From: a virus
IMG/VR virus record: IMGVR_UViG_3300020417_000926
Span: 1 to 54,072 of that record
Direction: 5' to 3' (one strand)
Length of the DNA: 54,072 bases
Part shown: piece by piece, positions 1-54,072 of the stretch
Position numbering within the stretch: the stretch's first letter is position 1
How the letters are laid out: each line of letters opens with the position of its first letter
Translations under genes and position numbers: made by a program
Notes under the pieces: generated by a model
Seen by the model: the letters and a program-made list of their open reading frames with translations, nothing else
Database searches by the model: none
What the model was told of the DNA's origin: nothing

Positions 1-157
1 GAAATGTCCTAGCACCTGGAAATTCTTCCAACACCTGTTCTCTTGTAAAATCTGTATCTAGTTCTTTGTAGACATAATTATATCCTCTTGTTTCACATAC
101 CAATTTGGCACGATCACAAAAAGAACATAATTGTTTGCCCCAAATCTCTATACTCAT
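1..157 (-). CDS. Glutaredoxin (3' part beyond the window edge)
   Basis: Small thiol-disulfide oxidoreductase, expected to re-reduce the cysteines of the adjacent ribonucleotide reductase in the host cytoplasm. The 52 visible residues start MSIEIWGKQLCSFCDRAK. They show the redox motif C-S-F-C (C11, C14) after a beta strand, followed by a helix and a second strand (YNYVYKELD), as in glutaredoxin and T4 NrdC. The ATG (155-157) overlaps the NrdJ stop codon in an ATGA arrangement, so the two are translationally coupled. The C-terminal half, with the expected cis-proline, lies outside the window. The family assignment is firm; its partner role is inferred from the neighbour. Confidence 0.85.
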   Translation of the reverse strand, partial: MSIEIWGKQLCSFCDRAKLVCETRGYNYVYKELDTDFTREQVLEEFPGARTF

Positions 158-2079
158 ATTTCACAACCTCCTGCCACACATGCCAATTCTTGTGACCCAA
201 TGGTCATGTCTTGACTTTCGTAGGCGGCAAGTTTACCCCAATCAACGTCTGTTGGCATTTTTGCTTTCAGCTCGTTGTATTGTGATTCATCACAATCTTG
301 ATATGGTGCTTGTCTATATGTGTGATCTGAGAATGGCAAGAATGATACTCCTGACATCCAATCAAAATTATCATATACCCATGCACCCACTTCCATCCAT
401 TCATGTTCTTTAACAGAAATAGTCACAGATGGCTTGTGTTCACACCAATGTTTTTGATATGCTAACCAATGCTCTAATTGTTCAATGGCTGACATATCCA
501 TACGAAAGATTGCTTTTTTATCAACCTTCATTGGAAATGAAAATACCGCAGTATGACTAGGATTCATTACATCATCTTCAATTGGAAATCCTGCATCTTT
601 CATATACATTGTGAGTGGATCTTTTTTGTCACCACGTACTGTTCTAATGTAATACGGATTGTGTCTTGCATGAATACCAGAGGCCGCATCTGTAAGTTGT
701 GATACAGTTCCTGATGGCTTTACACAAGTAATCGCGGCTGATACCGGAATACCAATCTTCTTTGCAAGTTTCTCATTTGTTTCAACTGCTTTGTCTTTTA
801 GTTTTGCTAACAGTTCAGGCAAGTTTTTATTTTTTGGACTTGTCAACGGCGAATCCATAATACCAGTTAGAGATACTCCTAGCAGTCTTTCTTCTTCACA
901 GTTCTTTTTCCATGAAGCTGATAGATATTTAAAGTTTACCAGTGTAGATTGTAGTGTTCCTACAATGGTTGCTAGTTCTACTTTTTCTAACAGTGATTCT
1001 TCTGTGTCGTTAGCACGAACCACAACCTCAGAAAGATTACAGAATTCTCTATCTCTGAGAATAATTTCTGAACATGGATTTGTTCCAAATGATTGGCCTT
1101 CAACTCTTCTTCTACCATTTCTTTCAGCCTGTTTGTTTGCTGATTCTCTGTTGAAGATACCTCTTTCACCTGATTTAGAATCATACAGAGCTTTCCATTC
1201 ATCCATAAAAATACCAATGTCTGGCTTTTCTGTGTAACATGCAGAATTGTTTGCTAGAGCTCGTTGTCCGTGTTGCTCCCACCATTGTCCTGCTTTTGCG
1301 TGTCGCATTCTGTCATCAGACAAATTTGATAGTGAGATCAAAGCAGATCTCCTAACACCGCCAACCACAACGATTTCTGCAATTTTGCACACAATGTCAT
1401 GACATTCAATTGAATTCAATTTACGACCTGGAGCTCCGCTAAATGTGGCTACTACAAACTTGAACAAACTGTCAAGTGGTTCTGGACCAGATGCTCTACC
1501 ACCAAATGTTTTAAGTGGTGCACCAGCTGGTCTTACTTTGCTCAAATCCCATGTTGGAATCTGACCTGAATACAGCATAGCAATTAATTCTTTAAGGGCT
1601 TTTGCCCAACCAAGTTTGCTGTCTGCAACTTGGATACATGTGTCGCTGTGAAAAAATTCTTCAGCAACAACAGGAAGCTGTGATACTTCTTGTCTCTCGA
1701 CAGAAAAACCAACACCTGTTCCGTTCATTAATACATAAAGTATTTCGTCAAATGCTTGTACACGATTAACTGCCACGTATGAACAGTTATATCCTGCAAT
1801 GTTTTCTCTTTTTAATGCCTCACCCGCTGTCATTAAACAACGCATGGATGGCATAATTTTTGTTTCCAAAACTGCTTCTTCTAATTTATTTCTTAGTTTT
1901 GGTTCCAATTTATAGTTGTGCATCTCTAAGAGATGTTCTTCAAAAAAGTTAAAGTATCTATCAATCGTCTCACCCCAGGTTTCTCTGCGTCCTTTATCTT
2001 CTAGCCATCGTGAATATCTACTTAGGTGGATAAACTCTTGGTATAAGGTGGGAAGATTATTATTAAGTCTAGTAGCCAT
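154..2079 (-). CDS. nrdJ: Class II (B12-dependent) ribonucleotide reductase
   Basis: Makes deoxynucleotides for phage DNA synthesis, using adenosylcobalamin to generate the thiyl radical. 641 residues. Key cysteines are visible: C99 (NCSY), the NPCSE finger-loop radical cysteine C336, the partner C347 (FCNL), and a C-terminal C634-x4-C639 pair that relays electrons. The 11-residue spacing of C336 and C347 and the x4 spacing of the tail pair match the monomeric Lactobacillus-type enzyme as I remember it. The family is usually near 740 residues, so this is a shortened form. The start has a strong GAGGAG-type ribosome binding site. It is followed by the coupled glutaredoxin gene. The class is clear; oligomeric state and allosteric control cannot be read. 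Confidence 0.93.
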   Translation of the reverse strand: MATRLNNNLPTLYQEFIHLSRYSRWLEDKGRRETWGETIDRYFNFFEEHLLEMHNYKLEPKLRNKLEEAVLETKIMPSMRCLMTAGEALKRENIAGYNCSYVAVNRVQAFDEILYVLMNGTGVGFSVERQEVSQLPVVAEEFFHSDTCIQVADSKLGWAKALKELIAMLYSGQIPTWDLSKVRPAGAPLKTFGGRASGPEPLDSLFKFVVATFSGAPGRKLNSIECHDIVCKIAEIVVVGGVRRSALISLSNLSDDRMRHAKAGQWWEQHGQRALANNSACYTEKPDIGIFMDEWKALYDSKSGERGIFNRESANKQAERNGRRRVEGQSFGTNPCSEIILRDREFCNLSEVVVRANDTEESLLEKVELATIVGTLQSTLVNFKYLSASWKKNCEEERLLGVSLTGIMDSPLTSPKNKNLPELLAKLKDKAVETNEKLAKKIGIPVSAAITCVKPSGTVSQLTDAASGIHARHNPYYIRTVRGDKKDPLTMYMKDAGFPIEDDVMNPSHTAVFSFPMKVDKKAIFRMDMSAIEQLEHWLAYQKHWCEHKPSVTISVKEHEWMEVGAWVYDNFDWMSGVSFLPFSDHTYRQAPYQDCDESQYNELKAKMPTDVDWGKLAAYESQDMTIGSQELACVAGGCEI

Positions 2080-2085
2080 TTTCTC

Positions 2086-2128
2086 TCCTCGTTTTGTTAT
2101 AAATGATTATCCGAGTTATAGACGAGGA
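2086..2128 (-). promoter_or_regulatory. Inverted repeat covering the nrdJ ribosome binding site
   Basis: A perfect 7-bp inverted repeat: ACGAGGA at 2122-2128 and TCCTCGT at 2086-2092 on the plus strand. In the nrdJ leader the downstream arm reads ACGAGGA, which is the Shine-Dalgarno region just before the ATG at 2079. Folding would hide the site. The loop is about 29 nt and AT-rich. It may be chance; no cobalamin riboswitch elements are recognisable in this 112-nt gap, and no clear promoter is visible either. Confidence 0.35.
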
Positions 2129-2191
2129 TGTCTTTGCTTTGCGTGTTAGAATACTTAGTACAGTCATCTCATGATTATATACTTCGATTAC

Positions 2192-2710
2192 TTAAAAATT
2201 GAAAAAACTTTTGCCTTTGTGTATAAAAGTTGCCATTCTCAAACGTTCACGATTGTCTAAAATAACATTGGAAATTTTTTGCACAACTTCCTTGTCAGTG
2301 TCATTTAAACTATTACTTTTGCCTCTTACTTCTATGTATGACATGTAACTTAATCCTATCAATCTAATTATCCAATCTGTCACATTGTGCCACACATTAG
2401 TTAAATCAGGATCGCTTGATAGATACAAAAATTTTGGTACTGGTTGTTGTACCCATGTTTCCACAGCATTTTTTATTTCTTGTGGCGGTTCTTGTATGCA
2501 AGATAATCCTAACATTTCAACTTTCATTGTGTGCAAGTCATTCCAATCTATATCAAATGGATTCTTAATATCACAAACATTGTGTGCTTCTGTGACAGGC
2601 ATAACATAGTGCCAATATAAAGAATCACCTACAACTGGAACATTCCCATCACTGTAGGATTTTAATTTTTGTCTTATTGCTCGACGTTCAACAGAGTTGA
2701 TTTGTGTCAT
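2192..2710 (-). CDS. Hypothetical protein, 172 aa
   Basis: Not recognised. A soluble, mixed-composition protein with several tryptophans and aromatic-rich stretches (SLYWHYVMP, VWHNVTDWIIRL). No signal peptide, membrane segment or catalytic motif is visible. The ATG lies inside the 3' end of the preceding gene (23-nt overlap), so it is the last gene of the unit starting at 3811. It could be a phage-specific accessory protein; function unknown. Confidence 0.7.
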   Translation of the reverse strand: MTQINSVERRAIRQKLKSYSDGNVPVVGDSLYWHYVMPVTEAHNVCDIKNPFDIDWNDLHTMKVEMLGLSCIQEPPQEIKNAVETWVQQPVPKFLYLSSDPDLTNVWHNVTDWIIRLIGLSYMSYIEVRGKSNSLNDTDKEVVQKISNVILDNRERLRMATFIHKGKSFFNF

Positions 2711-3125
2711 GCACTTGTTCGCATTGCCATTTGTTCTGCTTCAGCCAATCCAGATCAACTAGATCGTTGTATGCTATATTTAAAACATAATCATCCACAA
2801 CACATATCATGAAGTGATTATCTTTTGTTTTTCCAATTTGTACGTTACACGCATGACCCAAATAGTGTAGAGTATATGCGTACAACAAGGCTTTATTAAA
2901 TTCACAGAAATCGTTGCTGTGTATCATTTGCCATAGTGTTAGCCAACTACTTTTTTCATATGGGTCAATGCTCATTGATCCAATTGGTATTTGACTATAA
3001 AAATCTAATGTTGCGTTCACACAATGTTTGAGTGATTTACCTTGGTTCGCAATGCGAAAGTTTCTAAACACACTCAACCTTTCATCGGGTGAATCTTGCC
3101 AGTTTAAGCGAGTGTTGTTTTCCAA
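2688..3125 (-). CDS. Hypothetical protein, about 145 aa, TTG start uncertain
   Basis: Not recognised. The frame opens at a TTG (3125) inside the end of the upstream virion gene. No ATG occurs before about residue 50 and no good ribosome binding site marks an alternative, so the start is unsure. The protein has a central hydrophobic helix (FNKALLYAYTLHYLGHAC) and scattered histidines and cysteines. It overlaps both neighbours, which suggests co-translation with the structural gene at 3104-3811. Confidence 0.6.
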   Translation of the reverse strand: MENNTRLNWQDSPDERLSVFRNFRIANQGKSLKHCVNATLDFYSQIPIGSMSIDPYEKSSWLTLWQMIHSNDFCEFNKALLYAYTLHYLGHACNVQIGKTKDNHFMICVVDDYVLNIAYNDLVDLDWLKQNKWQCEQVHDTNQLC

Positions 3126-3811
3126 AGTTTTAATTCATAGCTTAGTGTTGCATTTACGGCGTCTGTGTCACTGTATCTTAGTTTGAACTGGTTATTACTA
3201 ACATCTAGAACACCACTGAAAGCAATAAGAGGATCATTTACTGCTACATAATCATCTTGTAACATGTAATCCTGTACTGCGGCTCTAGTGTCTACCATTA
3301 TGGTCATTTTGCCGTTGCGAAATTTAGGAGTTGGCGACTTGGCATTTTGTAAACTGTAATCAATGGTTGCACAGTTATAATCATCTGCGTCCCATTCAAT
3401 GCCTGTGTCTGCGTTGGTTCCACTTGCGGCCAATATAAGATCAGTTTTTGGATTAGCACTTGCTTCATTAACCAATTGAATTTCACTGTTATAGTAAATG
3501 CGAATGGTTACGCCAACTGCTGGTGCTGTAGTGAGAGTGAGTGTGGTTCCGCCTATACTAAAATTTGCACTTGATACTTCTGTTTCTGCTCCACCTGATG
3601 CTTGTGTGGTTACTCTGTATCTTCCGCTTTGTGTTAAATCTACTGCAACGGTATAACTTGCACCGCCGTTACTGGTTACACTAACTGGATCATTTCCAAT
3701 GAATAATCGTTTTTGATCTTTGGCATAACCTAACTCACCCGGATCTAATAGAGGTAAGTCGGCAAAGTTGCCTTGTCGATTCAATAATTTTGCTACTTGC
3801 GTTGTTGGCAT
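3104..3811 (-). CDS. Virion structural protein, fibre-type N-terminus
   Basis: 235 residues, rich in Thr, Ser, Asn and Gly with beta-strand periodicity. Near the N-terminus (about residues 20-38) it has L-x-PGELGYAKDQKRLFIGN, the LxPGELGxxxxxxxLFIG signature found at the start of many phage tail-fibre and appendage proteins. It is therefore probably a tail-fibre or decoration protein on the particle. The ATG at 3811 follows a GGAGAG ribosome binding site, and a late box (GATAAATA) lies upstream, in line with late expression. The exact position on the virion cannot be read. Confidence 0.7.
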   Translation of the reverse strand: MPTTQVAKLLNRQGNFADLPLLDPGELGYAKDQKRLFIGNDPVSVTSNGGASYTVAVDLTQSGRYRVTTQASGGAETEVSSANFSIGGTTLTLTTAPAVGVTIRIYYNSEIQLVNEASANPKTDLILAASGTNADTGIEWDADDYNCATIDYSLQNAKSPTPKFRNGKMTIMVDTRAAVQDYMLQDDYVAVNDPLIAFSGVLDVSNNQFKLRYSDTDAVNATLSYELKLWKTTLA

Positions 3812-3829
3812 CGCACTCTCCTAACGTAT

Positions 3830-3837
3830 TATTTATC
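3830..3837 (-). promoter_or_regulatory. T4-like late promoter box (GATAAATA)
   Basis: The minus-strand octamer GATAAATA matches the T4 late consensus TATAAATA except at position 1. It lies 18 nt upstream of the ATG at 3811, leaving room for a short leader with a GGAGAG site. It overlaps the stop codon of the nuclease gene. Confidence 0.65.
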
Positions 3838-4504
3838 CTTGAATTCCTAGGTATTGCATCAAACGTTCGCTCCAACCTTGGCACCATTCATCAAATGCTT
3901 CTCCTTCAACAATGAATTCTTGATACTGTAAATCTCTACTGCACATCATGATTACAATTTTACGAATATCTGTTCCGTAAAGATTATTGTGTGCAAGGGC
4001 ATAGGCGGCACCTTGCAATTTGTAGTTGTCTATCCATTCTTCTTTTTTGGGTTTGTTGGTTTGCTTGAAGTCCATAATGGCCGGTACACCATTATGAACT
4101 CCCACAAGGTCTGTGGTCCCTGCGTATAAGTCTGGGTAGTATAGATGCACTTCGCTTCCCCAGGCTTCGTCTACTTTGCTTAATCCGTCCTGTATAACCA
4201 CCTCAGCCATTTTCCGTCCTTGGACATGTACAAGATTTGTCTTGTTCGGCAGTTCTTCTCCTTTGGTGTAATGTTCTAGGAAGCCGTGCATGGAGGTACC
4301 GACACCCGCGGCTTCTTGTGTTATTTGCTTAGCCTTTTGTTCGCCAACACGTTTACGCCAGGCAATCAAATGTGTTTTGTCTGATGTTGCATCTAATATT
4401 GTAGTAACACTAGGCATTCTACTGCCGTCAGGTGCTTCGTACAATCTCTTTTTGCCATCAATCCTGTTTAGGTCTTGATAGTCGTAGACTCTGTTAATTT
4501 TCAT
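3833..4504 (-). CDS. RecB/Cas4-like PD-(D/E)XK exonuclease
   Basis: 223-residue nuclease, probably acting on phage or host DNA ends during recombination or host DNA breakdown. Visible motifs in order: PSVTTIL near residue 31; GTSMHGFLEHY (motif I histidine); YAGTTDLVGV with its Asp; the catalytic IMDFKQ (D-x-K); then YKLQGAAYALAH (the Q-x3-Y of RecB-type nucleases). This layout is common in T4-like marine phages. A perfect sigma70 promoter ends 6 nt before the ATG, with no ribosome binding site, so the message should be leaderless. The next in-frame Met (residue 30) falls inside the conserved PSVTTIL region, which supports this start. Confidence 0.85.
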   Translation of the reverse strand: MKINRVYDYQDLNRIDGKKRLYEAPDGSRMPSVTTILDATSDKTHLIAWRKRVGEQKAKQITQEAAGVGTSMHGFLEHYTKGEELPNKTNLVHVQGRKMAEVVIQDGLSKVDEAWGSEVHLYYPDLYAGTTDLVGVHNGVPAIMDFKQTNKPKKEEWIDNYKLQGAAYALAHNNLYGTDIRKIVIMMCSRDLQYQEFIVEGEAFDEWCQGWSERLMQYLGIQG

Positions 4505-4509
4505 AAGTT

Positions 4510-4538
4510 CATTATACGTTGATTGTTGTGTGTTGTCA
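4510..4538 (-). promoter_or_regulatory. Consensus sigma70 early promoter, leaderless
   Basis: On the minus strand TTGACA (4533-4538), a 17-nt spacer, and TATAAT (4510-4515): a perfect consensus host promoter. Only six bases separate the -10 box from the ATG at 4504, so transcription should start at or very near the A of the start codon. Confidence 0.85.
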
Positions 4539-4543
4539 ACCTA

Positions 4544-5164
4544 TTACCAGGTGATAATCCACTTAAAAGTATTGGTTGTTGAGGTATTTGTTTGGCGTTC
4601 AATTTGATAACCCAAGCCTTGGAAATACTTGATCACTTGACTCATTTGGTCAGTTTTTGCACGATCTGTTGCTACACCTGACCAAACATTGAAATATGAT
4701 TTACTGGCTGGATCTGTTGCTGTGTGTGTTTGTGCAGTTAATCCCAACGCAGTATTTGCCGTACCCGCTCCAACTACCACAGTAAATGTTGATGCGGCAG
4801 TGGTAGTGTAAGTGATTACAAGATTGTTGCTAGAATTTTTACTTGCAACAACACCTGTTACACCTGCATCATTAATATCGGCAATCACTGCATTAAGACT
4901 CAATCCAGTTGTACCTAGTGTAATAACGCTACCAGCAATTATTATAGTTGGTGTACCAGTAATAGTTGGATTGGCTTGACTGCCTGTTATTGTAATAGTA
5001 GGAGTGCTTTCTGTCATTGTAGTACCATCACTTATGGTACTGCTATAACTTCCTGCATTAGCATCAGTTATGATCTGTTTCATTAGAGTATTAGTTTCAT
5101 TGAGAATTGTTAGATCTGCTCTAGCATCTAACTTTGCCTGTGTGGCTGTAATACTGTAACTCAT
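4544..5164 (-). CDS. Virion structural protein, Thr/Ser-rich
   Basis: 206 residues, very rich in Thr, Ser, Ala and Gly with alternating beta-strand pattern, as in phage decoration or fibre proteins. The N-terminal 40 residues look helical (LDARADLTILNETNTLMKQI). The C-terminus carries QMSQVIKYFQGLGYQIERQTN followed by TFKWIITW, a pattern I recall from uncharacterised virion proteins of marine T4-like phages. Its ATG overlaps the end of the 108-aa gene. It is transcribed from the late box at 6541. The structural role is inferred from composition and operon. Confidence 0.65.
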   Translation of the reverse strand: MSYSITATQAKLDARADLTILNETNTLMKQIITDANAGSYSSTISDGTTMTESTPTITITGSQANPTITGTPTIIIAGSVITLGTTGLSLNAVIADINDAGVTGVVASKNSSNNLVITYTTTAASTFTVVVGAGTANTALGLTAQTHTATDPASKSYFNVWSGVATDRAKTDQMSQVIKYFQGLGYQIERQTNTSTTNTFKWIITW

Positions 5165-5487
5165 GCCAACTCCTTATCTACTTGCTTCTGTGCCAGTTTT
5201 TTCACTTGCTTCTTTACTTTTTCTTCACCATCTCCGATGTTTACATCATTGTCACGATCAGTTACTATATTAATTGTTTCCAATGATGCATCACGTACTA
5301 TAGGAATACCTTGTAAAAGTTCTAAGAGTTGACCTCTGTTTATTGTGTGGCCAGCTCTTCGCAAGTCTTTTAATAAACTGACAAATTTTACTTCTTCTAA
5401 ACCTTCGGCACTGATTGCGTCTAACAAACTTATAATGTCTGTTCGAATATCTTCAGTATTTTCTTTTACAATCTGTGCAATATACAT
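5161..5487 (-). CDS. Hypothetical protein, 108 aa
   Basis: Not recognised. The N-terminal two thirds are helical with an LLDAISAEGLEEVKFVSLLKDL stretch. The C-terminal tail is Lys/Gln-rich and probably helical (KVKKQVKKLAQKQ). It lies between the 336-aa head-type protein and the Thr-rich virion protein in the same late unit, with a 4-nt overlap downstream. A virion or assembly role is a guess from position. Confidence 0.65.
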   Translation of the reverse strand: MYIAQIVKENTEDIRTDIISLLDAISAEGLEEVKFVSLLKDLRRAGHTINRGQLLELLQGIPIVRDASLETINIVTDRDNDVNIGDGEEKVKKQVKKLAQKQVDKELA

Positions 5488-5496
5488 GGTACGAAT

Positions 5497-6507
5497 TTAC
5501 CTGTCCATTCCAATCTTTTGCCTGTGTCTAATCGGTACTGGTGGCGCCATTTTCTTATTTTTAAATCGTTTCTGTAATTCTGGAGACATATCATCCATTG
5601 AAACTGGAGAATCAGGTGCTGGTTCTGGAGTACGTACACGTTGTGGAAGTTCATCTGGATCCAGTGGTGGTACCATTGGACCAGTAGCAGGATCTACGCC
5701 TGGTAACCTACGTTTAGATTTTTCACTCACTTGTTGCTTGATTGCTTCAAGTTGTGCTTTAGAAATTTTGCCATCTTTGCTGGTTTCTTGTACTGCCTTC
5801 AGTGCAGATTTAATTTGGTCGTCCATGGACTCTTTCATTTCTCTGCCGGCTTCTGCATCGTCTCCGGCCATTGCGTCTGCTCCACCAAAGTCGTCAGTTG
5901 GTTCCATTTCACCATCGCCATCTGTGTCAATGCCTGCATCTGGCATATCGCCAAATCCACCATCGTCCATGCCCATGTCGTTTGCAGGTGCTTCACCTTG
6001 TAGAACTAGTACTGCATTGTCATAGCTTTCTTTGGTTGACTTCATTGTGTCTAATAGACCTTGAAGTGAAGCTGTTGCACTAGATTCAAATGCACTTGCT
6101 TGATCCATACCCATTTGCTCTTTCATGGCCTGTACCAATGGCATCATGTCTTGTACTTGCATCTGTGCAATGTCTTCTGCCATTGCCTGAAGTTTGTCGC
6201 CTATTTCTTGAGCGGCAAGTACGACTTCTGCTTGGTCAACCATTTCAGATCCTACTGCTTCAGCAACAGGTTGGTTTTTAATTTGTTCCAAACGCATTTT
6301 CGCGGCTTCTCTAATGAAAAGGTAAAGATTGTATTTTGGACTTGAGATGTCGCCTGCTTCTGCTAGTTTGGCATCTGCTTTTTGTCCTAAGGAACGAACT
6401 TCGTCTTCTGTCATAGAATCCCATCGTCCAGTCCAATTAAATCTTGACTCGAGTATCTTTTTAACTGAATCAAAATCATAATTTGTGTTCATATCGTTTA
6501 TGTTCAT
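5497..6507 (-). CDS. Acidic helical protein, possible head/scaffold component
   Basis: 336 residues. Residues 1-60 are globular (FNWTGRWDSMTEDEV), residues 75-170 are Gln/Met-rich helices likely to form coiled coil, then comes a low-complexity acidic segment (Gly, Asp, Met) with a calcium-loop-like DTDGDGEMEP, then helices and a Pro-rich tail. Internal scaffold proteins of T4-like heads have such composition, and related proteins occur in marine T4-like phages. It is first in a late unit: late box TATAAATA at 6541-6548 and an AAAGGA ribosome binding site before the ATG. The scaffold role is inference. Confidence 0.6.
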   Translation of the reverse strand: MNINDMNTNYDFDSVKKILESRFNWTGRWDSMTEDEVRSLGQKADAKLAEAGDISSPKYNLYLFIREAAKMRLEQIKNQPVAEAVGSEMVDQAEVVLAAQEIGDKLQAMAEDIAQMQVQDMMPLVQAMKEQMGMDQASAFESSATASLQGLLDTMKSTKESYDNAVLVLQGEAPANDMGMDDGGFGDMPDAGIDTDGDGEMEPTDDFGGADAMAGDDAEAGREMKESMDDQIKSALKAVQETSKDGKISKAQLEAIKQQVSEKSKRRLPGVDPATGPMVPPLDPDELPQRVRTPEPAPDSPVSMDDMSPELQKRFKNKKMAPPVPIRHRQKIGMDR

Positions 6508-6540
6508 AGTAACTGATCCTTTATCTTTATAGGCTAACTG

Positions 6541-6548
6541 TATTTATA
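6541..6548 (-). promoter_or_regulatory. T4-like late promoter box (TATAAATA)
   Basis: Perfect T4 late octamer on the minus strand, 33 nt upstream of the ATG at 6507. It overlaps the stop codon of the gene at 6544-6972. It should drive the 336-aa, 108-aa and 206-aa genes. Confidence 0.75.
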
Positions 6549-6972
6549 AAATATTACTTTTTATTTGCTCCAACTTGACTTGATTTTCTGAATATTTGGC
6601 CCAATAAACAGGATTATCTGTTTTGTTGGCTTTTTGTCCATACATTGTGGTTTCGTACAATTTAGACATGTATTGATTGTCCAAGTCAATTGCTTTTTTC
6701 ACCGTAATTTGATCTTCATTGATAAGAGACTCAACTATGGTTTTTGCTGTTTTTGCCAGTGCAATATCTTCATAAAGTTTTTGCTCACGCCAATACACAT
6801 TGTAAAAGTGTTTCTTTCTTTCACAAAAGTTTTGCTTGGTGCGTGTAACTTTAAAATCACCGATTTTGATTGTACCATTTTCACGTGAAGTCAGCATACT
6901 GGCTATTGTGTCAGTATCCATATTTTCAATGATGGTACGAATGTTTTGTTCTAAATCTGCTATTGCAACCAT
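6544..6972 (-). CDS. Hypothetical protein, 142 aa
   Basis: Not recognised. Mostly helical and Lys/Glu-rich, with a central aromatic patch (KHFYNVYWREQKLYED). No enzyme motif. It starts with an AAGGA ribosome binding site and a TAATG overlap with the gene upstream. It is the last gene of the late unit that begins with the basic protein at 7959, so an assembly or virion role is possible. Confidence 0.7.
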   Translation of the reverse strand: MVAIADLEQNIRTIIENMDTDTIASMLTSRENGTIKIGDFKVTRTKQNFCERKKHFYNVYWREQKLYEDIALAKTAKTIVESLINEDQITVKKAIDLDNQYMSKLYETTMYGQKANKTDNPVYWAKYSENQVKLEQIKSNIL

Positions 6973-7187
6973 TAGTAGTTCCTTTTTTTCAAATAATAAT
7001 ATACAGTTTTGTCTTCGGCAATTTCTTTTTCAAATATGCCTCTATTGACCATCTCTTGTGAAATACATGCATCACGTTCTGACAGTTCTGATTTGCACAT
7101 TTTTCCTTCTGTGCATTTTTTTATTATCTTGTGTTCTAAGTTGGAAACTGGTTGCGGAATACCTGATGCTGGAGTGTACATTCTCAT
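6972..7187 (-). CDS. Small hypothetical protein, 71 aa
   Basis: Not recognised. Compact protein with three cysteines (KKCTEGKMCKSELSERDAC) and a basic C-terminus. Residues 17-71 resemble a small winged-helix fold (helix, helix, helix, then KTVYYYLKKR strand), but this is only an impression. Coupled by an ATGA overlap to the 160-aa gene upstream and by TAATG to the 142-aa gene downstream. Confidence 0.65.
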   Translation of the reverse strand: MRMYTPASGIPQPVSNLEHKIIKKCTEGKMCKSELSERDACISQEMVNRGIFEKEIAEDKTVYYYLKKRNY

Positions 7188-7666
7188 CTTACACCAGCCA
7201 TCTTCTTTAGGTTTTCTATATCTCTACGGTTAGCATCTGCCTTGGCACTATTTGCATTTGCTACCTGTGTGTTCTGTTGCGTGGTCATGGTGTTTTGTGC
7301 TTGTTGATTAGGAACGTTTAATCTAGCACCTTGACCTGTTGGTTGTATATTTCTCTGCGATTGTACTGCTGGATTTTTCTGTGTAGACGTTTGTCTTTTC
7401 ATCTTATTCTGTGGTGTTGTTGATGGAGTAGGTGCTGATGGATTCACACCATAGCCCTCTTCAATGCCAATTTTGTCAAGCAATATGTTTCTAATCACTC
7501 TTTGGTCATTGTTCTCAACAGCATCACTCAATTTAATAGCATCTGCAATGGAAAATTGTTTTGCAAGTTTGGCCGCTTCTTTGGCACTAATCTCGTGATT
7601 ATGCACTTTTTCAATATAATTTTTTAGTGCCATACTAAAACTATCGCCATAATCATCTAGTTTCAT
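7184..7666 (-). CDS. Helical protein with C-terminal LKKMAG motif
   Basis: 160 residues. The N-terminal 75 residues form a helical domain (KNYIEKVHNHEISAKEAAKLAKQF). It is followed by a Gln/Asn/Thr/Pro-rich disordered stretch and a C-terminal DIENLKKMAGVR. That tail matches the DIxxLKKLAGI motif in the proteins at 29853-30521 and 30521-31195. It lies directly after the basic, probably head-packaged protein in a late unit, with an ATGA overlap. A head-assembly or head-contents role is inferred; no enzymatic motif is seen. Confidence 0.65.
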   Translation of the reverse strand: MKLDDYGDSFSMALKNYIEKVHNHEISAKEAAKLAKQFSIADAIKLSDAVENNDQRVIRNILLDKIGIEEGYGVNPSAPTPSTTPQNKMKRQTSTQKNPAVQSQRNIQPTGQGARLNVPNQQAQNTMTTQQNTQVANANSAKADANRRDIENLKKMAGVR

Positions 7667-7959
7667 CTTCTCATCGCCTTGTTCATTCTTGCTACTGCTT
7701 TTGAGGCAGGATTAAACTTCTTAGTAAATCTTGCTTTTCGAGCCATTCTAGCGCCTTTTTGTGCTTTGGTACGCTTTAAAACAAAACGTTTTTTCAAATC
7801 AATAGGAGCAGAACATTGTGAAGGACTTGCTACCAGTCTGCCTTTCCTTTTACCAAACGTACAACGATACTTTTTAGTAATGGATTTGCCCTTACGAGCC
7901 CATACTAGTTTGCTCTCAATTATGTTGTTGTTTTCTTCTGTTAGCTCAAAAAGTTCCAT
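7663..7959 (-). CDS. Very basic small protein, candidate internal head protein
   Basis: 98 residues. The acidic start MELFELTE ends in an L-T-E tripeptide at residues 6-8. The rest is extremely Lys/Arg-rich (RKARFTKKFNPASKAVARMN), as expected for a DNA-bound head protein. T4 internal proteins have a similar layout: a short N-terminal targeting peptide cut after [L/I]-x-E, then a basic body. A late box sits exactly 5 nt before the ATG, so the mRNA should be leaderless. Two cysteines (KYRCTFGKRKGR and PSQCSAP) are also visible. The packaging role is inference and could be tested by particle proteomics. Confidence 0.65.
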   Translation of the reverse strand: MELFELTEENNNIIESKLVWARKGKSITKKYRCTFGKRKGRLVASPSQCSAPIDLKKRFVLKRTKAQKGARMARKARFTKKFNPASKAVARMNKAMRR

Positions 7960-7964
7960 AATAG

Positions 7965-7972
7965 TATTTAGT
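7965..7972 (-). promoter_or_regulatory. Late promoter abutting the start codon (ACTAAATA-N5-ATG)
   Basis: The minus strand reads ACTAAATA CTATT ATG. The CTATT that follows the box is the same as in the extended T4 late consensus. With a T4-like start site, +1 would be the A of the ATG at 7959. Confidence 0.7.
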
Positions 7973-7975
7973 CTA

Positions 7976-8245
7976 TTATGCTATGTTCATTAGAATCACA
8001 ACGATTGTGCTTAATAAACCTGCTATAACTGTGCCAGCACTACCTATGATTACCTTGGTATTTGTGGCGGCGTGACGTTCTATATTGATTGAATTTTGGT
8101 TGATACTCTTCATAAGGGAATTAAGATTCTCTTCCATGCGTTCTATTCTGCTCATCATATTGCCCAATTTCTCTTGCAATACTTCGTAACGAGCGGCACA
8201 TAAGTCCACATGAGCTTCTAAATTTTCTTTTTCTAGTTGAGACAT
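7976..8245 (-). CDS. Coiled-coil protein with C-terminal membrane helix
   Basis: 89 residues. Residues 3-60 are a long charged helix or coiled coil (YEVLQEKLGNMMSRIERMEENL). Residues 64-88 are a hydrophobic segment (KVIIGSAGTVIAGLLSTIVVILM) that should span a membrane, leaving almost nothing after it. This architecture is like haemolysin XhlA-type and some holin-associated proteins, so a role in lysis or at the membrane is possible. It is equally known as an unassigned conserved protein in marine T4-like phages. It has its own late box and a GGGA-type ribosome binding site. Confidence 0.65.
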   Translation of the reverse strand: MSQLEKENLEAHVDLCAARYEVLQEKLGNMMSRIERMEENLNSLMKSINQNSINIERHAATNTKVIIGSAGTVIAGLLSTIVVILMNIA

Positions 8246-8264
8246 TGCTTTTCCCTGCTGATAG

Positions 8265-8272
8265 TATTTATG
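8265..8272 (-). promoter_or_regulatory. T4-like late promoter box (CATAAATA)
   Basis: Minus-strand CATAAATA followed by CTATC, close to the extended T4 late consensus. It lies 19 nt upstream of the ATG at 8245 and overlaps the end of the gene at 8268-9191. Confidence 0.65.
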
Positions 8273-9191
8273 AATCTATCTGACTTTTCCAATCTTGAAA
8301 TGAGGCTTCTGCTCGATTAAACGCTACGTCGAAGCGTTCGCCTGCTAATAAATCTTTTCTAAAGTTAATCATGTATGCATATGGATCATCTATTAGATCC
8401 AGAGTGGGCCAACTTTTTCTGTTCACACACATTAGAAAATGTCTTATGTGTGGATCAACAATTTTGTCTACTTGTTCTTTGTATCTATATTCTTCAGGTT
8501 GACTTTTAGAAAATATAGCTTCAGGTCTTTTGTTTTTCAGCAGATATACTTTTATCCAGTCTGTGATTAATTCTCTCAACCCATTGTGATATAGTCCTAA
8601 CTCTTTCATAAGTTCCAGTACTTTTACCACATCAAATATATCTCTGTTTTTGATAACAATGTCTGCATTTTTTACAAACTGATCATGATTCAAACGCATC
8701 GATGTTTTGATTGATGTAAGACAGTATCTAAACCATGCATCTGAATTTTTAAAAGTTTCATTCCAATGCTCCGGAGATCCATTGAAACAGCGTCTATCAA
8801 TGTACATAGGAATGTCAAAGTCATTGCCTGGTTCTACTGCAACAATAATTGTTTCAACATCATTTCTAACTTCTTTATCCACTTTATGAAAAAACCATGC
8901 ACTAGGTCTTGCACTTGCTTTTTTAATTGCATACCATGTGTCTCGATCCAGTTCTGTGCGTGATTGCATGTACCAATGGTGTGCAAGTTTGTGTGATGTT
9001 GCCATTACTGCTTCATGACATTGCGAAGTCCAACAGTAATTGATGTATTGATCATCTGCTATTTTGGATACAATGTCTTTGGATCTTGCTTTGTCTTGTT
9101 GCCACTCGATTGCTCTGCTGAAGTTTAGCAGACGCATGAGAAAATTTCCACTTAATCCGGCATTTGCCAGCACAATTACATAATCACTCAT
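8268..9191 (-). CDS. Hypothetical protein, 307 aa
   Basis: Not recognised with certainty. The N-terminus MSDYVIVLANAGLSGNFLMR resembles the first strand and phosphate-binding turn of sulfotransferase-like P-loop proteins, but the canonical PKSGTT-type loop is absent. The rest is a soluble mixed alpha/beta protein with many Trp and His. It overlaps the 9188 gene by 4 nt and belongs to the unit running down from 11794. Sulfotransferase-like is only a suggestion. Confidence 0.6.
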   Translation of the reverse strand: MSDYVIVLANAGLSGNFLMRLLNFSRAIEWQQDKARSKDIVSKIADDQYINYCWTSQCHEAVMATSHKLAHHWYMQSRTELDRDTWYAIKKASARPSAWFFHKVDKEVRNDVETIIVAVEPGNDFDIPMYIDRRCFNGSPEHWNETFKNSDAWFRYCLTSIKTSMRLNHDQFVKNADIVIKNRDIFDVVKVLELMKELGLYHNGLRELITDWIKVYLLKNKRPEAIFSKSQPEEYRYKEQVDKIVDPHIRHFLMCVNRKSWPTLDLIDDPYAYMINFRKDLLAGERFDVAFNRAEASFQDWKSQIDS

Positions 9192-9592
9192 AAGGATTCT
9201 ACAATGGTATTACAGTTATGACTGTCTGTGGTTTCAATTATTTCTAAGTTATCGTCGTGTATAGGTATACCTGAAATATCTTGTTGTATTTGCATGATAG
9301 GAACCTCCGTATAAAAGTTTAATGTCCATACCGGCATTTTGCCAGTGAACTTGTCTCCAAATAACTTATCTACTTTTTTGACAGAGCTTGTTACAGTAGG
9401 TTCAAATACTTGTGATCTAAAACTACATGCTTGAACAAATGTATTATAATTTTGGCTTTGATAGAAACCTTTTGTATTCTTCTTTTGTGTTGCAGTATCG
9501 TGGGTGATATCTATTAGTGTTTTTATTTGGTGATTGAATTTTACATCCACAAGGTTCTCATCATTGATGACTGCCTTTTGCTTCTGTGGCAA
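9188..9592 (-). CDS. Hypothetical protein, about 134 aa, probable TTG start
   Basis: Not recognised. The open frame extends upstream to an ATG at 9634, inside the preceding gene. A TTG at 9592 sits 7 nt after an AAGGA sequence and directly after the stop of the preceding gene, which fits the tight spacing of this unit; I prefer it. The sequence has a central polar region and a C-terminal VWTLNFYTEVPIMQI strand-rich part. No motif is seen. Confidence 0.55.
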   Translation of the reverse strand: MPQKQKAVINDENLVDVKFNHQIKTLIDITHDTATQKKNTKGFYQSQNYNTFVQACSFRSQVFEPTVTSSVKKVDKLFGDKFTGKMPVWTLNFYTEVPIMQIQQDISGIPIHDDNLEIIETTDSHNCNTIVESL

Positions 9593-9593
9593 A

Positions 9594-10250
9594 TTACATT
9601 CCTTTTCTCCCAATGGCGTAGGCCGCGGCACCAATGGCGCCTAAAGTAATTGCGTTTTTCTTTACTTTATCCCACACACTTGGTTTTTGAATTTGTGCTT
9701 GTGATAATGTTCCGTCAACTGAACCCATTAACTGTACAGATGAATATAATTGACCGTATCTGCCATTGGTATGATACCATTTGTTTACCATTGGCATTAA
9801 CACTTTTTTGTTTGAATTGGATAAAGATGCGTAGTCTTGTACTCGTCTACGTATGCTTTTTAGTCTAGAATCTCTGATTCCTAAACTACTTTCTAATCTT
9901 TGTAGTTGTCCTCTTGCTTGACCAGATGCAAGTCTGCCAGATGCAATACCACCCAAATATTGTTTCAATTCGGGTTCATTGATTTTTGCACCTGCCTGTT
10001 TGCTTTGATATATTGCATTGTATAAATCTGTACTGCTCACTCTAGCACGATCAAATGTTCTACTTTTGATTGTTTCGGCCGCATATGCTTGTGCTTGAGC
10101 TCGATAGGCTGGTTCATTGTACATCATGTACAGAGTGTTTAAATCCATAAAAGCAAAATCTTTGATCTGCTGACTGTCCATCGAGTCAGTTCTGCTTTTG
10201 GTTCTAAACTGTCCTGCTTCTGTAATATCTTTTAAAAATTCGTAAGCCAT
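9594..10250 (-). CDS. Head-associated candidate with N-terminal ITE-A processing site
   Basis: 218 residues. It begins MAYEFLKDITEAGQ, with I-T-E followed by Ala at residues 9-12, which is the T4 prohead-protease consensus ([L/I]-x-E, then a small residue). The body is Arg/Gln/Ser-rich and helical. The C-terminus has a short hydrophobic stretch (AITLGAIGAAAYAIG) that could insert in a membrane, as ejected proteins sometimes do. AAGGGA ribosome binding site; it directly follows the DUF6356 gene. Packaging is inferred from the peptide only. Confidence 0.6.
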   Translation of the reverse strand: MAYEFLKDITEAGQFRTKSRTDSMDSQQIKDFAFMDLNTLYMMYNEPAYRAQAQAYAAETIKSRTFDRARVSSTDLYNAIYQSKQAGAKINEPELKQYLGGIASGRLASGQARGQLQRLESSLGIRDSRLKSIRRRVQDYASLSNSNKKVLMPMVNKWYHTNGRYGQLYSSVQLMGSVDGTLSQAQIQKPSVWDKVKKNAITLGAIGAAAYAIGRKGM

Positions 10251-10466
10251 TTATTTTCCCTTACTCATAGCTAATTCTTGTTCAGCTAGAATTTTACGCA
10301 TTTCGTCACTTGCGTATGTGGTATACCAGCGTGGAACGAAAGCATGAATAACAACTCTAGTGGCCGCACGTTCTAATCTCCATGCAACTTTGATGGCATG
10401 CCAGAAATGTTGCCATCTTGTCATGTTTACTTCATCTAAATGTACTTTGCATTTTTGTGACAACAT
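10251..10466 (-). CDS. DUF6356-like small protein
   Basis: 71 residues with the pattern of the DUF6356 family: a helix with MTRWQHFWHAIKVAWRL, then RVVIHAFVPRWYTTYASDEM. The IHAF-x-P and SD/SE near the C-terminus are the recognisable parts. The family is found in phages and some bacteria and has no known function; the amphipathic helices suggest membrane association. Its start overlaps the stop of the ligase-like gene (TAATG). Confidence 0.65.
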   Translation of the reverse strand: MLSQKCKVHLDEVNMTRWQHFWHAIKVAWRLERAATRVVIHAFVPRWYTTYASDEMRKILAEQELAMSKGK

Positions 10467-11794
10467 TATTGAAAATCCTTAGGAGCAAAATTTGCCTTGC
10501 TAAAATCTAATCTGTCTACAATCTTTACAGCATTACCCATATGGTCTGCTACCACAACACCTTCGCCTGGTGTAACTTTGTAACTGCCATCTGGTTGTTG
10601 TATAAAAGCCTTCATCTGCATTAATTTGTTAAGATGTTTTGTGAGTTCATCTTTGGCTTCCATTATGCCCATGTACAGGTTATAAAGATTGTACAATTTT
10701 TCTTTATTTTCTGCAACAAAGTCTTTTGCTCTTTGTAGATCATCCATTTTACGCATGGCGGCTGGACCTTCAGGACCAGTCTTTAGTGTGCTGATTTCTT
10801 TGTCTGTGGTGGCAACAATCTGTTCAATGAAACTGTTAAAGAATCTACTTGCATCTGTGAACTTACCTGCTCGTACTGCCCTGTTAACATGAGTTAACAG
10901 TTGTTGGCCAAACTTTTTAATTGGTGAATCTGTTAGCAATGCCCAATCTTCATTGCTCATGCTTTTTATTGTTCTACTACTGGCACCTAACATTTGTAGA
11001 ATTGGTTTTGCTTCAGCCTTGCTAAGTCCTGCTCCTGATACATCTGTTACCACTGCATCATCAAACCATACATCTGGATGTTCGTTCATACCTTCTATGC
11101 TGGCACCAAACTGTGCAGTCATGTCTCCAACTGTTTCACCATCATATGCTGTGTGCCACACAATACCAATCTTTGCATTTCTAATTCGATCTGCAAGTTC
11201 AGAGTCGGCCGGTACTGCATATGTGATGGTGTTTGGTTTGAATGTTAGATATTCTTCACCTTCAATTTTTTGTGCTTTGAGCGTGTCGGGTGTAAACATT
11301 AGATCGCCTTGCAACACACCTTCAATTCCTAATTTAGGAAAATGTTCTAGAGCTGTTTTTAATTTGTTACGCAAACTGCTGGCATCTTTATCTTCTTTGT
11401 CTGGATGAAAGCGTTCAATGTCTGATGGTTTTTTGTTTAGTTTTGGATCACGTTTACTGAACACACCTTTTGTGCCTACAAAAAATTGTCCATCTTGAGG
11501 ATCTGTGCCTGCAATAATTGCCGGAGCACCATCCCACTTAACACTAACCACTGCTGGTCCACCACCACTTGCACCACCACTCATTGCATTTGCAAGTCCG
11601 CTGATAAGTCGTATAGCAGTTTCGGCTCCCTGCTTCTGCTGTGAAAACACAAGTTCTTCGGCGTGCATCAGATGTGTATTTTTACCACCTGTTGCTTCTC
11701 TTAGATTGTGCAGAGCTTTTTGCACCAAGCGATCAGCTCGTGGTCCACGCTTTTTTCTCTTTTTCCAGCCGGATAAAATCTCTTTAACTCGCAT
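10466..11794 (-). CDS. Nucleotidyltransferase/ligase-like protein (DUF6267 type)
   Basis: 442 residues. Residues 41-50 contain HLMHAEELVF. At 83-94 comes VSVKWDGAPAII, with K86-x-D-G matching motif I (the adenylated lysine) of DNA/RNA ligases and capping enzymes. It is followed by VGTKGVF, IEGVLQGDLMF, YLTFKP and a late EGVVVADHMGNAVKIVDRL that resembles motifs IV and V. The same order occurs in a conserved marine T4-like phage protein (I believe DUF6267). A ligase or nucleotidyltransferase activity is plausible but unproven. The first 25 residues are strongly basic. Residues 31-34 (L-R-E-A) also fit the prohead protease site. It overlaps the upstream gene by 11 nt. Confidence 0.65.
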   Translation of the reverse strand: MRVKEILSGWKKRKKRGPRADRLVQKALHNLREATGGKNTHLMHAEELVFSQQKQGAETAIRLISGLANAMSGGASGGGPAVVSVKWDGAPAIIAGTDPQDGQFFVGTKGVFSKRDPKLNKKPSDIERFHPDKEDKDASSLRNKLKTALEHFPKLGIEGVLQGDLMFTPDTLKAQKIEGEEYLTFKPNTITYAVPADSELADRIRNAKIGIVWHTAYDGETVGDMTAQFGASIEGMNEHPDVWFDDAVVTDVSGAGLSKAEAKPILQMLGASSRTIKSMSNEDWALLTDSPIKKFGQQLLTHVNRAVRAGKFTDASRFFNSFIEQIVATTDKEISTLKTGPEGPAAMRKMDDLQRAKDFVAENKEKLYNLYNLYMGIMEAKDELTKHLNKLMQMKAFIQQPDGSYKVTPGEGVVVADHMGNAVKIVDRLDFSKANFAPKDFQ

Positions 11795-12035
11795 TTTTCT
11801 TAAGTTTCCTTACACCACGTTCAAATATACCCATGTCTTTGTTTTTAAGACTGAGCATGAATCTTTTACGGAGATCTGCCTGTGTTGATTCTTCAAAATT
11901 CGTTTCTATGTATTCTAAAAGTTGAATTGCACTACCTAGTACATTTTCACTTCTATAACTTAGTATCTGCTCTTTGCTACTTTTAGGAGCAATACTGTTT
12001 ATTTCTTCTAGAATACTGCGAGTTTTCTTTTTCAT
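11784..12035 (-). CDS. Conserved small helical protein, 83 aa
   Basis: Residues read MKKKTRSILEEINSI, then SYRSENVLGSAIQLLEYIE and a basic C-terminus. I recall similar short proteins beside the ligase-like gene in marine T4-like phages. The frame is open upstream to a TTG at 12047, but GGAG lies 6 nt before the ATG at 12035, so I use that start. A late box is just upstream. Function unknown; co-expression with the ligase-like gene suggests a shared role. Confidence 0.7.
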   Translation of the reverse strand: MKKKTRSILEEINSIAPKSSKEQILSYRSENVLGSAIQLLEYIETNFEESTQADLRKRFMLSLKNKDMGIFERGVRKLKKNAS

Positions 12036-12055
12036 ATCAGTCTCCAATATAGTAG

Positions 12056-12063
12056 TATTTAGC
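12056..12063 (-). promoter_or_regulatory. T4-like late promoter box (GCTAAATA)
   Basis: Minus-strand GCTAAATA followed by CTACT, 20 nt upstream of the ATG at 12035, with a GGAG site between. It overlaps the stop codon of the helicase gene, separating early replication genes from the late unit that runs to 8268. Confidence 0.65.
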
Positions 12064-13442
12064 TACTCTGCCTTTTTGAGTATACTTCGGAGCCTATCAC
12101 TGCTGTTAACAGCATTATCCTGTGTTTCTGGCTGTGGAGAATTAGTTCCTAGTGTGCTTTTCTTCTTTAACTGATCATATATGTTGTTAAAACTGGTATC
12201 TTCTGCTTCTTGCTCATCTAAATCTGTGATACGCATACTGTCAATGTTAAAATCCAAATCAATTTTTTGTCCAACACCATTACTGCTTCTTGTTTTCATA
12301 AACTGTATCTGTATTCTACCACGTTCACGCATGGCTTTACTGCTGAATATACCAATCACATTGTCTGCTGTTTGTATTTTACTCAAGCCACCTGCAATAT
12401 GCGAATGATCAAACTCAATTTCTTCTACTGCTGATCTGTTTAACTGCGAAGCAGTTGCAAACAAATAGTTTCCTTCAACTGCAAAGTTTCTAAGTTCTTC
12501 TGATACAAACTTATCTTTAATAAACAGATCACTGGGTGGTACTTTCTTTTGTGCTGGCATCATCAAATCCAAATAGTCTACCAATATTGCTTGAATTTTT
12601 TTGCCGTTTTGAACTTCAAACTCTTTTATAAAACTACGCAAGTCATTTACTGTGATACCGTTGGGTAATTGCACAATCTGTAAACCTGCATTGTGTTTTG
12701 CGGCCATTTTTACTTTTAGTTCTACATTGTCTGTGTCTTTTAAAACCTGTCTTGTTGTTAATCCTGTCAGCATTGCATCAAGTCGCATACTGCATAATTC
12801 TTCACTGAGTTCTAAACTCACATATAGTGTGTTATAGCCCATGGCTGTCCAATTGAGTGCTAAGTTCTGTAAGAAAATACTTTTACCTGCACCTGATCCG
12901 CCTGCAAAAATGTTTAGTTCGCCATTGTTGAATCCACCATACAGTTTTTCATCAATGCTTTTCCAACCTGTGCTGGTTCCACCTTTGGCATCTTTGATTG
13001 CTTGTAGTCTGCTTTTTGGATCTGCCCAATAGTCTGTGCCTAAGTTTTTGTTTAAACTTATTGCTACTGCTTCTTTTACCAAATGCTCTACTGCACCATA
13101 CTCTGACTTGTCCAACATGTCTGTGCTGGCCAATATTGCACCTTCTAATCCTTTGTGTCTACAAAATGTTTCAAAATCATCTAAAAACCAATCCTTGTGT
13201 GCTGAACCAGTTTCTCCAATGTTTTGCAATTCCATGTTGGTTATTGCTTTAACCTGTTCATGTGTGGGCATTGCTCCATATTCTGAAGCATGTTCCTGTA
13301 TAAACTCTACCGTACTACGCAACGGTCTATCAAAGTACTCAGGCTTTACAATGTTATTGACACGAACAAATAATTCGTGATCATTCATCATAAACTCCAA
13401 ATACAATTTTTGTAATTCTTGACTATATTCTTTTACTTCCAT
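12063..13442 (-). CDS. gp41: Replicative DNA helicase, T4 gp41 type
   Basis: DnaB-family 5'-3' helicase that unwinds DNA ahead of the phage replisome and works with the primase encoded just upstream. 459 residues (T4 gp41 is 475). The N-terminal helical domain covers residues 1-140. The Walker A GGSGAGKS is at about 181-188, Walker B is ILVDYLDLM, and a later QTADNVIGIF strand and MKTRSSNG arginine-finger region follow. The frame opens at a GTG at 13448, but the ATG at 13442 has a TAGGTG site before it. The primase stop codon (13445) is 2 nt upstream, so the primosome genes are coupled. Confidence 0.92.
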   Translation of the reverse strand: MEVKEYSQELQKLYLEFMMNDHELFVRVNNIVKPEYFDRPLRSTVEFIQEHASEYGAMPTHEQVKAITNMELQNIGETGSAHKDWFLDDFETFCRHKGLEGAILASTDMLDKSEYGAVEHLVKEAVAISLNKNLGTDYWADPKSRLQAIKDAKGGTSTGWKSIDEKLYGGFNNGELNIFAGGSGAGKSIFLQNLALNWTAMGYNTLYVSLELSEELCSMRLDAMLTGLTTRQVLKDTDNVELKVKMAAKHNAGLQIVQLPNGITVNDLRSFIKEFEVQNGKKIQAILVDYLDLMMPAQKKVPPSDLFIKDKFVSEELRNFAVEGNYLFATASQLNRSAVEEIEFDHSHIAGGLSKIQTADNVIGIFSSKAMRERGRIQIQFMKTRSSNGVGQKIDLDFNIDSMRITDLDEQEAEDTSFNNIYDQLKKKSTLGTNSPQPETQDNAVNSSDRLRSILKKAE

Positions 13443-13444
13443 GT

Positions 13445-14440
13445 TCACCTACAATATTGTTTCATCAGCACACGTATCTTTGTTGGGCTTGTGTGTACAT
13501 TATCTAATATACTTCTAACTGTAAACATTCTACCATATTGTTGCTGAGCATCAACACAGTCTTTACAATCTTCCCAAGGTGGAAAACTTACTCCCCAACC
13601 TCTCTCTATAGCACGTTGTACCAATTTTTGTCCTGGCTCGTCCCTGTCTGGACAAACTATGACTTCTTTATTTAGACTATCGATGATGTCGGCTTGACGT
13701 CTACTGCAAATATTATTTGCTATTGCAACACCGCCGGTTACCAATGCATCAAATTGTCCTTCTGTTACTATAACATAATGCCTTTCATGTTGTGCATCTA
13801 AATTAAACACATAATCTTTTTGTTGTTGTAAAAAGTATTTGGGTGTTTCTTTGTTGGGTACATCACCTATCCAACGAGCAGTATAACCTACAATCACATC
13901 TTTGTAATAGAACGGCAATATAATTCTATCTGCAAAGTGTTTGAAATCGCTGTAATACCAGTTTGCCAGTGTGTCCAGCTTTCTGGACGCAAGATATTGT
14001 AATGCTTCCTCTATTTTATCGTCGATTGATACTAAGTCTAGTAGACTTTTTGCGTTTGGCGGCAGTTGTACTTCTTTCCAATCTATTTTTACAGTTTCAA
14101 CCTTTTCTGTTGTGCGTTTGTGTAAGTTTTGTAATTCATCTTCACGCATTAACTCTAGGTTAACTCGTTGTATGTCTGATTCGTCTGCACCAAATGTTTT
14201 TAATAAACTGCGAAGTTTGCCAGATATTTGTCTGCCATTGCTCCAGCCAGTTTTAAATCCACAGTTAAAACAGTTGTATTGGAATGTACCTTCGTCAAAA
14301 AAGAATCCGCCTCTGCCTCTTGTGTCTGCGTTTTCTCCATTTTGCACACACATTGGACAGTTGCCAGATATCCATCCACTAGGAGTACTTTTCCAACCCA
14401 ATGGAACAGTCTGTCTAACAAACTCTAAAACAACACTCAT
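13445..14440 (-). CDS. gp61: DNA primase, T4 gp61 type
   Basis: Makes RNA primers for lagging-strand synthesis. 331 residues (T4 gp61 is 342). The N-terminal zinc ribbon has C28-x2-C31 and C57-x2-C60. The TOPRIM catalytic core shows VIVTEGQFDAL (E227) and VCPDRDEPG (D265, D267). It is encoded directly before the helicase gene. A sigma70-like promoter overlaps the end of the upstream structural gene and lies 8 nt from the ATG. No ribosome binding site is evident, so the message may be leaderless or nearly so. Confidence 0.9.
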   Translation of the reverse strand: MSVVLEFVRQTVPLGWKSTPSGWISGNCPMCVQNGENADTRGRGGFFFDEGTFQYNCFNCGFKTGWSNGRQISGKLRSLLKTFGADESDIQRVNLELMREDELQNLHKRTTEKVETVKIDWKEVQLPPNAKSLLDLVSIDDKIEEALQYLASRKLDTLANWYYSDFKHFADRIILPFYYKDVIVGYTARWIGDVPNKETPKYFLQQQKDYVFNLDAQHERHYVIVTEGQFDALVTGGVAIANNICSRRQADIIDSLNKEVIVCPDRDEPGQKLVQRAIERGWGVSFPPWEDCKDCVDAQQQYGRMFTVRSILDNVHTSPTKIRVLMKQYCR

Positions 14441-14448
14441 ATATGTAT

Positions 14449-14475
14449 ATTATACTCTAATTGTGATTTTGTCAA
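14449..14475 (-). promoter_or_regulatory. Sigma70-like early promoter, short spacer
   Basis: Minus-strand TTGACA (14470-14475), a 15-nt spacer, TATAAT (14449-14454), then 8 nt to the primase ATG. Both boxes lie in the last codons of the structural gene (protein end TVDKITIRV), so part of the match could be coding coincidence. The spacer is 2 nt short of ideal. Confidence 0.5.
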
Positions 14476-15286
14476 CGGTGCCGGTGTTGCTGGCATCAGC
14501 AACATAGTAAAAACGCACCTTGTATAGATTGTGTACAAAGTTTACAGCTCGTACACCTGATGTTGCTGTGGCGTAATTTTCATAACCAGTTAAACCATTT
14601 GTATCTATTAGAAACCAATCTTCTGATCCAGCAGTACCACTGGGTTCTGATTCAACTGATCCTTGTACATAAATTTTGCCTTTAAAATTGGTTGTGTATA
14701 TTGCTACAGTATGCAATCCATCTGATGAGCCTTTTAGTACACTACCATCTGTTGCACTTGTGTATTGTGGATCAGTAGCACCTGCACCACCTGAAAATGA
14801 TGCTAGTGTCACATTGTCTACCAATTTAGGTAATGGTCCTTCTCTCAATTCTACTGTCCATTGTCCTTTATGATTCAACTGCGGGCTTAACAAAAACTCT
14901 TCGCCTTCATTGTTTACGCTGGTGATTGCAAATTCATACAGAGTTGCATCTAAATTTGCTACATCACCTGGCTGTATTTTAAAAGTAACTCGTGCATCGT
15001 CATAACTGTCAACTATTGCATTTTTTGTAACAACTATGGAACGATCTGATCTTTTAATAAGTTTGCCCTTGATGGTCACATTGTTTATATCTGCTGTACG
15101 CCTAGATCTATCATTGATAACTAACTGTATATGGTTATCAACTCCTTTATGAAAAACGAAAGGCTGATAGGTTGTAGGAGAATTTACCGTGGTACTACGC
15201 TTGTAGTATCGGTTATACTGAGAGTTACTGCTATCTTTATTAAGAGTAGCTTCTCCGGTATTGGTATAAGTAAACGCTGTAGCCAT
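14450..15286 (-). CDS. Virion structural protein, beta-sandwich type
   Basis: 278 residues, beta-rich. Residues 48-145 (VTIKGKLIKRSDRSIV, then ARVTFKIQPGDV, then GQWTVEL) resemble the N-terminal Ig-like domain of BppU-type baseplate upper proteins. The rest is Thr/Ser/Gly-rich with a C-terminal KVRFYYVADASNTGTVD strand pattern common in phage appendages. It is probably a baseplate or tail-accessory protein. A late box exactly 5 nt before the ATG marks it as a late gene inside the replication block. Confidence 0.65.
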   Translation of the reverse strand: MATAFTYTNTGEATLNKDSSNSQYNRYYKRSTTVNSPTTYQPFVFHKGVDNHIQLVINDRSRRTADINNVTIKGKLIKRSDRSIVVTKNAIVDSYDDARVTFKIQPGDVANLDATLYEFAITSVNNEGEEFLLSPQLNHKGQWTVELREGPLPKLVDNVTLASFSGGAGATDPQYTSATDGSVLKGSSDGLHTVAIYTTNFKGKIYVQGSVESEPSGTAGSEDWFLIDTNGLTGYENYATATSGVRAVNFVHNLYKVRFYYVADASNTGTVDKITIRV

Positions 15287-15291
15287 ACTAT

Positions 15292-15299
15292 TATTTATC
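15292..15299 (-). promoter_or_regulatory. Late promoter abutting the start codon (GATAAATA-N5-ATG)
   Basis: The minus strand reads GATAAATA ATAGT ATG for the structural gene at 15286. It lies in the 20-nt gap between this gene and the divergent plus-strand gene at 15307. Confidence 0.7.
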
Positions 15300-15306
15300 G
15301 AACATC

Positions 15307-15684
15307 ATGACAGTTATCTCATCACGCTATAAAATGTTACTTGAAAAATTTCCATTTCTTACCATGGTTCGCTATGGTAATGATGAATTCATTGGAATTG
15401 TAGGAAATGCAGACGGTACTGTGTTCAATATGTACTGTTGGGACCTTTTGAAGAACGAACAAGACAAATTAAACTTTCTAAAACTAGGTGAAGAATGGTG
15501 GTTTGAATCTAATCATAGTATACCAATCAATATATTGCTTTTGAACAGATGGAAATTTCAACCCATACTAAGAAGTTTGAATAATAAAAATGTTGAAGTA
15601 ATGTATGGTCCTGTAACAAGTTTTGGAAATCTAATTAAAAAACGTAGCAAACGCAGAAACATACAACTTATTAAAAAGTATTAG
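15307..15684 (+). CDS. Conserved T4-like protein of unknown function, 125 aa
   Basis: Plus-strand gene among minus-strand neighbours. The sequence (FPFLTMVRYGNDEFIGIVGN, then EEWWFESNHSIPINI, then VEVMYGPVTSFGNLIKK and a very basic C-terminus) matches a pattern I recall from conserved hypotheticals of marine T4-like phages (GExWWWESNRxxPINIF, GPVxSLxxL, KRTKRRxxQLI). The basic tail suggests nucleic acid or polymerase binding. No clear ribosome binding site. Its 3' end overlaps the convergent gene at 15681 by 4 nt. Confidence 0.75.
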   Translation: MTVISSRYKMLLEKFPFLTMVRYGNDEFIGIVGNADGTVFNMYCWDLLKNEQDKLNFLKLGEEWWFESNHSIPINILLLNRWKFQPILRSLNNKNVEVMYGPVTSFGNLIKKRSKRRNIQLIKKY

Positions 15685-16241
15685 CCTTCACATAACAAAT
15701 TCATATGCACCACAACACTTAATGCATACGCCATTGCATGAGCTTTCTTAAAATAGTAATCTGAATTGGCTGGTTTTACCCAAACCTCCTGCATAATATT
15801 TGACCACGATTGGCTTGCCAAATGCCTTTTTGCTGGGCGAATAATTGCCAGTACTGCCGCCAACTGTTCCACTGATGTGGGCTTTAATTGTTGTAGCAGT
15901 TTGTGATGACCACTGACATGAAACACTTGATCCACAAAGTCTTTGTGTTCTAACAGTTCCCATAATGGTTCTTTGTCCATTAATTCTTGTAGATGCTGTT
16001 CAGACTTAACGTTTTTATAAATGCTTACATTCAAACAATCAATCTTAAAGTAACCCATGTCTTCGGCTGTTTTATAGTCTACTGTGCTGAGTCCTGTGAT
16101 TGGATCCTGTGGCATTTCATGAAAGTATACACCTGTGTTATGCTTTTTGCCAGGTTCAATACTGGCAGTAACATATGGAAACTGATCCAATGCTTTTTGT
16201 CTGTCAGCAAAATCTATATCAATATCTGTGTTTGCAATCAT
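15681..16241 (-). CDS. Miniature DNA polymerase III alpha-like protein
   Basis: 186 residues colinear with separate blocks of bacterial DnaE. TDIDIDF (residues 5-11) matches the catalytic PDFDVDF. KHNTGVYF matches KHAGGVVI. MGYFKIDCLN (Asp 68) matches LVKFDFLGL with its third catalytic Asp. VFHVSGHHKLLQQLKPTSVE and AIIRP match VFQLES, LxxLxP and LxRPGP of the fingers. FKKAHAMAYAL matches FNKSHAAAYAL. The PHP domain and most of the long connecting regions are missing. It may be a reduced polymerase, a processivity or decoy module, or a fold relic. The start is the ATG overlapping the upstream stop (ATGA); the frame opens at GTG 16250. Confidence 0.6.
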   Translation of the reverse strand: MIANTDIDIDFADRQKALDQFPYVTASIEPGKKHNTGVYFHEMPQDPITGLSTVDYKTAEDMGYFKIDCLNVSIYKNVKSEQHLQELMDKEPLWELLEHKDFVDQVFHVSGHHKLLQQLKPTSVEQLAAVLAIIRPAKRHLASQSWSNIMQEVWVKPANSDYYFKKAHAMAYALSVVVHMNLLCEG

Positions 16242-16468
16242 TCTATCCACTCAGTTATTTGTATCATTTTATGCAGTTTCTCTTTGGCATCTGTGATCGT
16301 TACTGCTGGTACCCATGCAGTTCCGTGTCCTTCAGTTTCAGATATTCTTTCAATTTCCAATGTAATATCATTGTCAGAATCTTTGACCATTTTTAAAACA
16401 GCAGGGCATTTAAACTTTAGCACATGCACCTTGGGTTTGGCTTTCGGAAACTGAATTACATTACTCAT
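16238..16468 (-). CDS. Small hypothetical protein, 76 aa
   Basis: Not recognised. It begins MSNVIQFPKAKPKVHV, a start common in short phage proteins, then a beta-rich KCPAVLKMVKDSDNDITLEIE segment and a helical end. It is linked by ATGA overlaps to both the DUF2693 gene upstream and the polymerase-like gene downstream, so it is translated as part of the early replication operon. Confidence 0.7.
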   Translation of the reverse strand: MSNVIQFPKAKPKVHVLKFKCPAVLKMVKDSDNDITLEIERISETEGHGTAWVPAVTITDAKEKLHKMIQITEWIE

Positions 16469-16761
16469 ACCTGTGCATCTTCACCATTGCCCAGTGGAAA
16501 ACGCAGTGGTTCTCCTATAACACTATCCCAACGAAAACTACGCCAGGCTTCTTTATCCATATCCCAAACAACCTGTACTTCTTCATTTACTGCTCGTACT
16601 TTCTTTTGTGTGAGTGGATCTTTGGATGGAGGTGGCACATATCCAGGAGCAAGTGTACAGCTCATCTTACGTTTAGTGCCATCTTTCTTTTTAAACTCTA
16701 CTAAAAATTGACTGTCAGTGAGTCTGTCTTTCATCCATTGTTTGGTTGATTCTTCAATCAT
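16465..16761 (-). CDS. DUF2693 / SH3-barrel-like protein
   Basis: 98 residues. FLVEFKKKDGTKRKMSCTLAP, then VWDMDKEAWRSFRWDSVIG, are the two conserved blocks of DUF2693 as found in T4-like phages. The fold is a small beta barrel; the function is unknown but the context is replication. The frame extends upstream to 16794, but the ATG at 16761 has an AGGA site and overlaps the stop of the zinc-finger gene (ATGA), so it is the likely start. Confidence 0.75.
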   Translation of the reverse strand: MIEESTKQWMKDRLTDSQFLVEFKKKDGTKRKMSCTLAPGYVPPPSKDPLTQKKVRAVNEEVQVVWDMDKEAWRSFRWDSVIGEPLRFPLGNGEDAQV

Positions 16762-17429
16762 AATCCTGCTTCCTTCCATATATCTTCTGCCCAACTAACT
16801 GAGGCTCTGTCATGTCTTGTTTTGTGTGTCCAATATTCTGGATCTATAAATTCAGCAATTCTGCTTATTTGTTCATCACTTAATCTATCTATAATTGCTT
16901 GGGCTGAATCACAAGTGTATATTACCCACGGAGATATTTTACCTGTTTGTACCATGTGTACAAATCTATTGCCTGATACTGCATTAAAATAATCACTCCA
17001 CATACCACTGTTTGTGTCTGCCCAATCCTGCATGTTTAATATACTTCTTTCTACACCACGTTCAACTGTTTCTGATTTTAAAAAACGTTTGATCCACATT
17101 TCTAGTATACGATCTGAATACCAATCCGTCAACTTAACACTTTCTCTTATAAGAAATTCTACATACTTGTCTGCAGGATCTATTTTGTTTTCATCTACAT
17201 ATTTGCCAAACTTTACAAAGTCTCCATAGTATTGTGATTCACAAAATTCTTTGATTGTTTTTTCTCTTGTTGCACCTGTGGCCAGTTTGTAAAATGTTTG
17301 AAAAGCACGAAAACCTAGTTGCGTCTGTTTATCTTCGCGATTAAGCCATCTGCGTTTTTTCTCACAGGTGTGTGCCGCCAATGTGCTTTCTTTTCTAAAA
17401 CTTCTTTTACAGTACTCACAGGTAAACAT
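16758..17429 (-). CDS. Zinc-finger protein of the replication operon
   Basis: 223 residues. The N-terminus has C4-x2-C7-x12-H20-x-C22 (MFTCEYCKRSFRKESTLAAH), a classical small zinc finger of C2HC type, followed by a basic KKRRW stretch. The remainder is helical with many aromatics (DFVKFGKYVDENKID, MWSDYFNAVSGNR). Similar proteins occur next to replication genes in marine T4-like phages without a known role; DNA binding is likely. Adjacent to the clamp-loader candidate with the stop and start overlapping. Confidence 0.75.
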   Translation of the reverse strand: MFTCEYCKRSFRKESTLAAHTCEKKRRWLNREDKQTQLGFRAFQTFYKLATGATREKTIKEFCESQYYGDFVKFGKYVDENKIDPADKYVEFLIRESVKLTDWYSDRILEMWIKRFLKSETVERGVERSILNMQDWADTNSGMWSDYFNAVSGNRFVHMVQTGKISPWVIYTCDSAQAIIDRLSDEQISRIAEFIDPEYWTHKTRHDRASVSWAEDIWKEAGL

Positions 17430-17899
17430 TATTTCAATAGTGCTTTTATTTCTTTTGGCTCCATACCATGTTCTTCAAATAGTGCTTTCCAATCTTCTTT
17501 GTCATTGGTTTTTACAAGCAATTCTATTTCATCATCATTGTAATGTGGATAATGTTCTGCAATCCATTTACCAAGTTTACTGCTCTTGCCTGCACTATGT
17601 GGTTTGATCCAGGCATGTTGCCTACGCATTTTACCAGCAGTATGTCCTACAATCTGAAGCAGTCGTATTTGCAGTTCAGGATAATGACGAATTGTGTTAT
17701 AGTGCCTGTTGCTGAATTCATTTACATATTCTAAATAGTGTTCTTGTAAACCTACATCACTGCTCTGCAAAGCACTCATCCAACGTTGCAATACAAATAT
17801 ACTGAGCTTTTTAAGTTCTTCATCATTAAGACTTGGAAACCATGAAGTATCTCTGGTGTCCAGCACTCTCATTTCATTTTGTATGCTCATGTCTGCCAT
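17429..17899 (-). CDS. Clamp-loader small subunit candidate, gp62 type
   Basis: 156 residues. RDTSWFPSLNDEELKKLSIF, LQRWMSAL and HYLEYVNEFSNRHYNTIRHY resemble the cyanophage-type gp62 (W/F..L..EE.K.FS..VL.R..S). T4 gp62 is 187 residues and works with gp44 to load the gp45 clamp. The C-terminal half (KLGKWIAEHYPHYNDDEIELL) also fits a clamp-loader lever. gp44 and gp45 are not in the window. The call is based on remembered similarity and operon context. Confidence 0.55.
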   Translation of the reverse strand: MADMSIQNEMRVLDTRDTSWFPSLNDEELKKLSIFVLQRWMSALQSSDVGLQEHYLEYVNEFSNRHYNTIRHYPELQIRLLQIVGHTAGKMRRQHAWIKPHSAGKSSKLGKWIAEHYPHYNDDEIELLVKTNDKEDWKALFEEHGMEPKEIKALLK

Positions 17900-18132
17900 T
17901 AGTGCATTGTACCTTTGTGTTTACCCCATGTGGTTGTTTCTTTAACTGAATCCAATAGCATTTCCCATTCATGTGGCGATAGTGCATCTTGATACATACG
18001 TGATGCAGTTGCCATTAATACACCTGCTATTGCCATGGGTGGTGCACCATCTTCTAAAAATTTGGTACACATATCCATTGTCTCAATTGAGATCTTTAAA
18101 ATGTGTTCATCTTCTTCTTGCATATCATCCAT
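17899..18132 (-). CDS. Small conserved hypothetical protein, 77 aa
   Basis: Helical and acidic at the N-terminus. The block FLEDGAPPMAIAGVLMATASRMYQ resembles short proteins (xxGxxPxxIAGVLMxxAxxLY) found near replication genes of T4-like marine phages. Its stop overlaps the start of the gp62-like gene. No catalytic residues are visible. Function unknown. Confidence 0.65.
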   Translation of the reverse strand: MDDMQEEDEHILKISIETMDMCTKFLEDGAPPMAIAGVLMATASRMYQDALSPHEWEMLLDSVKETTTWGKHKGTMH

Positions 18133-18136
18133 TATA

Positions 18137-18637
18137 TTACACCAATTTGTTTATGTCAAGTACCTCAGGAACCTTGTTTGCATCTTTCACAAAGAAAGCA
18201 CAACGAGGTTTTTTCTTATCTTCCACTGGTACTGCTAGTATATGTCCATATTTAAGTTTTGGGAAATACCATTTCATGTCTTGGAATACACCTGTAAATT
18301 CTATATCCAAATACTCTGCCATATAACCTGCCATAGGATTCATTGAAAATGCAGTAAAGCCTCTATCATTGATGCTTGTGAGTTGCATTACTTCTGGATC
18401 GCCCATGTCTGGATCTGCTATCACAATGCTCCAATCCACTGGCATCATTAGACTGTGTCCACCAATTTTGAGTGTGATTGCAGGAGCATTAAAACTTTCT
18501 AAAAACACAAGTGGCACAAAAATATAATCTGCTTGTGCTGGATTTGTGTAATCTAAAACACAATAGCGAAAATCATCTATCTGTTCTGGTATATGATCCA
18601 GCTCGTATCCTTCATTTTCTATGGTTAGTATTTTCAT
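18137..18637 (-). CDS. Conserved T4-like hypothetical protein, 166 aa
   Basis: Contains FLESFNAPAITLKIG, MMPVDWSIVIADPDMGDPEV, LTSINDRGFTAFSMNP and VFQDMKWYFPKLKYG. These are blocks I recall as strongly conserved in T4-like marine phages, where the protein has no assigned role. Beta-rich, soluble. Linked to uvsW by an ATGA overlap at 18634-18637, so it is expressed early with the recombination helicase. Confidence 0.75.
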   Translation of the reverse strand: MKILTIENEGYELDHIPEQIDDFRYCVLDYTNPAQADYIFVPLVFLESFNAPAITLKIGGHSLMMPVDWSIVIADPDMGDPEVMQLTSINDRGFTAFSMNPMAGYMAEYLDIEFTGVFQDMKWYFPKLKYGHILAVPVEDKKKPRCAFFVKDANKVPEVLDINKLV

Positions 18638-20085
18638 ATGTAATCGACTTTCTGCACTGAAAAAGGGTAATGTGCCTCCCTATAAAACTTCTTACGTTGA
18701 GTAAGATGCCTTTTGCTAAACTTACAACTTGATGTTATATCCCAAATTTGTATATGGTCTTTGTCCTTGGCTTTACGTATGCCACGACCTATGCTCTGTA
18801 TAACTCTTACAAAAGATTTACCAGGCTCAATAAGAACAAGATTAAAAATGCGAGGAATATTGATTCCCACCGCGGCAACTCCATAAGTTGCAATAACAAC
18901 CATGTTCGTAGATTCGTTAATTTCTGTATATGTGTCTTTTCTGTCTGCACTTTTCATTGCTCCTTTCACAAAGGTTGCATTTGGTAGCAGTTCCTGTAGT
19001 TTGTCACCACACTTAATACGATCAACAAGCACCAATGTATTACCATTCTTGCTCATTTCATCTATAAGGCCACTAATATAATTTAGCCTCTTTTGATCAG
19101 TTACCAAATATGAAAGCTCACTTTGATAGTTTGGAAATTCGGCTGTATCCTGCATCTGTATAACATCAATGTTACATTCTGCAAGTACGCCTTCTTCTTG
19201 TAATTCATGTGCTGACAGTTTGTTAATAACCTGTCCTAGTCCAGCACGTATGCCAAAGAACTCGTGTTGCTCTTTGGGTATTGTGCCTGTTAGTCCCCAA
19301 CGTAATGGCACATTACTGAATGGACCTGTTAACAGTTTCTTTAATACATCTGCTTTTGCTTGATGCACTTCGTCTACCATAACACAAACAACACCTTGCA
19401 AAAACTCATTTAAACTGGTTTCACTTAACCCATCTCTAAAACGTTTTTCCATTGTGTTCAAACTCTGCCATGTGCATATGGTGTGTGTTTTGTTCATTTC
19501 TTTTTTGTCACCAAAGTAAACACCAACATCTAATCCCATGTTTTCATAGTCTTCAGCAGTTTGACGAACCAAATCTTTGTTGGGTACTATCACCACAGTA
19601 CGACCATACTGTTCTACTCGTTCACTGAGTGCGGCCGTAATTAATGTTTTGCCTGCACCTGTGGCTATCTCTTGAACACATTGTGGTGTATCTAAAAACT
19701 GATTGATAATATCAACCTGATAGTCACGTAGCACAATGGGTTCGCCTTCTACAGGATGTCCTTTGGGCCAAGTTAGATTTGTATATGTGTTTTCGTCTAC
19801 GGCTTCTGTGGCAAAGTCCACATGCTGTCTGTGATCATCCAGTTCTATTTCGTAACCATCTGCTTCAAGTATAGGCAGTACTTCGTCTAGTAAATTTATA
19901 TAGGTGCTACCACCCATACTAAAAAACTGTACAGTACCATCCCAGCGACCCAGTTTGTATGCTGGCACGTGATATGCATAAGGCAAAAAGAACTTGAGCT
20001 TGTCCATACACTTTCTTCTAGTGCTGGTTGCTAGTCCTTCTACCTTGCAATTCACTTCATCTTTGAGTACAATTTTACACTTCAT
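18634..20085 (-). CDS. uvsW: DNA helicase UvsW
   Basis: Superfamily 2 helicase that unwinds branched DNA and R-loops and helps switch from origin- to recombination-dependent replication. 483 residues (T4 UvsW is 503). The N-terminal domain is about residues 1-115. Q-motif region LRDYQVDII, Walker A ATGAGKT (141-147), motif II VMVDEVHQ, motif III GLTGTIP, motif IV/V region VVIATYGVAAVGI and motif VI QSIGRGIRKA are visible. A perfect sigma70 promoter ends 7 nt before the ATG with no ribosome binding site, predicting a leaderless or one-base-leader mRNA. It heads the operon that runs toward 15681. Confidence 0.93.
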   Translation of the reverse strand: MKCKIVLKDEVNCKVEGLATSTRRKCMDKLKFFLPYAYHVPAYKLGRWDGTVQFFSMGGSTYINLLDEVLPILEADGYEIELDDHRQHVDFATEAVDENTYTNLTWPKGHPVEGEPIVLRDYQVDIINQFLDTPQCVQEIATGAGKTLITAALSERVEQYGRTVVIVPNKDLVRQTAEDYENMGLDVGVYFGDKKEMNKTHTICTWQSLNTMEKRFRDGLSETSLNEFLQGVVCVMVDEVHQAKADVLKKLLTGPFSNVPLRWGLTGTIPKEQHEFFGIRAGLGQVINKLSAHELQEEGVLAECNIDVIQMQDTAEFPNYQSELSYLVTDQKRLNYISGLIDEMSKNGNTLVLVDRIKCGDKLQELLPNATFVKGAMKSADRKDTYTEINESTNMVVIATYGVAAVGINIPRIFNLVLIEPGKSFVRVIQSIGRGIRKAKDKDHIQIWDITSSCKFSKRHLTQRKKFYREAHYPFSVQKVDYI

Positions 20086-20092
20086 GTTTATG

Positions 20093-20121
20093 ATTATAGC
20101 CTATTTTTTGGATTTTGTCAA
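20093..20121 (-). promoter_or_regulatory. Consensus sigma70 early promoter for uvsW
   Basis: Minus-strand TTGACA (20116-20121), a 17-nt spacer, TATAAT (20093-20098): perfect consensus. Seven bases separate the -10 box from the uvsW ATG. It lies right after the terminator at 20135-20163. Confidence 0.88.
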
Positions 20122-20134
20122 CTGCATAAAAGGT

Positions 20135-20163
20135 GAGGAGAAGCCGTTTGTTGACTTCTCCTC
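20135..20163 (-). terminator. Rho-independent terminator after the AAA+ gene
   Basis: Perfect 9-bp stem GAGGAGAAG / CTTCTCCTC with an 11-nt loop. On the minus strand it is followed by ACCTTTT, a short U run. It ends the transcript of the AAA+ ATPase gene just before the uvsW promoter. Confidence 0.7.
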
Positions 20164-20164
20164 T

Positions 20165-20203
20165 ACGGTCCATTGGAGTGAGAGAGGGCGTAGGTTGGAC
20201 CGT
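20165..20203 (-). repeat. Inverted repeat in the 3' UTR of the AAA+ gene
   Basis: An 8-bp perfect stem ACGGTCCA / TGGACCGT around a 23-nt loop, directly upstream of the terminator on the minus strand. The region is more GC-rich than its surroundings. It may protect the mRNA 3' end or bind a protein. With the terminator it fills most of the 123-nt gap at 20086-20208. Confidence 0.5.
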
Positions 20204-20208
20204 GACTC

Positions 20209-21048
20209 TTAGCTGACCTTTCTCTTCATGCATGTAACCTCAACGTACCTTTTCCAGCCCTTGGGTTGATGCTTCATAAGATCAGCAATCTTTGTTACCA
20301 TTCGCAAACTAACTTCTCTCAAGTTTTCTTTGTTTGCATCCATGTAATTCATTAGTGCAGTTTCCTGCCCCTTTTCGAACTTGTAGCTATTAAGCATACC
20401 ATCTTTAACCAACTGCTTACACCTTAGGAACTTGTCCCTCATAGTATCAAGTGTAAGATCCAAATAGTGACACCTGGACATAATAGCATCTAGGTGATCT
20501 TTAAGTTTACCTCGTGTACCTTCAAACTTCAAGTTTGTAATAAAGATAACTGAACCTTTAAATTCAAACCTATCAGGAATACCTTCACGTCTTAGCAGAG
20601 CACTATCTGTGTTCCAGCTCAACATTCTCTTGGCACCACTATCAAGTGCGGCCTTGAGCAAGTTCAATGATGTTTCATCATGTAATACTGTATCACAGTC
20701 ATCCATAACCAACACAGACCCTTTGTCTGAGTTTTCATAAAGAACTTTGTACAAACCAATGGCACTTGAAGCACCTTTGATAACTTGGAAACGATCTCGC
20801 TTACCAGCCATCTTATCAAACATTCTGTTTTCGTTAAGCACCTGCTCAACACCAAATGACTTACCAACACCTGGAGGTCCAGTAACAACCATACCTCGTA
20901 CAACACCATCAACTGATGCTTGTGTCATGTCATTCAAAATATCAAATCGTTCACGTAAACGTTTGATCACTTGAGCATCTGTCTCGACTTTCTCAGCCTT
21001 CTTGACAGTTACTTTTGTATTTTTGGAAATTTTTAATTTAGTAGCCAT
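20209..21048 (-). CDS. AAA+ ATPase of unknown target
   Basis: 279 residues. After a basic N-terminus (KLKISKNTKVTVKKAEK) it has Walker A GPPGVGKS (57-64), Walker B VLVMDDCDTVL (D116, D117), a sensor-like IFITNLKFEG, and a C-terminal helical region. It resembles an uncharacterised AAA+ ATPase of marine T4-like phages and is not a gp44 clamp loader (no zinc finger, no SRC motif). The frame opens at GTG 21057, but AAGGAG lies 8 nt before the ATG at 21048. Own sigma70 promoter upstream, own terminator downstream: a single-gene early unit. Confidence 0.85.
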   Translation of the reverse strand: MATKLKISKNTKVTVKKAEKVETDAQVIKRLRERFDILNDMTQASVDGVVRGMVVTGPPGVGKSFGVEQVLNENRMFDKMAGKRDRFQVIKGASSAIGLYKVLYENSDKGSVLVMDDCDTVLHDETSLNLLKAALDSGAKRMLSWNTDSALLRREGIPDRFEFKGSVIFITNLKFEGTRGKLKDHLDAIMSRCHYLDLTLDTMRDKFLRCKQLVKDGMLNSYKFEKGQETALMNYMDANKENLREVSLRMVTKIADLMKHQPKGWKRYVEVTCMKRKVS

Positions 21049-21088
21049 GTGTCTCACTCCTTGACTTGTTTTTGTTACCTACACTATT

Positions 21089-21117
21089 ATAATACGACAG
21101 GGTGCATAAAAGGTCAA
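21089..21117 (-). promoter_or_regulatory. Sigma70-like early promoter for the AAA+ gene
   Basis: Minus-strand TTGACC (21112-21117), a 17-nt spacer, TATTAT (21089-21094). An overlapping TATAAT begins 3 nt further downstream. The leader of about 35 nt contains AAGGAG before the ATG at 21048. The -35 box overlaps the stop of the next gene upstream. Confidence 0.75.
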
Positions 21118-21854
21118 CCTTTTATTTCCTCTATTTTCATATAATTTAACATTGTTTCTTTACAATTAGTGTATTTGCTAATTTCATGTCCTTTAACACG
21201 AGCGGTAATACTAATAGTTTTACCATCCATTACTTTGGTTAAGTCTGGATCTTTGTTCCAGAAAAACTTAACAATATGTTTATCATCATATACTGTGGTT
21301 ACAATAAAGTTACCAAAGTTTCGTAGATATTTGATATCAATCACATTAAGATCCAATGAAACTCGGCTACTAATTTTACCCACATATTCACTAGTACGTT
21401 TGTACTTGGCCATAAGATCTGAAAACTCTTCACGTTTTTGATCTACACCATAACTTTTTGGCAGACTAGCAATAACACTTACGCCAAACCTGTCCACCTT
21501 ATCATTCATTATGAATGATGCAACTCTTTCTTCAAATCCATTAAGAGTAGAGCTAAGTTTTTTGAAAGTCAAACTCTGCTGAAAATGTTCAATGATTTCT
21601 TTTGCACGATCATTGATTGATGTAAAATTATTTTCAATCAGTTCCAAACAGGCTTTCGCATGTTGGTCTTTGGCTTTATTTCCATCTAACATAAAGCCAA
21701 TAACAGTTTTGTTATCATGATGACGACTTTCAGTTTCATGATCATACCAACCATTACCACTGCTGATAAAACCTTGATAGTCAGTTACTGCAACCGCATA
21801 TTGCATAACAATCTCTAGATTGTATGTTGGTTTTTGTTTACCCACAAACGTCAT
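21114..21854 (-). CDS. Conserved early hypothetical protein, 246 aa
   Basis: Not assigned. The N-terminus MTFVGKQKPTYNLEIVMQYA, a middle SSGNGWYDHETESRHHDNK and a C-terminus with GKTISITARVKGH and YTNCKETMLNYMK are recognisable. The C-terminal block occurs in several phage early proteins of unknown function. The frame extends upstream to a TTG at 21890, but the ATG at 21854, with GGAG 10 nt before it, avoids a longer overlap with the small gene upstream. It lies in an early unit with nucleic-acid proteins, so a DNA-metabolism role is possible. Confidence 0.65.
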   Translation of the reverse strand: MTFVGKQKPTYNLEIVMQYAVAVTDYQGFISSGNGWYDHETESRHHDNKTVIGFMLDGNKAKDQHAKACLELIENNFTSINDRAKEIIEHFQQSLTFKKLSSTLNGFEERVASFIMNDKVDRFGVSVIASLPKSYGVDQKREEFSDLMAKYKRTSEYVGKISSRVSLDLNVIDIKYLRNFGNFIVTTVYDDKHIVKFFWNKDPDLTKVMDGKTISITARVKGHEISKYTNCKETMLNYMKIEEIKG

Positions 21855-22011
21855 TTGCTTCTTGCTCCATCTGTTGTTCAGCTTTTTCAAATTCAGCTCT
21901 TTTATCTGAAATCATTTTATGCACGACTTCTAAGACTTGTATTTGATCGCCTTGATCTAGTTTTTCTAACAACAATTCTAAGTTATTGATATCTTGTAAT
22001 AGCTCTGTCAT
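21838..22011 (-). CDS. Small acidic helical protein, 57 aa
   Basis: A short gene reading MTELLQDINNLELLLEKL and ending NDVCG. It is one long helix or coiled coil, acidic at the start (LLQDINNLELLLEK) and Glu/Gln-rich at the end. The ATG begins 1 nt after the stop of the gene at 22012, and its 3' end overlaps the start of the 246-aa gene by 17 nt. It fills a gap that would otherwise be empty. Function unknown. Confidence 0.65.
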   Translation of the reverse strand: MTELLQDINNLELLLEKLDQGDQIQVLEVVHKMISDKRAEFEKAEQQMEQEANDVCG

Positions 22012-22227
22012 TTATATATCCCAGCAATCTTTTACTTTTCTAAAACTAATTGAGTCAATGCAACCCATTCTGTCCTTCATACCCAACGGACCTTTTTCCT
22101 TCATAAACATTTGCATTACTTTTTCCTTAGAAGCCTTTTTGGTTTGACCTACTGTTCTAAGTGTATAAGTTTTACGTCTTCCTTGAAGTGGTGTAACGTA
22201 TGTAAATGTTAATTTTGTTTCTATCAT
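22012..22227 (-). CDS. Small basic early protein, 71 aa
   Basis: Not recognised. It starts with beta strands (TKLTFTYVTPLQGRRKTYTL), is Lys-rich in the middle (KKASKEKVMQMFMKEKG) and ends DCWDI. A small beta-barrel or nucleic-acid-binding fold is possible. First gene after the promoter at 22254-22282; the leader has a weak AAAGAAAG-type site. Confidence 0.65.
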   Translation of the reverse strand: MIETKLTFTYVTPLQGRRKTYTLRTVGQTKKASKEKVMQMFMKEKGPLGMKDRMGCIDSISFRKVKDCWDI

Positions 22228-22253
22228 AATAGTCTTTCTTTTGTTATACTATT

Positions 22254-22282
22254 ATAGTAAGACATCTTGCTTTAGATGTCAA
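22254..22282 (-). promoter_or_regulatory. Sigma70 early promoter
   Basis: Minus-strand TTGACA (22277-22282), a 17-nt spacer, TACTAT (22254-22259), with an overlapping TATAAT 3 nt further downstream. The 3' part of the spacer, CAAGATGTCT, is identical to that of the next promoter at 22852-22880. Confidence 0.75.
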
Positions 22283-22290
22283 CCTTTTTA

Positions 22291-22473
22291 TTAATCTAAA
22301 TCGCATACCCACTCATTATTTTCCCATTGGCAAACCAGTGTATCACCGGTCCACCATGGATTTTTTATAATAAGTTGTGGCCACCCAAATACTGAAAGTT
22401 CTGTCTTAACAACTTCAACTTCTTTGAAACCATCATCGGTTCCATAACCTTTATTGACAAATTTAACTTTCAT
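22291..22473 (-). CDS. Small hypothetical protein, 60 aa
   Basis: Reads MKVKFVNKGYGTDDGFKEVE and ends WENNEWVCDLD. Beta-rich, with four tryptophans, likely a small SH3-like barrel. The ATG follows directly on the TAA of the gene upstream. No known family recognised. Confidence 0.6.
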   Translation of the reverse strand: MKVKFVNKGYGTDDGFKEVEVVKTELSVFGWPQLIIKNPWWTGDTLVCQWENNEWVCDLD

Positions 22474-22821
22474 TTAAGCAACTGCCTTCCAACCAAAACT
22501 AGCACAAACAAACTGTTTGCCTGATGGATCTTCAACTACATCACCAACACTAACAGAGAACATAGGAGCAAGTCGCTCAATGTTTTCTTCTGGACCAATG
22601 TTGCCAACTTCAAACACTTTTTCAATGCTGTCAGCAGTTATGTTTGATACATGTGTGTACCAAGCATTGTCAAATGCTTTTTTGGCAAGAGCACCTGGAT
22701 CATCACTGAATGACATGTCTAATTTTGTCATGTGTTTTTCAACAGAATCATGCCCTTCAGCATTTACTTTGTTGTATTCAGCATCTGTAAGATGTATTTG
22801 GAAAAGTTTATATTTGTTCAT
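22474..22821 (-). CDS. Hypothetical early protein, 115 aa
   Basis: Not recognised. Starts MNKYKLFQIHLTDAEYNKVN; the middle is acidic and the C-terminus is beta-rich (VGDVVEDPSGKQFVCASFGW). The last part resembles small phage proteins with a GDxVxxxxGxxFxCxxxGW pattern. The frame extends upstream to 22863, but the ATG at 22821 has GAGGT before it, and the promoter's -10 box lies inside the longer frame. So 22821 is the start. Confidence 0.65.
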   Translation of the reverse strand: MNKYKLFQIHLTDAEYNKVNAEGHDSVEKHMTKLDMSFSDDPGALAKKAFDNAWYTHVSNITADSIEKVFEVGNIGPEENIERLAPMFSVSVGDVVEDPSGKQFVCASFGWKAVA

Positions 22822-22851
22822 TACGACCTCTTTTTTTCTAACTATACATAT

Positions 22852-22880
22852 AGTATAAGACATCTTGGTGTAATGGTCAA
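22852..22880 (-). promoter_or_regulatory. Sigma70 early promoter
   Basis: Minus-strand TTGACC (22875-22880), a 17-nt spacer, TATACT (22852-22857). About 30 nt of leader precede the ATG at 22821. It shares CAAGATGTCTTA with the promoter at 22254-22282. Confidence 0.78.
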
Positions 22881-22888
22881 CCTCTTTT

Positions 22889-23347
22889 TTAAAGAGTTAC
22901 ATCTTCTAGTCCGGCCGCTCTAATTTTTGTGATATTATTAAGTTGAAATTGCTTGGCATCTAGTGCTTTGATTAGACCCATATACTTGTTGCGAACAAGT
23001 GCAAATTCATTGACTAGATGTTGTAGATCAATCACATCAGAATCACCATCAGCAAACTTTTCAGCATCTCTACTGCTCAATGATCTGTTGTAATTTTCCA
23101 TGTATTTGCGAAACTTTTTGCTTCTTAACTTACGTAATTCAATGTTGAGAAACTCCAGAATTGCTTCAACTTCTTGCAGTTGATTGAATCTGTGTTCAAC
23201 AATACCTGGAATTTCTCTACTGTTACGTTCTAAATTACCCTTAAGACTGCATTCAGGTCTAGCACCATCAAGCTCAGTATTGTACCAATCTATTGCATCG
23301 GGTAACTTGCTTAGATCTTTTGTGAGTGTGTTAAACCAACTACTCAT
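22889..23347 (-). CDS. uvsY: UvsY-like recombination mediator
   Basis: 152 residues. SSWFNTLTKDLSKLPDAIDW, VEHRFNQLQEVEAILEFLNI, SLSSRDAEKFADGDSDVIDL and KALDAKQFQLNNITKIRAAG resemble the UvsY proteins annotated in marine and vibrio T4-like phages. UvsY loads UvsX onto gp32-coated single-stranded DNA; here uvsX and gp32 lie just upstream in the same direction, which supports the call. T4 UvsY is 137 residues. The start at ATG 23347 overlaps the acidic gene upstream by 8 nt; an ATG at 23404 in the same frame is less likely. Confidence 0.65.
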   Translation of the reverse strand: MSSWFNTLTKDLSKLPDAIDWYNTELDGARPECSLKGNLERNSREIPGIVEHRFNQLQEVEAILEFLNIELRKLRSKKFRKYMENYNRSLSSRDAEKFADGDSDVIDLQHLVNEFALVRNKYMGLIKALDAKQFQLNNITKIRAAGLEDVTL

Positions 23348-23600
23348 CAAATTCTTCGTCGAGCCATTCTTCTTCGTCGTCCTCTGTTTCCTCGAACTCT
23401 GCATGAAGATTTAATGCACGATCAAGATAGTTATCTAGTCCATAAAATTCTTCGTACACATTTTCCATATCCAATCCGCTATTCAGTAATGTTTGTACAA
23501 AACCTTCCGCGGCATCGTTTCTGTTTTTACGTTCGATATGTTGTTTCAGTGAACTCCAAACTTCAACTAATAGTTCACTCTCGCTCGTCGATAATCTCAT
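23340..23600 (-). CDS. Small acidic protein between uvsX and uvsY, 86 aa
   Basis: N-terminal helices (SESELLVEVWSSLKQHIER) followed by a strongly acidic tail (EETEDDEEEWLDEEFDE). Similar short proteins with acidic tails lie next to uvsX in marine T4-like phages. The acidic tail could mimic DNA or bind gp32/UvsX; that is speculation. It overlaps uvsX by 26 nt and uvsY by 8 nt. Confidence 0.7.
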   Translation of the reverse strand: MRLSTSESELLVEVWSSLKQHIERKNRNDAAEGFVQTLLNSGLDMENVYEEFYGLDNYLDRALNLHAEFEETEDDEEEWLDEEFDE

Positions 23601-24675
23601 CTACTGGTATCTCCTGTAATGGCTCTTCATTTGATTCAGGTTCAGGTAAGTCCTTTGTGCCCCATTCGTCCATTATTAACTGTAATTTATCTTCTGTCCA
23701 TTGTTTTCTGAAATAACTATGAACTTCTCCAGTTACAGGACTTGTGTAGGCTAATTTATTACCAGTTTTAGTAAGAAGTCCAATGGATTCACATAACTCA
23801 ACAAAACCACTGTATGGATTCATACCAGTTTCATATGGAATCTTAATTTGCACACTTTCAAAAGGTTTAGCAAATCGAGTTTTCATAACCTTACAGGCGG
23901 CTCTGATACCTTGTACTGTGCTTACTTTATTACCATCTAAATCTTCTTTTAATTTAAGTTTTCGCATTGCAACAACAATACTTGATGCATAGATAAAGCC
24001 TTGTCCACCTGATATTTTATCATCAGGATCAAACATATCCTGCGAAGCATATGTGTGGTTTGTTGCTACCAATCCAATGTTATAATCACCAAACATGTTT
24101 ACACAGTTTCTTACAAGTGCAGTAAGTGCCTTGGGTTTTCTACCCATATCACCTTTCATATCACCTTTGGTAAACTGATCAACATCTGTGGGTGTCAACA
24201 TCATACCCAATGAGTCAATCACAAACAACACTTTTGGTCGCTCTTCAGGATCTTTATCAGCATATTCACTCTTGTAATCTTTGGTAAAATCACTGATAAC
24301 TTTAGCAACATCATCAATCATTGCTACATTCAGTTTCAATAACTTGTCATCGCTGGTATCAACATTTAATGCTTGTAGCCATTTTTCATCAAGTGCATTT
24401 TCTGAATCAATCAAGATACAAAAAATATCTTGCTTTTGTGCTTCTCTAATCAAGTTACCAGAACAAATAAAACTTTTGCCAGCACCCGATTCTCCAGCGA
24501 ATACTGTTACTTTTCCTAGTGGAACACCTTTATGAAAGTCACCACTGATTAGTTTGTTAAGTGTATAATTACCTGTTGAAATCCATGTGTCAGGATCTCT
24601 GAATCCGCTACTGAGTCCAGGTACACTCTTTGTAATACTCTTGCGGAATTTACTTACGTCAAAAGGTTTTGCCAT
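23575..24675 (-). CDS. uvsX: RecA-like recombinase UvsX
   Basis: Catalyses strand invasion for recombination-dependent replication and repair. 366 residues (T4 UvsX is 391). Walker A GESGAGKS (61-68), Walker B VLFVIDSLGMM, then the DNA-binding L1/L2 region (VATNHTYASQDMFDPDDKIS, GGQGFIYAS). The C-terminal tail is acidic, as in RecA proteins. AGAGGAG ribosome binding site. It follows gp32 behind a terminator hairpin that may set relative levels. Confidence 0.95.
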   Translation of the reverse strand: MAKPFDVSKFRKSITKSVPGLSSGFRDPDTWISTGNYTLNKLISGDFHKGVPLGKVTVFAGESGAGKSFICSGNLIREAQKQDIFCILIDSENALDEKWLQALNVDTSDDKLLKLNVAMIDDVAKVISDFTKDYKSEYADKDPEERPKVLFVIDSLGMMLTPTDVDQFTKGDMKGDMGRKPKALTALVRNCVNMFGDYNIGLVATNHTYASQDMFDPDDKISGGQGFIYASSIVVAMRKLKLKEDLDGNKVSTVQGIRAACKVMKTRFAKPFESVQIKIPYETGMNPYSGFVELCESIGLLTKTGNKLAYTSPVTGEVHSYFRKQWTEDKLQLIMDEWGTKDLPEPESNEEPLQEIPVDEIIDERE

Positions 24676-24692
24676 AGTTTTCTCCTCTAATG

Positions 24693-24721
24693 AAAAGCAA
24701 AGGGACTGGTGCCCCTTTGCT
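24693..24721 (-). terminator. Terminator or attenuator between gp32 and uvsX
   Basis: A 9-bp perfect stem, AGCAAAGGG / CCCTTTGCT, with an 8-nt loop, followed on the minus strand by TTTTC. It lies right after the gp32 stop and before uvsX, which has no promoter of its own that I can see, so read-through must supply uvsX. It would favour high gp32 over UvsX. Confidence 0.75.
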
Positions 24722-24735
24722 ATTGTTTATCTCTA

Positions 24736-25743
24736 TTAGTCGCTTTTTCGAGCTCTAATTTTTGCTAGGATATCCTGAGCACTCGGTTTATCACCTGATG
24801 CATCAGCAGTTGCTGGTTCAGGAGTTGGAGCAGGAGCAGGTGTTTCAGCTACTGGTTCTGCTGGTGCAGGAGCCGGTGCTGGTGTAGTTTCTGCTACTGG
24901 TGTTGGTGCTGGTTGAGGAGCAGGAGTTGCCTTTGGAGCACCTGCAGGTGCTGGCATTCCCATAGGACGATAAAACTGTCCAAACTCTTCTGGATCATAA
25001 AGTTGACCATCAACTGATGCTTCAAACATACGTTTGATACCATCAATTTGCTCAGCAGTTGGTCGAGCTGGCATGAAATCATTTAGATTATGCAAACCAT
25101 GTGCCTCAATGGCATCTAGTTCGTTTTGATCTAAACTACGTTCACGTCTTGACCAATTACTTGTGCTATAGTCAGCATATTGACCCTTTGTAGTTTTGTG
25201 AATTTTAAAGTCAGTACCTTCGTTGGCATCTGTTGGTAGAGCCGGAAAGTCCGGATCCATTAATGCCTGTTTGATAATATTAAAGATTTGCGGACCCATA
25301 ATAAACCTTCGAATTGGGTTCTCTGGTGTTGAATCCTCTTGCAGATCACTGTTAACTACAAAGCCTTGGAAAATATAAGAACGTTTTTTCCAATACTTCC
25401 TACCCATATCCTCAAGACTTGGGTCTTTAAACCATGCACGTACTTCTTGTAGTACCGGGCAAGAACCAGCTGGTTCCCACATTTCCATACAAGGTACATT
25501 CACTGTAACTCGTTTGCTATCAGCTTGACCTTTAATGCCAGCGAAATCCAAACGAATCATTTGACGTTCACGCCAAAAGAAATCGTTGGTAGTATCACCA
25601 TCGTTTAAAAATCTAACTGTTGCGGAAGTATTTTCTGCTAAGTTCCAGAAAGGAAATATTGCGTTATCTCCACCTGAGGATCTGGAACCTCCTGTATTTT
25701 CTTGTGCTAATAGTTTTGCACGAATTTCTGCCAATGTTGCCAT
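24736..25743 (-). CDS. gp32: Single-stranded DNA-binding protein gp32
   Basis: Coats single-stranded DNA at forks and recombination sites. 335 residues (T4 gp32 is 301). The core has FPFWNLAENTSATVRFLND, FFWRERQMIRLDF and VNVPCMEMWEPAGSCP. C85 and C95 match the first Cys pair spacing of the T4 zinc site, but the third Cys is absent. Residues 260-320 are an Ala/Pro-rich linker. The C-terminus (SAQDILAKIRARKSD) is basic rather than strongly acidic as in T4. Driven by a sigma70 promoter with a 60-nt leader and AGGAGA site. Confidence 0.9.
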   Translation of the reverse strand: MATLAEIRAKLLAQENTGGSRSSGGDNAIFPFWNLAENTSATVRFLNDGDTTNDFFWRERQMIRLDFAGIKGQADSKRVTVNVPCMEMWEPAGSCPVLQEVRAWFKDPSLEDMGRKYWKKRSYIFQGFVVNSDLQEDSTPENPIRRFIMGPQIFNIIKQALMDPDFPALPTDANEGTDFKIHKTTKGQYADYSTSNWSRRERSLDQNELDAIEAHGLHNLNDFMPARPTAEQIDGIKRMFEASVDGQLYDPEEFGQFYRPMGMPAPAGAPKATPAPQPAPTPVAETTPAPAPAPAEPVAETPAPAPTPEPATADASGDKPSAQDILAKIRARKSD

Positions 25744-25799
25744 AATGTTTTCTCCTATATGTGCCTAATGTATTGCCAATTTGCTTGACTATATCTTTC

Positions 25800-25828
25800 A
25801 GTATACAGCCAAACAACAAAAGTGTCAA
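25800..25828 (-). promoter_or_regulatory. Sigma70 early promoter for gp32
   Basis: Minus-strand TTGACA (25823-25828), a 17-nt spacer, TATACT (25800-25805). The leader of about 55 nt before the ATG carries AGGAGA. In T4 the gp32 leader binds gp32 for autoregulation; no pseudoknot is obvious here. Confidence 0.82.
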
Positions 25829-25835
25829 GTAAAAA

Positions 25836-27170
25836 TTAAAACTTTGGTATAAAATTTTCAAATGACTCTTCAAGTGACTCGACTGCCTGATGCTCAATGC
25901 TTGGACCTGTTTCTACAGATGCTTCACCTATTGTAGCATTTTTATACAGATAGTCAAGTATATTCTTTACGCCTTTAATAATTTTTGGGTCTTTGATATA
26001 ACCATGAGCCATATCATCTCCAAGTCGAGTAAGACGATTAAATACTTCATCATCATTACTACGCATTGCTAGATAACCCGCCATAGCATTATTGAATGCA
26101 ATGGGTCCTTCTCTGCCTTCCCACTTAGCAGGATCTTGAGCGTGTGGGTTAGCTGGATCGTCTTTGCTAACACCGTTAAAACTCAAAGCCGACCTGTTCC
26201 TTTGTATGTATCCATACAGATCGATAGCATTCTGTCTTGCTTCATCTTTGTAATTTGCTTCTTTCATTAGACGTGTTACCACACCTAATGCATCATTAAG
26301 ACCTTCATCGAAATGCTTTGCTGTGAACCTTTCACGCATCTTGTTAACTTTTGCAGGTGATATAGTATCTTTTTTGTTTTGATATTCACAGGAACATGCT
26401 TCGTAATATGCCTGTGATTGCAGTTTTTTCATGTGTTCACGTATGTTATTCTTTTGTTCTTTAACTGCTTCTACTACATCATCATTGCCTTCTAGTAATC
26501 CGTTTTTGTTTACCCAACGTTCAAACTTATATAAATCTCCAAGTTCTTTGCTTTGTTCAATGATGTGTTGACCAAAGTCATCATATGGAGTTCCGCCTTC
26601 TTTAACATGTCGTAGCATTGCTCTAGCACCAGCTAGATGATTATGTGGATATTGAAATCTTTCACCCGCACTATTCTCAAGGTAAATTGCTTGGATGTTT
26701 CTGCTTCTACTACCACGTACCTCTTCATCTACTGACTTTTTATGTTTGATAATAATTCTACTATCTTTAAGATCTTGATAACTTGTTTTGGAATACCCAT
26801 ATGGTCTTCCATAACTTTCCATTGTTTGTTGTTGCATAGCTACTGTTCCTTGATAAGCGAAGTCCTTGGGTTCAATCTGTTTGCTGAACTTTTGTAGGCT
26901 AAACTCAATCAAATTCTTCTGTGCTATTGATTTGATGCCTGCAAACAGTTTTCTAAATTCTTGTATAGGACGTTCTCCGCCATAGCTTACACGAATTTCT
27001 GACTTGGATTCATTGGTATCATAATGAATCATTATTTTGCTATCTTTAAGATAGAAACGTTTTGCTTGAGCTGTGTCTAATGTGCTTTCACCCTCTTGAG
27101 TAAACAGCACCACATCTTCGCCAAATGCTTTTACAAAGTCAAATATTTTATCTGCTATAACGTTTTCCAT
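25836..27170 (-). CDS. Conserved late protein of unknown function, 444 aa
   Basis: Not assigned. Conserved-looking blocks: RVSYGGERPIQEFRKLF, AIYLENSAGERFQYPHNHLA and GARAMLRHVKEGGTPYDD. The last two recur in an uncharacterised protein of marine T4-like phages. The C-terminal half is helical, with a segment GREGPIAFNNAMAGYLAMRS. No catalytic motif can be named. A perfect late box stands 5 nt from the ATG, and it sits next to the terminase, so a virion or DNA-packaging link is likely. Confidence 0.7.
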   Translation of the reverse strand: MENVIADKIFDFVKAFGEDVVLFTQEGESTLDTAQAKRFYLKDSKIMIHYDTNESKSEIRVSYGGERPIQEFRKLFAGIKSIAQKNLIEFSLQKFSKQIEPKDFAYQGTVAMQQQTMESYGRPYGYSKTSYQDLKDSRIIIKHKKSVDEEVRGSRSRNIQAIYLENSAGERFQYPHNHLAGARAMLRHVKEGGTPYDDFGQHIIEQSKELGDLYKFERWVNKNGLLEGNDDVVEAVKEQKNNIREHMKKLQSQAYYEACSCEYQNKKDTISPAKVNKMRERFTAKHFDEGLNDALGVVTRLMKEANYKDEARQNAIDLYGYIQRNRSALSFNGVSKDDPANPHAQDPAKWEGREGPIAFNNAMAGYLAMRSNDDEVFNRLTRLGDDMAHGYIKDPKIIKGVKNILDYLYKNATIGEASVETGPSIEHQAVESLEESFENFIPKF

Positions 27171-27175
27171 ACTAG

Positions 27176-27183
27176 TATTTATA
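27176..27183 (-). promoter_or_regulatory. Late promoter abutting the start codon (TATAAATA-N5-ATG)
   Basis: Minus-strand TATAAATA CTAGT ATG: the perfect T4 late octamer exactly 5 nt before the ATG at 27170. Confidence 0.8.
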
Positions 27184-27187
27184 CTTT

Positions 27188-28747
27188 TTAGATCATTCCT
27201 ATAGGCATTGGCATTCTTACATCTTCATTTTCTTCACTTGGACCTATGTCATTCAACATGTTGAATGCATTTTCATCAAACTTTACTGCACTCTGTATCA
27301 TACGTGTACACAGAATGGTTGCCATTACCAAATCATCTGTTTCACCATCTTTGGCCGCATATGAATTACCACGTGCTACAAATGTTTTTATTTCACGTAT
27401 TAGGTTTTTACTGCGTACTTTCATGTGATCTGTTTCAATCCATTGCTTAAATTTTGCACAAGAACTTAATTTTGTTCTATGTGTTGTTGTAAATCCTTTT
27501 CTAAATCTACGCACATTACCTGCCTTTTTAGGTTCGCTTAAAAATGTGCCCGGAAATTTGTCTTCACCAAATTCATTGATGGCTACAAGAGCGGCCTCTC
27601 CTAGTGTGTTGTTCTCCACTGACCAATAGATTTCGCCCACACCTTGATCATTGATATAATTTATAATATCAAACATGATGCGAATCTGTTTTTGTATTGG
27701 AGTTTTGTTGTGTTGCCATTCTGCTACTTGCTCCAAGCCAGGCAATGAATACACCTGTATCGCGGCATTGTCTCCGCCTGTTCCTAAACTAGGGTCTAAC
27801 CCAACAATATATGTGTGTCCTTTGTTTGGCGTACTGTACCAACGCACTTGTCCTTGTCTTAGTTTAGGTTCTATACCTTCTAGATCAGGTAATTTTAAAC
27901 TGTTAATAAGTGTTTCATCCCATGCAATAAATTCACATTCATGTTCACGTCTAAAACGTTCTTCACCTATTTTTGCACGTTCACTGATAGCCCATGCATC
28001 ATCACGTTCAGGATGTTCGCTCCAATGCACTTGAAAACTTTTGAATCCGTTTTTACCAAGCTCTTGTTCTTCTCCGTATTCATCTAATGTTTTACAAGCA
28101 TCTTTCCATATACGAGCAAACTGATCATCATCTTGGTTTGGCGTTGAAGTAATAAAACATTTACCACCTGTTGATAGTGTTGGTGATAATGAAGTCCAGA
28201 ATTCTTGTGCAACCCTAGGAGGCACAAATGCAAACTCGTCCAAGTATACCAGTGTAAGCGACAAACCACGTCCTGTGTTTTCTGTTGTTGCTTGTGCTAT
28301 AATACGTGAACCATTATCAAACTCCAGTGAGCCTTTGTTGTATGCTGTAACACCAGCCCGTATATGATCAGGGCAGGTTTCATACATATATCTGATACGT
28401 TGCATAATTTCCTGAGCACCTGAATATTTGTGAGCCGCAATTAGTATTGTACTGTCTGGTTTAAACATTGCATACCATAACAAATATGCGGCCGCACACG
28501 TGGATTTGCCTGTTTGTCTAGGTAACATTGCTATACTGTATCTGTGATTGTGATACACATCTATTAAGCCTACCTGATAATCATACAGATCAAACTTCAT
28601 GCGACCTTTAGTAGGGTGTTGAATATAGCAATGGTTAAGAGCAAAATACTTTGGATCAGCCATGCATTGTGCTAATTCCATCATTGCATCTTTTGAAAAT
28701 GTTTGTGATTTGTGAGGGCGTTTGATTAGCCCGGTATCTACTGACAT
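27188..28747 (-). CDS. gp17: Terminase large subunit gp17
   Basis: Motor ATPase and nuclease that packages DNA into the prohead. 519 residues (T4 gp17 is 610). Walker A LPRQTGKS (75-82), Walker B LVYLDEF (D170, E171), coupling motif FITSTPN, then the RNase H-fold nuclease starting at IVGLDPSLGTGGDNAA (D317), with a later SVENNTLGEA and DDLVMA acidic residues. The N-terminal region is shorter than in T4. It follows the CTS-type nuclease-like gene by 3 nt and shares its late promoter. Confidence 0.95.
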   Translation of the reverse strand: MSVDTGLIKRPHKSQTFSKDAMMELAQCMADPKYFALNHCYIQHPTKGRMKFDLYDYQVGLIDVYHNHRYSIAMLPRQTGKSTCAAAYLLWYAMFKPDSTILIAAHKYSGAQEIMQRIRYMYETCPDHIRAGVTAYNKGSLEFDNGSRIIAQATTENTGRGLSLTLVYLDEFAFVPPRVAQEFWTSLSPTLSTGGKCFITSTPNQDDDQFARIWKDACKTLDEYGEEQELGKNGFKSFQVHWSEHPERDDAWAISERAKIGEERFRREHECEFIAWDETLINSLKLPDLEGIEPKLRQGQVRWYSTPNKGHTYIVGLDPSLGTGGDNAAIQVYSLPGLEQVAEWQHNKTPIQKQIRIMFDIINYINDQGVGEIYWSVENNTLGEAALVAINEFGEDKFPGTFLSEPKKAGNVRRFRKGFTTTHRTKLSSCAKFKQWIETDHMKVRSKNLIREIKTFVARGNSYAAKDGETDDLVMATILCTRMIQSAVKFDENAFNMLNDIGPSEENEDVRMPMPIGMI

Positions 28748-28750
28748 ATG

Positions 28751-29794
28751 TTAGCCTCTAGGATTGAATTGGAATAGAGCTTCCATTGGTTTGCCATACA
28801 ATAGATAGATAGTGTCACTTGCAAGAGTCATACCATCTAGATCTGCTGGTTGCCTTACTACACCTATTGTATTATAACCAAACATGATACCAGCTAATAT
28901 CTCCCATCGTCCACCCATATCGCTATTCTTGTACCAATTAAATTGACTTTTAATCCATGCTCTGTTTACTAGATTTGGATCTGCACCTGGTCTATTAAAT
29001 GCACTTTCAAAGTCTCCACCATTACCATTAAAGAACATCTGTGATAATCCATTGCCAAGTCTTTGTCTATCCGCAGGATTTACATTTGGAATGTTGTTTA
29101 CTAAATTAACAAATGTTCTGAGATTGATTGCACCATTTACTGACTTTGCTCGTTGTTCGTCTAATGGTCCTTTGAGCCATTCAAAACTGTGCATGTGATT
29201 TAATATTGTATCATAAGGAGGTACTTCTCCAGTTTCTCCAAATCGTCCACCACTTATACCTTTGCCACTGGCCGCGGCTTTGATTTCAACAGGAACACCA
29301 TTTACATCAACATCACCCTTGCCTTGAATAGTGATACTGCCACTGAGTATTGCTAAACCATGTTCACAAGGACCTTTCATCTTGTCTGAAACACCAAATG
29401 TTTTTAGATGATCAAACATTGCTTTGTTTATAGGATCATTGTTGCACAATGCATCTAGTGTGTGTATACCAGGTGTGAGTAACAGTTTGTGATTGATTAC
29501 ATTATCTTGTGCTAGGCTGTCTGCAAATTTCATTTTGTCTTGAAAACTAATTTGAGCTTCTGCAATCTTGCCAGCAATTTTCATTGTTTGTATTTCGTTG
29601 TATTCGCCCTGTAGTGTTTTAGGCAATACACTAGAAAATCTACCTGTAACGTTGCCAGAATTTAAAACTGTGTATACTTTATCCAGTAATTCTTGATTCT
29701 GTTCGTTAGGATCTAAAGCATTGATAGTTTTGATTATCTCTGCTTTGGCCTGTTCAAGGCTTTCGTATTCAAATAATAATTCACTTGCTCTCAT
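28751..29794 (-). CDS. PD-(D/E)XK nuclease-like protein with head-targeting N-terminus
   Basis: 347 residues. It starts MRASELLFEYES, with L-F-E at residues 7-9, like the T4 capsid-targeting peptide. The core shows CEHGLAILSG and then GKGDVDVNGVPVEIKAA (D161, E170-x-K172), a D-x8-E-x-K restriction-nuclease signature, followed by GGRFG. A structure-specific or restriction-like nuclease, perhaps packaged in the head, fits. Late box exactly 5 nt before the ATG. It lies directly upstream of gp17, so a role in packaging or DNA-end processing is the main alternative. Confidence 0.6.
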   Translation of the reverse strand: MRASELLFEYESLEQAKAEIIKTINALDPNEQNQELLDKVYTVLNSGNVTGRFSSVLPKTLQGEYNEIQTMKIAGKIAEAQISFQDKMKFADSLAQDNVINHKLLLTPGIHTLDALCNNDPINKAMFDHLKTFGVSDKMKGPCEHGLAILSGSITIQGKGDVDVNGVPVEIKAAASGKGISGGRFGETGEVPPYDTILNHMHSFEWLKGPLDEQRAKSVNGAINLRTFVNLVNNIPNVNPADRQRLGNGLSQMFFNGNGGDFESAFNRPGADPNLVNRAWIKSQFNWYKNSDMGGRWEILAGIMFGYNTIGVVRQPADLDGMTLASDTIYLLYGKPMEALFQFNPRG

Positions 29795-29799
29795 ACTAG

Positions 29800-29807
29800 T
29801 ATTTACC
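29800..29807 (-). promoter_or_regulatory. Late promoter abutting the start codon (GGTAAATA-N5-ATG)
   Basis: Minus-strand GGTAAATA CTAGT ATG for the gene at 29794. The same CTAGT spacer is used by the promoter at 27176-27183. Confidence 0.7.
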
Positions 29808-29814
29808 TAGTCAG

Positions 29815-29841
29815 AAAAAAAGGCGACAATAAATTGCCGCC
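29815..29841 (-). terminator. Rho-independent terminator
   Basis: On the minus strand GGCGGCAA TTTA TTGTCGCC (8 bp with one G-U pair), followed by seven T. It ends the unit of the acidic scaffold-like genes. The late box for the next gene starts 7 nt beyond the U run. Confidence 0.82.
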
Positions 29842-29852
29842 CAAGTTTCTAA

Positions 29853-30521
29853 TTAAATTCCGGCTAATGATTTAAGCCGTTTTATATCGTCACTAACGGG
29901 TGTATTTTTTGCTTCGTCAAATCCTTCGGATCCACCTTCCATGCTAGCCATACCATCTTCTTGCATGCCTTGTTCTGTGAACACTACTGTGAATCCTACC
30001 ATTTTACTGATTGCTTTTTCAAAGCCACTGTCTGTATAGATCGTCCATGGACCATCATGTTCTACGCTTACTTTTCTGTAACCATCATCTTCGTCATCAT
30101 CCATGTAACCACCTGGTTCATATGGATTTTCGATTGTAACATTTGATACTTGTACTGATTCTGGATTTTCACCATCTCTGTCCCAGATACTATCACCAGC
30201 AAGTTTAATAGTTTTTGATGGTATAGATTGAATAATTTCATCTGCTTCTTCAACTTCGCCTTCTTGTGCTTCCATTGGTACAACTTTGCCTGCTCTATCC
30301 AAAACAGAATACAGACCACCAATCAGCTTTTTAAAAGTTGTAAGTTGATCTGTTAAATCACCTACACCAGTTGATGCATCATCTCTATCAAGAACATCTA
30401 ATTCGTCAACTTCGCTGTTTAGTTGTTCAAGTGCTAGAAAAATATCATTGAGTTTTTCATGCTTCTCTTGATCAGTTGCATCTTCGCCTAGGTATTGTCT
30501 GATTTTGTCTTGGATTTCCAT
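29853..30521 (-). CDS. Acidic protein with C-terminal LKSLAGI motif
   Basis: 222 residues, strongly acidic (about residues 125-145 carry YMDDDEDDGYRK). The N-terminal 75 residues are helical (LNDIFLALEQLNSEVDEL). A middle part reads SKTIKLAGDSIWDRDGENP, then beta strands. The last residues, DDIKRLKSLAGI, match the motif in the adjacent acidic protein and in the 160-aa protein at 7184. Its start overlaps the stop upstream (TAATG). A head-core or scaffold role is inferred from composition and late expression. Confidence 0.6.
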   Translation of the reverse strand: MEIQDKIRQYLGEDATDQEKHEKLNDIFLALEQLNSEVDELDVLDRDDASTGVGDLTDQLTTFKKLIGGLYSVLDRAGKVVPMEAQEGEVEEADEIIQSIPSKTIKLAGDSIWDRDGENPESVQVSNVTIENPYEPGGYMDDDEDDGYRKVSVEHDGPWTIYTDSGFEKAISKMVGFTVVFTEQGMQEDGMASMEGGSEGFDEAKNTPVSDDIKRLKSLAGI

Positions 30522-31195
30522 TAGATACCTGCCAATTTCTTCAATGCTGAAATATCTGCTGATACTGTTTGATCTGTAGTTGTTTCACCAATGCCTGCAA
30601 GTTTTTTAAGATCTGCAATGTCTTGATTTTCTTCAACTGACTCTTTGGCTTTTTTCTTTTTCTTTTTCTTGTCGTCATCGTCGTCGTCATCATCGTCATC
30701 ATCTGATTTTGGTGTACCATCGGAATGCATATACTTGTCATCAGTATAATCATACTCTCCTGGATAAGGTTTTCTGCCTTCTTCTACTGATTCATCAGCT
30801 TTTTCTTTATCTTTATCTTTGGCGGCTTTTTTCATTGACTCTTCTTTGTCACCATCGCCATCAATATCTATATAATCAGGTTTTGCTTTCTTTTCTTCAA
30901 TTGCCTGCTCAACAACTTCCTCTTGAGCTTGTTCCTCAACTGCTTCATCCTCGCTGAGATATTCCTTAAATTTTGCCATCATGTCTTCTACTTCATGATC
31001 TTCAAACACTTTATCTTCACCTTCTACAACCTTTACTGGCATAGGATCTGCATTCATGTACTGTCTAAGACTTTGGTTTACATCTGCTTCTGGGGCCTGT
31101 ACCTCTTCTGGTTCAGGGTGTTTTGTGTTTGCTGGACTGTTGGCCCACTCAGTTTGTGGCATTCCAGCTAGTTTTCTTAATTCATCTAAGTTCAT
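30521..31195 (-). CDS. Highly charged scaffold-like protein with three LKKLAG motifs
   Basis: 224 residues, mostly disordered and acidic. It starts MNLDELRKLAGMPQ, has QDIADLKKLAGIGE near residue 200 and ends ADISALKKLAGI. The middle holds a calcium-loop-like YIDIDGDGDKEESMKKAAKD, a sequence type frequent in marine T4-like phage core proteins. Further on come a run of 11 Asp followed by 7 Lys. Scaffolding proteins are often this charged. The motif copies could bind a shared partner such as the portal or shell. Late unit with an ATGA overlap to the 178-aa gene. Confidence 0.6.
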   Translation of the reverse strand: MNLDELRKLAGMPQTEWANSPANTKHPEPEEVQAPEADVNQSLRQYMNADPMPVKVVEGEDKVFEDHEVEDMMAKFKEYLSEDEAVEEQAQEEVVEQAIEEKKAKPDYIDIDGDGDKEESMKKAAKDKDKEKADESVEEGRKPYPGEYDYTDDKYMHSDGTPKSDDDDDDDDDDDKKKKKKKAKESVEENQDIADLKKLAGIGETTTDQTVSADISALKKLAGI

Positions 31196-31728
31196 GCCTT
31201 TTCTCCTTCGTAGCCAACACCTTCTGGCATTTGCTCTCTTCTAAGTTTCATCATTTCGTCTACGAATTTTGTTTTGAAATCTTCGCCATAGTATTCTGCA
31301 TGATCTACTTTTTCTACATCATCTGCACTATAGTCTTCTGATTCTAATTTAACTTTGTATTCTTCATCTTTTTTTGCTTTTTCTTCTGCAAGTTCTCTAG
31401 CCATTGCTGGTTCATTGTGTGCTCTTACTTTAATTTTGTTTTCGCCAATGTTCCATATTCTTACTAGTTCTGTCATCAAGCCAAATTGACTTGCTGGTTG
31501 GTCACTATCAAAATCAATAGTTGTTACATTAACACCTCTTTCACCTGGAAAATCAATTGGAGCACTTTGTAAAATTCCTCGCTTGGGTGAATTTACACTT
31601 TTTACTTCATACTTTTTAAGATGTTCTTCAAGTGCGTCCATCATTTCATCCGAAACTTCTTCAGAGGTTTTGATTCTGTAACTATAACTGGATTTTGATT
31701 CTGTCAAATATGCTTTTAAATAATTCAT
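31192..31728 (-). CDS. Conserved late protein with head-targeting-type N-terminus
   Basis: 178 residues. It begins MNYLKAYLTESKSS, with L-T-E at residues 8-10, the [L/I]-x-E prohead-protease site. The body (YSYRIKTSEEVSDEMMDALE, then VNVTTIDFDSDQPASQFGLM) resembles a conserved hypothetical of marine T4-like phages. The C-terminus is charged (KAKKDEEYKVKLESEDY). First gene of a late unit that includes the two acidic proteins; late box GATAAATA upstream and a GGAG site. Confidence 0.65.
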   Translation of the reverse strand: MNYLKAYLTESKSSYSYRIKTSEEVSDEMMDALEEHLKKYEVKSVNSPKRGILQSAPIDFPGERGVNVTTIDFDSDQPASQFGLMTELVRIWNIGENKIKVRAHNEPAMARELAEEKAKKDEEYKVKLESEDYSADDVEKVDHAEYYGEDFKTKFVDEMMKLRREQMPEGVGYEGEKA

Positions 31729-31746
31729 GTTATCGCTCCGTTAAAG

Positions 31747-32235
31747 TTATTTATCTTTCTTTAAGCTGTCTGCTATAGTTTTGAGGCTTTCAATCATACT
31801 GTTTCTATCACTAGTGATCTGTTCACTGTCATGGTGAATCACAGTACCATTGGCGCCGTTGCCATCTCTATCTAACCTTGCTTTTTTAAGCTGTAGGTCT
31901 ATCATTTTTAGTTTTTTGTTCATTTTTTCTGTTTTGGCTGTAATTGCATTGTTCATCATTTTACTTGCCACATCAAAAATCAAGGCCGCATGCCTATCTT
32001 CCACATTGTTGCCTAATGCTACTAGATCATCAAATGTATCCATGGCCTTTTGTGCATAACTGTCCATGTCTGTATCAAGTGAATTAAGTCCTGTTACTTG
32101 TGGTAATGCTGAATCTATTTTGTCTGCTGTTGCTATAACCTGTTGTATTTCGTCAGGTGCCATTGTGAGTTCAGTTTTAACTTCTTCTTTTTCTATAGGA
32201 GGCAAGTTAAACTCTTCTTCTAATTTCTTGGTCAA
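31747..32235 (-). CDS. gp16: Terminase small subunit gp16
   Basis: Regulates gp17 and selects DNA for packaging. 162 residues (T4 gp16 is 164). The central helical hairpin (MDSYAQKAMDTFDDLVALGN, then RHAALIFDVASKMM, then KTEKMNKKLKMIDLQLKKAR) fits the oligomerisation core of gp16. Disordered N- and C-termini also fit. The only suitable start is TTG at 32235, seven nt after AAGGA and overlapping the gp4 stop (TTGA). The TTG may keep its level low. gp17 is 3 kb downstream, not adjacent as in T4. Confidence 0.75.
   Translation of the reverse strand: MTKKLEEEFNLPPIEKEEVKTELTMAPDEIQQVIATADKIDSALPQVTGLNSLDTDMDSYAQKAMDTFDDLVALGNNVEDRHAALIFDVASKMMNNAITAKTEKMNKKLKMIDLQLKKARLDRDGNGANGTVIHHDSEQITSDRNSMIESLKTIADSLKKDK
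31748..31755 (-). promoter_or_regulatory. T4-like late promoter box (GATAAATA)
   Basis: Minus-strand GATAAATA, 19 nt upstream of the ATG at 31728 and overlapping the last codons of gp16. A CGGAGCG ribosome binding site lies between. Confidence 0.6.
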
Positions 32236-32687
32236 CGTCTTTTCCTTCTTTTAGGCTTATTACTTTTTGGCTTGTTAAACATTTCGTTTTCTGTTATAAC
32301 ACGAAATCCCATGCCTTGTTGATTTGCCCATTGTCTTGCCATTCGCCATTTTGCTTCATTTACCACGGCATGCATCTTGTCATGTGTGCTACGAGCATTG
32401 CCCATAACCTGACTGTTTGGTTTGACTTCCACAATCTCTGCATGTTTTTTGCCATTCTTGTCTGCATATATCATAAAGAAATCCGGCACATATGAAGTTT
32501 TCTTGCCAGTAACTGGATTGATGTATGGTATTCTGTGTGCTTCACTGGCCCAGGCAAGTATATTAGGGTGATTGTCACACATACGCATAAAAGCCAATTC
32601 CCAACCACTTCTATAACGTGGAGTATGCTTACCTATATACTTAGTAGGGTTCTGTGGTTTAAATGCGCCTTGGATATACTGTGCCAT
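32232..32687 (-). CDS. gp4: Head completion protein gp4
   Basis: Seals the filled head before tail attachment; may act as a DNA-end nuclease. 151 residues, essentially the T4 length (150). Recognisable blocks: GAFKPQNPTKYIG, YRSGWELAFMRMCDNHPNIL, PYINPVTGKKTSYVPDFFM, then AEIVEVKPNSQ. The last two form a PD-x..E-x-K pattern. The C-terminus is very basic (KPKRRKRR). ATG overlaps the stop of the tube-type gene (TAATG). Confidence 0.92.
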   Translation of the reverse strand: MAQYIQGAFKPQNPTKYIGKHTPRYRSGWELAFMRMCDNHPNILAWASEAHRIPYINPVTGKKTSYVPDFFMIYADKNGKKHAEIVEVKPNSQVMGNARSTHDKMHAVVNEAKWRMARQWANQQGMGFRVITENEMFNKPKSNKPKRRKRR

Positions 32688-33565
32688 TATCTTTGGCCCG
32701 AGCCGCCAATACTTTGATAATAAGATGAAGCACCAACATCAGCCCCGGTATAACTTCCAGGATCTCCATTAGTAAAAGTTTGTGTTGTATTAACGGCAGT
32801 ACCACCTTGATCATAACTAGGTGATAAATTGGCATTAAAGTTCTGACGATGTGCTATTGGTTGCTTGTTCTCTGCACCTGGAACAAATTCAACTTCAAAA
32901 TATTCATATTCAAATCCAATACTAAATTCTACGATGCTTGAATCTGCATATGATAATGTATCTCTGCTAACATTAGTAATTACAGGCCTGTACAACATGT
33001 ATGTGTTTTGTCCATAAGACTGTGGTTCTACAGTATTTGCAAATACCAATGTTCCAGGATCAAATCCTGTGATTGCAGGATCGCCTGTGTTTGCTGGAAT
33101 TTTTTCTGCAAACTGTCCTGTGTCTGATGTACCAGAAAAGTTATGAATCATGATCATATTGATAGGATCTTTTCTGTTAACAACTTTTAAATTTTCATTC
33201 TCTTGAAAACTAGTGTTTCTCATATCAGTGCTTCGTGTAGAACCTGGTTTTCCAAAGTAGTGTTGATCGTATTCTGATAAAAATTGATTGAGAACACCTT
33301 CTCTGTCGTCTCTAATAGTCATAGTAACAGGTGAATACTGTTTGTTCAGTATTGATATTACTTTTCTATTGTATGCATTATTTGTCTGTGTTTGATATTG
33401 TACGGAAGGCAATGTAACAGTTGATACGTTAAATTGCCTTCCCATCATTTTGTTTTCAGCAAGGTCAGTCAAAAATTCTACAGCATACTGGTACTTTTGC
33501 TTTGGGAGTTTGATGCTACCTGTATTAGGTCCATAAACATCGACTGCATAATTTTTGAATCCCAT
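32687..33565 (-). CDS. Tail tube-like protein, possibly the gp54-type initiator
   Basis: 292 residues. KYQYAVEFLTDLAENKMMGRQF, then TLPSVQYQTQTNNAYNRK, then YSPVTMTIRDD match the tube-protein fold shared by T4 gp19 and gp54. A DxxEGVLNQFLSEYDQHYF helix follows. The C-terminal 45 residues are Gly/Ser/Asn-rich. T4 gp54 (tail-tube initiator) is 320 residues, gp19 is 163; the length favours gp54 or a specialised tube/baseplate protein. Directly downstream of gp19 with a 13-nt gap. Confidence 0.7.
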   Translation of the reverse strand: MGFKNYAVDVYGPNTGSIKLPKQKYQYAVEFLTDLAENKMMGRQFNVSTVTLPSVQYQTQTNNAYNRKVISILNKQYSPVTMTIRDDREGVLNQFLSEYDQHYFGKPGSTRSTDMRNTSFQENENLKVVNRKDPINMIMIHNFSGTSDTGQFAEKIPANTGDPAITGFDPGTLVFANTVEPQSYGQNTYMLYRPVITNVSRDTLSYADSSIVEFSIGFEYEYFEVEFVPGAENKQPIAHRQNFNANLSPSYDQGGTAVNTTQTFTNGDPGSYTGADVGASSYYQSIGGSGQR

Positions 33566-33578
33566 AACATTACCTTAC

Positions 33579-34208
33579 TTAGCCAGTAGCTCTTTGTGTA
33601 CCTGGTGTACTTGAAGCACCACCTTGTCCTGGTGCTAGTGTATTAGTTGCGCCTGAATCCAGTGAATGTTCACAGTTATCATAACGTATTGTCATTGATA
33701 TTTGAACTTGTTCACTAGTTGCATATGCTACGTCACCAAATGTAACGTTTGTAAGCATTGCGCCTTCTAGTTTAAATGATTCAATAGGTACAACACTTCC
33801 GCCGGAGCCTCCGCTGTTTGTACCATCTAGCATGTCAATTACAGTTTTAAATTTGTAATTAGATGCGGCAGATGGTGTTGCTTGATTCTCATGATCTGTC
33901 TGTGCTGATAATTGTGCGTTAACCGCCTGGACAACATCGCCACCTATATCATCACGCACAACGAGTGTGATAGGATCCCATGTGTGTTTTCCAAGCATGT
34001 AAATTCTTGAATTGTAAACATCTAGTGTTGTTTCATCATATGTAATTCCTGGTCTGGTTACGCTGACCACATTTTCTGTAATAGCTACAGTATTTCCTGG
34101 ATTATCTCCGAATCCATTCAATAGTACACGAAAACGAAATTGTAATTTCGGCATCGCGGCTGGTCCGCTTCCTCCATCTACAGGAACTGTAAATTTGTTA
34201 AGTGCCAT
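33579..34208 (-). CDS. gp19: Tail tube protein gp19
   Basis: Stacked hexamers form the inner tail tube. 209 residues (T4 gp19 is 163). Tube-fold blocks: KLQFRFRVLLNGFGD, VVSVTRPGITYDETTLDVYN, HTWDPITLVVRDD and SFKLEGAMLTNVTFGDVAY. Extra Gly/Ser/Thr-rich tail at the C-terminus. It has its own late box (CATAAATA) with a 49-nt leader and a GGGAG site, after the sheath terminator. This fits the need for many copies. Confidence 0.9.
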   Translation of the reverse strand: MALNKFTVPVDGGSGPAAMPKLQFRFRVLLNGFGDNPGNTVAITENVVSVTRPGITYDETTLDVYNSRIYMLGKHTWDPITLVVRDDIGGDVVQAVNAQLSAQTDHENQATPSAASNYKFKTVIDMLDGTNSGGSGGSVVPIESFKLEGAMLTNVTFGDVAYATSEQVQISMTIRYDNCEHSLDSGATNTLAPGQGGASSTPGTQRATG

Positions 34209-34257
34209 TGCATAACTCCCAATAGTTAAATTCTCTTCTTCTTAATGAAGCTAAATG

Positions 34258-34265
34258 TATTTATG
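34258..34265 (-). promoter_or_regulatory. T4-like late promoter box (CATAAATA)
   Basis: Minus-strand CATAAATACATT, 49 nt upstream of the gp19 ATG. It lies between the sheath terminator and gp19, so the tube gene is transcribed independently. Confidence 0.7.
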
Positions 34266-34298
34266 AAAAAGTCCAAGAAAATTTTTCGGGGTCAAACG

Positions 34299-34320
34299 AA
34301 TAGGCCCAAAAGGGCCTATT
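34299..34320 (-). terminator. Terminator after the sheath gene
   Basis: Perfect 9-bp stem AATAGGCCC / GGGCCTATT with a 4-nt loop, 14 nt after the gp18 stop. The run of T that follows on the minus strand is weak (CGTTTGACC), so termination may be partial. Confidence 0.7.
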
Positions 34321-34333
34321 CTAGTTGTTTTAA

Positions 34334-36814
34334 TTAGGCAAGTTGCCCTGTATTAACAATTCTGATTGGAATATAGATGAATTCTATACTCTTTGCAGGA
34401 GCAATAGCAACATCAATGTATAATTCATTTCTGTCTATTCTCGCTGGTGTGTTGTTGGATGTGTCACAAACCACTGCAAAGTCACTCAAGCCTCTTTTTG
34501 CTTGAATGTCTGATAGGAAGTTTGTAAACAGTAATCCTGCTCGATCTCTTGTTGTTTCATCATTAGGTTCAAACAAGAAAGGTCTTGCCAACACGTCAAA
34601 TCTTTCACGCAAATATGCTACCAATCGTGCAACATTAACACGATCCAATGCACTTGTTGTTCCGTGCAATGATTTTTGTCCAAAGATTGTTATTCCAGAA
34701 TCTGGAAAGTTTGCAATCGGATTTACTTTGGCAGAATATAATGCATCTCTTTGACTGTTTGTCAATGCAGTTGCCTTGAATTCGTTTTCGCCATCTACAT
34801 GACCTACTCCAGATGCGTTAGAAATAACACCTCTGTTAAGTCCTGCTGGTGCAAACCATTGAAATGATACAGCATCACTTACTGCAATTTGGTAAAGCAC
34901 AGAGTGTGATGGGTATGTTACGACAGTTGAACCTGCTGTTGGTTCAGTTGCCTTCAGTGGCGGATAGTAAACTGCTGAATATGTGTTTTTGGTTACTAGA
35001 CCATCTTCACCATTTTCAGTGGTTGCTGTTCCACCAACCCATGTTACCATTTCAGTTGGTGACTTACGTAATGGTGAGTCAATGATTACAAAAGCAGTAT
35101 TGCCTCTGTTGTTGTTCATTGTTACCATTTCGTCTGCTAGTTCTGGATATCCTGGAGCGGCAATTAGTGAATAACTAAAATTTTCATCTAGGTTATCAGT
35201 GTCAGAGGCTGTGGCTTGTAGAGCAGTTGCAATAATTTTACGTTGTGCAAATCTACCAAACGCACCTGAACCGTCTGCATGATTAGAAGCACCATTTCTC
35301 CATTTACCTGCTGTTGAATTATATGCTCTCACAGTATTTTTACTTTGAGCCATGTTAATTACAACCATTCCAGTTGGATAAATCGCGGCATCTGGAGCAC
35401 CAGTAATTTCTGTTGCGTTACCGCCATCTGTTGCATCTGCGGCCGTGTCTGTAATATCAGCAAATAGAACACCATTTGATGTACTTTGATCTGCATTACT
35501 ATGAAGTACCCATGCACTATTACCAGCATTTCTCTGATAAATTTTTGGATAGTCACGCTCATTTGCTAAGCCATAACCAGCACTTGTTGTGTCAATCCAA
35601 ATATCTCCTGCACTTGGTCCTGTTGGAGCCGTTGTGCTATAAGTTGGAGCAATAGTTGTATAGTTACTACCATTTACTTTGTAGACATCTAGTCCAGTAA
35701 GTGTGTTATCAAACCAGTATTGACCATCTGATGCAGTACCAGTTGGTTCTGCGTTTTGAGCCTTTTTGGTTGTTAAAGTATCAAGTACTTCAACTCCGCC
35801 TGCGGCCGATACTCTTTGAATGATGATTAATGCTTTAGTGTTAGCATCTACGTCTAACAAATAGTTGCCTGGTACGGCACTTGAAGATGTCAATGCAGTT
35901 GTGCTTGAACCATCTTGTGGAATAAAGTTACCAATTACTGTTTCCTCGCCAGCACCTGCGTTTGTAACACCTTGCACAGTTTGTAATACCCAACTACCTG
36001 TACCTGAATGTTCGTAAATTTTTAAATCTATACCATTGCCTGGTGAAGTAGTTTTGATCCAAACATCTCCTGCACCTGGTGATGCTGGAGCAGTATAGTG
36101 TGGTGCCCATGAAACAGTTTCACCTGATGAAAGATTACCATCAAAGTCAAGTTCTTCCCATGCATTTGAAATTCCATAGAAATATTCAAGTGATGCATTA
36201 CCGTCTTGGTCTAGGTGTACTACAACAAGGAAGTTACCATTGGTTACTGAAGTTGTAATTGAATATCCACTGGCTCCTAATGTATGTGCATCAGTGGCGG
36301 CATTGTTAACTTCAATGGTTGGAGTCTGTTTTTCCCAAACACTAGAAGTTGCATTCCATTTATTGATACCATATTCACTGGCGTCTGTGTCTAACCACCA
36401 ACTGTTTGCTGTTGCATATGAGGCAGTTGGTTCTGTTGTTGTAGGGATAAGCTGAGTAGTGTTTACGTTTGCTCTTGAAATATACGCACTACCACCTTGT
36501 CCCAAAAAGCTATAAGCGGCCAACAATCCATATTCGCTGGTTTCGTCTCCAACAATAGGTGTTGATCCACTTTTTCTGAAGAAAATATCTCCAAAGTTTT
36601 GTGTTAATTCTCTTTGAGATGTTACCAGTAGTGGTGTGTTTGCTTTTGCACTCTTAGTCATTGGTGCGATTGAGTCTGATGCACTACCTGTAGGATCGGT
36701 TTTATCCTGTCCTGTGGCTACCATGATAAATGGTATTGTGCCTCCGCCTGGGGCGGCGTAGGCTGACTCGTCTGAAACACTAACTGAAACACCTGGTGAT
36801 GTTAATGTAGCCAT
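34334..36814 (-). CDS. gp18: Tail sheath protein gp18 with inserted repeat domain
   Basis: Forms the contractile sheath. 826 residues (T4 gp18 is 659). The conserved ends are clear: MATLTSPGVSVSVSDES at the start, and near the end RVNVARLVAYLRERFD, ARPFLFEPND, RIDRNELYIDVAIAPAKSIE. Residues about 127-437 hold a beta-rich insertion with four degenerate copies of a unit P-x-GD-x-W-x-x-TT...IY...G..WV (near 130-160, 241-279, 355-388 and 394-437). The insertion probably projects from the sheath surface. Late box and GAAGGGG site upstream. Confidence 0.93.
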   Translation of the reverse strand: MATLTSPGVSVSVSDESAYAAPGGGTIPFIMVATGQDKTDPTGSASDSIAPMTKSAKANTPLLVTSQRELTQNFGDIFFRKSGSTPIVGDETSEYGLLAAYSFLGQGGSAYISRANVNTTQLIPTTTEPTASYATANSWWLDTDASEYGINKWNATSSVWEKQTPTIEVNNAATDAHTLGASGYSITTSVTNGNFLVVVHLDQDGNASLEYFYGISNAWEELDFDGNLSSGETVSWAPHYTAPASPGAGDVWIKTTSPGNGIDLKIYEHSGTGSWVLQTVQGVTNAGAGEETVIGNFIPQDGSSTTALTSSSAVPGNYLLDVDANTKALIIIQRVSAAGGVEVLDTLTTKKAQNAEPTGTASDGQYWFDNTLTGLDVYKVNGSNYTTIAPTYSTTAPTGPSAGDIWIDTTSAGYGLANERDYPKIYQRNAGNSAWVLHSNADQSTSNGVLFADITDTAADATDGGNATEITGAPDAAIYPTGMVVINMAQSKNTVRAYNSTAGKWRNGASNHADGSGAFGRFAQRKIIATALQATASDTDNLDENFSYSLIAAPGYPELADEMVTMNNNRGNTAFVIIDSPLRKSPTEMVTWVGGTATTENGEDGLVTKNTYSAVYYPPLKATEPTAGSTVVTYPSHSVLYQIAVSDAVSFQWFAPAGLNRGVISNASGVGHVDGENEFKATALTNSQRDALYSAKVNPIANFPDSGITIFGQKSLHGTTSALDRVNVARLVAYLRERFDVLARPFLFEPNDETTRDRAGLLFTNFLSDIQAKRGLSDFAVVCDTSNNTPARIDRNELYIDVAIAPAKSIEFIYIPIRIVNTGQLA

Positions 36815-36845
36815 TTAATTTCCCCTTCTCTTAAAGTGATATATG

Positions 36846-36853
36846 TATTTACC
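36846..36853 (-). promoter_or_regulatory. T4-like late promoter box (GGTAAATA)
   Basis: Minus-strand GGTAAATACATA, 31 nt upstream of the gp18 ATG with a GAAGGGG ribosome binding site between. Confidence 0.65.
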
Positions 36854-36904
36854 GTACCCTGCTTAAAACCACGGTTTATAGCCATTAAATACGTATATAA
36901 TGGC

Positions 36905-36933
36905 TTGACTTCGAGTACAATTTAGTATATAAT
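36905..36933 (+). promoter_or_regulatory. Sigma70 early promoter (plus strand)
   Basis: Plus-strand TTGACT (36905-36910), a 17-nt spacer, TATAAT (36928-36933), then about 20 nt of leader with GAGAGGA before the ATG at 36960. A palindromic GCCATTA...TAATGGC element overlaps just upstream and could be an operator. Confidence 0.85.
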
Positions 36934-36959
36934 GAAATAACATAATTGAGAGGATAACC

Positions 36960-37232
36960 ATGGCTATTGACTACAAGTTCAATGAAGAAAATTTAATAAA
37001 AGAATTACAAGCATATGTTGATTCAACATATGATCAACACTATAGCAAAAACAAATTTCAGGCCACTGAATTTATCATAGATGCCGGACACGGCGAAGGT
37101 TTTTGCATAGGCAATATTATGAAGTATGCTCAACGATACGGAAAAAAAGATGGGTATAATAGGAAAGACTTACAAAAAGTTTTACACTATGCACTAATTG
37201 CCTTGAGTGTACACGACTCTAACCAATCGTAA
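36960..37232 (+). CDS. DUF3310 (SaV-like) early protein
   Basis: 90 residues. The block FIIDAGHGEGFCIGNIMKYAQRYGKKDGYNRKDLQKVLHY fits DUF3310, whose hallmark is a GN-x2-KY-x-x-R-x-GKK helix. It is split here only for length: FCIGNIMKYAQRYGKK is the core. The family is widespread in phages near nucleotide-metabolism genes; its activity is unproven. An early plus-strand gene placed between late minus-strand tail genes; its 3' end overlaps gp13 by 14 nt, convergently. Confidence 0.8.
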   Translation: MAIDYKFNEENLIKELQAYVDSTYDQHYSKNKFQATEFIIDAGHGEGFCIGNIMKYAQRYGKKDGYNRKDLQKVLHYALIALSVHDSNQS

Positions 37233-37959
37233 CATAACCAATACTGCTTTCACCAGCGGCGAACAATCTAAGATCTTGTTCTAGTTTTTCAATACTGGCT
37301 TGTGCATCAGCTCTTAATGTTTCTGAATTAAGACTTGTTCCGCCTTGTGGTCCTGCAATGGTATTGAACTTGCCACGTGCTTCTGCTAACATAAGTTTTG
37401 CATGTGCCAACGAATATTCTTTTAACCAAGGACCTGCATAGATATCTGTTAATAAACTTTCATCATCAACATATTTGTATACCCAAAGCACCACAGATGT
37501 ATTTGCTTTTGGTTTTCTGTGTACAGTAAGTTTACTATTTCTAACATTCCATGTAAACAGATATTCACTGCCAAACAATTTACCTAGTGTTTCTCTGTGT
37601 TGTTGCAGAGCATCAAACGTTGCTAGTCCGCCTGCTCTACCACCTGCAAGTAGATATGTGTTTAAATATGCCGCCTCAAATGGTTCAAAGTCGTTGCCTG
37701 AACTGGCATTAGTGCCACTTGTTCTTGTGAGAATATCACGCACTTCAACTATTTCAGTGGGTAATGTGTATTCTTGAATATCTTCTTTGAGTTCTAAAAA
37801 TACGTATGCTTCTTCAACTGAGTTTTCACTGCGTTGTCTGTATTTTTCAAAACTCTTTTTAATAGCCAAGTCATAATGTTCAGGATCGAGTTCAACATCG
37901 ACCATCTGTCCACCAAGTCGTAGCTCTATTTCTTTTGTTAAATCTTCTTTAAGTGCCAT
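37219..37959 (-). CDS. gp13: Neck protein gp13
   Basis: Closes the head and forms the platform for tail joining, with gp14. 246 residues (T4 gp13 is 309). Recognisable blocks: YDLAIKKSFEKYRQRSENSVEE, YTLPTEIVEVRDILTR, AGPWLKEYSLAHAKLMLAEARG and IAGPQGGTSLN near the C-terminus, as in cyanophage-type gp13. A late box lies exactly 5 nt from the ATG. gp14 is on the opposite strand 3 kb away, unlike T4 where 13 and 14 are adjacent. Confidence 0.82.
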   Translation of the reverse strand: MALKEDLTKEIELRLGGQMVDVELDPEHYDLAIKKSFEKYRQRSENSVEEAYVFLELKEDIQEYTLPTEIVEVRDILTRTSGTNASSGNDFEPFEAAYLNTYLLAGGRAGGLATFDALQQHRETLGKLFGSEYLFTWNVRNSKLTVHRKPKANTSVVLWVYKYVDDESLLTDIYAGPWLKEYSLAHAKLMLAEARGKFNTIAGPQGGTSLNSETLRADAQASIEKLEQDLRLFAAGESSIGYVTIG

Positions 37960-37963
37960 ACTA

Positions 37964-38662
37964 CTATTTACCTTGTTTGAAGTAGTCTGCCGTATACTTT
38001 AGCAGTTGTTTGATTTGCTTTGCATTTGCTGGAAATGAATTACGCATTCTATCATAACTCGGCAGTTCTTTTCTGTATGCTTCTGGGTTACGAAGCACAG
38101 CCTCAGGATTGTCTAAGTCCTTCATTTCATCTGCTAGATCACTGGCGTATGCCATAAGTTCATGTGGATCACGCAGGTAACTACGCATTAGATCTGCTTG
38201 TGTGCCACCTTTTTTAACTTGATCCAAGCCTTTCATGTAACCACTTTTGTATTTGGGCAATACTTTTTGATCCATTTTGTCGTATTGATTCCAATGTATG
38301 GTTTCGTGTTGCAACATTCTCATCAATATTTTTTTGAAAGTTTTAGGACCATACACTTTATCTAAATTCTTAGCATGTAGATACACAGTCATAAACTTGC
38401 CTTCTTTTTCAGTCCAATCTGCGGCCGCACTTATCCATTCATCTGGATCTTTGCGTTCAGAATAGTCTGTAATAAATTCTATTGGAAAGTCTTCAGTTTC
38501 AAAATTGAGCAGTTCTTCTAGCTCATTGATATCATCTTTATCATTGTTGGCTTGTAGGAATTCTTGGTAATCTGCCAAAGCATCATCTATAGCAGGCTCA
38601 AGGTCTGCTATAAATTCCCAGTCTGGTTCAACTCGTGCTTCAGTTAGTTCCCAAAATCTCAT
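37964..38662 (-). CDS. Zinc-metallopeptidase-like protein with head-targeting N-terminus
   Basis: 232 residues. Starts MRFWELTEARVEPD, with L-T-E followed by Ala at residues 6-9, an ideal T4-type prohead-protease site. H119-E-T-I-H123 (MLQHETIHWNQYD) is the HExxH zinc-protease motif; the downstream DPHELMAYASDL (E168) could supply the third ligand, as in gluzincins. The rest is helical and acidic near the start. A late box is exactly 5 nt from the ATG. A protease packaged with the DNA and ejected into the host is possible; a structural-maturation enzyme is the alternative. Confidence 0.65.
   Translation of the reverse strand: MRFWELTEARVEPDWEFIADLEPAIDDALADYQEFLQANNDKDDINELEELLNFETEDFPIEFITDYSERKDPDEWISAAADWTEKEGKFMTVYLHAKNLDKVYGPKTFKKILMRMLQHETIHWNQYDKMDQKVLPKYKSGYMKGLDQVKKGGTQADLMRSYLRDPHELMAYASDLADEMKDLDNPEAVLRNPEAYRKELPSYDRMRNSFPANAKQIKQLLKYTADYFKQGK
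37965..37972 (-). promoter_or_regulatory. Late promoter abutting the start codon (GGTAAATA-N5-ATG)
   Basis: Minus-strand GGTAAATA GTAGT ATG for gp13. It overlaps the last codons and stop region of the metallopeptidase-like gene. Confidence 0.7.
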
Positions 38663-38667
38663 AACTG

Positions 38668-38675
38668 TATTTATG
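38668..38675 (-). promoter_or_regulatory. Late promoter abutting the start codon (CATAAATA-N5-ATG)
   Basis: Minus-strand CATAAATA CAGTT ATG for the metallopeptidase-like gene at 38662. Confidence 0.7.
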
Positions 38676-38682
38676 GGAGTGT

Positions 38683-39921
38683 TTACTTAAACACCTGAAG
38701 TATCACTGTTTCTGCGTTGAATCTACCATTGAGTTTGGTTTCAGTTGTTTTGAGATATTCAAATTGCTTCGGTACCTTGTGTTTTGTGATCTTTTTCCAT
38801 TGCGACAATACTTCTTTGGGTTTCCTAATAGTTTTTTGCACACTACGTTGTGCATCAAAGAACTGTATTGTTGTACCTTTCACTTTAAGAGTTGCATGTT
38901 GCTCTGGCACATAAATGCCAAGTTTTCGTGTTTTACAGTTAAACACCACCAACATTGTTGAATCAATAATTTCTGCTGGTTCTTTACTGGTTACACCAAA
39001 ATCACTGTCATATACTTTGTACTTCAGTTTTTTAACCTGTTCGGCGGCAGTTTTTTGTTTAGGCTTTCTGACTATTCTGTTGTGTTTATTTTCAGCCAAC
39101 AGTATATCAAATGCTTGAAACAATCTTTCATAAAACTGTAGAGCATCTTTGCGTTGTGCTTTGTTTAGATGATCATAGCCTTCTTCTAATTGCTTTTGCA
39201 TTTCATCACGTTTGTTTGGAGAAGGCAAAGAGTCTAGTTCACGATATTCTTCCAATGGACCTGTGTACCATTTACGCATGAATCTAACATGTCCCAAGTT
39301 AGTGCCTACACGTTTGAGAGTTTGCAGAATGTTTTTGTCTTTGAGTTTGTTCTTCTGTGGATCAATTAAAAACTCATCAATCCAAGTTTCTATGTCTTCA
39401 ATTTTTTCTTCTGCGGCCTCTTCTAAACGTTCTTGTATTGTAGGAACATAACCTTTTTTAGTTTTCTTTTCTTCTTCTTTCTTTTCCTCAATCATAGTTG
39501 AGCCTGTTTCAATAAGCTCTCCTATACGTTTTTTAATCCATTCAGTCATTGGTGCAAGATCGCCACTGGTACCAGGACATGACTGCCAATACTCTTGTTC
39601 TTTTTCATTGTATTCAGGACAACCATCTAGCAGTAACTTACATTGAATGCCCAGCACTATTTGATATTTGCCGGCTTTTCTAACACTTGCTATATCGTCT
39701 TTTGTATAGCCATTCTGTTTCATCCATGTAAATGCATGTTCTACATTATCGTTGTATTTGTAATTCATATAGTAGAAATCATGCACAGTTGTTTTCAATC
39801 TGTGAAATTGTTGTCCATCCAACTGTTCCCAACCTTCAAAACTAGGTGCTTGTAAGCCTCTAGTTCCGCGTCTAGGTGCTGATGATTTCTTCTTTTTTCT
39901 GACTTTAACTCCGCTAGCCAT
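38683..39921 (-). CDS. Conserved early protein of unknown function, 412 aa
   Basis: Begins MASGVKVRKKKKSSAPRRGT (basic, flexible), then a domain with EGWEQLDGQQFHRLKTTVHD and MNYKYNDNVEHAFTWMKQNG. A charged helical middle (EEKKEEEKKTKKG) precedes a C-terminal domain with STMLVVFNCKTRKLGIYVPE and LKVKGTTIQFFD. The C-terminal domain recalls uncharacterised proteins of marine T4-like phages; nucleic-acid binding is possible. The frame runs upstream to 39978, but AGGAG precedes the ATG at 39921 and the promoter's -10 box lies inside the longer frame, so 39921 is used. Confidence 0.7.
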   Translation of the reverse strand: MASGVKVRKKKKSSAPRRGTRGLQAPSFEGWEQLDGQQFHRLKTTVHDFYYMNYKYNDNVEHAFTWMKQNGYTKDDIASVRKAGKYQIVLGIQCKLLLDGCPEYNEKEQEYWQSCPGTSGDLAPMTEWIKKRIGELIETGSTMIEEKKEEEKKTKKGYVPTIQERLEEAAEEKIEDIETWIDEFLIDPQKNKLKDKNILQTLKRVGTNLGHVRFMRKWYTGPLEEYRELDSLPSPNKRDEMQKQLEEGYDHLNKAQRKDALQFYERLFQAFDILLAENKHNRIVRKPKQKTAAEQVKKLKYKVYDSDFGVTSKEPAEIIDSTMLVVFNCKTRKLGIYVPEQHATLKVKGTTIQFFDAQRSVQKTIRKPKEVLSQWKKITKHKVPKQFEYLKTTETKLNGRFNAETVILQVFK

Positions 39922-39948
39922 GGTTACACTCCTATGTTTGTTTCTATT

Positions 39949-39978
39949 ATAGTAACATACACTAGTTAGTTTTGTCAA
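39949..39978 (-). promoter_or_regulatory. Sigma70 early promoter, back to back with a late promoter
   Basis: Minus-strand TTGACA (39973-39978), an 18-nt spacer, TACTAT (39949-39954), with an overlapping TATAAT 3 nt downstream. The -35 box is 2 nt from the plus-strand late box at 39981-39988, so early and late RNA polymerases would compete here. Confidence 0.75.
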
Positions 39979-39980
39979 TC

Positions 39981-39988
39981 GGTAAATA
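39981..39988 (+). promoter_or_regulatory. T4-like late promoter box, plus strand (GGTAAATA)
   Basis: Plus-strand GGTAAATACAG, 20 nt upstream of the ATG at 40009 with GGAG between. It drives the only plus-strand late operon (unknown gene, gp14, gp15, Nudix). Confidence 0.72.
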
Positions 39989-40008
39989 CAGTATATGGAG
40001 ATCTATAG

Positions 40009-40767
40009 ATGAAACTTGGTGCTATTGTTTGGGGATTACCCGAAATTAACATTGATACACACAACAAACTAGGTGCTATTTTAAAATCGTACACACAAAA
40101 CCAGTTAGCAAAGTTGGGTATTGAAAAAGCAGACACATTGTGGATTGGATCGTGTTTTAATACTTCTTTGATTCCAATGGGTGAAAAGTCGTCCAGTCTT
40201 GATTTACAAGATGCAGGAGATGGGCTTAATGCAATAGGCAGTAAAGATCCAAGAGATTACCTAGCAATTTTTAAACAAAAAGGTTTCACACATTTGTTAA
40301 TGGTAAACATGCCTTTTATGGTTGGAAGTGATATGCTACAAGATAAACATGTAAGCGAAGATGCAATGCATAATCTTTTATTGTTAATGGAAGCCAAAGA
40401 AAATATACATTTTATAGCACAGCCTAATTTTGATGATGATGAATTTGATGATTGGGATATATCACCAATCATTGTAGATGTAAACTGTGCAAACGCAGAA
40501 TTCATGTTGTACAATAAACCACTGGCAAATGTAAATGTAGATAATATAAAATCATATGATTTTACCAGTGTAGGTTTGTATGCTGGCAATTTATCTTGGG
40601 TAGATGAAATAGGCAGTGAAACTTTCCTTAGAGTATTAGAAGCAGATATACCTGCAGACAAAGACATACAATTTTTAACAGGCAGTGACATGGGTCCAGA
40701 AAATCCGCACCATATAGATATTCTAGAATCAATGCTAGAAGAAATAAAGGACAGCAAAGATGCCTAG
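40009..40767 (+). CDS. Late protein of unknown function, 252 aa
   Basis: Not recognised. Alternating strands and helices (KLGAIVWGLPEINIDT, FKQKGFTHLLMVNMPFM, ENIHFIAQPNF) suggest a Rossmann-like alpha/beta fold; the C-terminus is acidic. First gene of the plus-strand late operon and overlapping gp14 by 8 nt, so it is probably made with the neck proteins. No catalytic motif can be named. Confidence 0.7.
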   Translation: MKLGAIVWGLPEINIDTHNKLGAILKSYTQNQLAKLGIEKADTLWIGSCFNTSLIPMGEKSSSLDLQDAGDGLNAIGSKDPRDYLAIFKQKGFTHLLMVNMPFMVGSDMLQDKHVSEDAMHNLLLLMEAKENIHFIAQPNFDDDEFDDWDISPIIVDVNCANAEFMLYNKPLANVNVDNIKSYDFTSVGLYAGNLSWVDEIGSETFLRVLEADIPADKDIQFLTGSDMGPENPHHIDILESMLEEIKDSKDA

Positions 40768-41830
40768 ATTAACGCTTTACAAACCAACAAAGACAAATGA
40801 TTTCTATTTTATGGATAAAACAATTCGCGAACAATTCGACATTGGCGGAGTGGGTGTAATAGTACACAAGTACATTGGGCCACAAGATGTAGCGGATCAA
40901 GACGACAAAACCCAGCCTAAGTATACTGATAGTAGTGCCACGGATGCCAATGGTAACCTTACTAACGTAGAGCCAGATATCAGTGAGCTAGATGTACAGG
41001 ATATACTGTTTTTAGAAAACAGAGATCGTGTGTATGATCCAGACATATATGAATTACGTGGTGTATACAATGTTGCTGACACAGACTTTGATCTATCACA
41101 GTTTGGACTATTCTTAACCAATGATACTCTGTTTATGACATTCCACATGAATGATATGGTTTCAAAATTAGGTCGTAGATTGATGGCAGGTGATGTTGTT
41201 GAATTACCACATCTATTAGATGAACTAGCACTTGATCAAAGCAAAGCACCAATACCAAAATTTTATAGTGTAACAGATGCCGCTCGTGGCAGTGAAGGAT
41301 TTTCACAAACATGGTATCCACACATTTGGAGAGTTAAACTGGCACCATTGAATGATGCACAAGAATACAGTAATCTACTTGGTAGCAACGAAGATGAAAA
41401 CAGTCTAGCAAGTCTTGTAAGCACATACAATGCAGAAATGGATGTCAACAAAAAGATAGTTGAAGAAGCTGAAGCATCAGGTGGTGGTAATTATGATACC
41501 AGTCATCTATATACCACATCAGATAATGCCAATCCTAACACTGATTGGGCTTACGGCGAAAGCCTAGCAAGTGGATTAAGTTTTCCAGCAAACCCAAATC
41601 AAGGCGATTATTTCTTACGTACAGATTTTGATCCAAACAGATTGTTTGTAAGACGTGGTGCAAAATGGGTTAGACTTTATGATAACATAAATGAAAACAC
41701 ATGGGATAGAAACACTTTTGGATCAGTTGATGAATTTGTAAATCAACTAGGCAAGGATAGTGTAAACAATGAAGAGTTTGATGTAAGGCAATCATTGAAC
41801 ACAGTAGCAAAAACTAAGAAGACAACGTAA
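40760..41830 (+). CDS. gp14: Neck protein gp14
   Basis: Completes the head-to-tail connector with gp13. 356 residues (T4 gp14 is 256). The N-terminal block DFYFMDKTIREQFDIGGVGV and the block MVSKLGRRLMAGDVVELPHL match gp14 of T4-like phages. The region YPHIWRVKLAPLND also fits. The C-terminal extension (residues about 265-310) has ANPNQGDYFLRTDFDPNRLF, then RRGAKWVRLYD, a copy of the repeat seen in the sheath insertion. The stop overlaps gp15 (TAATG). Confidence 0.85.
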   Translation: MPRLTLYKPTKTNDFYFMDKTIREQFDIGGVGVIVHKYIGPQDVADQDDKTQPKYTDSSATDANGNLTNVEPDISELDVQDILFLENRDRVYDPDIYELRGVYNVADTDFDLSQFGLFLTNDTLFMTFHMNDMVSKLGRRLMAGDVVELPHLLDELALDQSKAPIPKFYSVTDAARGSEGFSQTWYPHIWRVKLAPLNDAQEYSNLLGSNEDENSLASLVSTYNAEMDVNKKIVEEAEASGGGNYDTSHLYTTSDNANPNTDWAYGESLASGLSFPANPNQGDYFLRTDFDPNRLFVRRGAKWVRLYDNINENTWDRNTFGSVDEFVNQLGKDSVNNEEFDVRQSLNTVAKTKKTT

Positions 41831-43191
41831 TGAACTATTTTTATGACAAACAAATGAGAAGACACTTGATTCAATTCGTACGAATGTTTTCTAACTTTAG
41901 TGTACAAATTGGCGAAGGCGATAATGGCGATCCAATATATAGAACGGTGCCAGCAAAATACGGAGATCCAACACGCATGGCGGCGGCAATAATGCGTGAG
42001 AATTCAGAAAACAAAATGCTGAGTGTTCCGCAAATCACATGTTATATCACTGGAATGCAACAGGATCCAACACGCAGAATGCATTCCGGGTTTCAGAAAA
42101 GTGAAACAATATATGAAAAAGATTTCAATGAAGCAACCGGAGATTACACCACTAATCCTGGTAACACATATCAAATTACAAAACATGCACCTGTGCCTTA
42201 CATGTTAGATATTAATGTAGATGTTTGGACCAGTAACACAGATCAAAAACTACAGTTATTAGAACAGTTGCTCATACTGTTTGATCCACTCATTGATCTG
42301 CATAGCAGTAAAAATCCGTTTGATTGGACAGCTCTAAGTTATAATGAATTAACAAACATACAATTTACAAGCAGACAACAACCTGTTGGAACAGAAGATG
42401 TAATTGAAATTGCTACTTTACAATTTAGAAGTTTGGTGTATCTAACACCTCCTGCAAAATTCAACAGAAGCAAACTTATACACACTATTCTAACAAAACT
42501 TTACACAATGGACGAAGACCAAGTGGATCTATTTGAACAAAAGAAAAGTTACACTTATGATAGTTTATCATACACAGTAATTACTCCAAGTCAATATTGG
42601 ATTGAAATCACAGATGCAACCACAGTAAAATTACAAAACCAAAATACAACCACTGTGGACAGCGAAGGTGAAACACTTGATTGGGAAAAAACATTGTCGC
42701 CTATAGGAAGAATCAATGATGGGTACAGTCAACTTAGATTGCGTTTAGCAGGTACACCAGACGATGATGACAGTGATGTTATTGGTACTATCGCATATGA
42801 TCCAGGCAATGTTAACCATTTAACCTTTACTATAGATACTAACACACTACCAGCAACCACACAATCCACAGTAGATAGAATTGTAAATCCTCAAGCAAAT
42901 TATCCAGGAGATGGAATATTGCCGGCGGCGGCCGCAGGACAACGATATATATTAACTGATAAAACAACCAATGACAATTCATCAGTTTGGGCCAGCGTTG
43001 CCGGAAAAGGTGATATCATCGAGTATAATGGATTTGGTTGGGTAGTCAGCTTTGACGCCAGTGCAAACGGTTCAACTGCACAATATGTAACCAATACAGC
43101 CGACAATCAGTTGTATTACTTCAATGGCGAAGATTGGGTACATGCTTGGCAATCTAGACATAAACCAGGATTTTGGAGAATCTACATTTGA
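41830..43191 (+). CDS. gp15: Tail completion and sheath stabiliser gp15
   Basis: Caps the tail and joins it to the neck. 453 residues (T4 gp15 is 272). N-terminal MNYFYDKQMRRHLIQFVRMF fits gp15 (FYNSSFRRYATLMGDLF in T4); later VPYMLDINVDVWTSNTDQKL, LLILFDPLIDLHSS and EIATLQFRSLVYLTPPA also fit. The C-terminal extension (from about residue 355) is Asn/Thr-rich with two WV-type repeat units (DIIEYNGFGWVVSF, LYYFNGEDWVHAW) like those of the sheath insertion. Confidence 0.85.
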   Translation: MNYFYDKQMRRHLIQFVRMFSNFSVQIGEGDNGDPIYRTVPAKYGDPTRMAAAIMRENSENKMLSVPQITCYITGMQQDPTRRMHSGFQKSETIYEKDFNEATGDYTTNPGNTYQITKHAPVPYMLDINVDVWTSNTDQKLQLLEQLLILFDPLIDLHSSKNPFDWTALSYNELTNIQFTSRQQPVGTEDVIEIATLQFRSLVYLTPPAKFNRSKLIHTILTKLYTMDEDQVDLFEQKKSYTYDSLSYTVITPSQYWIEITDATTVKLQNQNTTTVDSEGETLDWEKTLSPIGRINDGYSQLRLRLAGTPDDDDSDVIGTIAYDPGNVNHLTFTIDTNTLPATTQSTVDRIVNPQANYPGDGILPAAAAGQRYILTDKTTNDNSSVWASVAGKGDIIEYNGFGWVVSFDASANGSTAQYVTNTADNQLYYFNGEDWVHAWQSRHKPGFWRIYI

Positions 43192-43649
43192 TACAAGCAT
43201 CTGGTTGTTTGATACTTGCATTAGACACAGGTAGAATTTGTTTACAGCAAAGAAGTCAAAACAACACACATCCTAGAACATGGGCATTTTGGGGAGGCAA
43301 AGCTGAACCAGATGAAAGACCCATTGAAACTCTGTTACGTGAATTAGAAGAAGAAATAGGCATGTTGCCTGATGTACAAAAAGTACATCCTTTGCATATT
43401 TTTACCAGCAAAAACAAAGAGTTTACCTACAACACATTTGTGGTTGCAGTATACGAAGAATTTGTTCCATTGTTGAACAACGAAAGCGATGGTTATTGTT
43501 GGGTTAAAATAGGTAACTGGCCTAGACCATTACATCCAGGTAGCAAGAATATTCTGTATGATAAAACTATGGTCAAAAAAATTGGGACCATCTATAAAAG
43601 AAATTCTAATACAAATGGCCCCGATTGGATCTCTAGCTTAAACAGTTAG
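43188..43649 (+). CDS. Nudix hydrolase, probable TTG start
   Basis: Pyrophosphohydrolase acting on a nucleoside diphosphate-X, for example damaged dNTPs or NAD-type cofactors. A perfect Nudix box G-x5-E-x7-REUxEExGU is present: GKAEPDERPIETLLRELEEE, then IGM. The open frame extends to a TTG at 43173 inside gp15. The TTG at 43188 overlaps the gp15 stop and lies 8 nt after GGAGA, so I use it (153 residues, starting (M)IQASGCLILALDTG). 12-nt convergent overlap with the glycosyltransferase-like gene. Confidence 0.85.
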   Translation: MIQASGCLILALDTGRICLQQRSQNNTHPRTWAFWGGKAEPDERPIETLLRELEEEIGMLPDVQKVHPLHIFTSKNKEFTYNTFVVAVYEEFVPLLNNESDGYCWVKIGNWPRPLHPGSKNILYDKTMVKKIGTIYKRNSNTNGPDWISSLNS

Positions 43650-44762
43650 TTTCTTTTTCATCGACTGTAAAAATTCCTTTTTAAGCCAATCAAAGTCGTT
43701 GATCATTGCGAGTTGGTCTGGACTTCCTGCATGTTTCTTTCCATAATCAGCACCTTCTTTGGCTCCACGCAATGCGTATCTGCCAAAACGAGCACCATTA
43801 TCGATGTTCATCCAAGTATCTAACCGTTCAGTATTTTCGTCAACTTTACTGTTGGAGATAATGTTACTTGAGAGTTTAGCACATTCTCTAAAAGCTGATC
43901 TCCATGTACGATATGGATCTTTGTTAAATGCAGTTATATTACTAACCTGATCAATTGGTTGAAAAAACGCTACGCTGGTACTAAAATCGGGCATTTTGTT
44001 ACCTAGTTTCATCAACTGTTGTCTTGGAAATAATTTTACTGCACCAAAGCCGTATTCCAATCCGTTGATAGGATTACGGGCACGCCAGCAATATGTTGTG
44101 TTCTTTCGTTTGCTTTTAGGAGGCACAAAATCAAAACGAAAGTGATCCATTATTACTGCATCTGCGTCTACTATCCATACCATTTCACTTTGGCTGGTTG
44201 CTCCAGCTTCTTTGTATGCATTTCCAATTCCTCGTATGTTTCTAATATGCCGAGCTTCCGGATATTTTTCTGCTAGTCTTTGGAAATTTCTGTCTGCTTC
44301 AGGTTCATGATAACTTATGAAGCAAATATCAAATTCTGAGTCAACATATCCAGCAATAATTCTACTGCGAATAACACTTTTTGGATTACCGCTAGTAGGT
44401 ACTAAACGTACCACGTCCCAACCTAGTGGGCGTTTGCTTCTATAACTGACTACAGGAAATTCATAAACATAATTTGTGTCTGTACCTTCTGGTCTCCAAT
44501 GCCAAGGAAAATCATCAGCAATAGGATAATTTTCATTGATTACCCAAATGTGACTGACTTCGTTTGCATATCCTTCTGCCATAACATTGACAGTTTCCAT
44601 GTCATTGATGTCTTCAACATACAGTTTTGGAAAAGGAGAAATACATCTTGCAAGTACTCGTTGCCAAGGTGATACCGGTGTTTCTCCGCGAATTTCTTTT
44701 AAATGTTTTATATCAAACTGTTTGTTCCAGTTTGGTCTCCACATTAATTGTTCAGTTTCCAT
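43638..44762 (-). CDS. Glycosyltransferase-like protein (DxD), 374 aa
   Basis: Contains MVWIVDADAVIMDHF, a D-x-D motif in a strand-loop context typical of GT-A glycosyltransferases. Before it stand FDICFISYHEPEADRNFQRL and ARHIRNIRGIGNAYKEAG, the classic nucleotide-sugar fold. A long C-terminal region follows. The frame opens at TTG 44768, but the ATG at 44762 has AAAGGA 8 nt before it. It may modify the host surface, phage DNA or virion proteins; the tail-fibre context suggests a surface role. Confidence 0.7.
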   Translation of the reverse strand: METEQLMWRPNWNKQFDIKHLKEIRGETPVSPWQRVLARCISPFPKLYVEDINDMETVNVMAEGYANEVSHIWVINENYPIADDFPWHWRPEGTDTNYVYEFPVVSYRSKRPLGWDVVRLVPTSGNPKSVIRSRIIAGYVDSEFDICFISYHEPEADRNFQRLAEKYPEARHIRNIRGIGNAYKEAGATSQSEMVWIVDADAVIMDHFRFDFVPPKSKRKNTTYCWRARNPINGLEYGFGAVKLFPRQQLMKLGNKMPDFSTSVAFFQPIDQVSNITAFNKDPYRTWRSAFRECAKLSSNIISNSKVDENTERLDTWMNIDNGARFGRYALRGAKEGADYGKKHAGSPDQLAMINDFDWLKKEFLQSMKKKLTV

Positions 44763-45474
44763 CTTCAATGTCCTTTAAAGTATAAACTTTACTTCCTACA
44801 TGTGCAATACTTTGAGCAAGTTCAAAATCTGCATATGCTTGAAATCCGGCCTTAGATGCTTTTTCAAAAAAGTAAATGTCTTCGCCCATCATTGTCTCAG
44901 ACTTACTATCGTATTTAACACCGAACCATGGAGGATCTGAATAATCATGTACGACTGCATCTACCACATCTAATTTACGCATTACATTAGGATCTTGCTT
45001 GTTCATTGTTTCGAACACTTCTCTGTGAATTAACACACAACCAAACCCTAAGGCCGCAACTTTTTCAATACCGCCATCTACAGATCTATTCAATCTTGCA
45101 TCATAGTCCATGGCACTTTTAAATGCAGTACTTCTAATTGGTTTTACTCTTGTGGTATAAGGAGCTCCAACAATTTTTGCTTTCCTGTTCAATAACCTAT
45201 CAATGGTATCACTAGGAAAATGCATGTCGCTGTCTAGCCACATCAAAAAATCAGCTGATGTTTCTAGTGCCTCTCTTGCAAGAGCATCTCTCTGCATTGT
45301 TACGTTACTGCCATACTGCATGTGAATAGAAACTGACTTTCTATCCTGTCCGCATTTATGCATAAGATTGGCTAAACTTCTAGTAAACATTGTACTGCAT
45401 TGATCCATTACAGGAATACATATTGCAATCCTATAACCATCATTGTTTACATATGTAGAAGGTACACTTACCAT
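44752..45474 (-). CDS. Glycosyltransferase family 2-like protein, 240 aa
   Basis: Starts with a nucleotide-binding-like strand (GYRIAICIPVMDQCSTMFTR), then MQRDALAREALETSADFLMW and LDSDMHFPSDTIDRLL, the D-x-D loop of GT-A enzymes. Later KIVGAPYTTRVK, VAALGFGCVLIHREVFE, and GEDIYFFEKASKAGF, the ED pair that often holds the catalytic base. A complete small GT2-type enzyme. Overlaps the second glycosyltransferase gene by 11 nt. Confidence 0.78.
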   Translation of the reverse strand: MVSVPSTYVNNDGYRIAICIPVMDQCSTMFTRSLANLMHKCGQDRKSVSIHMQYGSNVTMQRDALAREALETSADFLMWLDSDMHFPSDTIDRLLNRKAKIVGAPYTTRVKPIRSTAFKSAMDYDARLNRSVDGGIEKVAALGFGCVLIHREVFETMNKQDPNVMRKLDVVDAVVHDYSDPPWFGVKYDSKSETMMGEDIYFFEKASKAGFQAYADFELAQSIAHVGSKVYTLKDIEDGN

Positions 45475-45481
45475 GTATCAC

Positions 45482-45976
45482 CTACATCATATCTTGTGGA
45501 ACCATGTCCTGTGAAAGTTGGCGTTCTGCTTGTACAACACCATCATTTAACAGTTTGGCAAGATTTGCAGTTGTTTTCACACAGTTTGCAAAGGCTGTAT
45601 CATTAAGAGCCGCAATACGATTCATATGATCAGGTTGAATTTTGCCAATGGTCAAAATATCAATTGCCGCCATTCGGGCAAGTCTGTCTACCCAATATTG
45701 CTCTTCATATGTTTCAATGTTTTCAAGCAATGCTGGAACATCATGTTTTTGACTCATATCTGCTAGAATATCTTCTAAAATTTTAAGCTCAGCTTCTAAA
45801 CCGGCTTTTGCATGTTCTCCGCTTTCAATAACTACTCCTGCACGTACTCTACGTATTTCATTGATAAGCAGTTGTGCCTGTCTTGCAGGATGCGGATGTT
45901 CGCCTAACACGAACGTTTCTATTTCATATCTTGTACGATGAATAATCGCAGTATCTACGATATTTTTCTCTGCCAT
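45482..45976 (-). CDS. Hypothetical protein of the fibre operon, 164 aa
   Basis: Not recognised. All-helical, with segments RQAQLLINEIRRVRAGVVIE and KAGLEAELKILEDILADMSQ, likely a coiled coil; Met/Gln-rich C-terminus. A strong AGGAGG ribosome binding site suggests high expression. It could be a tail-fibre assembly chaperone or attachment protein, by position only. Confidence 0.65.
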   Translation of the reverse strand: MAEKNIVDTAIIHRTRYEIETFVLGEHPHPARQAQLLINEIRRVRAGVVIESGEHAKAGLEAELKILEDILADMSQKHDVPALLENIETYEEQYWVDRLARMAAIDILTIGKIQPDHMNRIAALNDTAFANCVKTTANLAKLLNDGVVQAERQLSQDMVPQDMM

Positions 45977-46041
45977 GTTTTACCTCCTAAGGTTTTACAT
46001 TTCTTAGTATATATCTGTACACACCAAGGGTGAGATGTTTA

Positions 46042-46251
46042 TTATGGACTTGCACCAGTGGAATTACCATTTTGCCAACCGCCAAATGTAGCACTGAGTT
46101 TTGTATTTGTTGTAACACTAGGTGTAATAAATGCACCAAATGTTGCACTCAATAACAAATTAGAATTCGAACCAGGAATGCCTGATTGTCCGTTAAAAAA
46201 AGTACGAACTGTACTCATTGATATCTGGGCGCCTGTTGCCGGTAGTGCCAT
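46042..46251 (-). CDS. Small virion-type protein, 69 aa
   Basis: Begins MALPATGAQISMSTVRTFFN, the LPxxGxISxxxV start seen at the N-terminus of many small phage virion or fibre-associated proteins. The rest is Ser/Thr/Asn/Gly-rich with beta repeats (LSATFGAFI, LSATFGGWQN). Immediately after the large tail fibre gene and probably a fibre- or baseplate-associated piece. The downstream 65-nt gap (45977-46041) shows no clear promoter or terminator. Confidence 0.6.
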   Translation of the reverse strand: MALPATGAQISMSTVRTFFNGQSGIPGSNSNLLLSATFGAFITPSVTTNTKLSATFGGWQNGNSTGASP

Positions 46252-46254
46252 AGT

Positions 46255-49200
46255 TTATTTCTCGCTACTATTAGTTATAATAGAATTTACCTGTTCTGTC
46301 AAGGCTTTTATTTGTTCTTGTTGTTCTTTCATACCTTCTATGAGTAGTGCAACCATTTTCTGATAGTCAACTGCTTTGGTTCCGTCATCTCTTTCACGTA
46401 CCACTTCTGGTAGTATTTCTTCAACTTCTTGAGCAATAACACCAATGTCATGTTTACGTACAAAATAACCATCTTCTCCACCTCTTGACTGAATATGTTC
46501 GTCGGTCCAATCAAACATTACACCACGCATTGCAGTAATTTTTCCAATTGGATCTGCAATAACTTCTATGTTTTCTTTTAAATTTCTATCAGATGAATAA
46601 AACGCAGTAACATCATTGGATGCACGTATTTCACCAGTAACATCCAATGGACAAGTTGGAGCAGTATTACCAATACCAACTGCGCCATCTTCTTGCCATA
46701 CCATACATTGTGTACCGCCAGATATACCAAATGATACATAGTCTACTGCACCTGCTCCAGAGGCGCCTTTAAATGCCCATGCTTCGTTTCCTGTTATTGT
46801 TGCTTTTAAAAATTCAGTGTTATCAGCAACCTCAATATGTAACTTGGCAGTAGGAGTTACACCAATACCAACATTACCAGCACTATCGATTCTCATTTTT
46901 TCAGTTAAATTTCCACCATTTGCTCTTGTGGTGAATCGTAATGCAGTATCGTAATTTCCATCTGTAGCGTTTTCTTTTATGCCTTGTATAGTTGCAGTAC
47001 TAACAGTAGAAGAACCACCAGAATTATAAAGAGATCTAAAAGCAATACCACCACCAGGGTTTGTACCATTATAAGCTGTATCTGTATCATAAAGTGATAG
47101 AAGTGCTTTTTCATTTGCAGATGATATAGGAGTTCCTGCTACATTTAAAGGGTAGTCTGGAGCCTGTATACCAATACCTAATCTACCATTGCTATCTACT
47201 CTCATTGCTTCAGCGGAGGCAGTTGCAAATCTTATATCTGTACCACGCATACCAATTGAAGTTAATGCACTACCGGCGTCATTGGTACCTTGAAAACCTG
47301 GAACACTACCAATTTCACCTATACCACCTGTGAATGCTATATTTTTATCAGTGCCCATTTTAATTGATACACCGGTAGTTGTAGTTTCAAATGCTTGAGT
47401 ATTACTATTATGATATAAAGTTACTCCACCACCATCAACAAATTTTGCAATGTTTGTATTTCCAGCGGCATTTTGGATATACATGTCATCAACTTTCATG
47501 ATTAAACTACCAGCACCAGATTCTTCCATATAAGTGGTATCATTTGAACTATCGTGTCTAATTGTGAAATCAGCACCAGTACCAAATGTTGCTTTGGCAT
47601 TATCGCCCCATTCCATTGCATCATCTGATTTGTCCCAAACCACATTGTAGTTGTCACCTGTGAATGTAACATCACCTGTGAATGAACCTCCAGTATCACT
47701 AACAAAGTTGTTAAGTTGACTGGTAAGTGCCACAGTACCCGATGAGTCTGGTAGAGTGATTGTGTTGTTTGCTGTTGGATCTGTTGCTGTTAACAGCGTG
47801 TCGTTTGTGTTGTCTGTTGCACCTTCAAAGTAAACACCAGTTGATCCTGATACTTGAAATGAAGTTGCTATTGCTTGTCCTGACACAGTAAGATTATTAC
47901 TGCTTGGATTGTATGACAATCCAGCATCTGTGTACACTTGGTTAACTGCCATCGATGAATCATCACTGTCAACAATGTTTACATAATGAGCGGCATCTAC
48001 GGCACCTCTTTGTATTGTGTGTATGGTTTGTGCTTCTGCGGCCGTTGATGCTGAACCTACTAGGTTACCAGTGAATGTTGTTGCTTCCATTGTATCAGCA
48101 ACCAGCGTACCCAAACTAAAACTTGAATCTGCTGTGTTAACGTTGCCTGTCAATACAGGATCATATTCATCAAATATTCTAAACTTTTGATCTGTAACAT
48201 CAAAGAATAAACCAACCTGTGTAAATCCTACACCAGACGCACCTGTGTTTCTAAATCCAACCACACCAAGGTCAATGTTTGTTGGAGCGGCGACACCGTT
48301 CCATGTATCATTGCTTGTGTGTCCTGATGTTGCATTAAATTTAACTTTGATACCATTGTCTAGTGTTTGTTCTGCTCCAGTAATGTTTACACCAGTTGCT
48401 TCTGTGGATGAAAAGTTATCTTTACTCCAACTAAATGTATCTGGAGAACCAGTACCATCAATTTTTACATAATATGTTGTACTTGCTGTACCTTCAAACA
48501 ATCCATGGAATGTTGCGTCATTGAGTCCACTACCTGAAAAGTTAACTGTACCAATACTGTCACCAGCACCCAAGAACACATAAGGATCTTCCACGTTCAA
48601 CGAGTTAACATCTGTACTAGCACTGGTACCCAAAATAGTTAAGTTACCACCAATAACAACATCACCATCAAAACGTGCATTACCTGTGGTTCTAAAACTT
48701 GCCGCCATGTTGTTGATCATATCAACATAAACAACACCTGTACTTGCATGTTGTTTTGTAGTTTTACAAACTTCAACACTAAAGTTAGGATAGGTTGGTG
48801 AAGTTGCTGTTAGACTTCCTGCTGTATCAACATACAGCGGAGCACCAACGGCAAACGCACTTGTATCTAAGTTAAAATACAAACCTTGTATCATAACATA
48901 ACCATAACCTGTGTTGGCAATACTGCCAAATGTTAAACCTATTGTGTGTTGTACATCAGTTGAACTTTTATCTGAAAGTGAAATCTTCATACCACCAGCT
49001 GTGAGTCCACCGCTGTATCGCACAGCCTTACCGGCACCAATTGTTGCACCTGTATCGTTATAAACATATTGGAATGTGTTCTGTCCAATTCTAATAATCT
49101 GTGATTGATCGCCTGTGTAGTATGCTAGAGCATCAAAGTTATTTTCGTAAAATATTCTACCTTCGGCGGCACTACCAGGAGTACCTGCACCAGTGTCAAT

Positions 49201-50622
49201 GTCCATATAATCAACACCATCAATGTAACCTTGTGCTTTGATATTATCTGTATGTGTGTTTAGCCAACGCAATGAAGCTGAGCCAAGTTCCCTTGTGCCG
49301 TCTTGGTCAGGTAAAATACTACTGTCAACCTTGGCTGTTATAGTGAGTGTATCTGTGTTTGCATCACCAATGTCTATGTTACCATTGAGTGTACTTGCAC
49401 CTGTTACAGTTAGTCCGCCACCTACGTTTAGGTTTTCAGCAACACCAACACCGCCATCTACAATAAGAGCACCTGATGTTGTGTTTGTGCTTGAGGTTGT
49501 AGCATTTAGGTTTACTGCACTTGTAACATCAAGTGTACCTGCAATAACTGTGTTACCAGTTGCGGCCGCTATGGTTACTTTGTTTAAACTATCACCGTAT
49601 GTGATATCACCAGTGGCACCTATTGTCATTCTTACTGTGCCAGCAGTTTTAAAATCTAATTCATCATTGTCTGCACCTGCACTATCTTCTGCTAAAATAG
49701 TTGTGTCACCATCTCCGTCTTTAACTCCGCCTAATGAGCCCCATGCTGATCCATCATAACCTTCAAATGAACTATCATCTGTGTTATAACGTAATTGTCC
49801 TTGAACGGCAGTTGGTCTTTGTGCAGTACTACCAACTGGAATTTGCACAGAACCAGTTGTTGCAATCTTCATGTTAGTGCCATCAAATGTAAAGTTTGCA
49901 TCATCTTCAAGTACACCTGATGCACCTGCAATCGTAATTCTATTATCTGTAAGAGCAGAGTTTGTTAAACCAGTTACATCTACAGCACCAAATTTTGCTC
50001 CACCAACAGAACCTGACATAACTTCACTGGTGTTAGATGCTTGAGGGATAAACATAAATTTGTTGTCTGAGTCGTCCATACCAAAGAAACCAACTTTGGG
50101 ATTTGAACCATCATGCCAACGAAATTCAACACCTCTGTCTTTGTTATCATCTGAGCCAGGAGGAGTATCGCCACCTAGTGTCATAATAGGATCATCCACA
50201 GTCATTGTGGTACTGTTAACAGTTGTGGTTGTTCCATTAACTGTTAGATTACCTGTGATTGTAACATTGGTAGGCAAACCAACTGTGACTGTGCCAGATG
50301 ATTCTGCTACTGCTACTTCATTGGCAGTACCTTGTACTGTGAGTGTACCACCACCTGCTATGGCAGATGAATTAGAACCATCACTGATTGTAAATGCTGT
50401 TGGTAAGTTTGTAATGGTTTGTCCACCAAAGTCAACTGATTTGTTGAACGCAATTTTTTCTGCACCATTACTTGTGTCAAATGTAAGAAAGGCTGTACTG
50501 CCTTCTTTAATTACTAGTGCGGTAGCTGATGCATCTTTGAGTACAATTTCGCTATCGTTACCAGCTGAGTTTTCTACTGTAAGGCCGTTCTTGACCTTAA
50601 AATTATGTTGAAAAGTTGCCAT
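46255..50622 (-). CDS. Long tail fibre with C-terminal S74 chaperone
   Basis: 1455 residues. Beta-rich repeats fill most of the chain (SGALIVDGGVGVAENLNVGG, QLRYNTDDSSFEGYDGSAW, FFGMDDSDNKFMFIPQ). The C-terminal 112 residues form a peptidase S74 intramolecular chaperone: SSDRNLKENIEVI with the cleavage serine near 1344, then HDIGVIAQEVEEILPEVV and a terminal coiled coil (EGMKEQQEQIKALTEQV). The chaperone trimerises the fibre and is cut off. Likely host receptor binding. Late box GGTAAATA upstream, GGAGAGGG site. Confidence 0.9.
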   Translation of the reverse strand: MATFQHNFKVKNGLTVENSAGNDSEIVLKDASATALVIKEGSTAFLTFDTSNGAEKIAFNKSVDFGGQTITNLPTAFTISDGSNSSAIAGGGTLTVQGTANEVAVAESSGTVTVGLPTNVTITGNLTVNGTTTTVNSTTMTVDDPIMTLGGDTPPGSDDNKDRGVEFRWHDGSNPKVGFFGMDDSDNKFMFIPQASNTSEVMSGSVGGAKFGAVDVTGLTNSALTDNRITIAGASGVLEDDANFTFDGTNMKIATTGSVQIPVGSTAQRPTAVQGQLRYNTDDSSFEGYDGSAWGSLGGVKDGDGDTTILAEDSAGADNDELDFKTAGTVRMTIGATGDITYGDSLNKVTIAAATGNTVIAGTLDVTSAVNLNATTSSTNTTSGALIVDGGVGVAENLNVGGGLTVTGASTLNGNIDIGDANTDTLTITAKVDSSILPDQDGTRELGSASLRWLNTHTDNIKAQGYIDGVDYMDIDTGAGTPGSAAEGRIFYENNFDALAYYTGDQSQIIRIGQNTFQYVYNDTGATIGAGKAVRYSGGLTAGGMKISLSDKSSTDVQHTIGLTFGSIANTGYGYVMIQGLYFNLDTSAFAVGAPLYVDTAGSLTATSPTYPNFSVEVCKTTKQHASTGVVYVDMINNMAASFRTTGNARFDGDVVIGGNLTILGTSASTDVNSLNVEDPYVFLGAGDSIGTVNFSGSGLNDATFHGLFEGTASTTYYVKIDGTGSPDTFSWSKDNFSSTEATGVNITGAEQTLDNGIKVKFNATSGHTSNDTWNGVAAPTNIDLGVVGFRNTGASGVGFTQVGLFFDVTDQKFRIFDEYDPVLTGNVNTADSSFSLGTLVADTMEATTFTGNLVGSASTAAEAQTIHTIQRGAVDAAHYVNIVDSDDSSMAVNQVYTDAGLSYNPSSNNLTVSGQAIATSFQVSGSTGVYFEGATDNTNDTLLTATDPTANNTITLPDSSGTVALTSQLNNFVSDTGGSFTGDVTFTGDNYNVVWDKSDDAMEWGDNAKATFGTGADFTIRHDSSNDTTYMEESGAGSLIMKVDDMYIQNAAGNTNIAKFVDGGGVTLYHNSNTQAFETTTTGVSIKMGTDKNIAFTGGIGEIGSVPGFQGTNDAGSALTSIGMRGTDIRFATASAEAMRVDSNGRLGIGIQAPDYPLNVAGTPISSANEKALLSLYDTDTAYNGTNPGGGIAFRSLYNSGGSSTVSTATIQGIKENATDGNYDTALRFTTRANGGNLTEKMRIDSAGNVGIGVTPTAKLHIEVADNTEFLKATITGNEAWAFKGASGAGAVDYVSFGISGGTQCMVWQEDGAVGIGNTAPTCPLDVTGEIRASNDVTAFYSSDRNLKENIEVIADPIGKITAMRGVMFDWTDEHIQSRGGEDGYFVRKHDIGVIAQEVEEILPEVVRERDDGTKAVDYQKMVALLIEGMKEQQEQIKALTEQVNSIITNSSEK

Positions 50623-50669
50623 ATCGCTTCCCTCTCCACGGTTAAGGCTACACTATTGTATATTGTTAT

Positions 50670-50677
50670 TATTTACC
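50670..50677 (-). promoter_or_regulatory. T4-like late promoter box (GGTAAATA)
   Basis: Minus-strand GGTAAATAATAA, 47 nt upstream of the long tail-fibre ATG at 50622. Confidence 0.65.
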
Positions 50678-50681
50678 TATT

Positions 50682-52973
50682 TTAGATTAAGTGTTTCTCA
50701 GCAATGAATCTGTAATTCATATTATTAGTGTTGGCAGGAGTAAGTCTTAATCTTACATTACCACCATTAATATCTGCTGAAATTGTAAACTGATTTGCAC
50801 CACTCAACAATGAACCATAAGTTGTCATGTATACATTTGATCCGTCATGCAATACCAGTATCTGTGTGATTTGATATATTGAACTTGTGGTGTTTTCACA
50901 TGATATAAAATATTTTGCACTTCTATATGTTGCTATGGGCCATTGATCTACATTAAATTCTGCTGTGGATGAACTGGTTGCTGTACTGGCATGACTGTGA
51001 TATGCATTGTGCATTGTGATGTTGTTAGTAAAGACTGTGCCAACTTGATTGGCTTGGCTACCAATATTTTGTGCATAAAGTGTGCCAATTTGATTAGATC
51101 CTGTACCAATATCACTTTGACCATTGGTTGCTATTGTGATATCTTTGTCATTTAAATCTAATGCACCTCCAAGTTGTGGTGTTGTATCTTCAACAACATT
51201 TAACATTACAGTACCAGATGCATCTGGTAAAGTTATAGTATTGTCTTGACCAGGATCTGTGGCTGTAAGTTTTGTTTCATTTCCGTCGTCTGTGGAACCT
51301 TCAAATATAAGGTCTGCATCTTTACCAATGCGTACACCTTCTCTGTCAAACTCAGCAACGATTGTGTTTACACTATCTTTCAGTACACTTATTCTAATTG
51401 CACCATCTTCATTGGTTGCTGTTATATCTCTTAGGTATCCATATATTTGTGCATAGGTTTTTGTAGCAGGAGTGCCTGCACTATTGTAAGCATCAAATTT
51501 AATAACACCAATTCCGTCTCCTCCGCTTGGTGTTGCACTCTGTCTATCAAGTGTAATGCTAGGGCCAACTGCATTAGTGTCATCATCACTGTTAATGTTG
51601 ATATTACCTTTACCAGTAATATCTTTGCCGTTCATGTCTAGGTTACCACCTAGCTGTGGAGATAGGTCATCTACAACGTCAGCGGCTGAATCCACAAATT
51701 CAATTTCTGTACCACCTGCGTTTACTCGTAAAAACTTACCAGGATCAAATGATGCAGGTGTATCTGTTAGTTCTAAGAAATTAGTGGCAGAAAGTCTATT
51801 CCATGCACCGCCTATGTAACCTTCAAATTCTAAATCATTGGTATTGTAACGTATCATACCAACAGTTGGTGTTCCTGGTCTTTGTGCAGTACTTCCGCCT
51901 GGTATTTGTAAAGCACCATTTGTATCAAACTTTACATTGGTACCATCAAACAATATTGCGTTGTCAGTTGTAAGCCTACCACTGGCTCCAGCAATAATAA
52001 ATTTTTGATTGTTTAGATCACCTACTGTCATTTCAGTGAATGTTGCTGTACCCTGTGATGTTAAATTACCAGTGAGTGATGTAATACCTTTGACAGTTAA
52101 ATTATCTTCTGCTTCTAATTCACCTAGGTGTACTTTGATATAATCTACAATGTTTACATTACCAGAAGTTTGTCCATCTTCTGTAGGACATGAAATAAAA
52201 GCAACTTCATCTTCGCTTTCGTCATATATGGCACCCACGTTATTTGTGTTTGTAGATACGCCATCGCCTCGAGTAACAATAAACCCTTGGTCAACTGATT
52301 GTGTTGTAGTGCCTTCGCCTAATTTAATGAGTGCTTGGTTAATAGATGTACTGACAAGTTGTGTTTGAGTACCACTTACTTGAAAGTTACCACTCATGGT
52401 AACTGTACCACCAACGTTCATGTCTCCACCAACGTTTAATGCACCGCCAATACCAGCACCACCTGATACAACCAATGCACCTGTAGAAGTACTAGAACTT
52501 GTGGTACCATCATTGATATCAACTCTTGCATCAAAATCTGCAATACCACCTACCAGCAAAGTAGAATCTAGTGTTGCATCACCTGTTGCTTTAAAAGATC
52601 CGCCAACATCTAACAGTTTTGTAGGAGCGGCCTGATTTATACCTATGTTACCATCTGAATGGATAACCATACGTTGTGATCCAGCAGTAAAAAAATCAAT
52701 TTGATCGTTATCTGTGCCATCACTATCTTCAACAGTGACATACGTATCTTTGTCAATATCCTGCATAATGGTAGTAAATGTTTTCCATGCACTACCAGTA
52801 TAGCCTTCAAATCTAGTTGTAGTTGTATTGAATCTTATATCACCTGTGTTAGGTGATCCTGATCTATCCGAAGTTGCACCTGACGGTAAAGTCAGCGAAC
52901 CGGTGATATCTAGTTTCAATTCATTGGTTTGAGTTTTTAACAGATTTTGCTGGTGATCTATTTTAATTGCCAT
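50682..52973 (-). CDS. Tail fibre protein, 763 aa
   Basis: Starts MAIKIDHQQNLLKTQTNELK. Contains the fibre repeat TGDIRFNTTTTRFEGYTGSA, the related GMIRYNTNDLEFEGYIGGAW, and a STSTGALVVSGGAGIGGALN unit shared with the other fibres. No S74 chaperone. The last about 95 residues (IATYRSAKYFISCENT, then LVLHDGSNVYMTTYGSLLSG) form a beta domain similar to the end of the neighbouring 305-aa protein. Probably a second fibre or a spike arm. Late box TATAAATA, AGAGAG site. Confidence 0.82.
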   Translation of the reverse strand: MAIKIDHQQNLLKTQTNELKLDITGSLTLPSGATSDRSGSPNTGDIRFNTTTTRFEGYTGSAWKTFTTIMQDIDKDTYVTVEDSDGTDNDQIDFFTAGSQRMVIHSDGNIGINQAAPTKLLDVGGSFKATGDATLDSTLLVGGIADFDARVDINDGTTSSSTSTGALVVSGGAGIGGALNVGGDMNVGGTVTMSGNFQVSGTQTQLVSTSINQALIKLGEGTTTQSVDQGFIVTRGDGVSTNTNNVGAIYDESEDEVAFISCPTEDGQTSGNVNIVDYIKVHLGELEAEDNLTVKGITSLTGNLTSQGTATFTEMTVGDLNNQKFIIAGASGRLTTDNAILFDGTNVKFDTNGALQIPGGSTAQRPGTPTVGMIRYNTNDLEFEGYIGGAWNRLSATNFLELTDTPASFDPGKFLRVNAGGTEIEFVDSAADVVDDLSPQLGGNLDMNGKDITGKGNININSDDDTNAVGPSITLDRQSATPSGGDGIGVIKFDAYNSAGTPATKTYAQIYGYLRDITATNEDGAIRISVLKDSVNTIVAEFDREGVRIGKDADLIFEGSTDDGNETKLTATDPGQDNTITLPDASGTVMLNVVEDTTPQLGGALDLNDKDITIATNGQSDIGTGSNQIGTLYAQNIGSQANQVGTVFTNNITMHNAYHSHASTATSSSTAEFNVDQWPIATYRSAKYFISCENTTSSIYQITQILVLHDGSNVYMTTYGSLLSGANQFTISADINGGNVRLRLTPANTNNMNYRFIAEKHLI

Positions 52974-52997
52974 ACCTACACTCTCTTATTGTGCAAG

Positions 52998-53005
52998 TAT
53001 TTATA
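52998..53005 (-). promoter_or_regulatory. T4-like late promoter box (TATAAATA)
   Basis: Perfect late octamer on the minus strand, 24 nt upstream of the ATG at 52973, overlapping the stop of the gene at 53001. Confidence 0.75.
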
Positions 53006-53918
53006 CGTTTACTGTCTGGCGTATAACTTTCAAAGATGCACTGGTGGCTGAACCCATTGTGACCTTAAGTTCTACGTTTGCTCCATTTACTGCCGCAGTA
53101 AACGTGCCTAGAGTAGATCCACTTACTAGTGTGCCGTATTGTGTAATATAAGCATTTGTACCATCATGACCTACCATAACTTTACTGCTTTGAAAAGCAG
53201 AGCCCTGTGTGATTGCAATAAAATATTCACTGGCTCTAAAACTTGCTATAGCAAATGTATCTAACACAGTTAATGCTGTAGAGGCTATGGTTGCTCCAGC
53301 ACTTGTGATATGACTGTCATTTGCACCACTTCCGCTGATCTTGTATGTTGGTGTCATTACAGAAGTTGTTACTGTAACATCAGCTGGTAGACCAACTGTT
53401 ACTGTATCTGTTGCACCTACAACAACTTCAACTTCGTTGGTAGTTCCATTAAATGTAAGAGTATCAGCACCTAAATTTACAGCCTGTGTATTTGAAGCAC
53501 CATCAACTATATTAAGAATTGCACCACCGGCCGCAGTATCAACATAAGATTTTGTAGCGGCATCTTGAGCATTAGTAGGATCGCCTAAGTTTTCTATTTT
53601 GCCTGTGCCTAGGTCTGCACTTTTTAACCATGCTTTGCTCCAAGTTGCACCAGTTGTTCCTAATGAATATGTGTTATCACCATTTGGTCTAATGTTAGAA
53701 CCTATGTCCGCGGCAAGATTAAGTGTGTCTGTGTCAGCATCACCTAAACTAAGTGTACCGCCATCTGCTGTGATATTACCTTTAACGTATAATGCTTTCT
53801 CTACTAGAACTCCGCCTTTGAGTTGTAAAGCACCTGTAGACGCAGTTGAATCTGTTGTGTCTTCAACTACTGTAATTGTTGCTCCACTACCTGAAGCTGT
53901 TTTTCTGAAACTTGGCAT
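53001..53918 (-). CDS. Tail fibre-type protein, 305 aa
   Basis: Starts MPSFRKTASGSGATITVVED, then the STASTGALQLKGGVLVEKAL repeat of the fibre family and LGDADTDTLNLAADIGSNIR. A DAATKSYVDTAAGG segment, typical of fibre collar regions, lies near residue 120. The C-terminal domain (IASFRASEYFIAITQGSA, then VMVGHDGTNAYITQYGTLVS) is homologous to that of the 763-aa fibre. Late box ACTAAATA with AGGAG before the ATG. Confidence 0.8.
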   Translation of the reverse strand: MPSFRKTASGSGATITVVEDTTDSTASTGALQLKGGVLVEKALYVKGNITADGGTLSLGDADTDTLNLAADIGSNIRPNGDNTYSLGTTGATWSKAWLKSADLGTGKIENLGDPTNAQDAATKSYVDTAAGGAILNIVDGASNTQAVNLGADTLTFNGTTNEVEVVVGATDTVTVGLPADVTVTTSVMTPTYKISGSGANDSHITSAGATIASTALTVLDTFAIASFRASEYFIAITQGSAFQSSKVMVGHDGTNAYITQYGTLVSGSTLGTFTAAVNGANVELKVTMGSATSASLKVIRQTVNV

Positions 53919-53936
53919 TGCATTCTCCTACTAGAC

Positions 53937-53944
53937 TATTTAGT
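53937..53944 (-). promoter_or_regulatory. T4-like late promoter box (ACTAAATA)
   Basis: Minus-strand ACTAAATAGTC, 18 nt upstream of the ATG at 53918, just after the terminator hairpin. Confidence 0.65.
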
Positions 53945-53945
53945 C

Positions 53946-53972
53946 AAAAAGGAAGACGCCAAAGGCGCCTTC
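53946..53972 (-). terminator. Rho-independent terminator at the upstream boundary of the fibre block
   Basis: Arms GAAGGCGCC / GGCGTCTTC with one mismatch and a 3-nt loop, followed on the minus strand by CCTTTTTG. It should end a minus-strand gene lying to the right of the window. Confidence 0.75.
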
Positions 53973-53996
53973 GCAAACTAAAAAAAGGAGTTATTA

Positions 53997-54072
53997 GTGA
54001 GTAGGGAGGACTTGGGTTTCACCTCCAACCAGGTCGACCGAGATACCATTCTCCAAATCCCCTGGAACTTAC
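53997..54072 (+). CDS. Possible plus-strand gene start, cut by the window edge
   Basis: A GTG at 53997 stands 6 nt after AAGGAG and opens a frame reading (M)SREDLGFTSNQVDRDTI and on to the edge without a stop. This could be a new gene on the plus strand. Against it: the terminator at 53946-53972 points to a minus-strand gene ending here, and a short minus frame with a tandem TAATAA stop (ending GGETQVLPTH) overlaps but has a stop at the window edge. Unresolved. Confidence 0.25.
   Translation, partial: MSREDLGFTSNQVDRDTILQIPWNL

Follow-up and report, generated by a model that had tools for sequence, protein, structure and literature searches.

In the window, by which we mean the whole 54,072-nucleotide stretch of DNA that was analysed, five proteins had been grouped by an earlier note because each begins with a T4-like [L/I]-x-E site. 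All five open reading frames exist; they lie on the minus strand, start with ATG and have the N-termini quoted there. They are called A to E here:

7663..7959, minus strand: A, 98 aa, very basic, a pro-leader plus a basic body (SKLVWARKGKSITKKYRC); begins MELFELTE, site L6-T-E8
9594..10250, minus strand: B, 218-aa head-cluster protein, HMM family of 30; begins MAYEFLKDITE, site I9-T-E11
28751..29794, minus strand: C, 347-aa accessory protein with a PD-(D/E)xK-like motif, 14 loci; begins MRASELLFE, site L7-F-E9
31192..31728, minus strand: D, 178-aa virion structural protein, phrog_14802 (E-value 1.6e-11); begins MNYLKAYLTE, site L8-T-E10
37964..38662, minus strand: E, 232-aa accessory protein with HExxH, 12 loci; begins MRFWELTE, site L6-T-E8

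The bodies also agreed with their earlier description: A is very basic, B ends in a Gly/Ala-rich hydrophobic segment, C contains D161-x8-E170-x-K172 and E contains H119-E-T-I-H123. D, A and B recur widely as conserved members of head-gene clusters; C and E occur sporadically among relatives and look like the only optional cargo of the five.

The bare motif, [L/I]-x-E with E at residues 8-11, was present in 8 of the 65 called genes of the window. Its interior rate in relatives (~1.2% per position) predicts about three, so that the excess is weak (~2.5-fold; Poisson estimate, p ~0.02). As a predictor of virion proteins the bare [LI]xE was rejected, being found in 6/89 PA5oct proteins marked by ESI-MS/MS versus 22/343 of the rest (p=0.53), and in T4 it occurs in 20 of 257 called proteins, about six or seven of which are head proteins. 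Conservation of LxE across whole families was modest by position, with six families at the N-terminus versus 0-3 in other windows; many of the families with a conserved N-terminal LxE are head proteins. Because the bare motif lies near chance and is uninformative in PA5oct, the original observation is real but not decisive as given. A leaderless late promoter had also been proposed as a shared design, and late-promoter-like elements do precede three of the genes:

7964..7970, minus strand: TAAATAC, 4 nt before the ATG of A
29799..29805, minus strand: TAAATAC, 4 nt before the ATG of C
38667..38673, minus strand: TAAATAC, 4 nt before the ATG of E

Similar elements also stand at 37219, 25836 and 14450, and the promoter was therefore dropped as a mark of membership.

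Comparison of homologues, which had been suggested as a check, showed that an E-directed, T4-like site near the N-terminus is kept in relatives of all five proteins. The leaders and body features concerned are as follows:

7915..7959, minus strand: pro-leader of A, residues 1-15, with the shared cut site IIE-15 and an additional LTE-8
10218..10250, minus strand: pro-leader of B, residues 1-11, cut after ITE-11
9609..9653, minus strand: C-terminal Gly/Ala-rich hydrophobic segment of B, residues 200-214, GIGAxAGYW-type tails in most relatives
29768..29794, minus strand: pro-leader of C, residues 1-9, cut after LFE-9
29279..29314, minus strand: motif D161-x8-E170-x-K172 of C, invariant in 9 sequences
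31699..31728, minus strand: leader of D, residues 1-10 (MNYLKAYLTE), in the T4 CTS register
38639..38662, minus strand: leader of E, residues 1-8, cut after LTE-8
38294..38308, minus strand: HExxH of E, residues 119-123, invariant in 6 sequences

For A, the site first pointed out at LTE-8 exists, but the conserved cut lies at IIE-15 and LTE-8 is an additional site. All 18 anchored relatives with a leader (18/18) keep [ILV]xE/[AST][KR] (the slash marking the cut) before the conserved body. In the phage collection, homologues of A were found in Salicola phage SCTP-2 only, whose leaderless relative (gp12) begins exactly at the cut and has in-frame stops upstream. A is probably a basic internal head protein associated with DNA.

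Single-protein scans with B and with a neighbouring DUF6267 protein returned near-identical contigs only, and homologues of B were gathered through helicase-anchored loci and whole contigs. At the same junction these relatives have ISE/A, LNE/S, LTE/S, LGE/A, LSE/S and others, following leaders of 11 to about 49 residues, and [LIF]xE/[AS] is present in every relative whose junction is identifiable. The set of five stands as sharing the site, but it was incomplete, as it missed the DUF6267 protein; two other genes are further candidates:

10466..11794, minus strand: DUF6267 protein (PF19782, E-value 2.5e-93), a long basic leader followed by a conserved domain
11696..11794, minus strand: pro-leader of the DUF6267 protein, residues 1-33, cut after NLRE-33
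11784..12035, minus strand: candidate of 83 aa, MKKKTRSILEEINS, with L-x-E (E11), family of 46
5161..5487, minus strand: candidate of 108 aa, MYIAQIVKE, relatives MRLADLIRE and MKIKDILVE

Relatives of the DUF6267 protein retain hydrophobic-x-E directly ahead of a conserved KNTHL block, and we regard this protein as a sixth candidate of the same class as A to E. In Salicola phage SCTP-2 the protein of the 5161 type begins MRINDLFE, and among cultured relatives PA5oct gp246 and gp247 and CBB_210 are also counted as having the leaders. The PA5oct homologue of the 5161-5487 protein, gp246, is marked by ESI-MS/MS; the PA5oct member of the 11784 family with LxE carries no such mark.

Among nine aligned relatives of C, E9-Y10 is invariant and residues 2-8 vary. 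Elsewhere, phages carry the C domain as part of larger open reading frames or polyproteins, and these keep LNE/Y or LFE/Y at the junction. The number of [LI]xE[ASG] sites inside the polyproteins did not exceed the shuffled expectation, and their notable feature is the placement of LxE at domain junctions only. The Y at P1' of C is unusual compared with the A, S or T of A and B. In the body, the upstream acidic residue E144 as well as D161, E170 and K172 are invariant (9 sequences), and the structure model places the motif on a beta-hairpin (strands 161-164 and 167-174, pLDDT 81). Pfam, PDB-sequence and Foldseek searches with the body of C gave no match, and we call C nuclease-like only, because neither a fold nor a profile ties it to a known nuclease. 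For E, E8 is invariant, with ITE/A, FTE/A and LLE/A in relatives and VLSE/K in one partial relative. H119-E120 and H123 are invariant too, but among six close sequences (70-95% identical to the window). Pfam and PDB-sequence searches with the body of E found no match, and its structure model (pLDDT 52) was too poor for use. Homologues of C and E were absent from the phage collection.

D follows T4 most closely. All of its relatives (41/41) share Y7, L8 and E10, and each has L, F or Y at position 4; mutagenesis of T4 IPIII linked residues 4 and 7 to targeting and residues 8 and 10 to processing (PMC9026906). The corresponding CTS pattern (aromatic or hydrophobic at 4 and 7, [LI]8, E10) is present in D, and A, B, C and E are spaced otherwise. 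In T4, an Asp at position 10 prevents cleavage and leaves targeting intact. The D homologue of Vibrio phage 2.275.O begins MKDLNTILTE/S. A profile from D alone did not recover the leaders of A, B, C and E and was discarded as a leader finder, T4 IPI itself scoring only at the 5% level. Homologues of D have been detected in virions: PA5oct gp282 is marked by ESI-MS/MS, and CBB_210 was found by virion mass spectrometry with 13 peptides (PMC5259590).

A leader pattern was fixed on one set of contigs and then tried on unseen contigs, where it matched 15 of 1044 protein starts versus 2 of 4533 internal Met (33-fold, p=1e-9); residue-shuffled protein starts gave 1.7 matches. Across both sets the bodies behind the leader were unrelated, and included a superoxide dismutase (SOD), a thioredoxin and a zeta-toxin kinase. 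T4 UvsY (MRLEDLQE), which is not known as a head protein, also fits the pattern. The presence of the leader on SOD, thioredoxin and a zeta-toxin-like kinase suggests that it serves in this group as a general packaging tag, reused on such proteins.

A processing enzyme of the required type is present in the group. The 54-kb fragment itself has no gp21-type protease, and a sibling contig whose D is 99% identical (G006) encodes one (PF03420, E-value 1.4e-23), as do a further contig (G002) and PA5oct. The Gp23 capsid protein of the sibling contig has LTE at the T4 cleavage position, and in the capsid proteins of five relatives LSE, LTE or LVE aligns with the T4 gp23 LTE cleavage position.

On these comparisons of sequence, it is probable that A to E are precursors of head proteins in a jumbo phage related to T4, targeted by a leader, cut after Glu and with the body left inside the head. 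At synthesis each would carry an N-terminal pro-leader of only 8-15 residues that directs it to the prohead core, the leader of D being in exact register with the CTS of the T4 internal proteins. After assembly, a gp21-type (Peptidase_S77) protease would cleave after the Glu of [L/I/V]-x-E, and the mature body would stay within the head once the leader was removed; B, with its hydrophobic tail, would belong to the conserved head-cluster proteins, and C and E would be optional cargo. We infer head targeting and cleavage of A to E, which are well supported by comparison, and the mature proteins may be ejected into the host.

The closest parallel is T4 IPI/IPII/IPIII and Alt, with a short N-terminal leader and an [LI]xE cut (here predicted), the CTS positions 4, 7, 8 and 10 matched by D, one basic protein as in the IPs, a gp21-type S77 protease in the sibling and, in relatives, LxE aligned with the site at which gp23 is cleaved. 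Unlike in T4, the bodies here showed no relationship with the IPs or Alt, most leaders other than that of D read MR-phi-x-[DE]-[LI]-x-E instead of MKTYQEFIAE, P3 may also be V or F, some leaders have two sites or 30-50 residues, and relatives carry SOD, thioredoxin and zeta-kinase cargo as well as fused polyproteins. The phages phiKZ and SPN3US are likewise jumbo, with a protease that cuts after Glu and several sites per propeptide (PMC9026906, PMC5694885), but they belong to another phage group and their propeptides often exceed 100 residues, whereas the leaders here are short and T4-like (8-15 residues, 33 in the DUF6267 protein). PA5oct (Wroclawvirus), CBB and other Rak2-like jumbo phages share the terminase lineage and gene order; the virion lists of both PA5oct and CBB hold a D homologue, that of PA5oct also homologues of the 5161 and 5497 proteins, but the D homologue of PA5oct has lost the Glu. 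In the open-access literature, the CTS work found concerned T4 and SPN3US, and no paper was found to describe leaders or their cleavage for the PA5oct/CBB/Rak2-like group.

An alternative, to which we give only a little below an even chance, is that A to E are core or structural parts of the prohead that are targeted and cut and then retained or degraded, the leader marking core membership rather than ejection. D, A and B sit in conserved head-gene clusters, the N-termini of the gp67-, gp21-, gp22- and gp23-position proteins of relatives are alike, the capsid protein has its own LxE, and T4 core proteins undergo the same processing (PMC5694885). Such a role fits poorly with the sporadic occurrence of C and E and with a leader on enzymes that have no obvious structural role (SOD, thioredoxin, zeta-toxin kinase). 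In PA5oct, the homologues of the SOD-like and of the KTSC-like cargo are marked by ESI-MS/MS, but the same list also holds ribonucleotide reductase, thymidylate synthase and other enzymes of metabolism, so detection is no proof of location in the head.

An amphipathic helix that includes the N-terminal LxE, makes assembly contacts and is never cut is an unlikely explanation. The D proteins of PA5oct (gp282, MKSFRDYYDAS) and Phosso (gp408, MKNFYEYLSS) retain the helix without the Glu, which means that processing is not always required, and the 11784 family (n=46), with L-x-E in most members and x variable, conserves the neighbouring residues too. Against such a helix, the leaders of A, B, C and the DUF6267 protein vary freely while the P1 Glu and a hydrophobic P3 stay constant, one A relative has no leader at all, and LxE recurs at internal polyprotein junctions. 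That a common tripeptide was chosen by eye among ~65 protein starts is very improbable: the ~2.5-fold excess and the PA5oct result would agree with it, but all five sites are conserved in relatives, and for A, B, C and D these include diverged ones (the case of E, with its close relatives, being the weakest), and the enrichment of the leader pattern is independent (p=1e-9).

Returning to leader-targeted, cleaved head proteins, short cleavable tags appear to send many unrelated proteins into the head in these large, mostly environmental T4-related phages. Phages of this family thus probably carry a changeable protein cargo, enzymes included, into the bacterium with the DNA. A bolder reading, which we hold tentatively and place clearly short of an even chance, is that packaging is open-ended: a cleavable leader, often with a second, terminal tag LxxLAGI, would turn almost any gene into injected cargo, which would comprise nuclease-like and protease-like proteins, SOD, thioredoxin and a zeta-toxin-like kinase, some as polyproteins cut by the prohead protease. 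Almost all the genes involved are unannotated; by a leader recognisable in sequence, hypothetical genes would become candidates for head cargo, each with its cut site predicted exactly. Were the enzymes injected, activities of the nuclease, protease or antioxidant type would be available ready-made ahead of any gene expression. The motif LxxLAGI was also seen at the end of a scaffold-position protein.

The earlier note had singled out five proteins as a candidate set of head-packaged, ejected proteins, and the five ORFs were confirmed in the window with the starts it gave:

A, 7663-7959, minus strand, starting MELFELTE
B, 9594-10250, minus strand, starting MAYEFLKDITE
C, 28751-29794, minus strand, starting MRASELLFE
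D, 31192-31728, minus strand, starting MNYLKAYLTE
E, 37964-38662, minus strand, starting MRFWELTE

All carry the proposed [L/I]-x-E, but the motif alone is weak evidence, as it occurs in 8/65 window genes against ~3 expected. Proteins of phage PA5oct marked ESI-MS/MS showed no enrichment of the bare motif, and in T4 head proteins account for ~1/3 of its matches. A fuller leader pattern, M[RKEN]-phi-x-[DEQNHRK]-[LIFY]-(phi)-x-E, was fixed on the first set and applied to test loci collected later via another gene, with contigs and N-termini already seen excluded. It matched 15/1044 protein starts versus 2/4533 internal Met (33-fold, p=1e-9), the 15 not all being independent events because several are A homologues; shuffling residues 2-12 gave 1.7 matches.

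Homologues of D were found in 51/83 first-round loci. Across 41 distinct aligned sequences, with the PA5oct and Phosso copies excluded, Y7, L8 and E10 were invariant and position 4 was L, F or Y throughout, while positions 3, 5, 6 and 9 varied. Mutagenesis of the T4 IPIII leader assigned residues 4 and 7 mainly to targeting and 8 and 10 to processing (PMC9026906). The site is retained in CBB gp210 (MNKLQKILTE), of which 13 peptides were recovered from particles (PMC5259590), and in Vibrio phage 2.275.O (MKDLNTILTE).

In the A family (20 sequences by HMM), 18/18 anchored junctions read [I/L/V]-x-E immediately before [AST][KR]x[VI][WFY]. The conserved site in the window is thus IIE-15 and not LTE-8, the cut site first proposed, which is an extra site shared by few relatives only. 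Salicola phage SCTP-2 gp12 has the A body without a leader, with Met in place of the cut point and in-frame stops just upstream; the A leader is therefore a separable module ending at LxE. Relatives of B share one junction (ITE/A, ISE/A, LNE/S, LTE/S, LSE/S, LAE/S, LGE/A or FTE/S; the slash marks the presumed cut) behind leaders of 11 to ~49 residues, and those without it are truncated, mis-started or very distant. The hydrophobic C-terminal segment ascribed to B is Gly/Ala-rich and common across the family. For E, relatives at 69-95% identity read ELTE/A, EITE/A, EFTE/A or ELLE/A, and a partial one VLSE/K; it is the weakest case for site conservation because these relatives are close. Its protease-like HExxH is present and invariant among them, and its predicted structure was unusable.

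In C, E9-Y10 was kept in nine aligned relatives and the remaining leader residues varied. E144, D161, E170 and K172 of the body were invariant, a residue set typical of PD-(D/E)xK nucleases, but fold and family searches with C gave no match. The C domain also forms the C-terminal part of long ORFs (L110-L114), with LNE/Y or LFE/Y retained at its junction. ORFs of about 900-1,700 aa that join small modules were found at these relative loci:

L110
L111
L112 (G008:97624-100488)
L113
L114
L194:7017-10328

LxE stands at the module junctions, and one module is weakly DUF5872-like. Besides the C domain, a module AWSKKYKKSI... is preceded by LDE in the fusion and occurs as a separate protein (G004:49750) starting MKANEFLAE. 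Sites retained within polyproteins are not accounted for by a start-of-gene artefact. These ORFs are possibly cargo polyproteins for the prohead protease.

The window, a 54-kb IMG/VR fragment, derives from a large T4-related myovirus. Its terminase best matches PA5oct-like Pseudomonas phages (56% identity), followed by Sinorhizobium phage Phosso, Atu_ph07 and Rak2-like phages, and PA5oct gene order is kept around it. The fragment lacks its own protease or capsid gene because the gp20-gp23 block is absent. A sibling contig, G006, has a D protein with 99% identity and encodes a Peptidase_S77 prohead protease (E 1.4e-23) adjoining the Gp23 major capsid protein gene. Major capsid proteins of G006, three other relative contigs (G001, G002, G008) and PA5oct carry LSE, LTE or LVE at the exact T4 gp23 LTE cleavage position; LxE is therefore very likely the cleavage site for the protease of this lineage, PA5oct included. 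Accordingly, the missing Glu in the D protein of PA5oct (gp282, annotated ESI-MS/MS) would be a genuine loss; Phosso gp408 lacks it too.

Further window proteins may belong to the set. The DUF6267 protein (10466-11794) has a basic 33-residue leader ending NLRE/ATGGKNTHL, with hydrophobic-x-E retained immediately before the KNTHL block in relatives, and appears to be an additional member. Two families are candidates, 5161 (MRLADLIRE, MRFSDLVE, MKIKDILVE) and 11784 (RSILEEINS). The latter (11784-12035) is a widespread 80-94-aa family, RS[IL]LxE[IL]NS, immediately after the replicative helicase gene, adjoining gene 41 as does T4 gene 40, which encodes a head vertex chaperone; its PA5oct homologue is named a virion structural protein, with no MS note.

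In the two sets, leaders of this kind precede bodies identified by Pfam as Fe/Mn-SOD, thioredoxin and zeta-toxin kinase, among others, as well as C, E and A. Leader-bearing examples in relatives are:

L113:5048-5581, Fe/Mn superoxide dismutase homologue, MRLENLTE
L194:10328-10894, Fe/Mn superoxide dismutase homologue, MRLEQLDE
L056:9469-10128, protein with LYHG motif
L039:3893-4444, protein with LYHG motif, weak ADP-ribosyltransferase match (E 0.0056)

The LYHG proteins could be analogues of T4 Alt, since Alt is an ADP-ribosyltransferase packaged in the head. ESI-MS/MS notes exist for the PA5oct homologues of the SOD-like protein (gp223, with I-A-E at residues 11-13) and of the KTSC-like one. 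These notes are supportive only, because the list they belong to also names enzymes, ribonucleotide reductase among them.

The most likely mechanism is that of T4: the leader would bind the forming core; after shell closure the S77 protease would cut after Glu, and the mature proteins would remain with the DNA. Comparison supports site conservation, leader separability, reuse on unrelated proteins, protease presence and virion occupancy of some homologues; that the proteins are targeted, cleaved and ejected is inferred. Conserved head components are the apparent role of A, B and D, and C and E seem to be optional cargo with a possible action in the host. Capsid targeting sequences were already described in T4. 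A review has proposed that T4-like phages package various proteins by them (PMC9026906). Judged by the open-access literature, what appears new is this class of leader in the jumbo group, its attachment to enzymes and the putative site-retaining polyprotein cargo, along with a possible second terminal tag, LxxLAGI:

7184-7666, C-terminus ENLKKMAGVR
29853-30521, C-terminus KRLKSLAGI
30521-31195, N-terminus MNLDELRKLAGM, C-terminus ALKKLAGI

In relatives, [LI]x(1-2)[LM]AG[IVLM] was enriched 7-fold in the first 25 aa and 13-fold in the last 15 aa, and in five phages it ends the scaffold-position protein adjoining the protease and capsid genes. At the C-terminus it co-occurs with N-terminal LxE (14/40 vs 410/3284, p=2.4e-4), and it is a candidate second core-docking tag. 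Separately, a late-promoter-like TAAATA ends 4-5 nt 5' of the ATG of genes 7663, 28751, 37964, 37219, 25836 and 14450, so their transcripts would be leaderless.

Follow-up and report, generated by a model that had tools for sequence, protein, structure and literature searches.

The finding of a small gene for a fragment of the bacterial replicase DnaE within the replication operon of a marine virus raises the question of what such a protein would do in a phage of a kind that carries its own DNA polymerase of family B. The window, which comprises 54,072 nucleotides of the uncultured virus record IMGVR_UViG_3300020417_000926, contains this gene on its minus strand, where an open reading frame running from 16250 to 15681 encodes 189 residues when started at a GTG and 186 residues when started at an ATG at 16241. 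The ATG, which shares an ATGA overlap with the stop codon of the upstream gene, is likely the true start. An earlier note on this DNA had recognized five blocks of DnaE in a 186-residue protein. All five are present and follow the order found in DnaE, but the frame is located on the minus strand, the plus strand between 15681 and 16241 being rich in stop codons. Residue numbers given here refer to the 189-residue version and, since that note had counted from the ATG, its D6, D8 and D68 thus become D9, D11 and D71.

Profile and motif comparisons identify the product of this gene (15681–16250, minus strand) as the C-terminal, metal- and template-binding half of a split minimal DnaE, referred to here as the C-half, and thus as a further, marine member of a family of split Pol III alpha proteins that is already published (Iyer et al., 2021; PMC7824862). 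The protein matches PHROG 11778, named 'DNA polymerase', with an E-value of 2e-68 over its full length (residues 6–188 of 189 on profile positions 5–193 of 197), the phage DnaE family PHROG 405 with 3.7e-08 and the Pfam family DNA_pol3_finger with 9.7e-4, the latter value being located just below the cut-off of that family. Searched against the PDB, the profile of the C-half family retrieved Pol III alpha chains only (best E-value 0.003), and its profile–profile alignment to a small set of DnaE sequences scored 97.2% (E=3.7e-11), covering DnaE residues 508–644 and, in a second piece, 754–768. These comparisons bear out the homology to DnaE that had been read from the motifs. The Pol III alpha palm family PF07733 was not matched anywhere in the window. 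For the analysis of relatives, we took the best 80 of 153 matches in viral contigs, and 90 phage records match in total. On one 58.8-kb contig (L001), the DNA of the C-half is identical to that of the window, and it probably represents the same phage sampled elsewhere. When compared to a 90%-identical homologue, the gene displays a dN of 0.073 and a dS of 1.5 and hence a dN/dS of about 0.05, and it is under strong purifying selection.

The conservation of individual positions was counted over 78 distinct homologues of the C-half, including a protein of the phage Slicko01 with 28% identity. The first block, DIDIDF (16209–16226, minus strand as are all five), corresponds to P-DFDVDF of DnaE, with D9, D11 and D13 being equivalent to D401, D403 and D405 and found in 78/78 homologues. 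It is followed by KHNTGV (16128–16145), the counterpart of KHAGGV at DnaE residues 510–515, where H37 and G40 are constant, and by FKIDCLN (16029–16049), the counterpart of VKFDFLGL, where the same holds for K69 and D71, which are equivalent to K553 and D555. The IIRPAK block (15828–15845) matches LFRPGP of the fingers, with R138, P139 and K141 present throughout, and FKKAHAMAYAL (15720–15752) matches FNKSHSAAYAL at positions 756–766, with H171 and Y175 shared by all 78 sequences and K169 by 77 of them. The three aspartates that the earlier note had regarded as kept, which correspond to D401, D403 and D555 of DnaE, are thus invariant. The distances between the blocks have shrunk, with about 21 residues separating DxDxDF from KHxxG in the C-half compared to about 103 in DnaE, and about 25 residues separating RPxx from FxKxH compared to about 113; the protein ends after the last motif.

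The models predicted by AlphaFold2 are of high confidence for the C-half (pLDDT 90.7, 47 sequences) and similarly for a second phage protein described below (pLDDT 91.0). In a Foldseek search with the C-half model, the first 16 matches were all DNA polymerases, nearly all of them named Pol III alpha, in agreement with the relationship to DnaE that had been proposed, and DNA polymerases were also the only structural matches with a useful score. The first eight matches show a probability of 1.00, E-values of 1–3e-3 and TM-scores normalized by the query of 0.40–0.47, and the TM-scores towards polymerase targets are in general modest, covering a range of 0.37–0.48.

Since the C-half begins just before PDFDVDF, it does not contain the preceding segment of the palm with the nucleotide-binding motif GxGRGS, and the suggestion of a self-contained mini-polymerase thus had to be abandoned. 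In related phages, the missing segment is supplied by a separate gene, encoding the second phage protein of about 170 residues (PHROG 11127, here the N-half), which comprises a palm segment with GxGRGS and stops at about residue 393 of DnaE. Its profile, built from 52 sequences, aligns to DnaE residues 285–393 at 95.9%, and the motif is unchanged in 52/52 of them. With the N-half ending at 393 and the C-half starting just before PDFDVDF at 400, the junction is located between 393 and about 397 and represents a clean split of the DnaE palm between two proteins. The PHP domain, the thumb, most of the fingers, the clamp motif and the OB and tau regions are missing from both halves. The N-half of phage CBB is CBB_328, a 172-residue protein described as a 'truncated' alpha subunit (PMC5259590). 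At the position of R390 of E. coli DnaE (ERFLN), N-halves contain a conserved glutamate (the column of E166 of L195 in our A3 alignment), which could signal an altered chemistry or a contact surface for the C-half. In structural searches, the four best matches of the N-half model are Pol III alpha subunits, but these matches are weak (E-values of 0.09–0.28).

Searches of the window with PF07733, PHROG 11127, the N-half profile, E. coli DnaE and a DnaE of about 550 residues revealed no palm half on this 54-kb fragment, nor did a scan of the upstream neighbours of the C-half detect any pieces of DnaE. The family B polymerase was equally not found in the window, and other fragments behave likewise, as would be expected if both genes were encoded at a distance. 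In larger genomes, the two halves occur together. An N-half is present in all nine of the large or complete records that were identified by their C-half, which include seven complete phages, a 331-kb viral contig and a 335-kb contig from a metagenome-assembled genome (MAG) bin of Neomarinimicrobiota. Conversely, a C-half was found in 17 of the 19 N-half records of at least 200 kb. It was not detected in the N-half contigs L136 (228,849 bp) and L162 (288,815 bp), even with a closer profile, and these may either be incomplete genomes or reflect a real loss of one half. A fused or adjacent arrangement of both halves in these contigs, considered due to one weak match running through a stop codon, was rejected because the N-half ends at EFLK with no C-half motif thereafter.

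The expectation that phages of this kind would contain a family B polymerase has been confirmed in all 17 tested relatives of at least 200 kb and, in addition, in the 335-kb relative. In the latter, whose C-half is 66% identical to that of the window, the N-half is encoded at 102.9 kb, the family B polymerase at 128.4 kb and the C-half at about 316.6 kb, and the contig looks like the genome of a jumbo phage inside a bacterial bin. Contigs of phages with a C-half (L209–L216) were also binned in MAGs named Neomarinimicrobiota, Elusimicrobia, Natrialbaceae, Pacearchaeota and others. An origin from a bacterial chromosome was considered for these eight hits and rejected, as they are metagenome-assembled bins that appear to contain phage contigs binned with cells. 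The circular 141-kb phage Slicko01 encodes the primase/helicase, the C-half, a clamp loader and the N-half within about 15 kb, and the pair is thus not confined to jumbo phages.

The genomic surroundings of both halves, which we have compared for 92 C-half and 93 N-half loci, relate the pair to DNA replication. As the earlier note had pointed out, the C-half is part of a replication operon. On the same strand, a gene resembling a virion structural protein (14450–15286, minus) separates it from a T4 gp61-like DNA primase (13445–14440, minus), which is found on the same strand near 74 of the 92 C-half loci, and this gene is followed by a DnaB-like replicative helicase related to T4 gp41 (12063–13448, minus), which is found near 51 loci, many of the others being too short to show it. 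Upstream, the genes of PHROG 11058 (16758–17429, minus), with an N-terminal C2H2-like zinc finger, and PHROG 11758 (17429–17899, minus) are each conserved at 89/92 loci, as is a convergent gene for a protein of 125 residues with no assigned function (PHROG 11637; 15307–15684, plus strand). The products of these three genes are possible subunits. The same operon also contains a UvsW-like helicase (18634–20085, minus). The N-half resides beside the clamp loader, whose gene is located 1.2–5.1 kb downstream in 80 of 93 loci. In 88/93 loci, the gene that immediately follows the N-half belongs to PHROG 14844 (for example 38540–38911 on the plus strand of L091, encoding 124 residues), and its product is a candidate partner of this half. 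The primase, the helicase, PHROG 11058, PHROG 11758 and the 125-residue protein that accompany the C-half are absent from all 93 N-half loci.

Based on these observations, we consider it probable that the gene specifies the C-half of a minimal C-family polymerase that is encoded by two genes in T4-like jumbo phages and whose halves pair into a distributive enzyme for primer or gap synthesis at the replisome. The C-half contains the catalytic aspartates of the DxD and KxD motifs, the strand with KHxxG and two parts of the fingers, and PHROG 11127, encoded far away, contains the remainder of the palm with GxGRGS. The two most likely associate and would in this way rebuild a single Pol-beta-like palm. 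Since neither the thumb and the PHP domain nor the clamp-binding, OB and tau-binding regions are present, such a palm would add few nucleotides in a distributive manner. Its most likely place of action would be the phage replisome, beside primase, helicase and clamp loader, where it would extend RNA primers or fill short gaps before the family B polymerase takes over. The use of primers is suggested by the position of the C-half beside the primase and by the example of B. subtilis DnaE. In its most specific form, where a heterodimeric C-family enzyme devoid of thumb and clamp motif would elongate the primers of the adjacent primase and subsequently hand over to the family B polymerase, this mechanism is a tentative proposal that we regard as rather unlikely. 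If it were correct, polymerases of bacterial and of archaeo-eukaryotic type would cooperate in one replisome, with the pair acting in a manner comparable to eukaryotic Pol alpha or B. subtilis DnaE.

The same anatomy would also suit a different task. The split DnaE might act as a polymerase for repair or recombination-dependent filling of ends together with UvsW, UvsX and a DnaQ-like exonuclease, instead of extending primers. Short synthesis fits a protein devoid of thumb and clamp motif, UvsW and UvsX are encoded in the same stretch, a gene for a DnaQ-like exonuclease is located near the C-half in the phages RaK2 and XacN1, and Iyer et al. (2021; PMC7824862) have suggested strand synthesis or repair as possible roles. 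However, the most tightly conserved partners are genes of the replisome, with primase and helicase accompanying the C-half and the clamp loader the N-half, and we thus regard this function as possible, albeit rather unlikely. It appears improbable that both halves are catalytically inactive relics retained in the replisome for a structural or regulatory purpose, such as to hold primer ends or dNTPs on behalf of the family B polymerase. The loss of the thumb and of most of the fingers and the glutamate at the position of R390 would be compatible with such a fate, whereas the catalytic residues of both halves do not vary even among sequences with as little as 28% identity. Still, the glutamate and the missing thumb make a normal grip of DNA doubtful and, together with the weak fold matches of the N-half, the former argues for caution with respect to activity.

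Some relatives contain a further DnaE of about 550 residues, which lacks a PHP domain but retains all motifs of the palm and the fingers (PF07733, 5e-41). Its gene was located on the minus strand of the contigs L107 (136–1815, directly after the gene of a DnaB-like helicase), L108 (136–1797), L109 (133–1800) and L203 (1471–3174). In three relatives it resides within about 15 kb of the C-half, and a 337-kb contig (G066) combines it with the N-half, the C-half and the family B polymerase. This proximity could indicate that the C-half serves, additionally or instead, as accessory subunit of another phage DnaE such as this one, which is very improbable given that the gene was not seen in most relatives nor in the window and that the protein has complete catalytic motifs of its own. 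Equally remote is the idea of the earlier note that the protein is an inhibitor mimic of host DnaE, which would poison the host holoenzyme through its resemblance to a portion of the alpha subunit, as its likeness to a host protein and the presence of a separate polymerase in these phages might suggest, because it lacks the parts that bind host partners (PHP domain, C-terminal clamp motif and tau-binding region), because a mimic could do without invariant catalytic residues in both halves and without a further gene for the GxGRGS half, and because the gene is common to family B phages with hosts ranging from Agrobacterium to Escherichia.

In our preferred interpretation as split polymerase, the pair would, to our knowledge, be the smallest member of the C-family and one that is divided through its catalytic palm, and it occurs in phages that have, in addition, a family B polymerase of eukaryote-like type. 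With sizes of about 170 and 190 residues and their occurrence in culturable phages of E. coli and Klebsiella (121Q, RaK2), the halves are directly amenable to experiment.

The relationship to known systems illustrates the extent of this reduction. Compared to E. coli DnaE (NP_414726.1), the C-half shows the same order of motifs, with the catalytic DxD and KxD, KHxxG, RP and F-K-H-A-Y, yet it contains 189 instead of 1160 residues, in line with the earlier estimate that about 1000 residues are missing, and it is devoid of the GxGRGS half of the palm, the thumb, most of the fingers, the PHP domain, the clamp motif and the OB and tau-binding regions. B. subtilis DnaE, described as a C-family polymerase of the lagging strand that briefly extends RNA primers prior to a hand-off to PolC (PMC5627055), is proposed as a working analogue, although it is a full-length single protein and the analogy is one that we infer. 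In Microbacterium phage Krampus, the 767-residue gp57, which is encoded next to gp56 and lacks a PHP domain, illustrates that phage DnaE proteins were likewise reduced or divided into genes elsewhere, but in contrast to the C-half it combines palm and finger motifs in one protein. The closest correspondence is found in the group 2.2 jumbo phages, for which Iyer et al. (2021; PMC7824862) have described a minimal Pol III alpha beside a family B polymerase, the former being divided into an N-terminal protein that binds NTP and a C-terminal protein that binds Mg and template, with their genes far apart. The window protein belongs to the same family, with the same division of functions and with relatives that contain a family B polymerase, whereas the window itself covers a fragment of the genome of an uncultured marine relative and includes neither the partner nor this polymerase. 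The family was published from sequence, and no paper with an experimental test of the activity of the split enzyme was found in the literature searched. Compared to the account of the split proteins in that study, the conserved neighbours of both halves and their presence in a 141-kb phage that is not a jumbo phage appear to be new, as does the additional PHP-less DnaE of about 550 residues in some relatives. The pair is relevant to the question of how far a DnaE can be reduced and to the idea of the same authors that phage versions of this kind are models of the ancestral enzyme.
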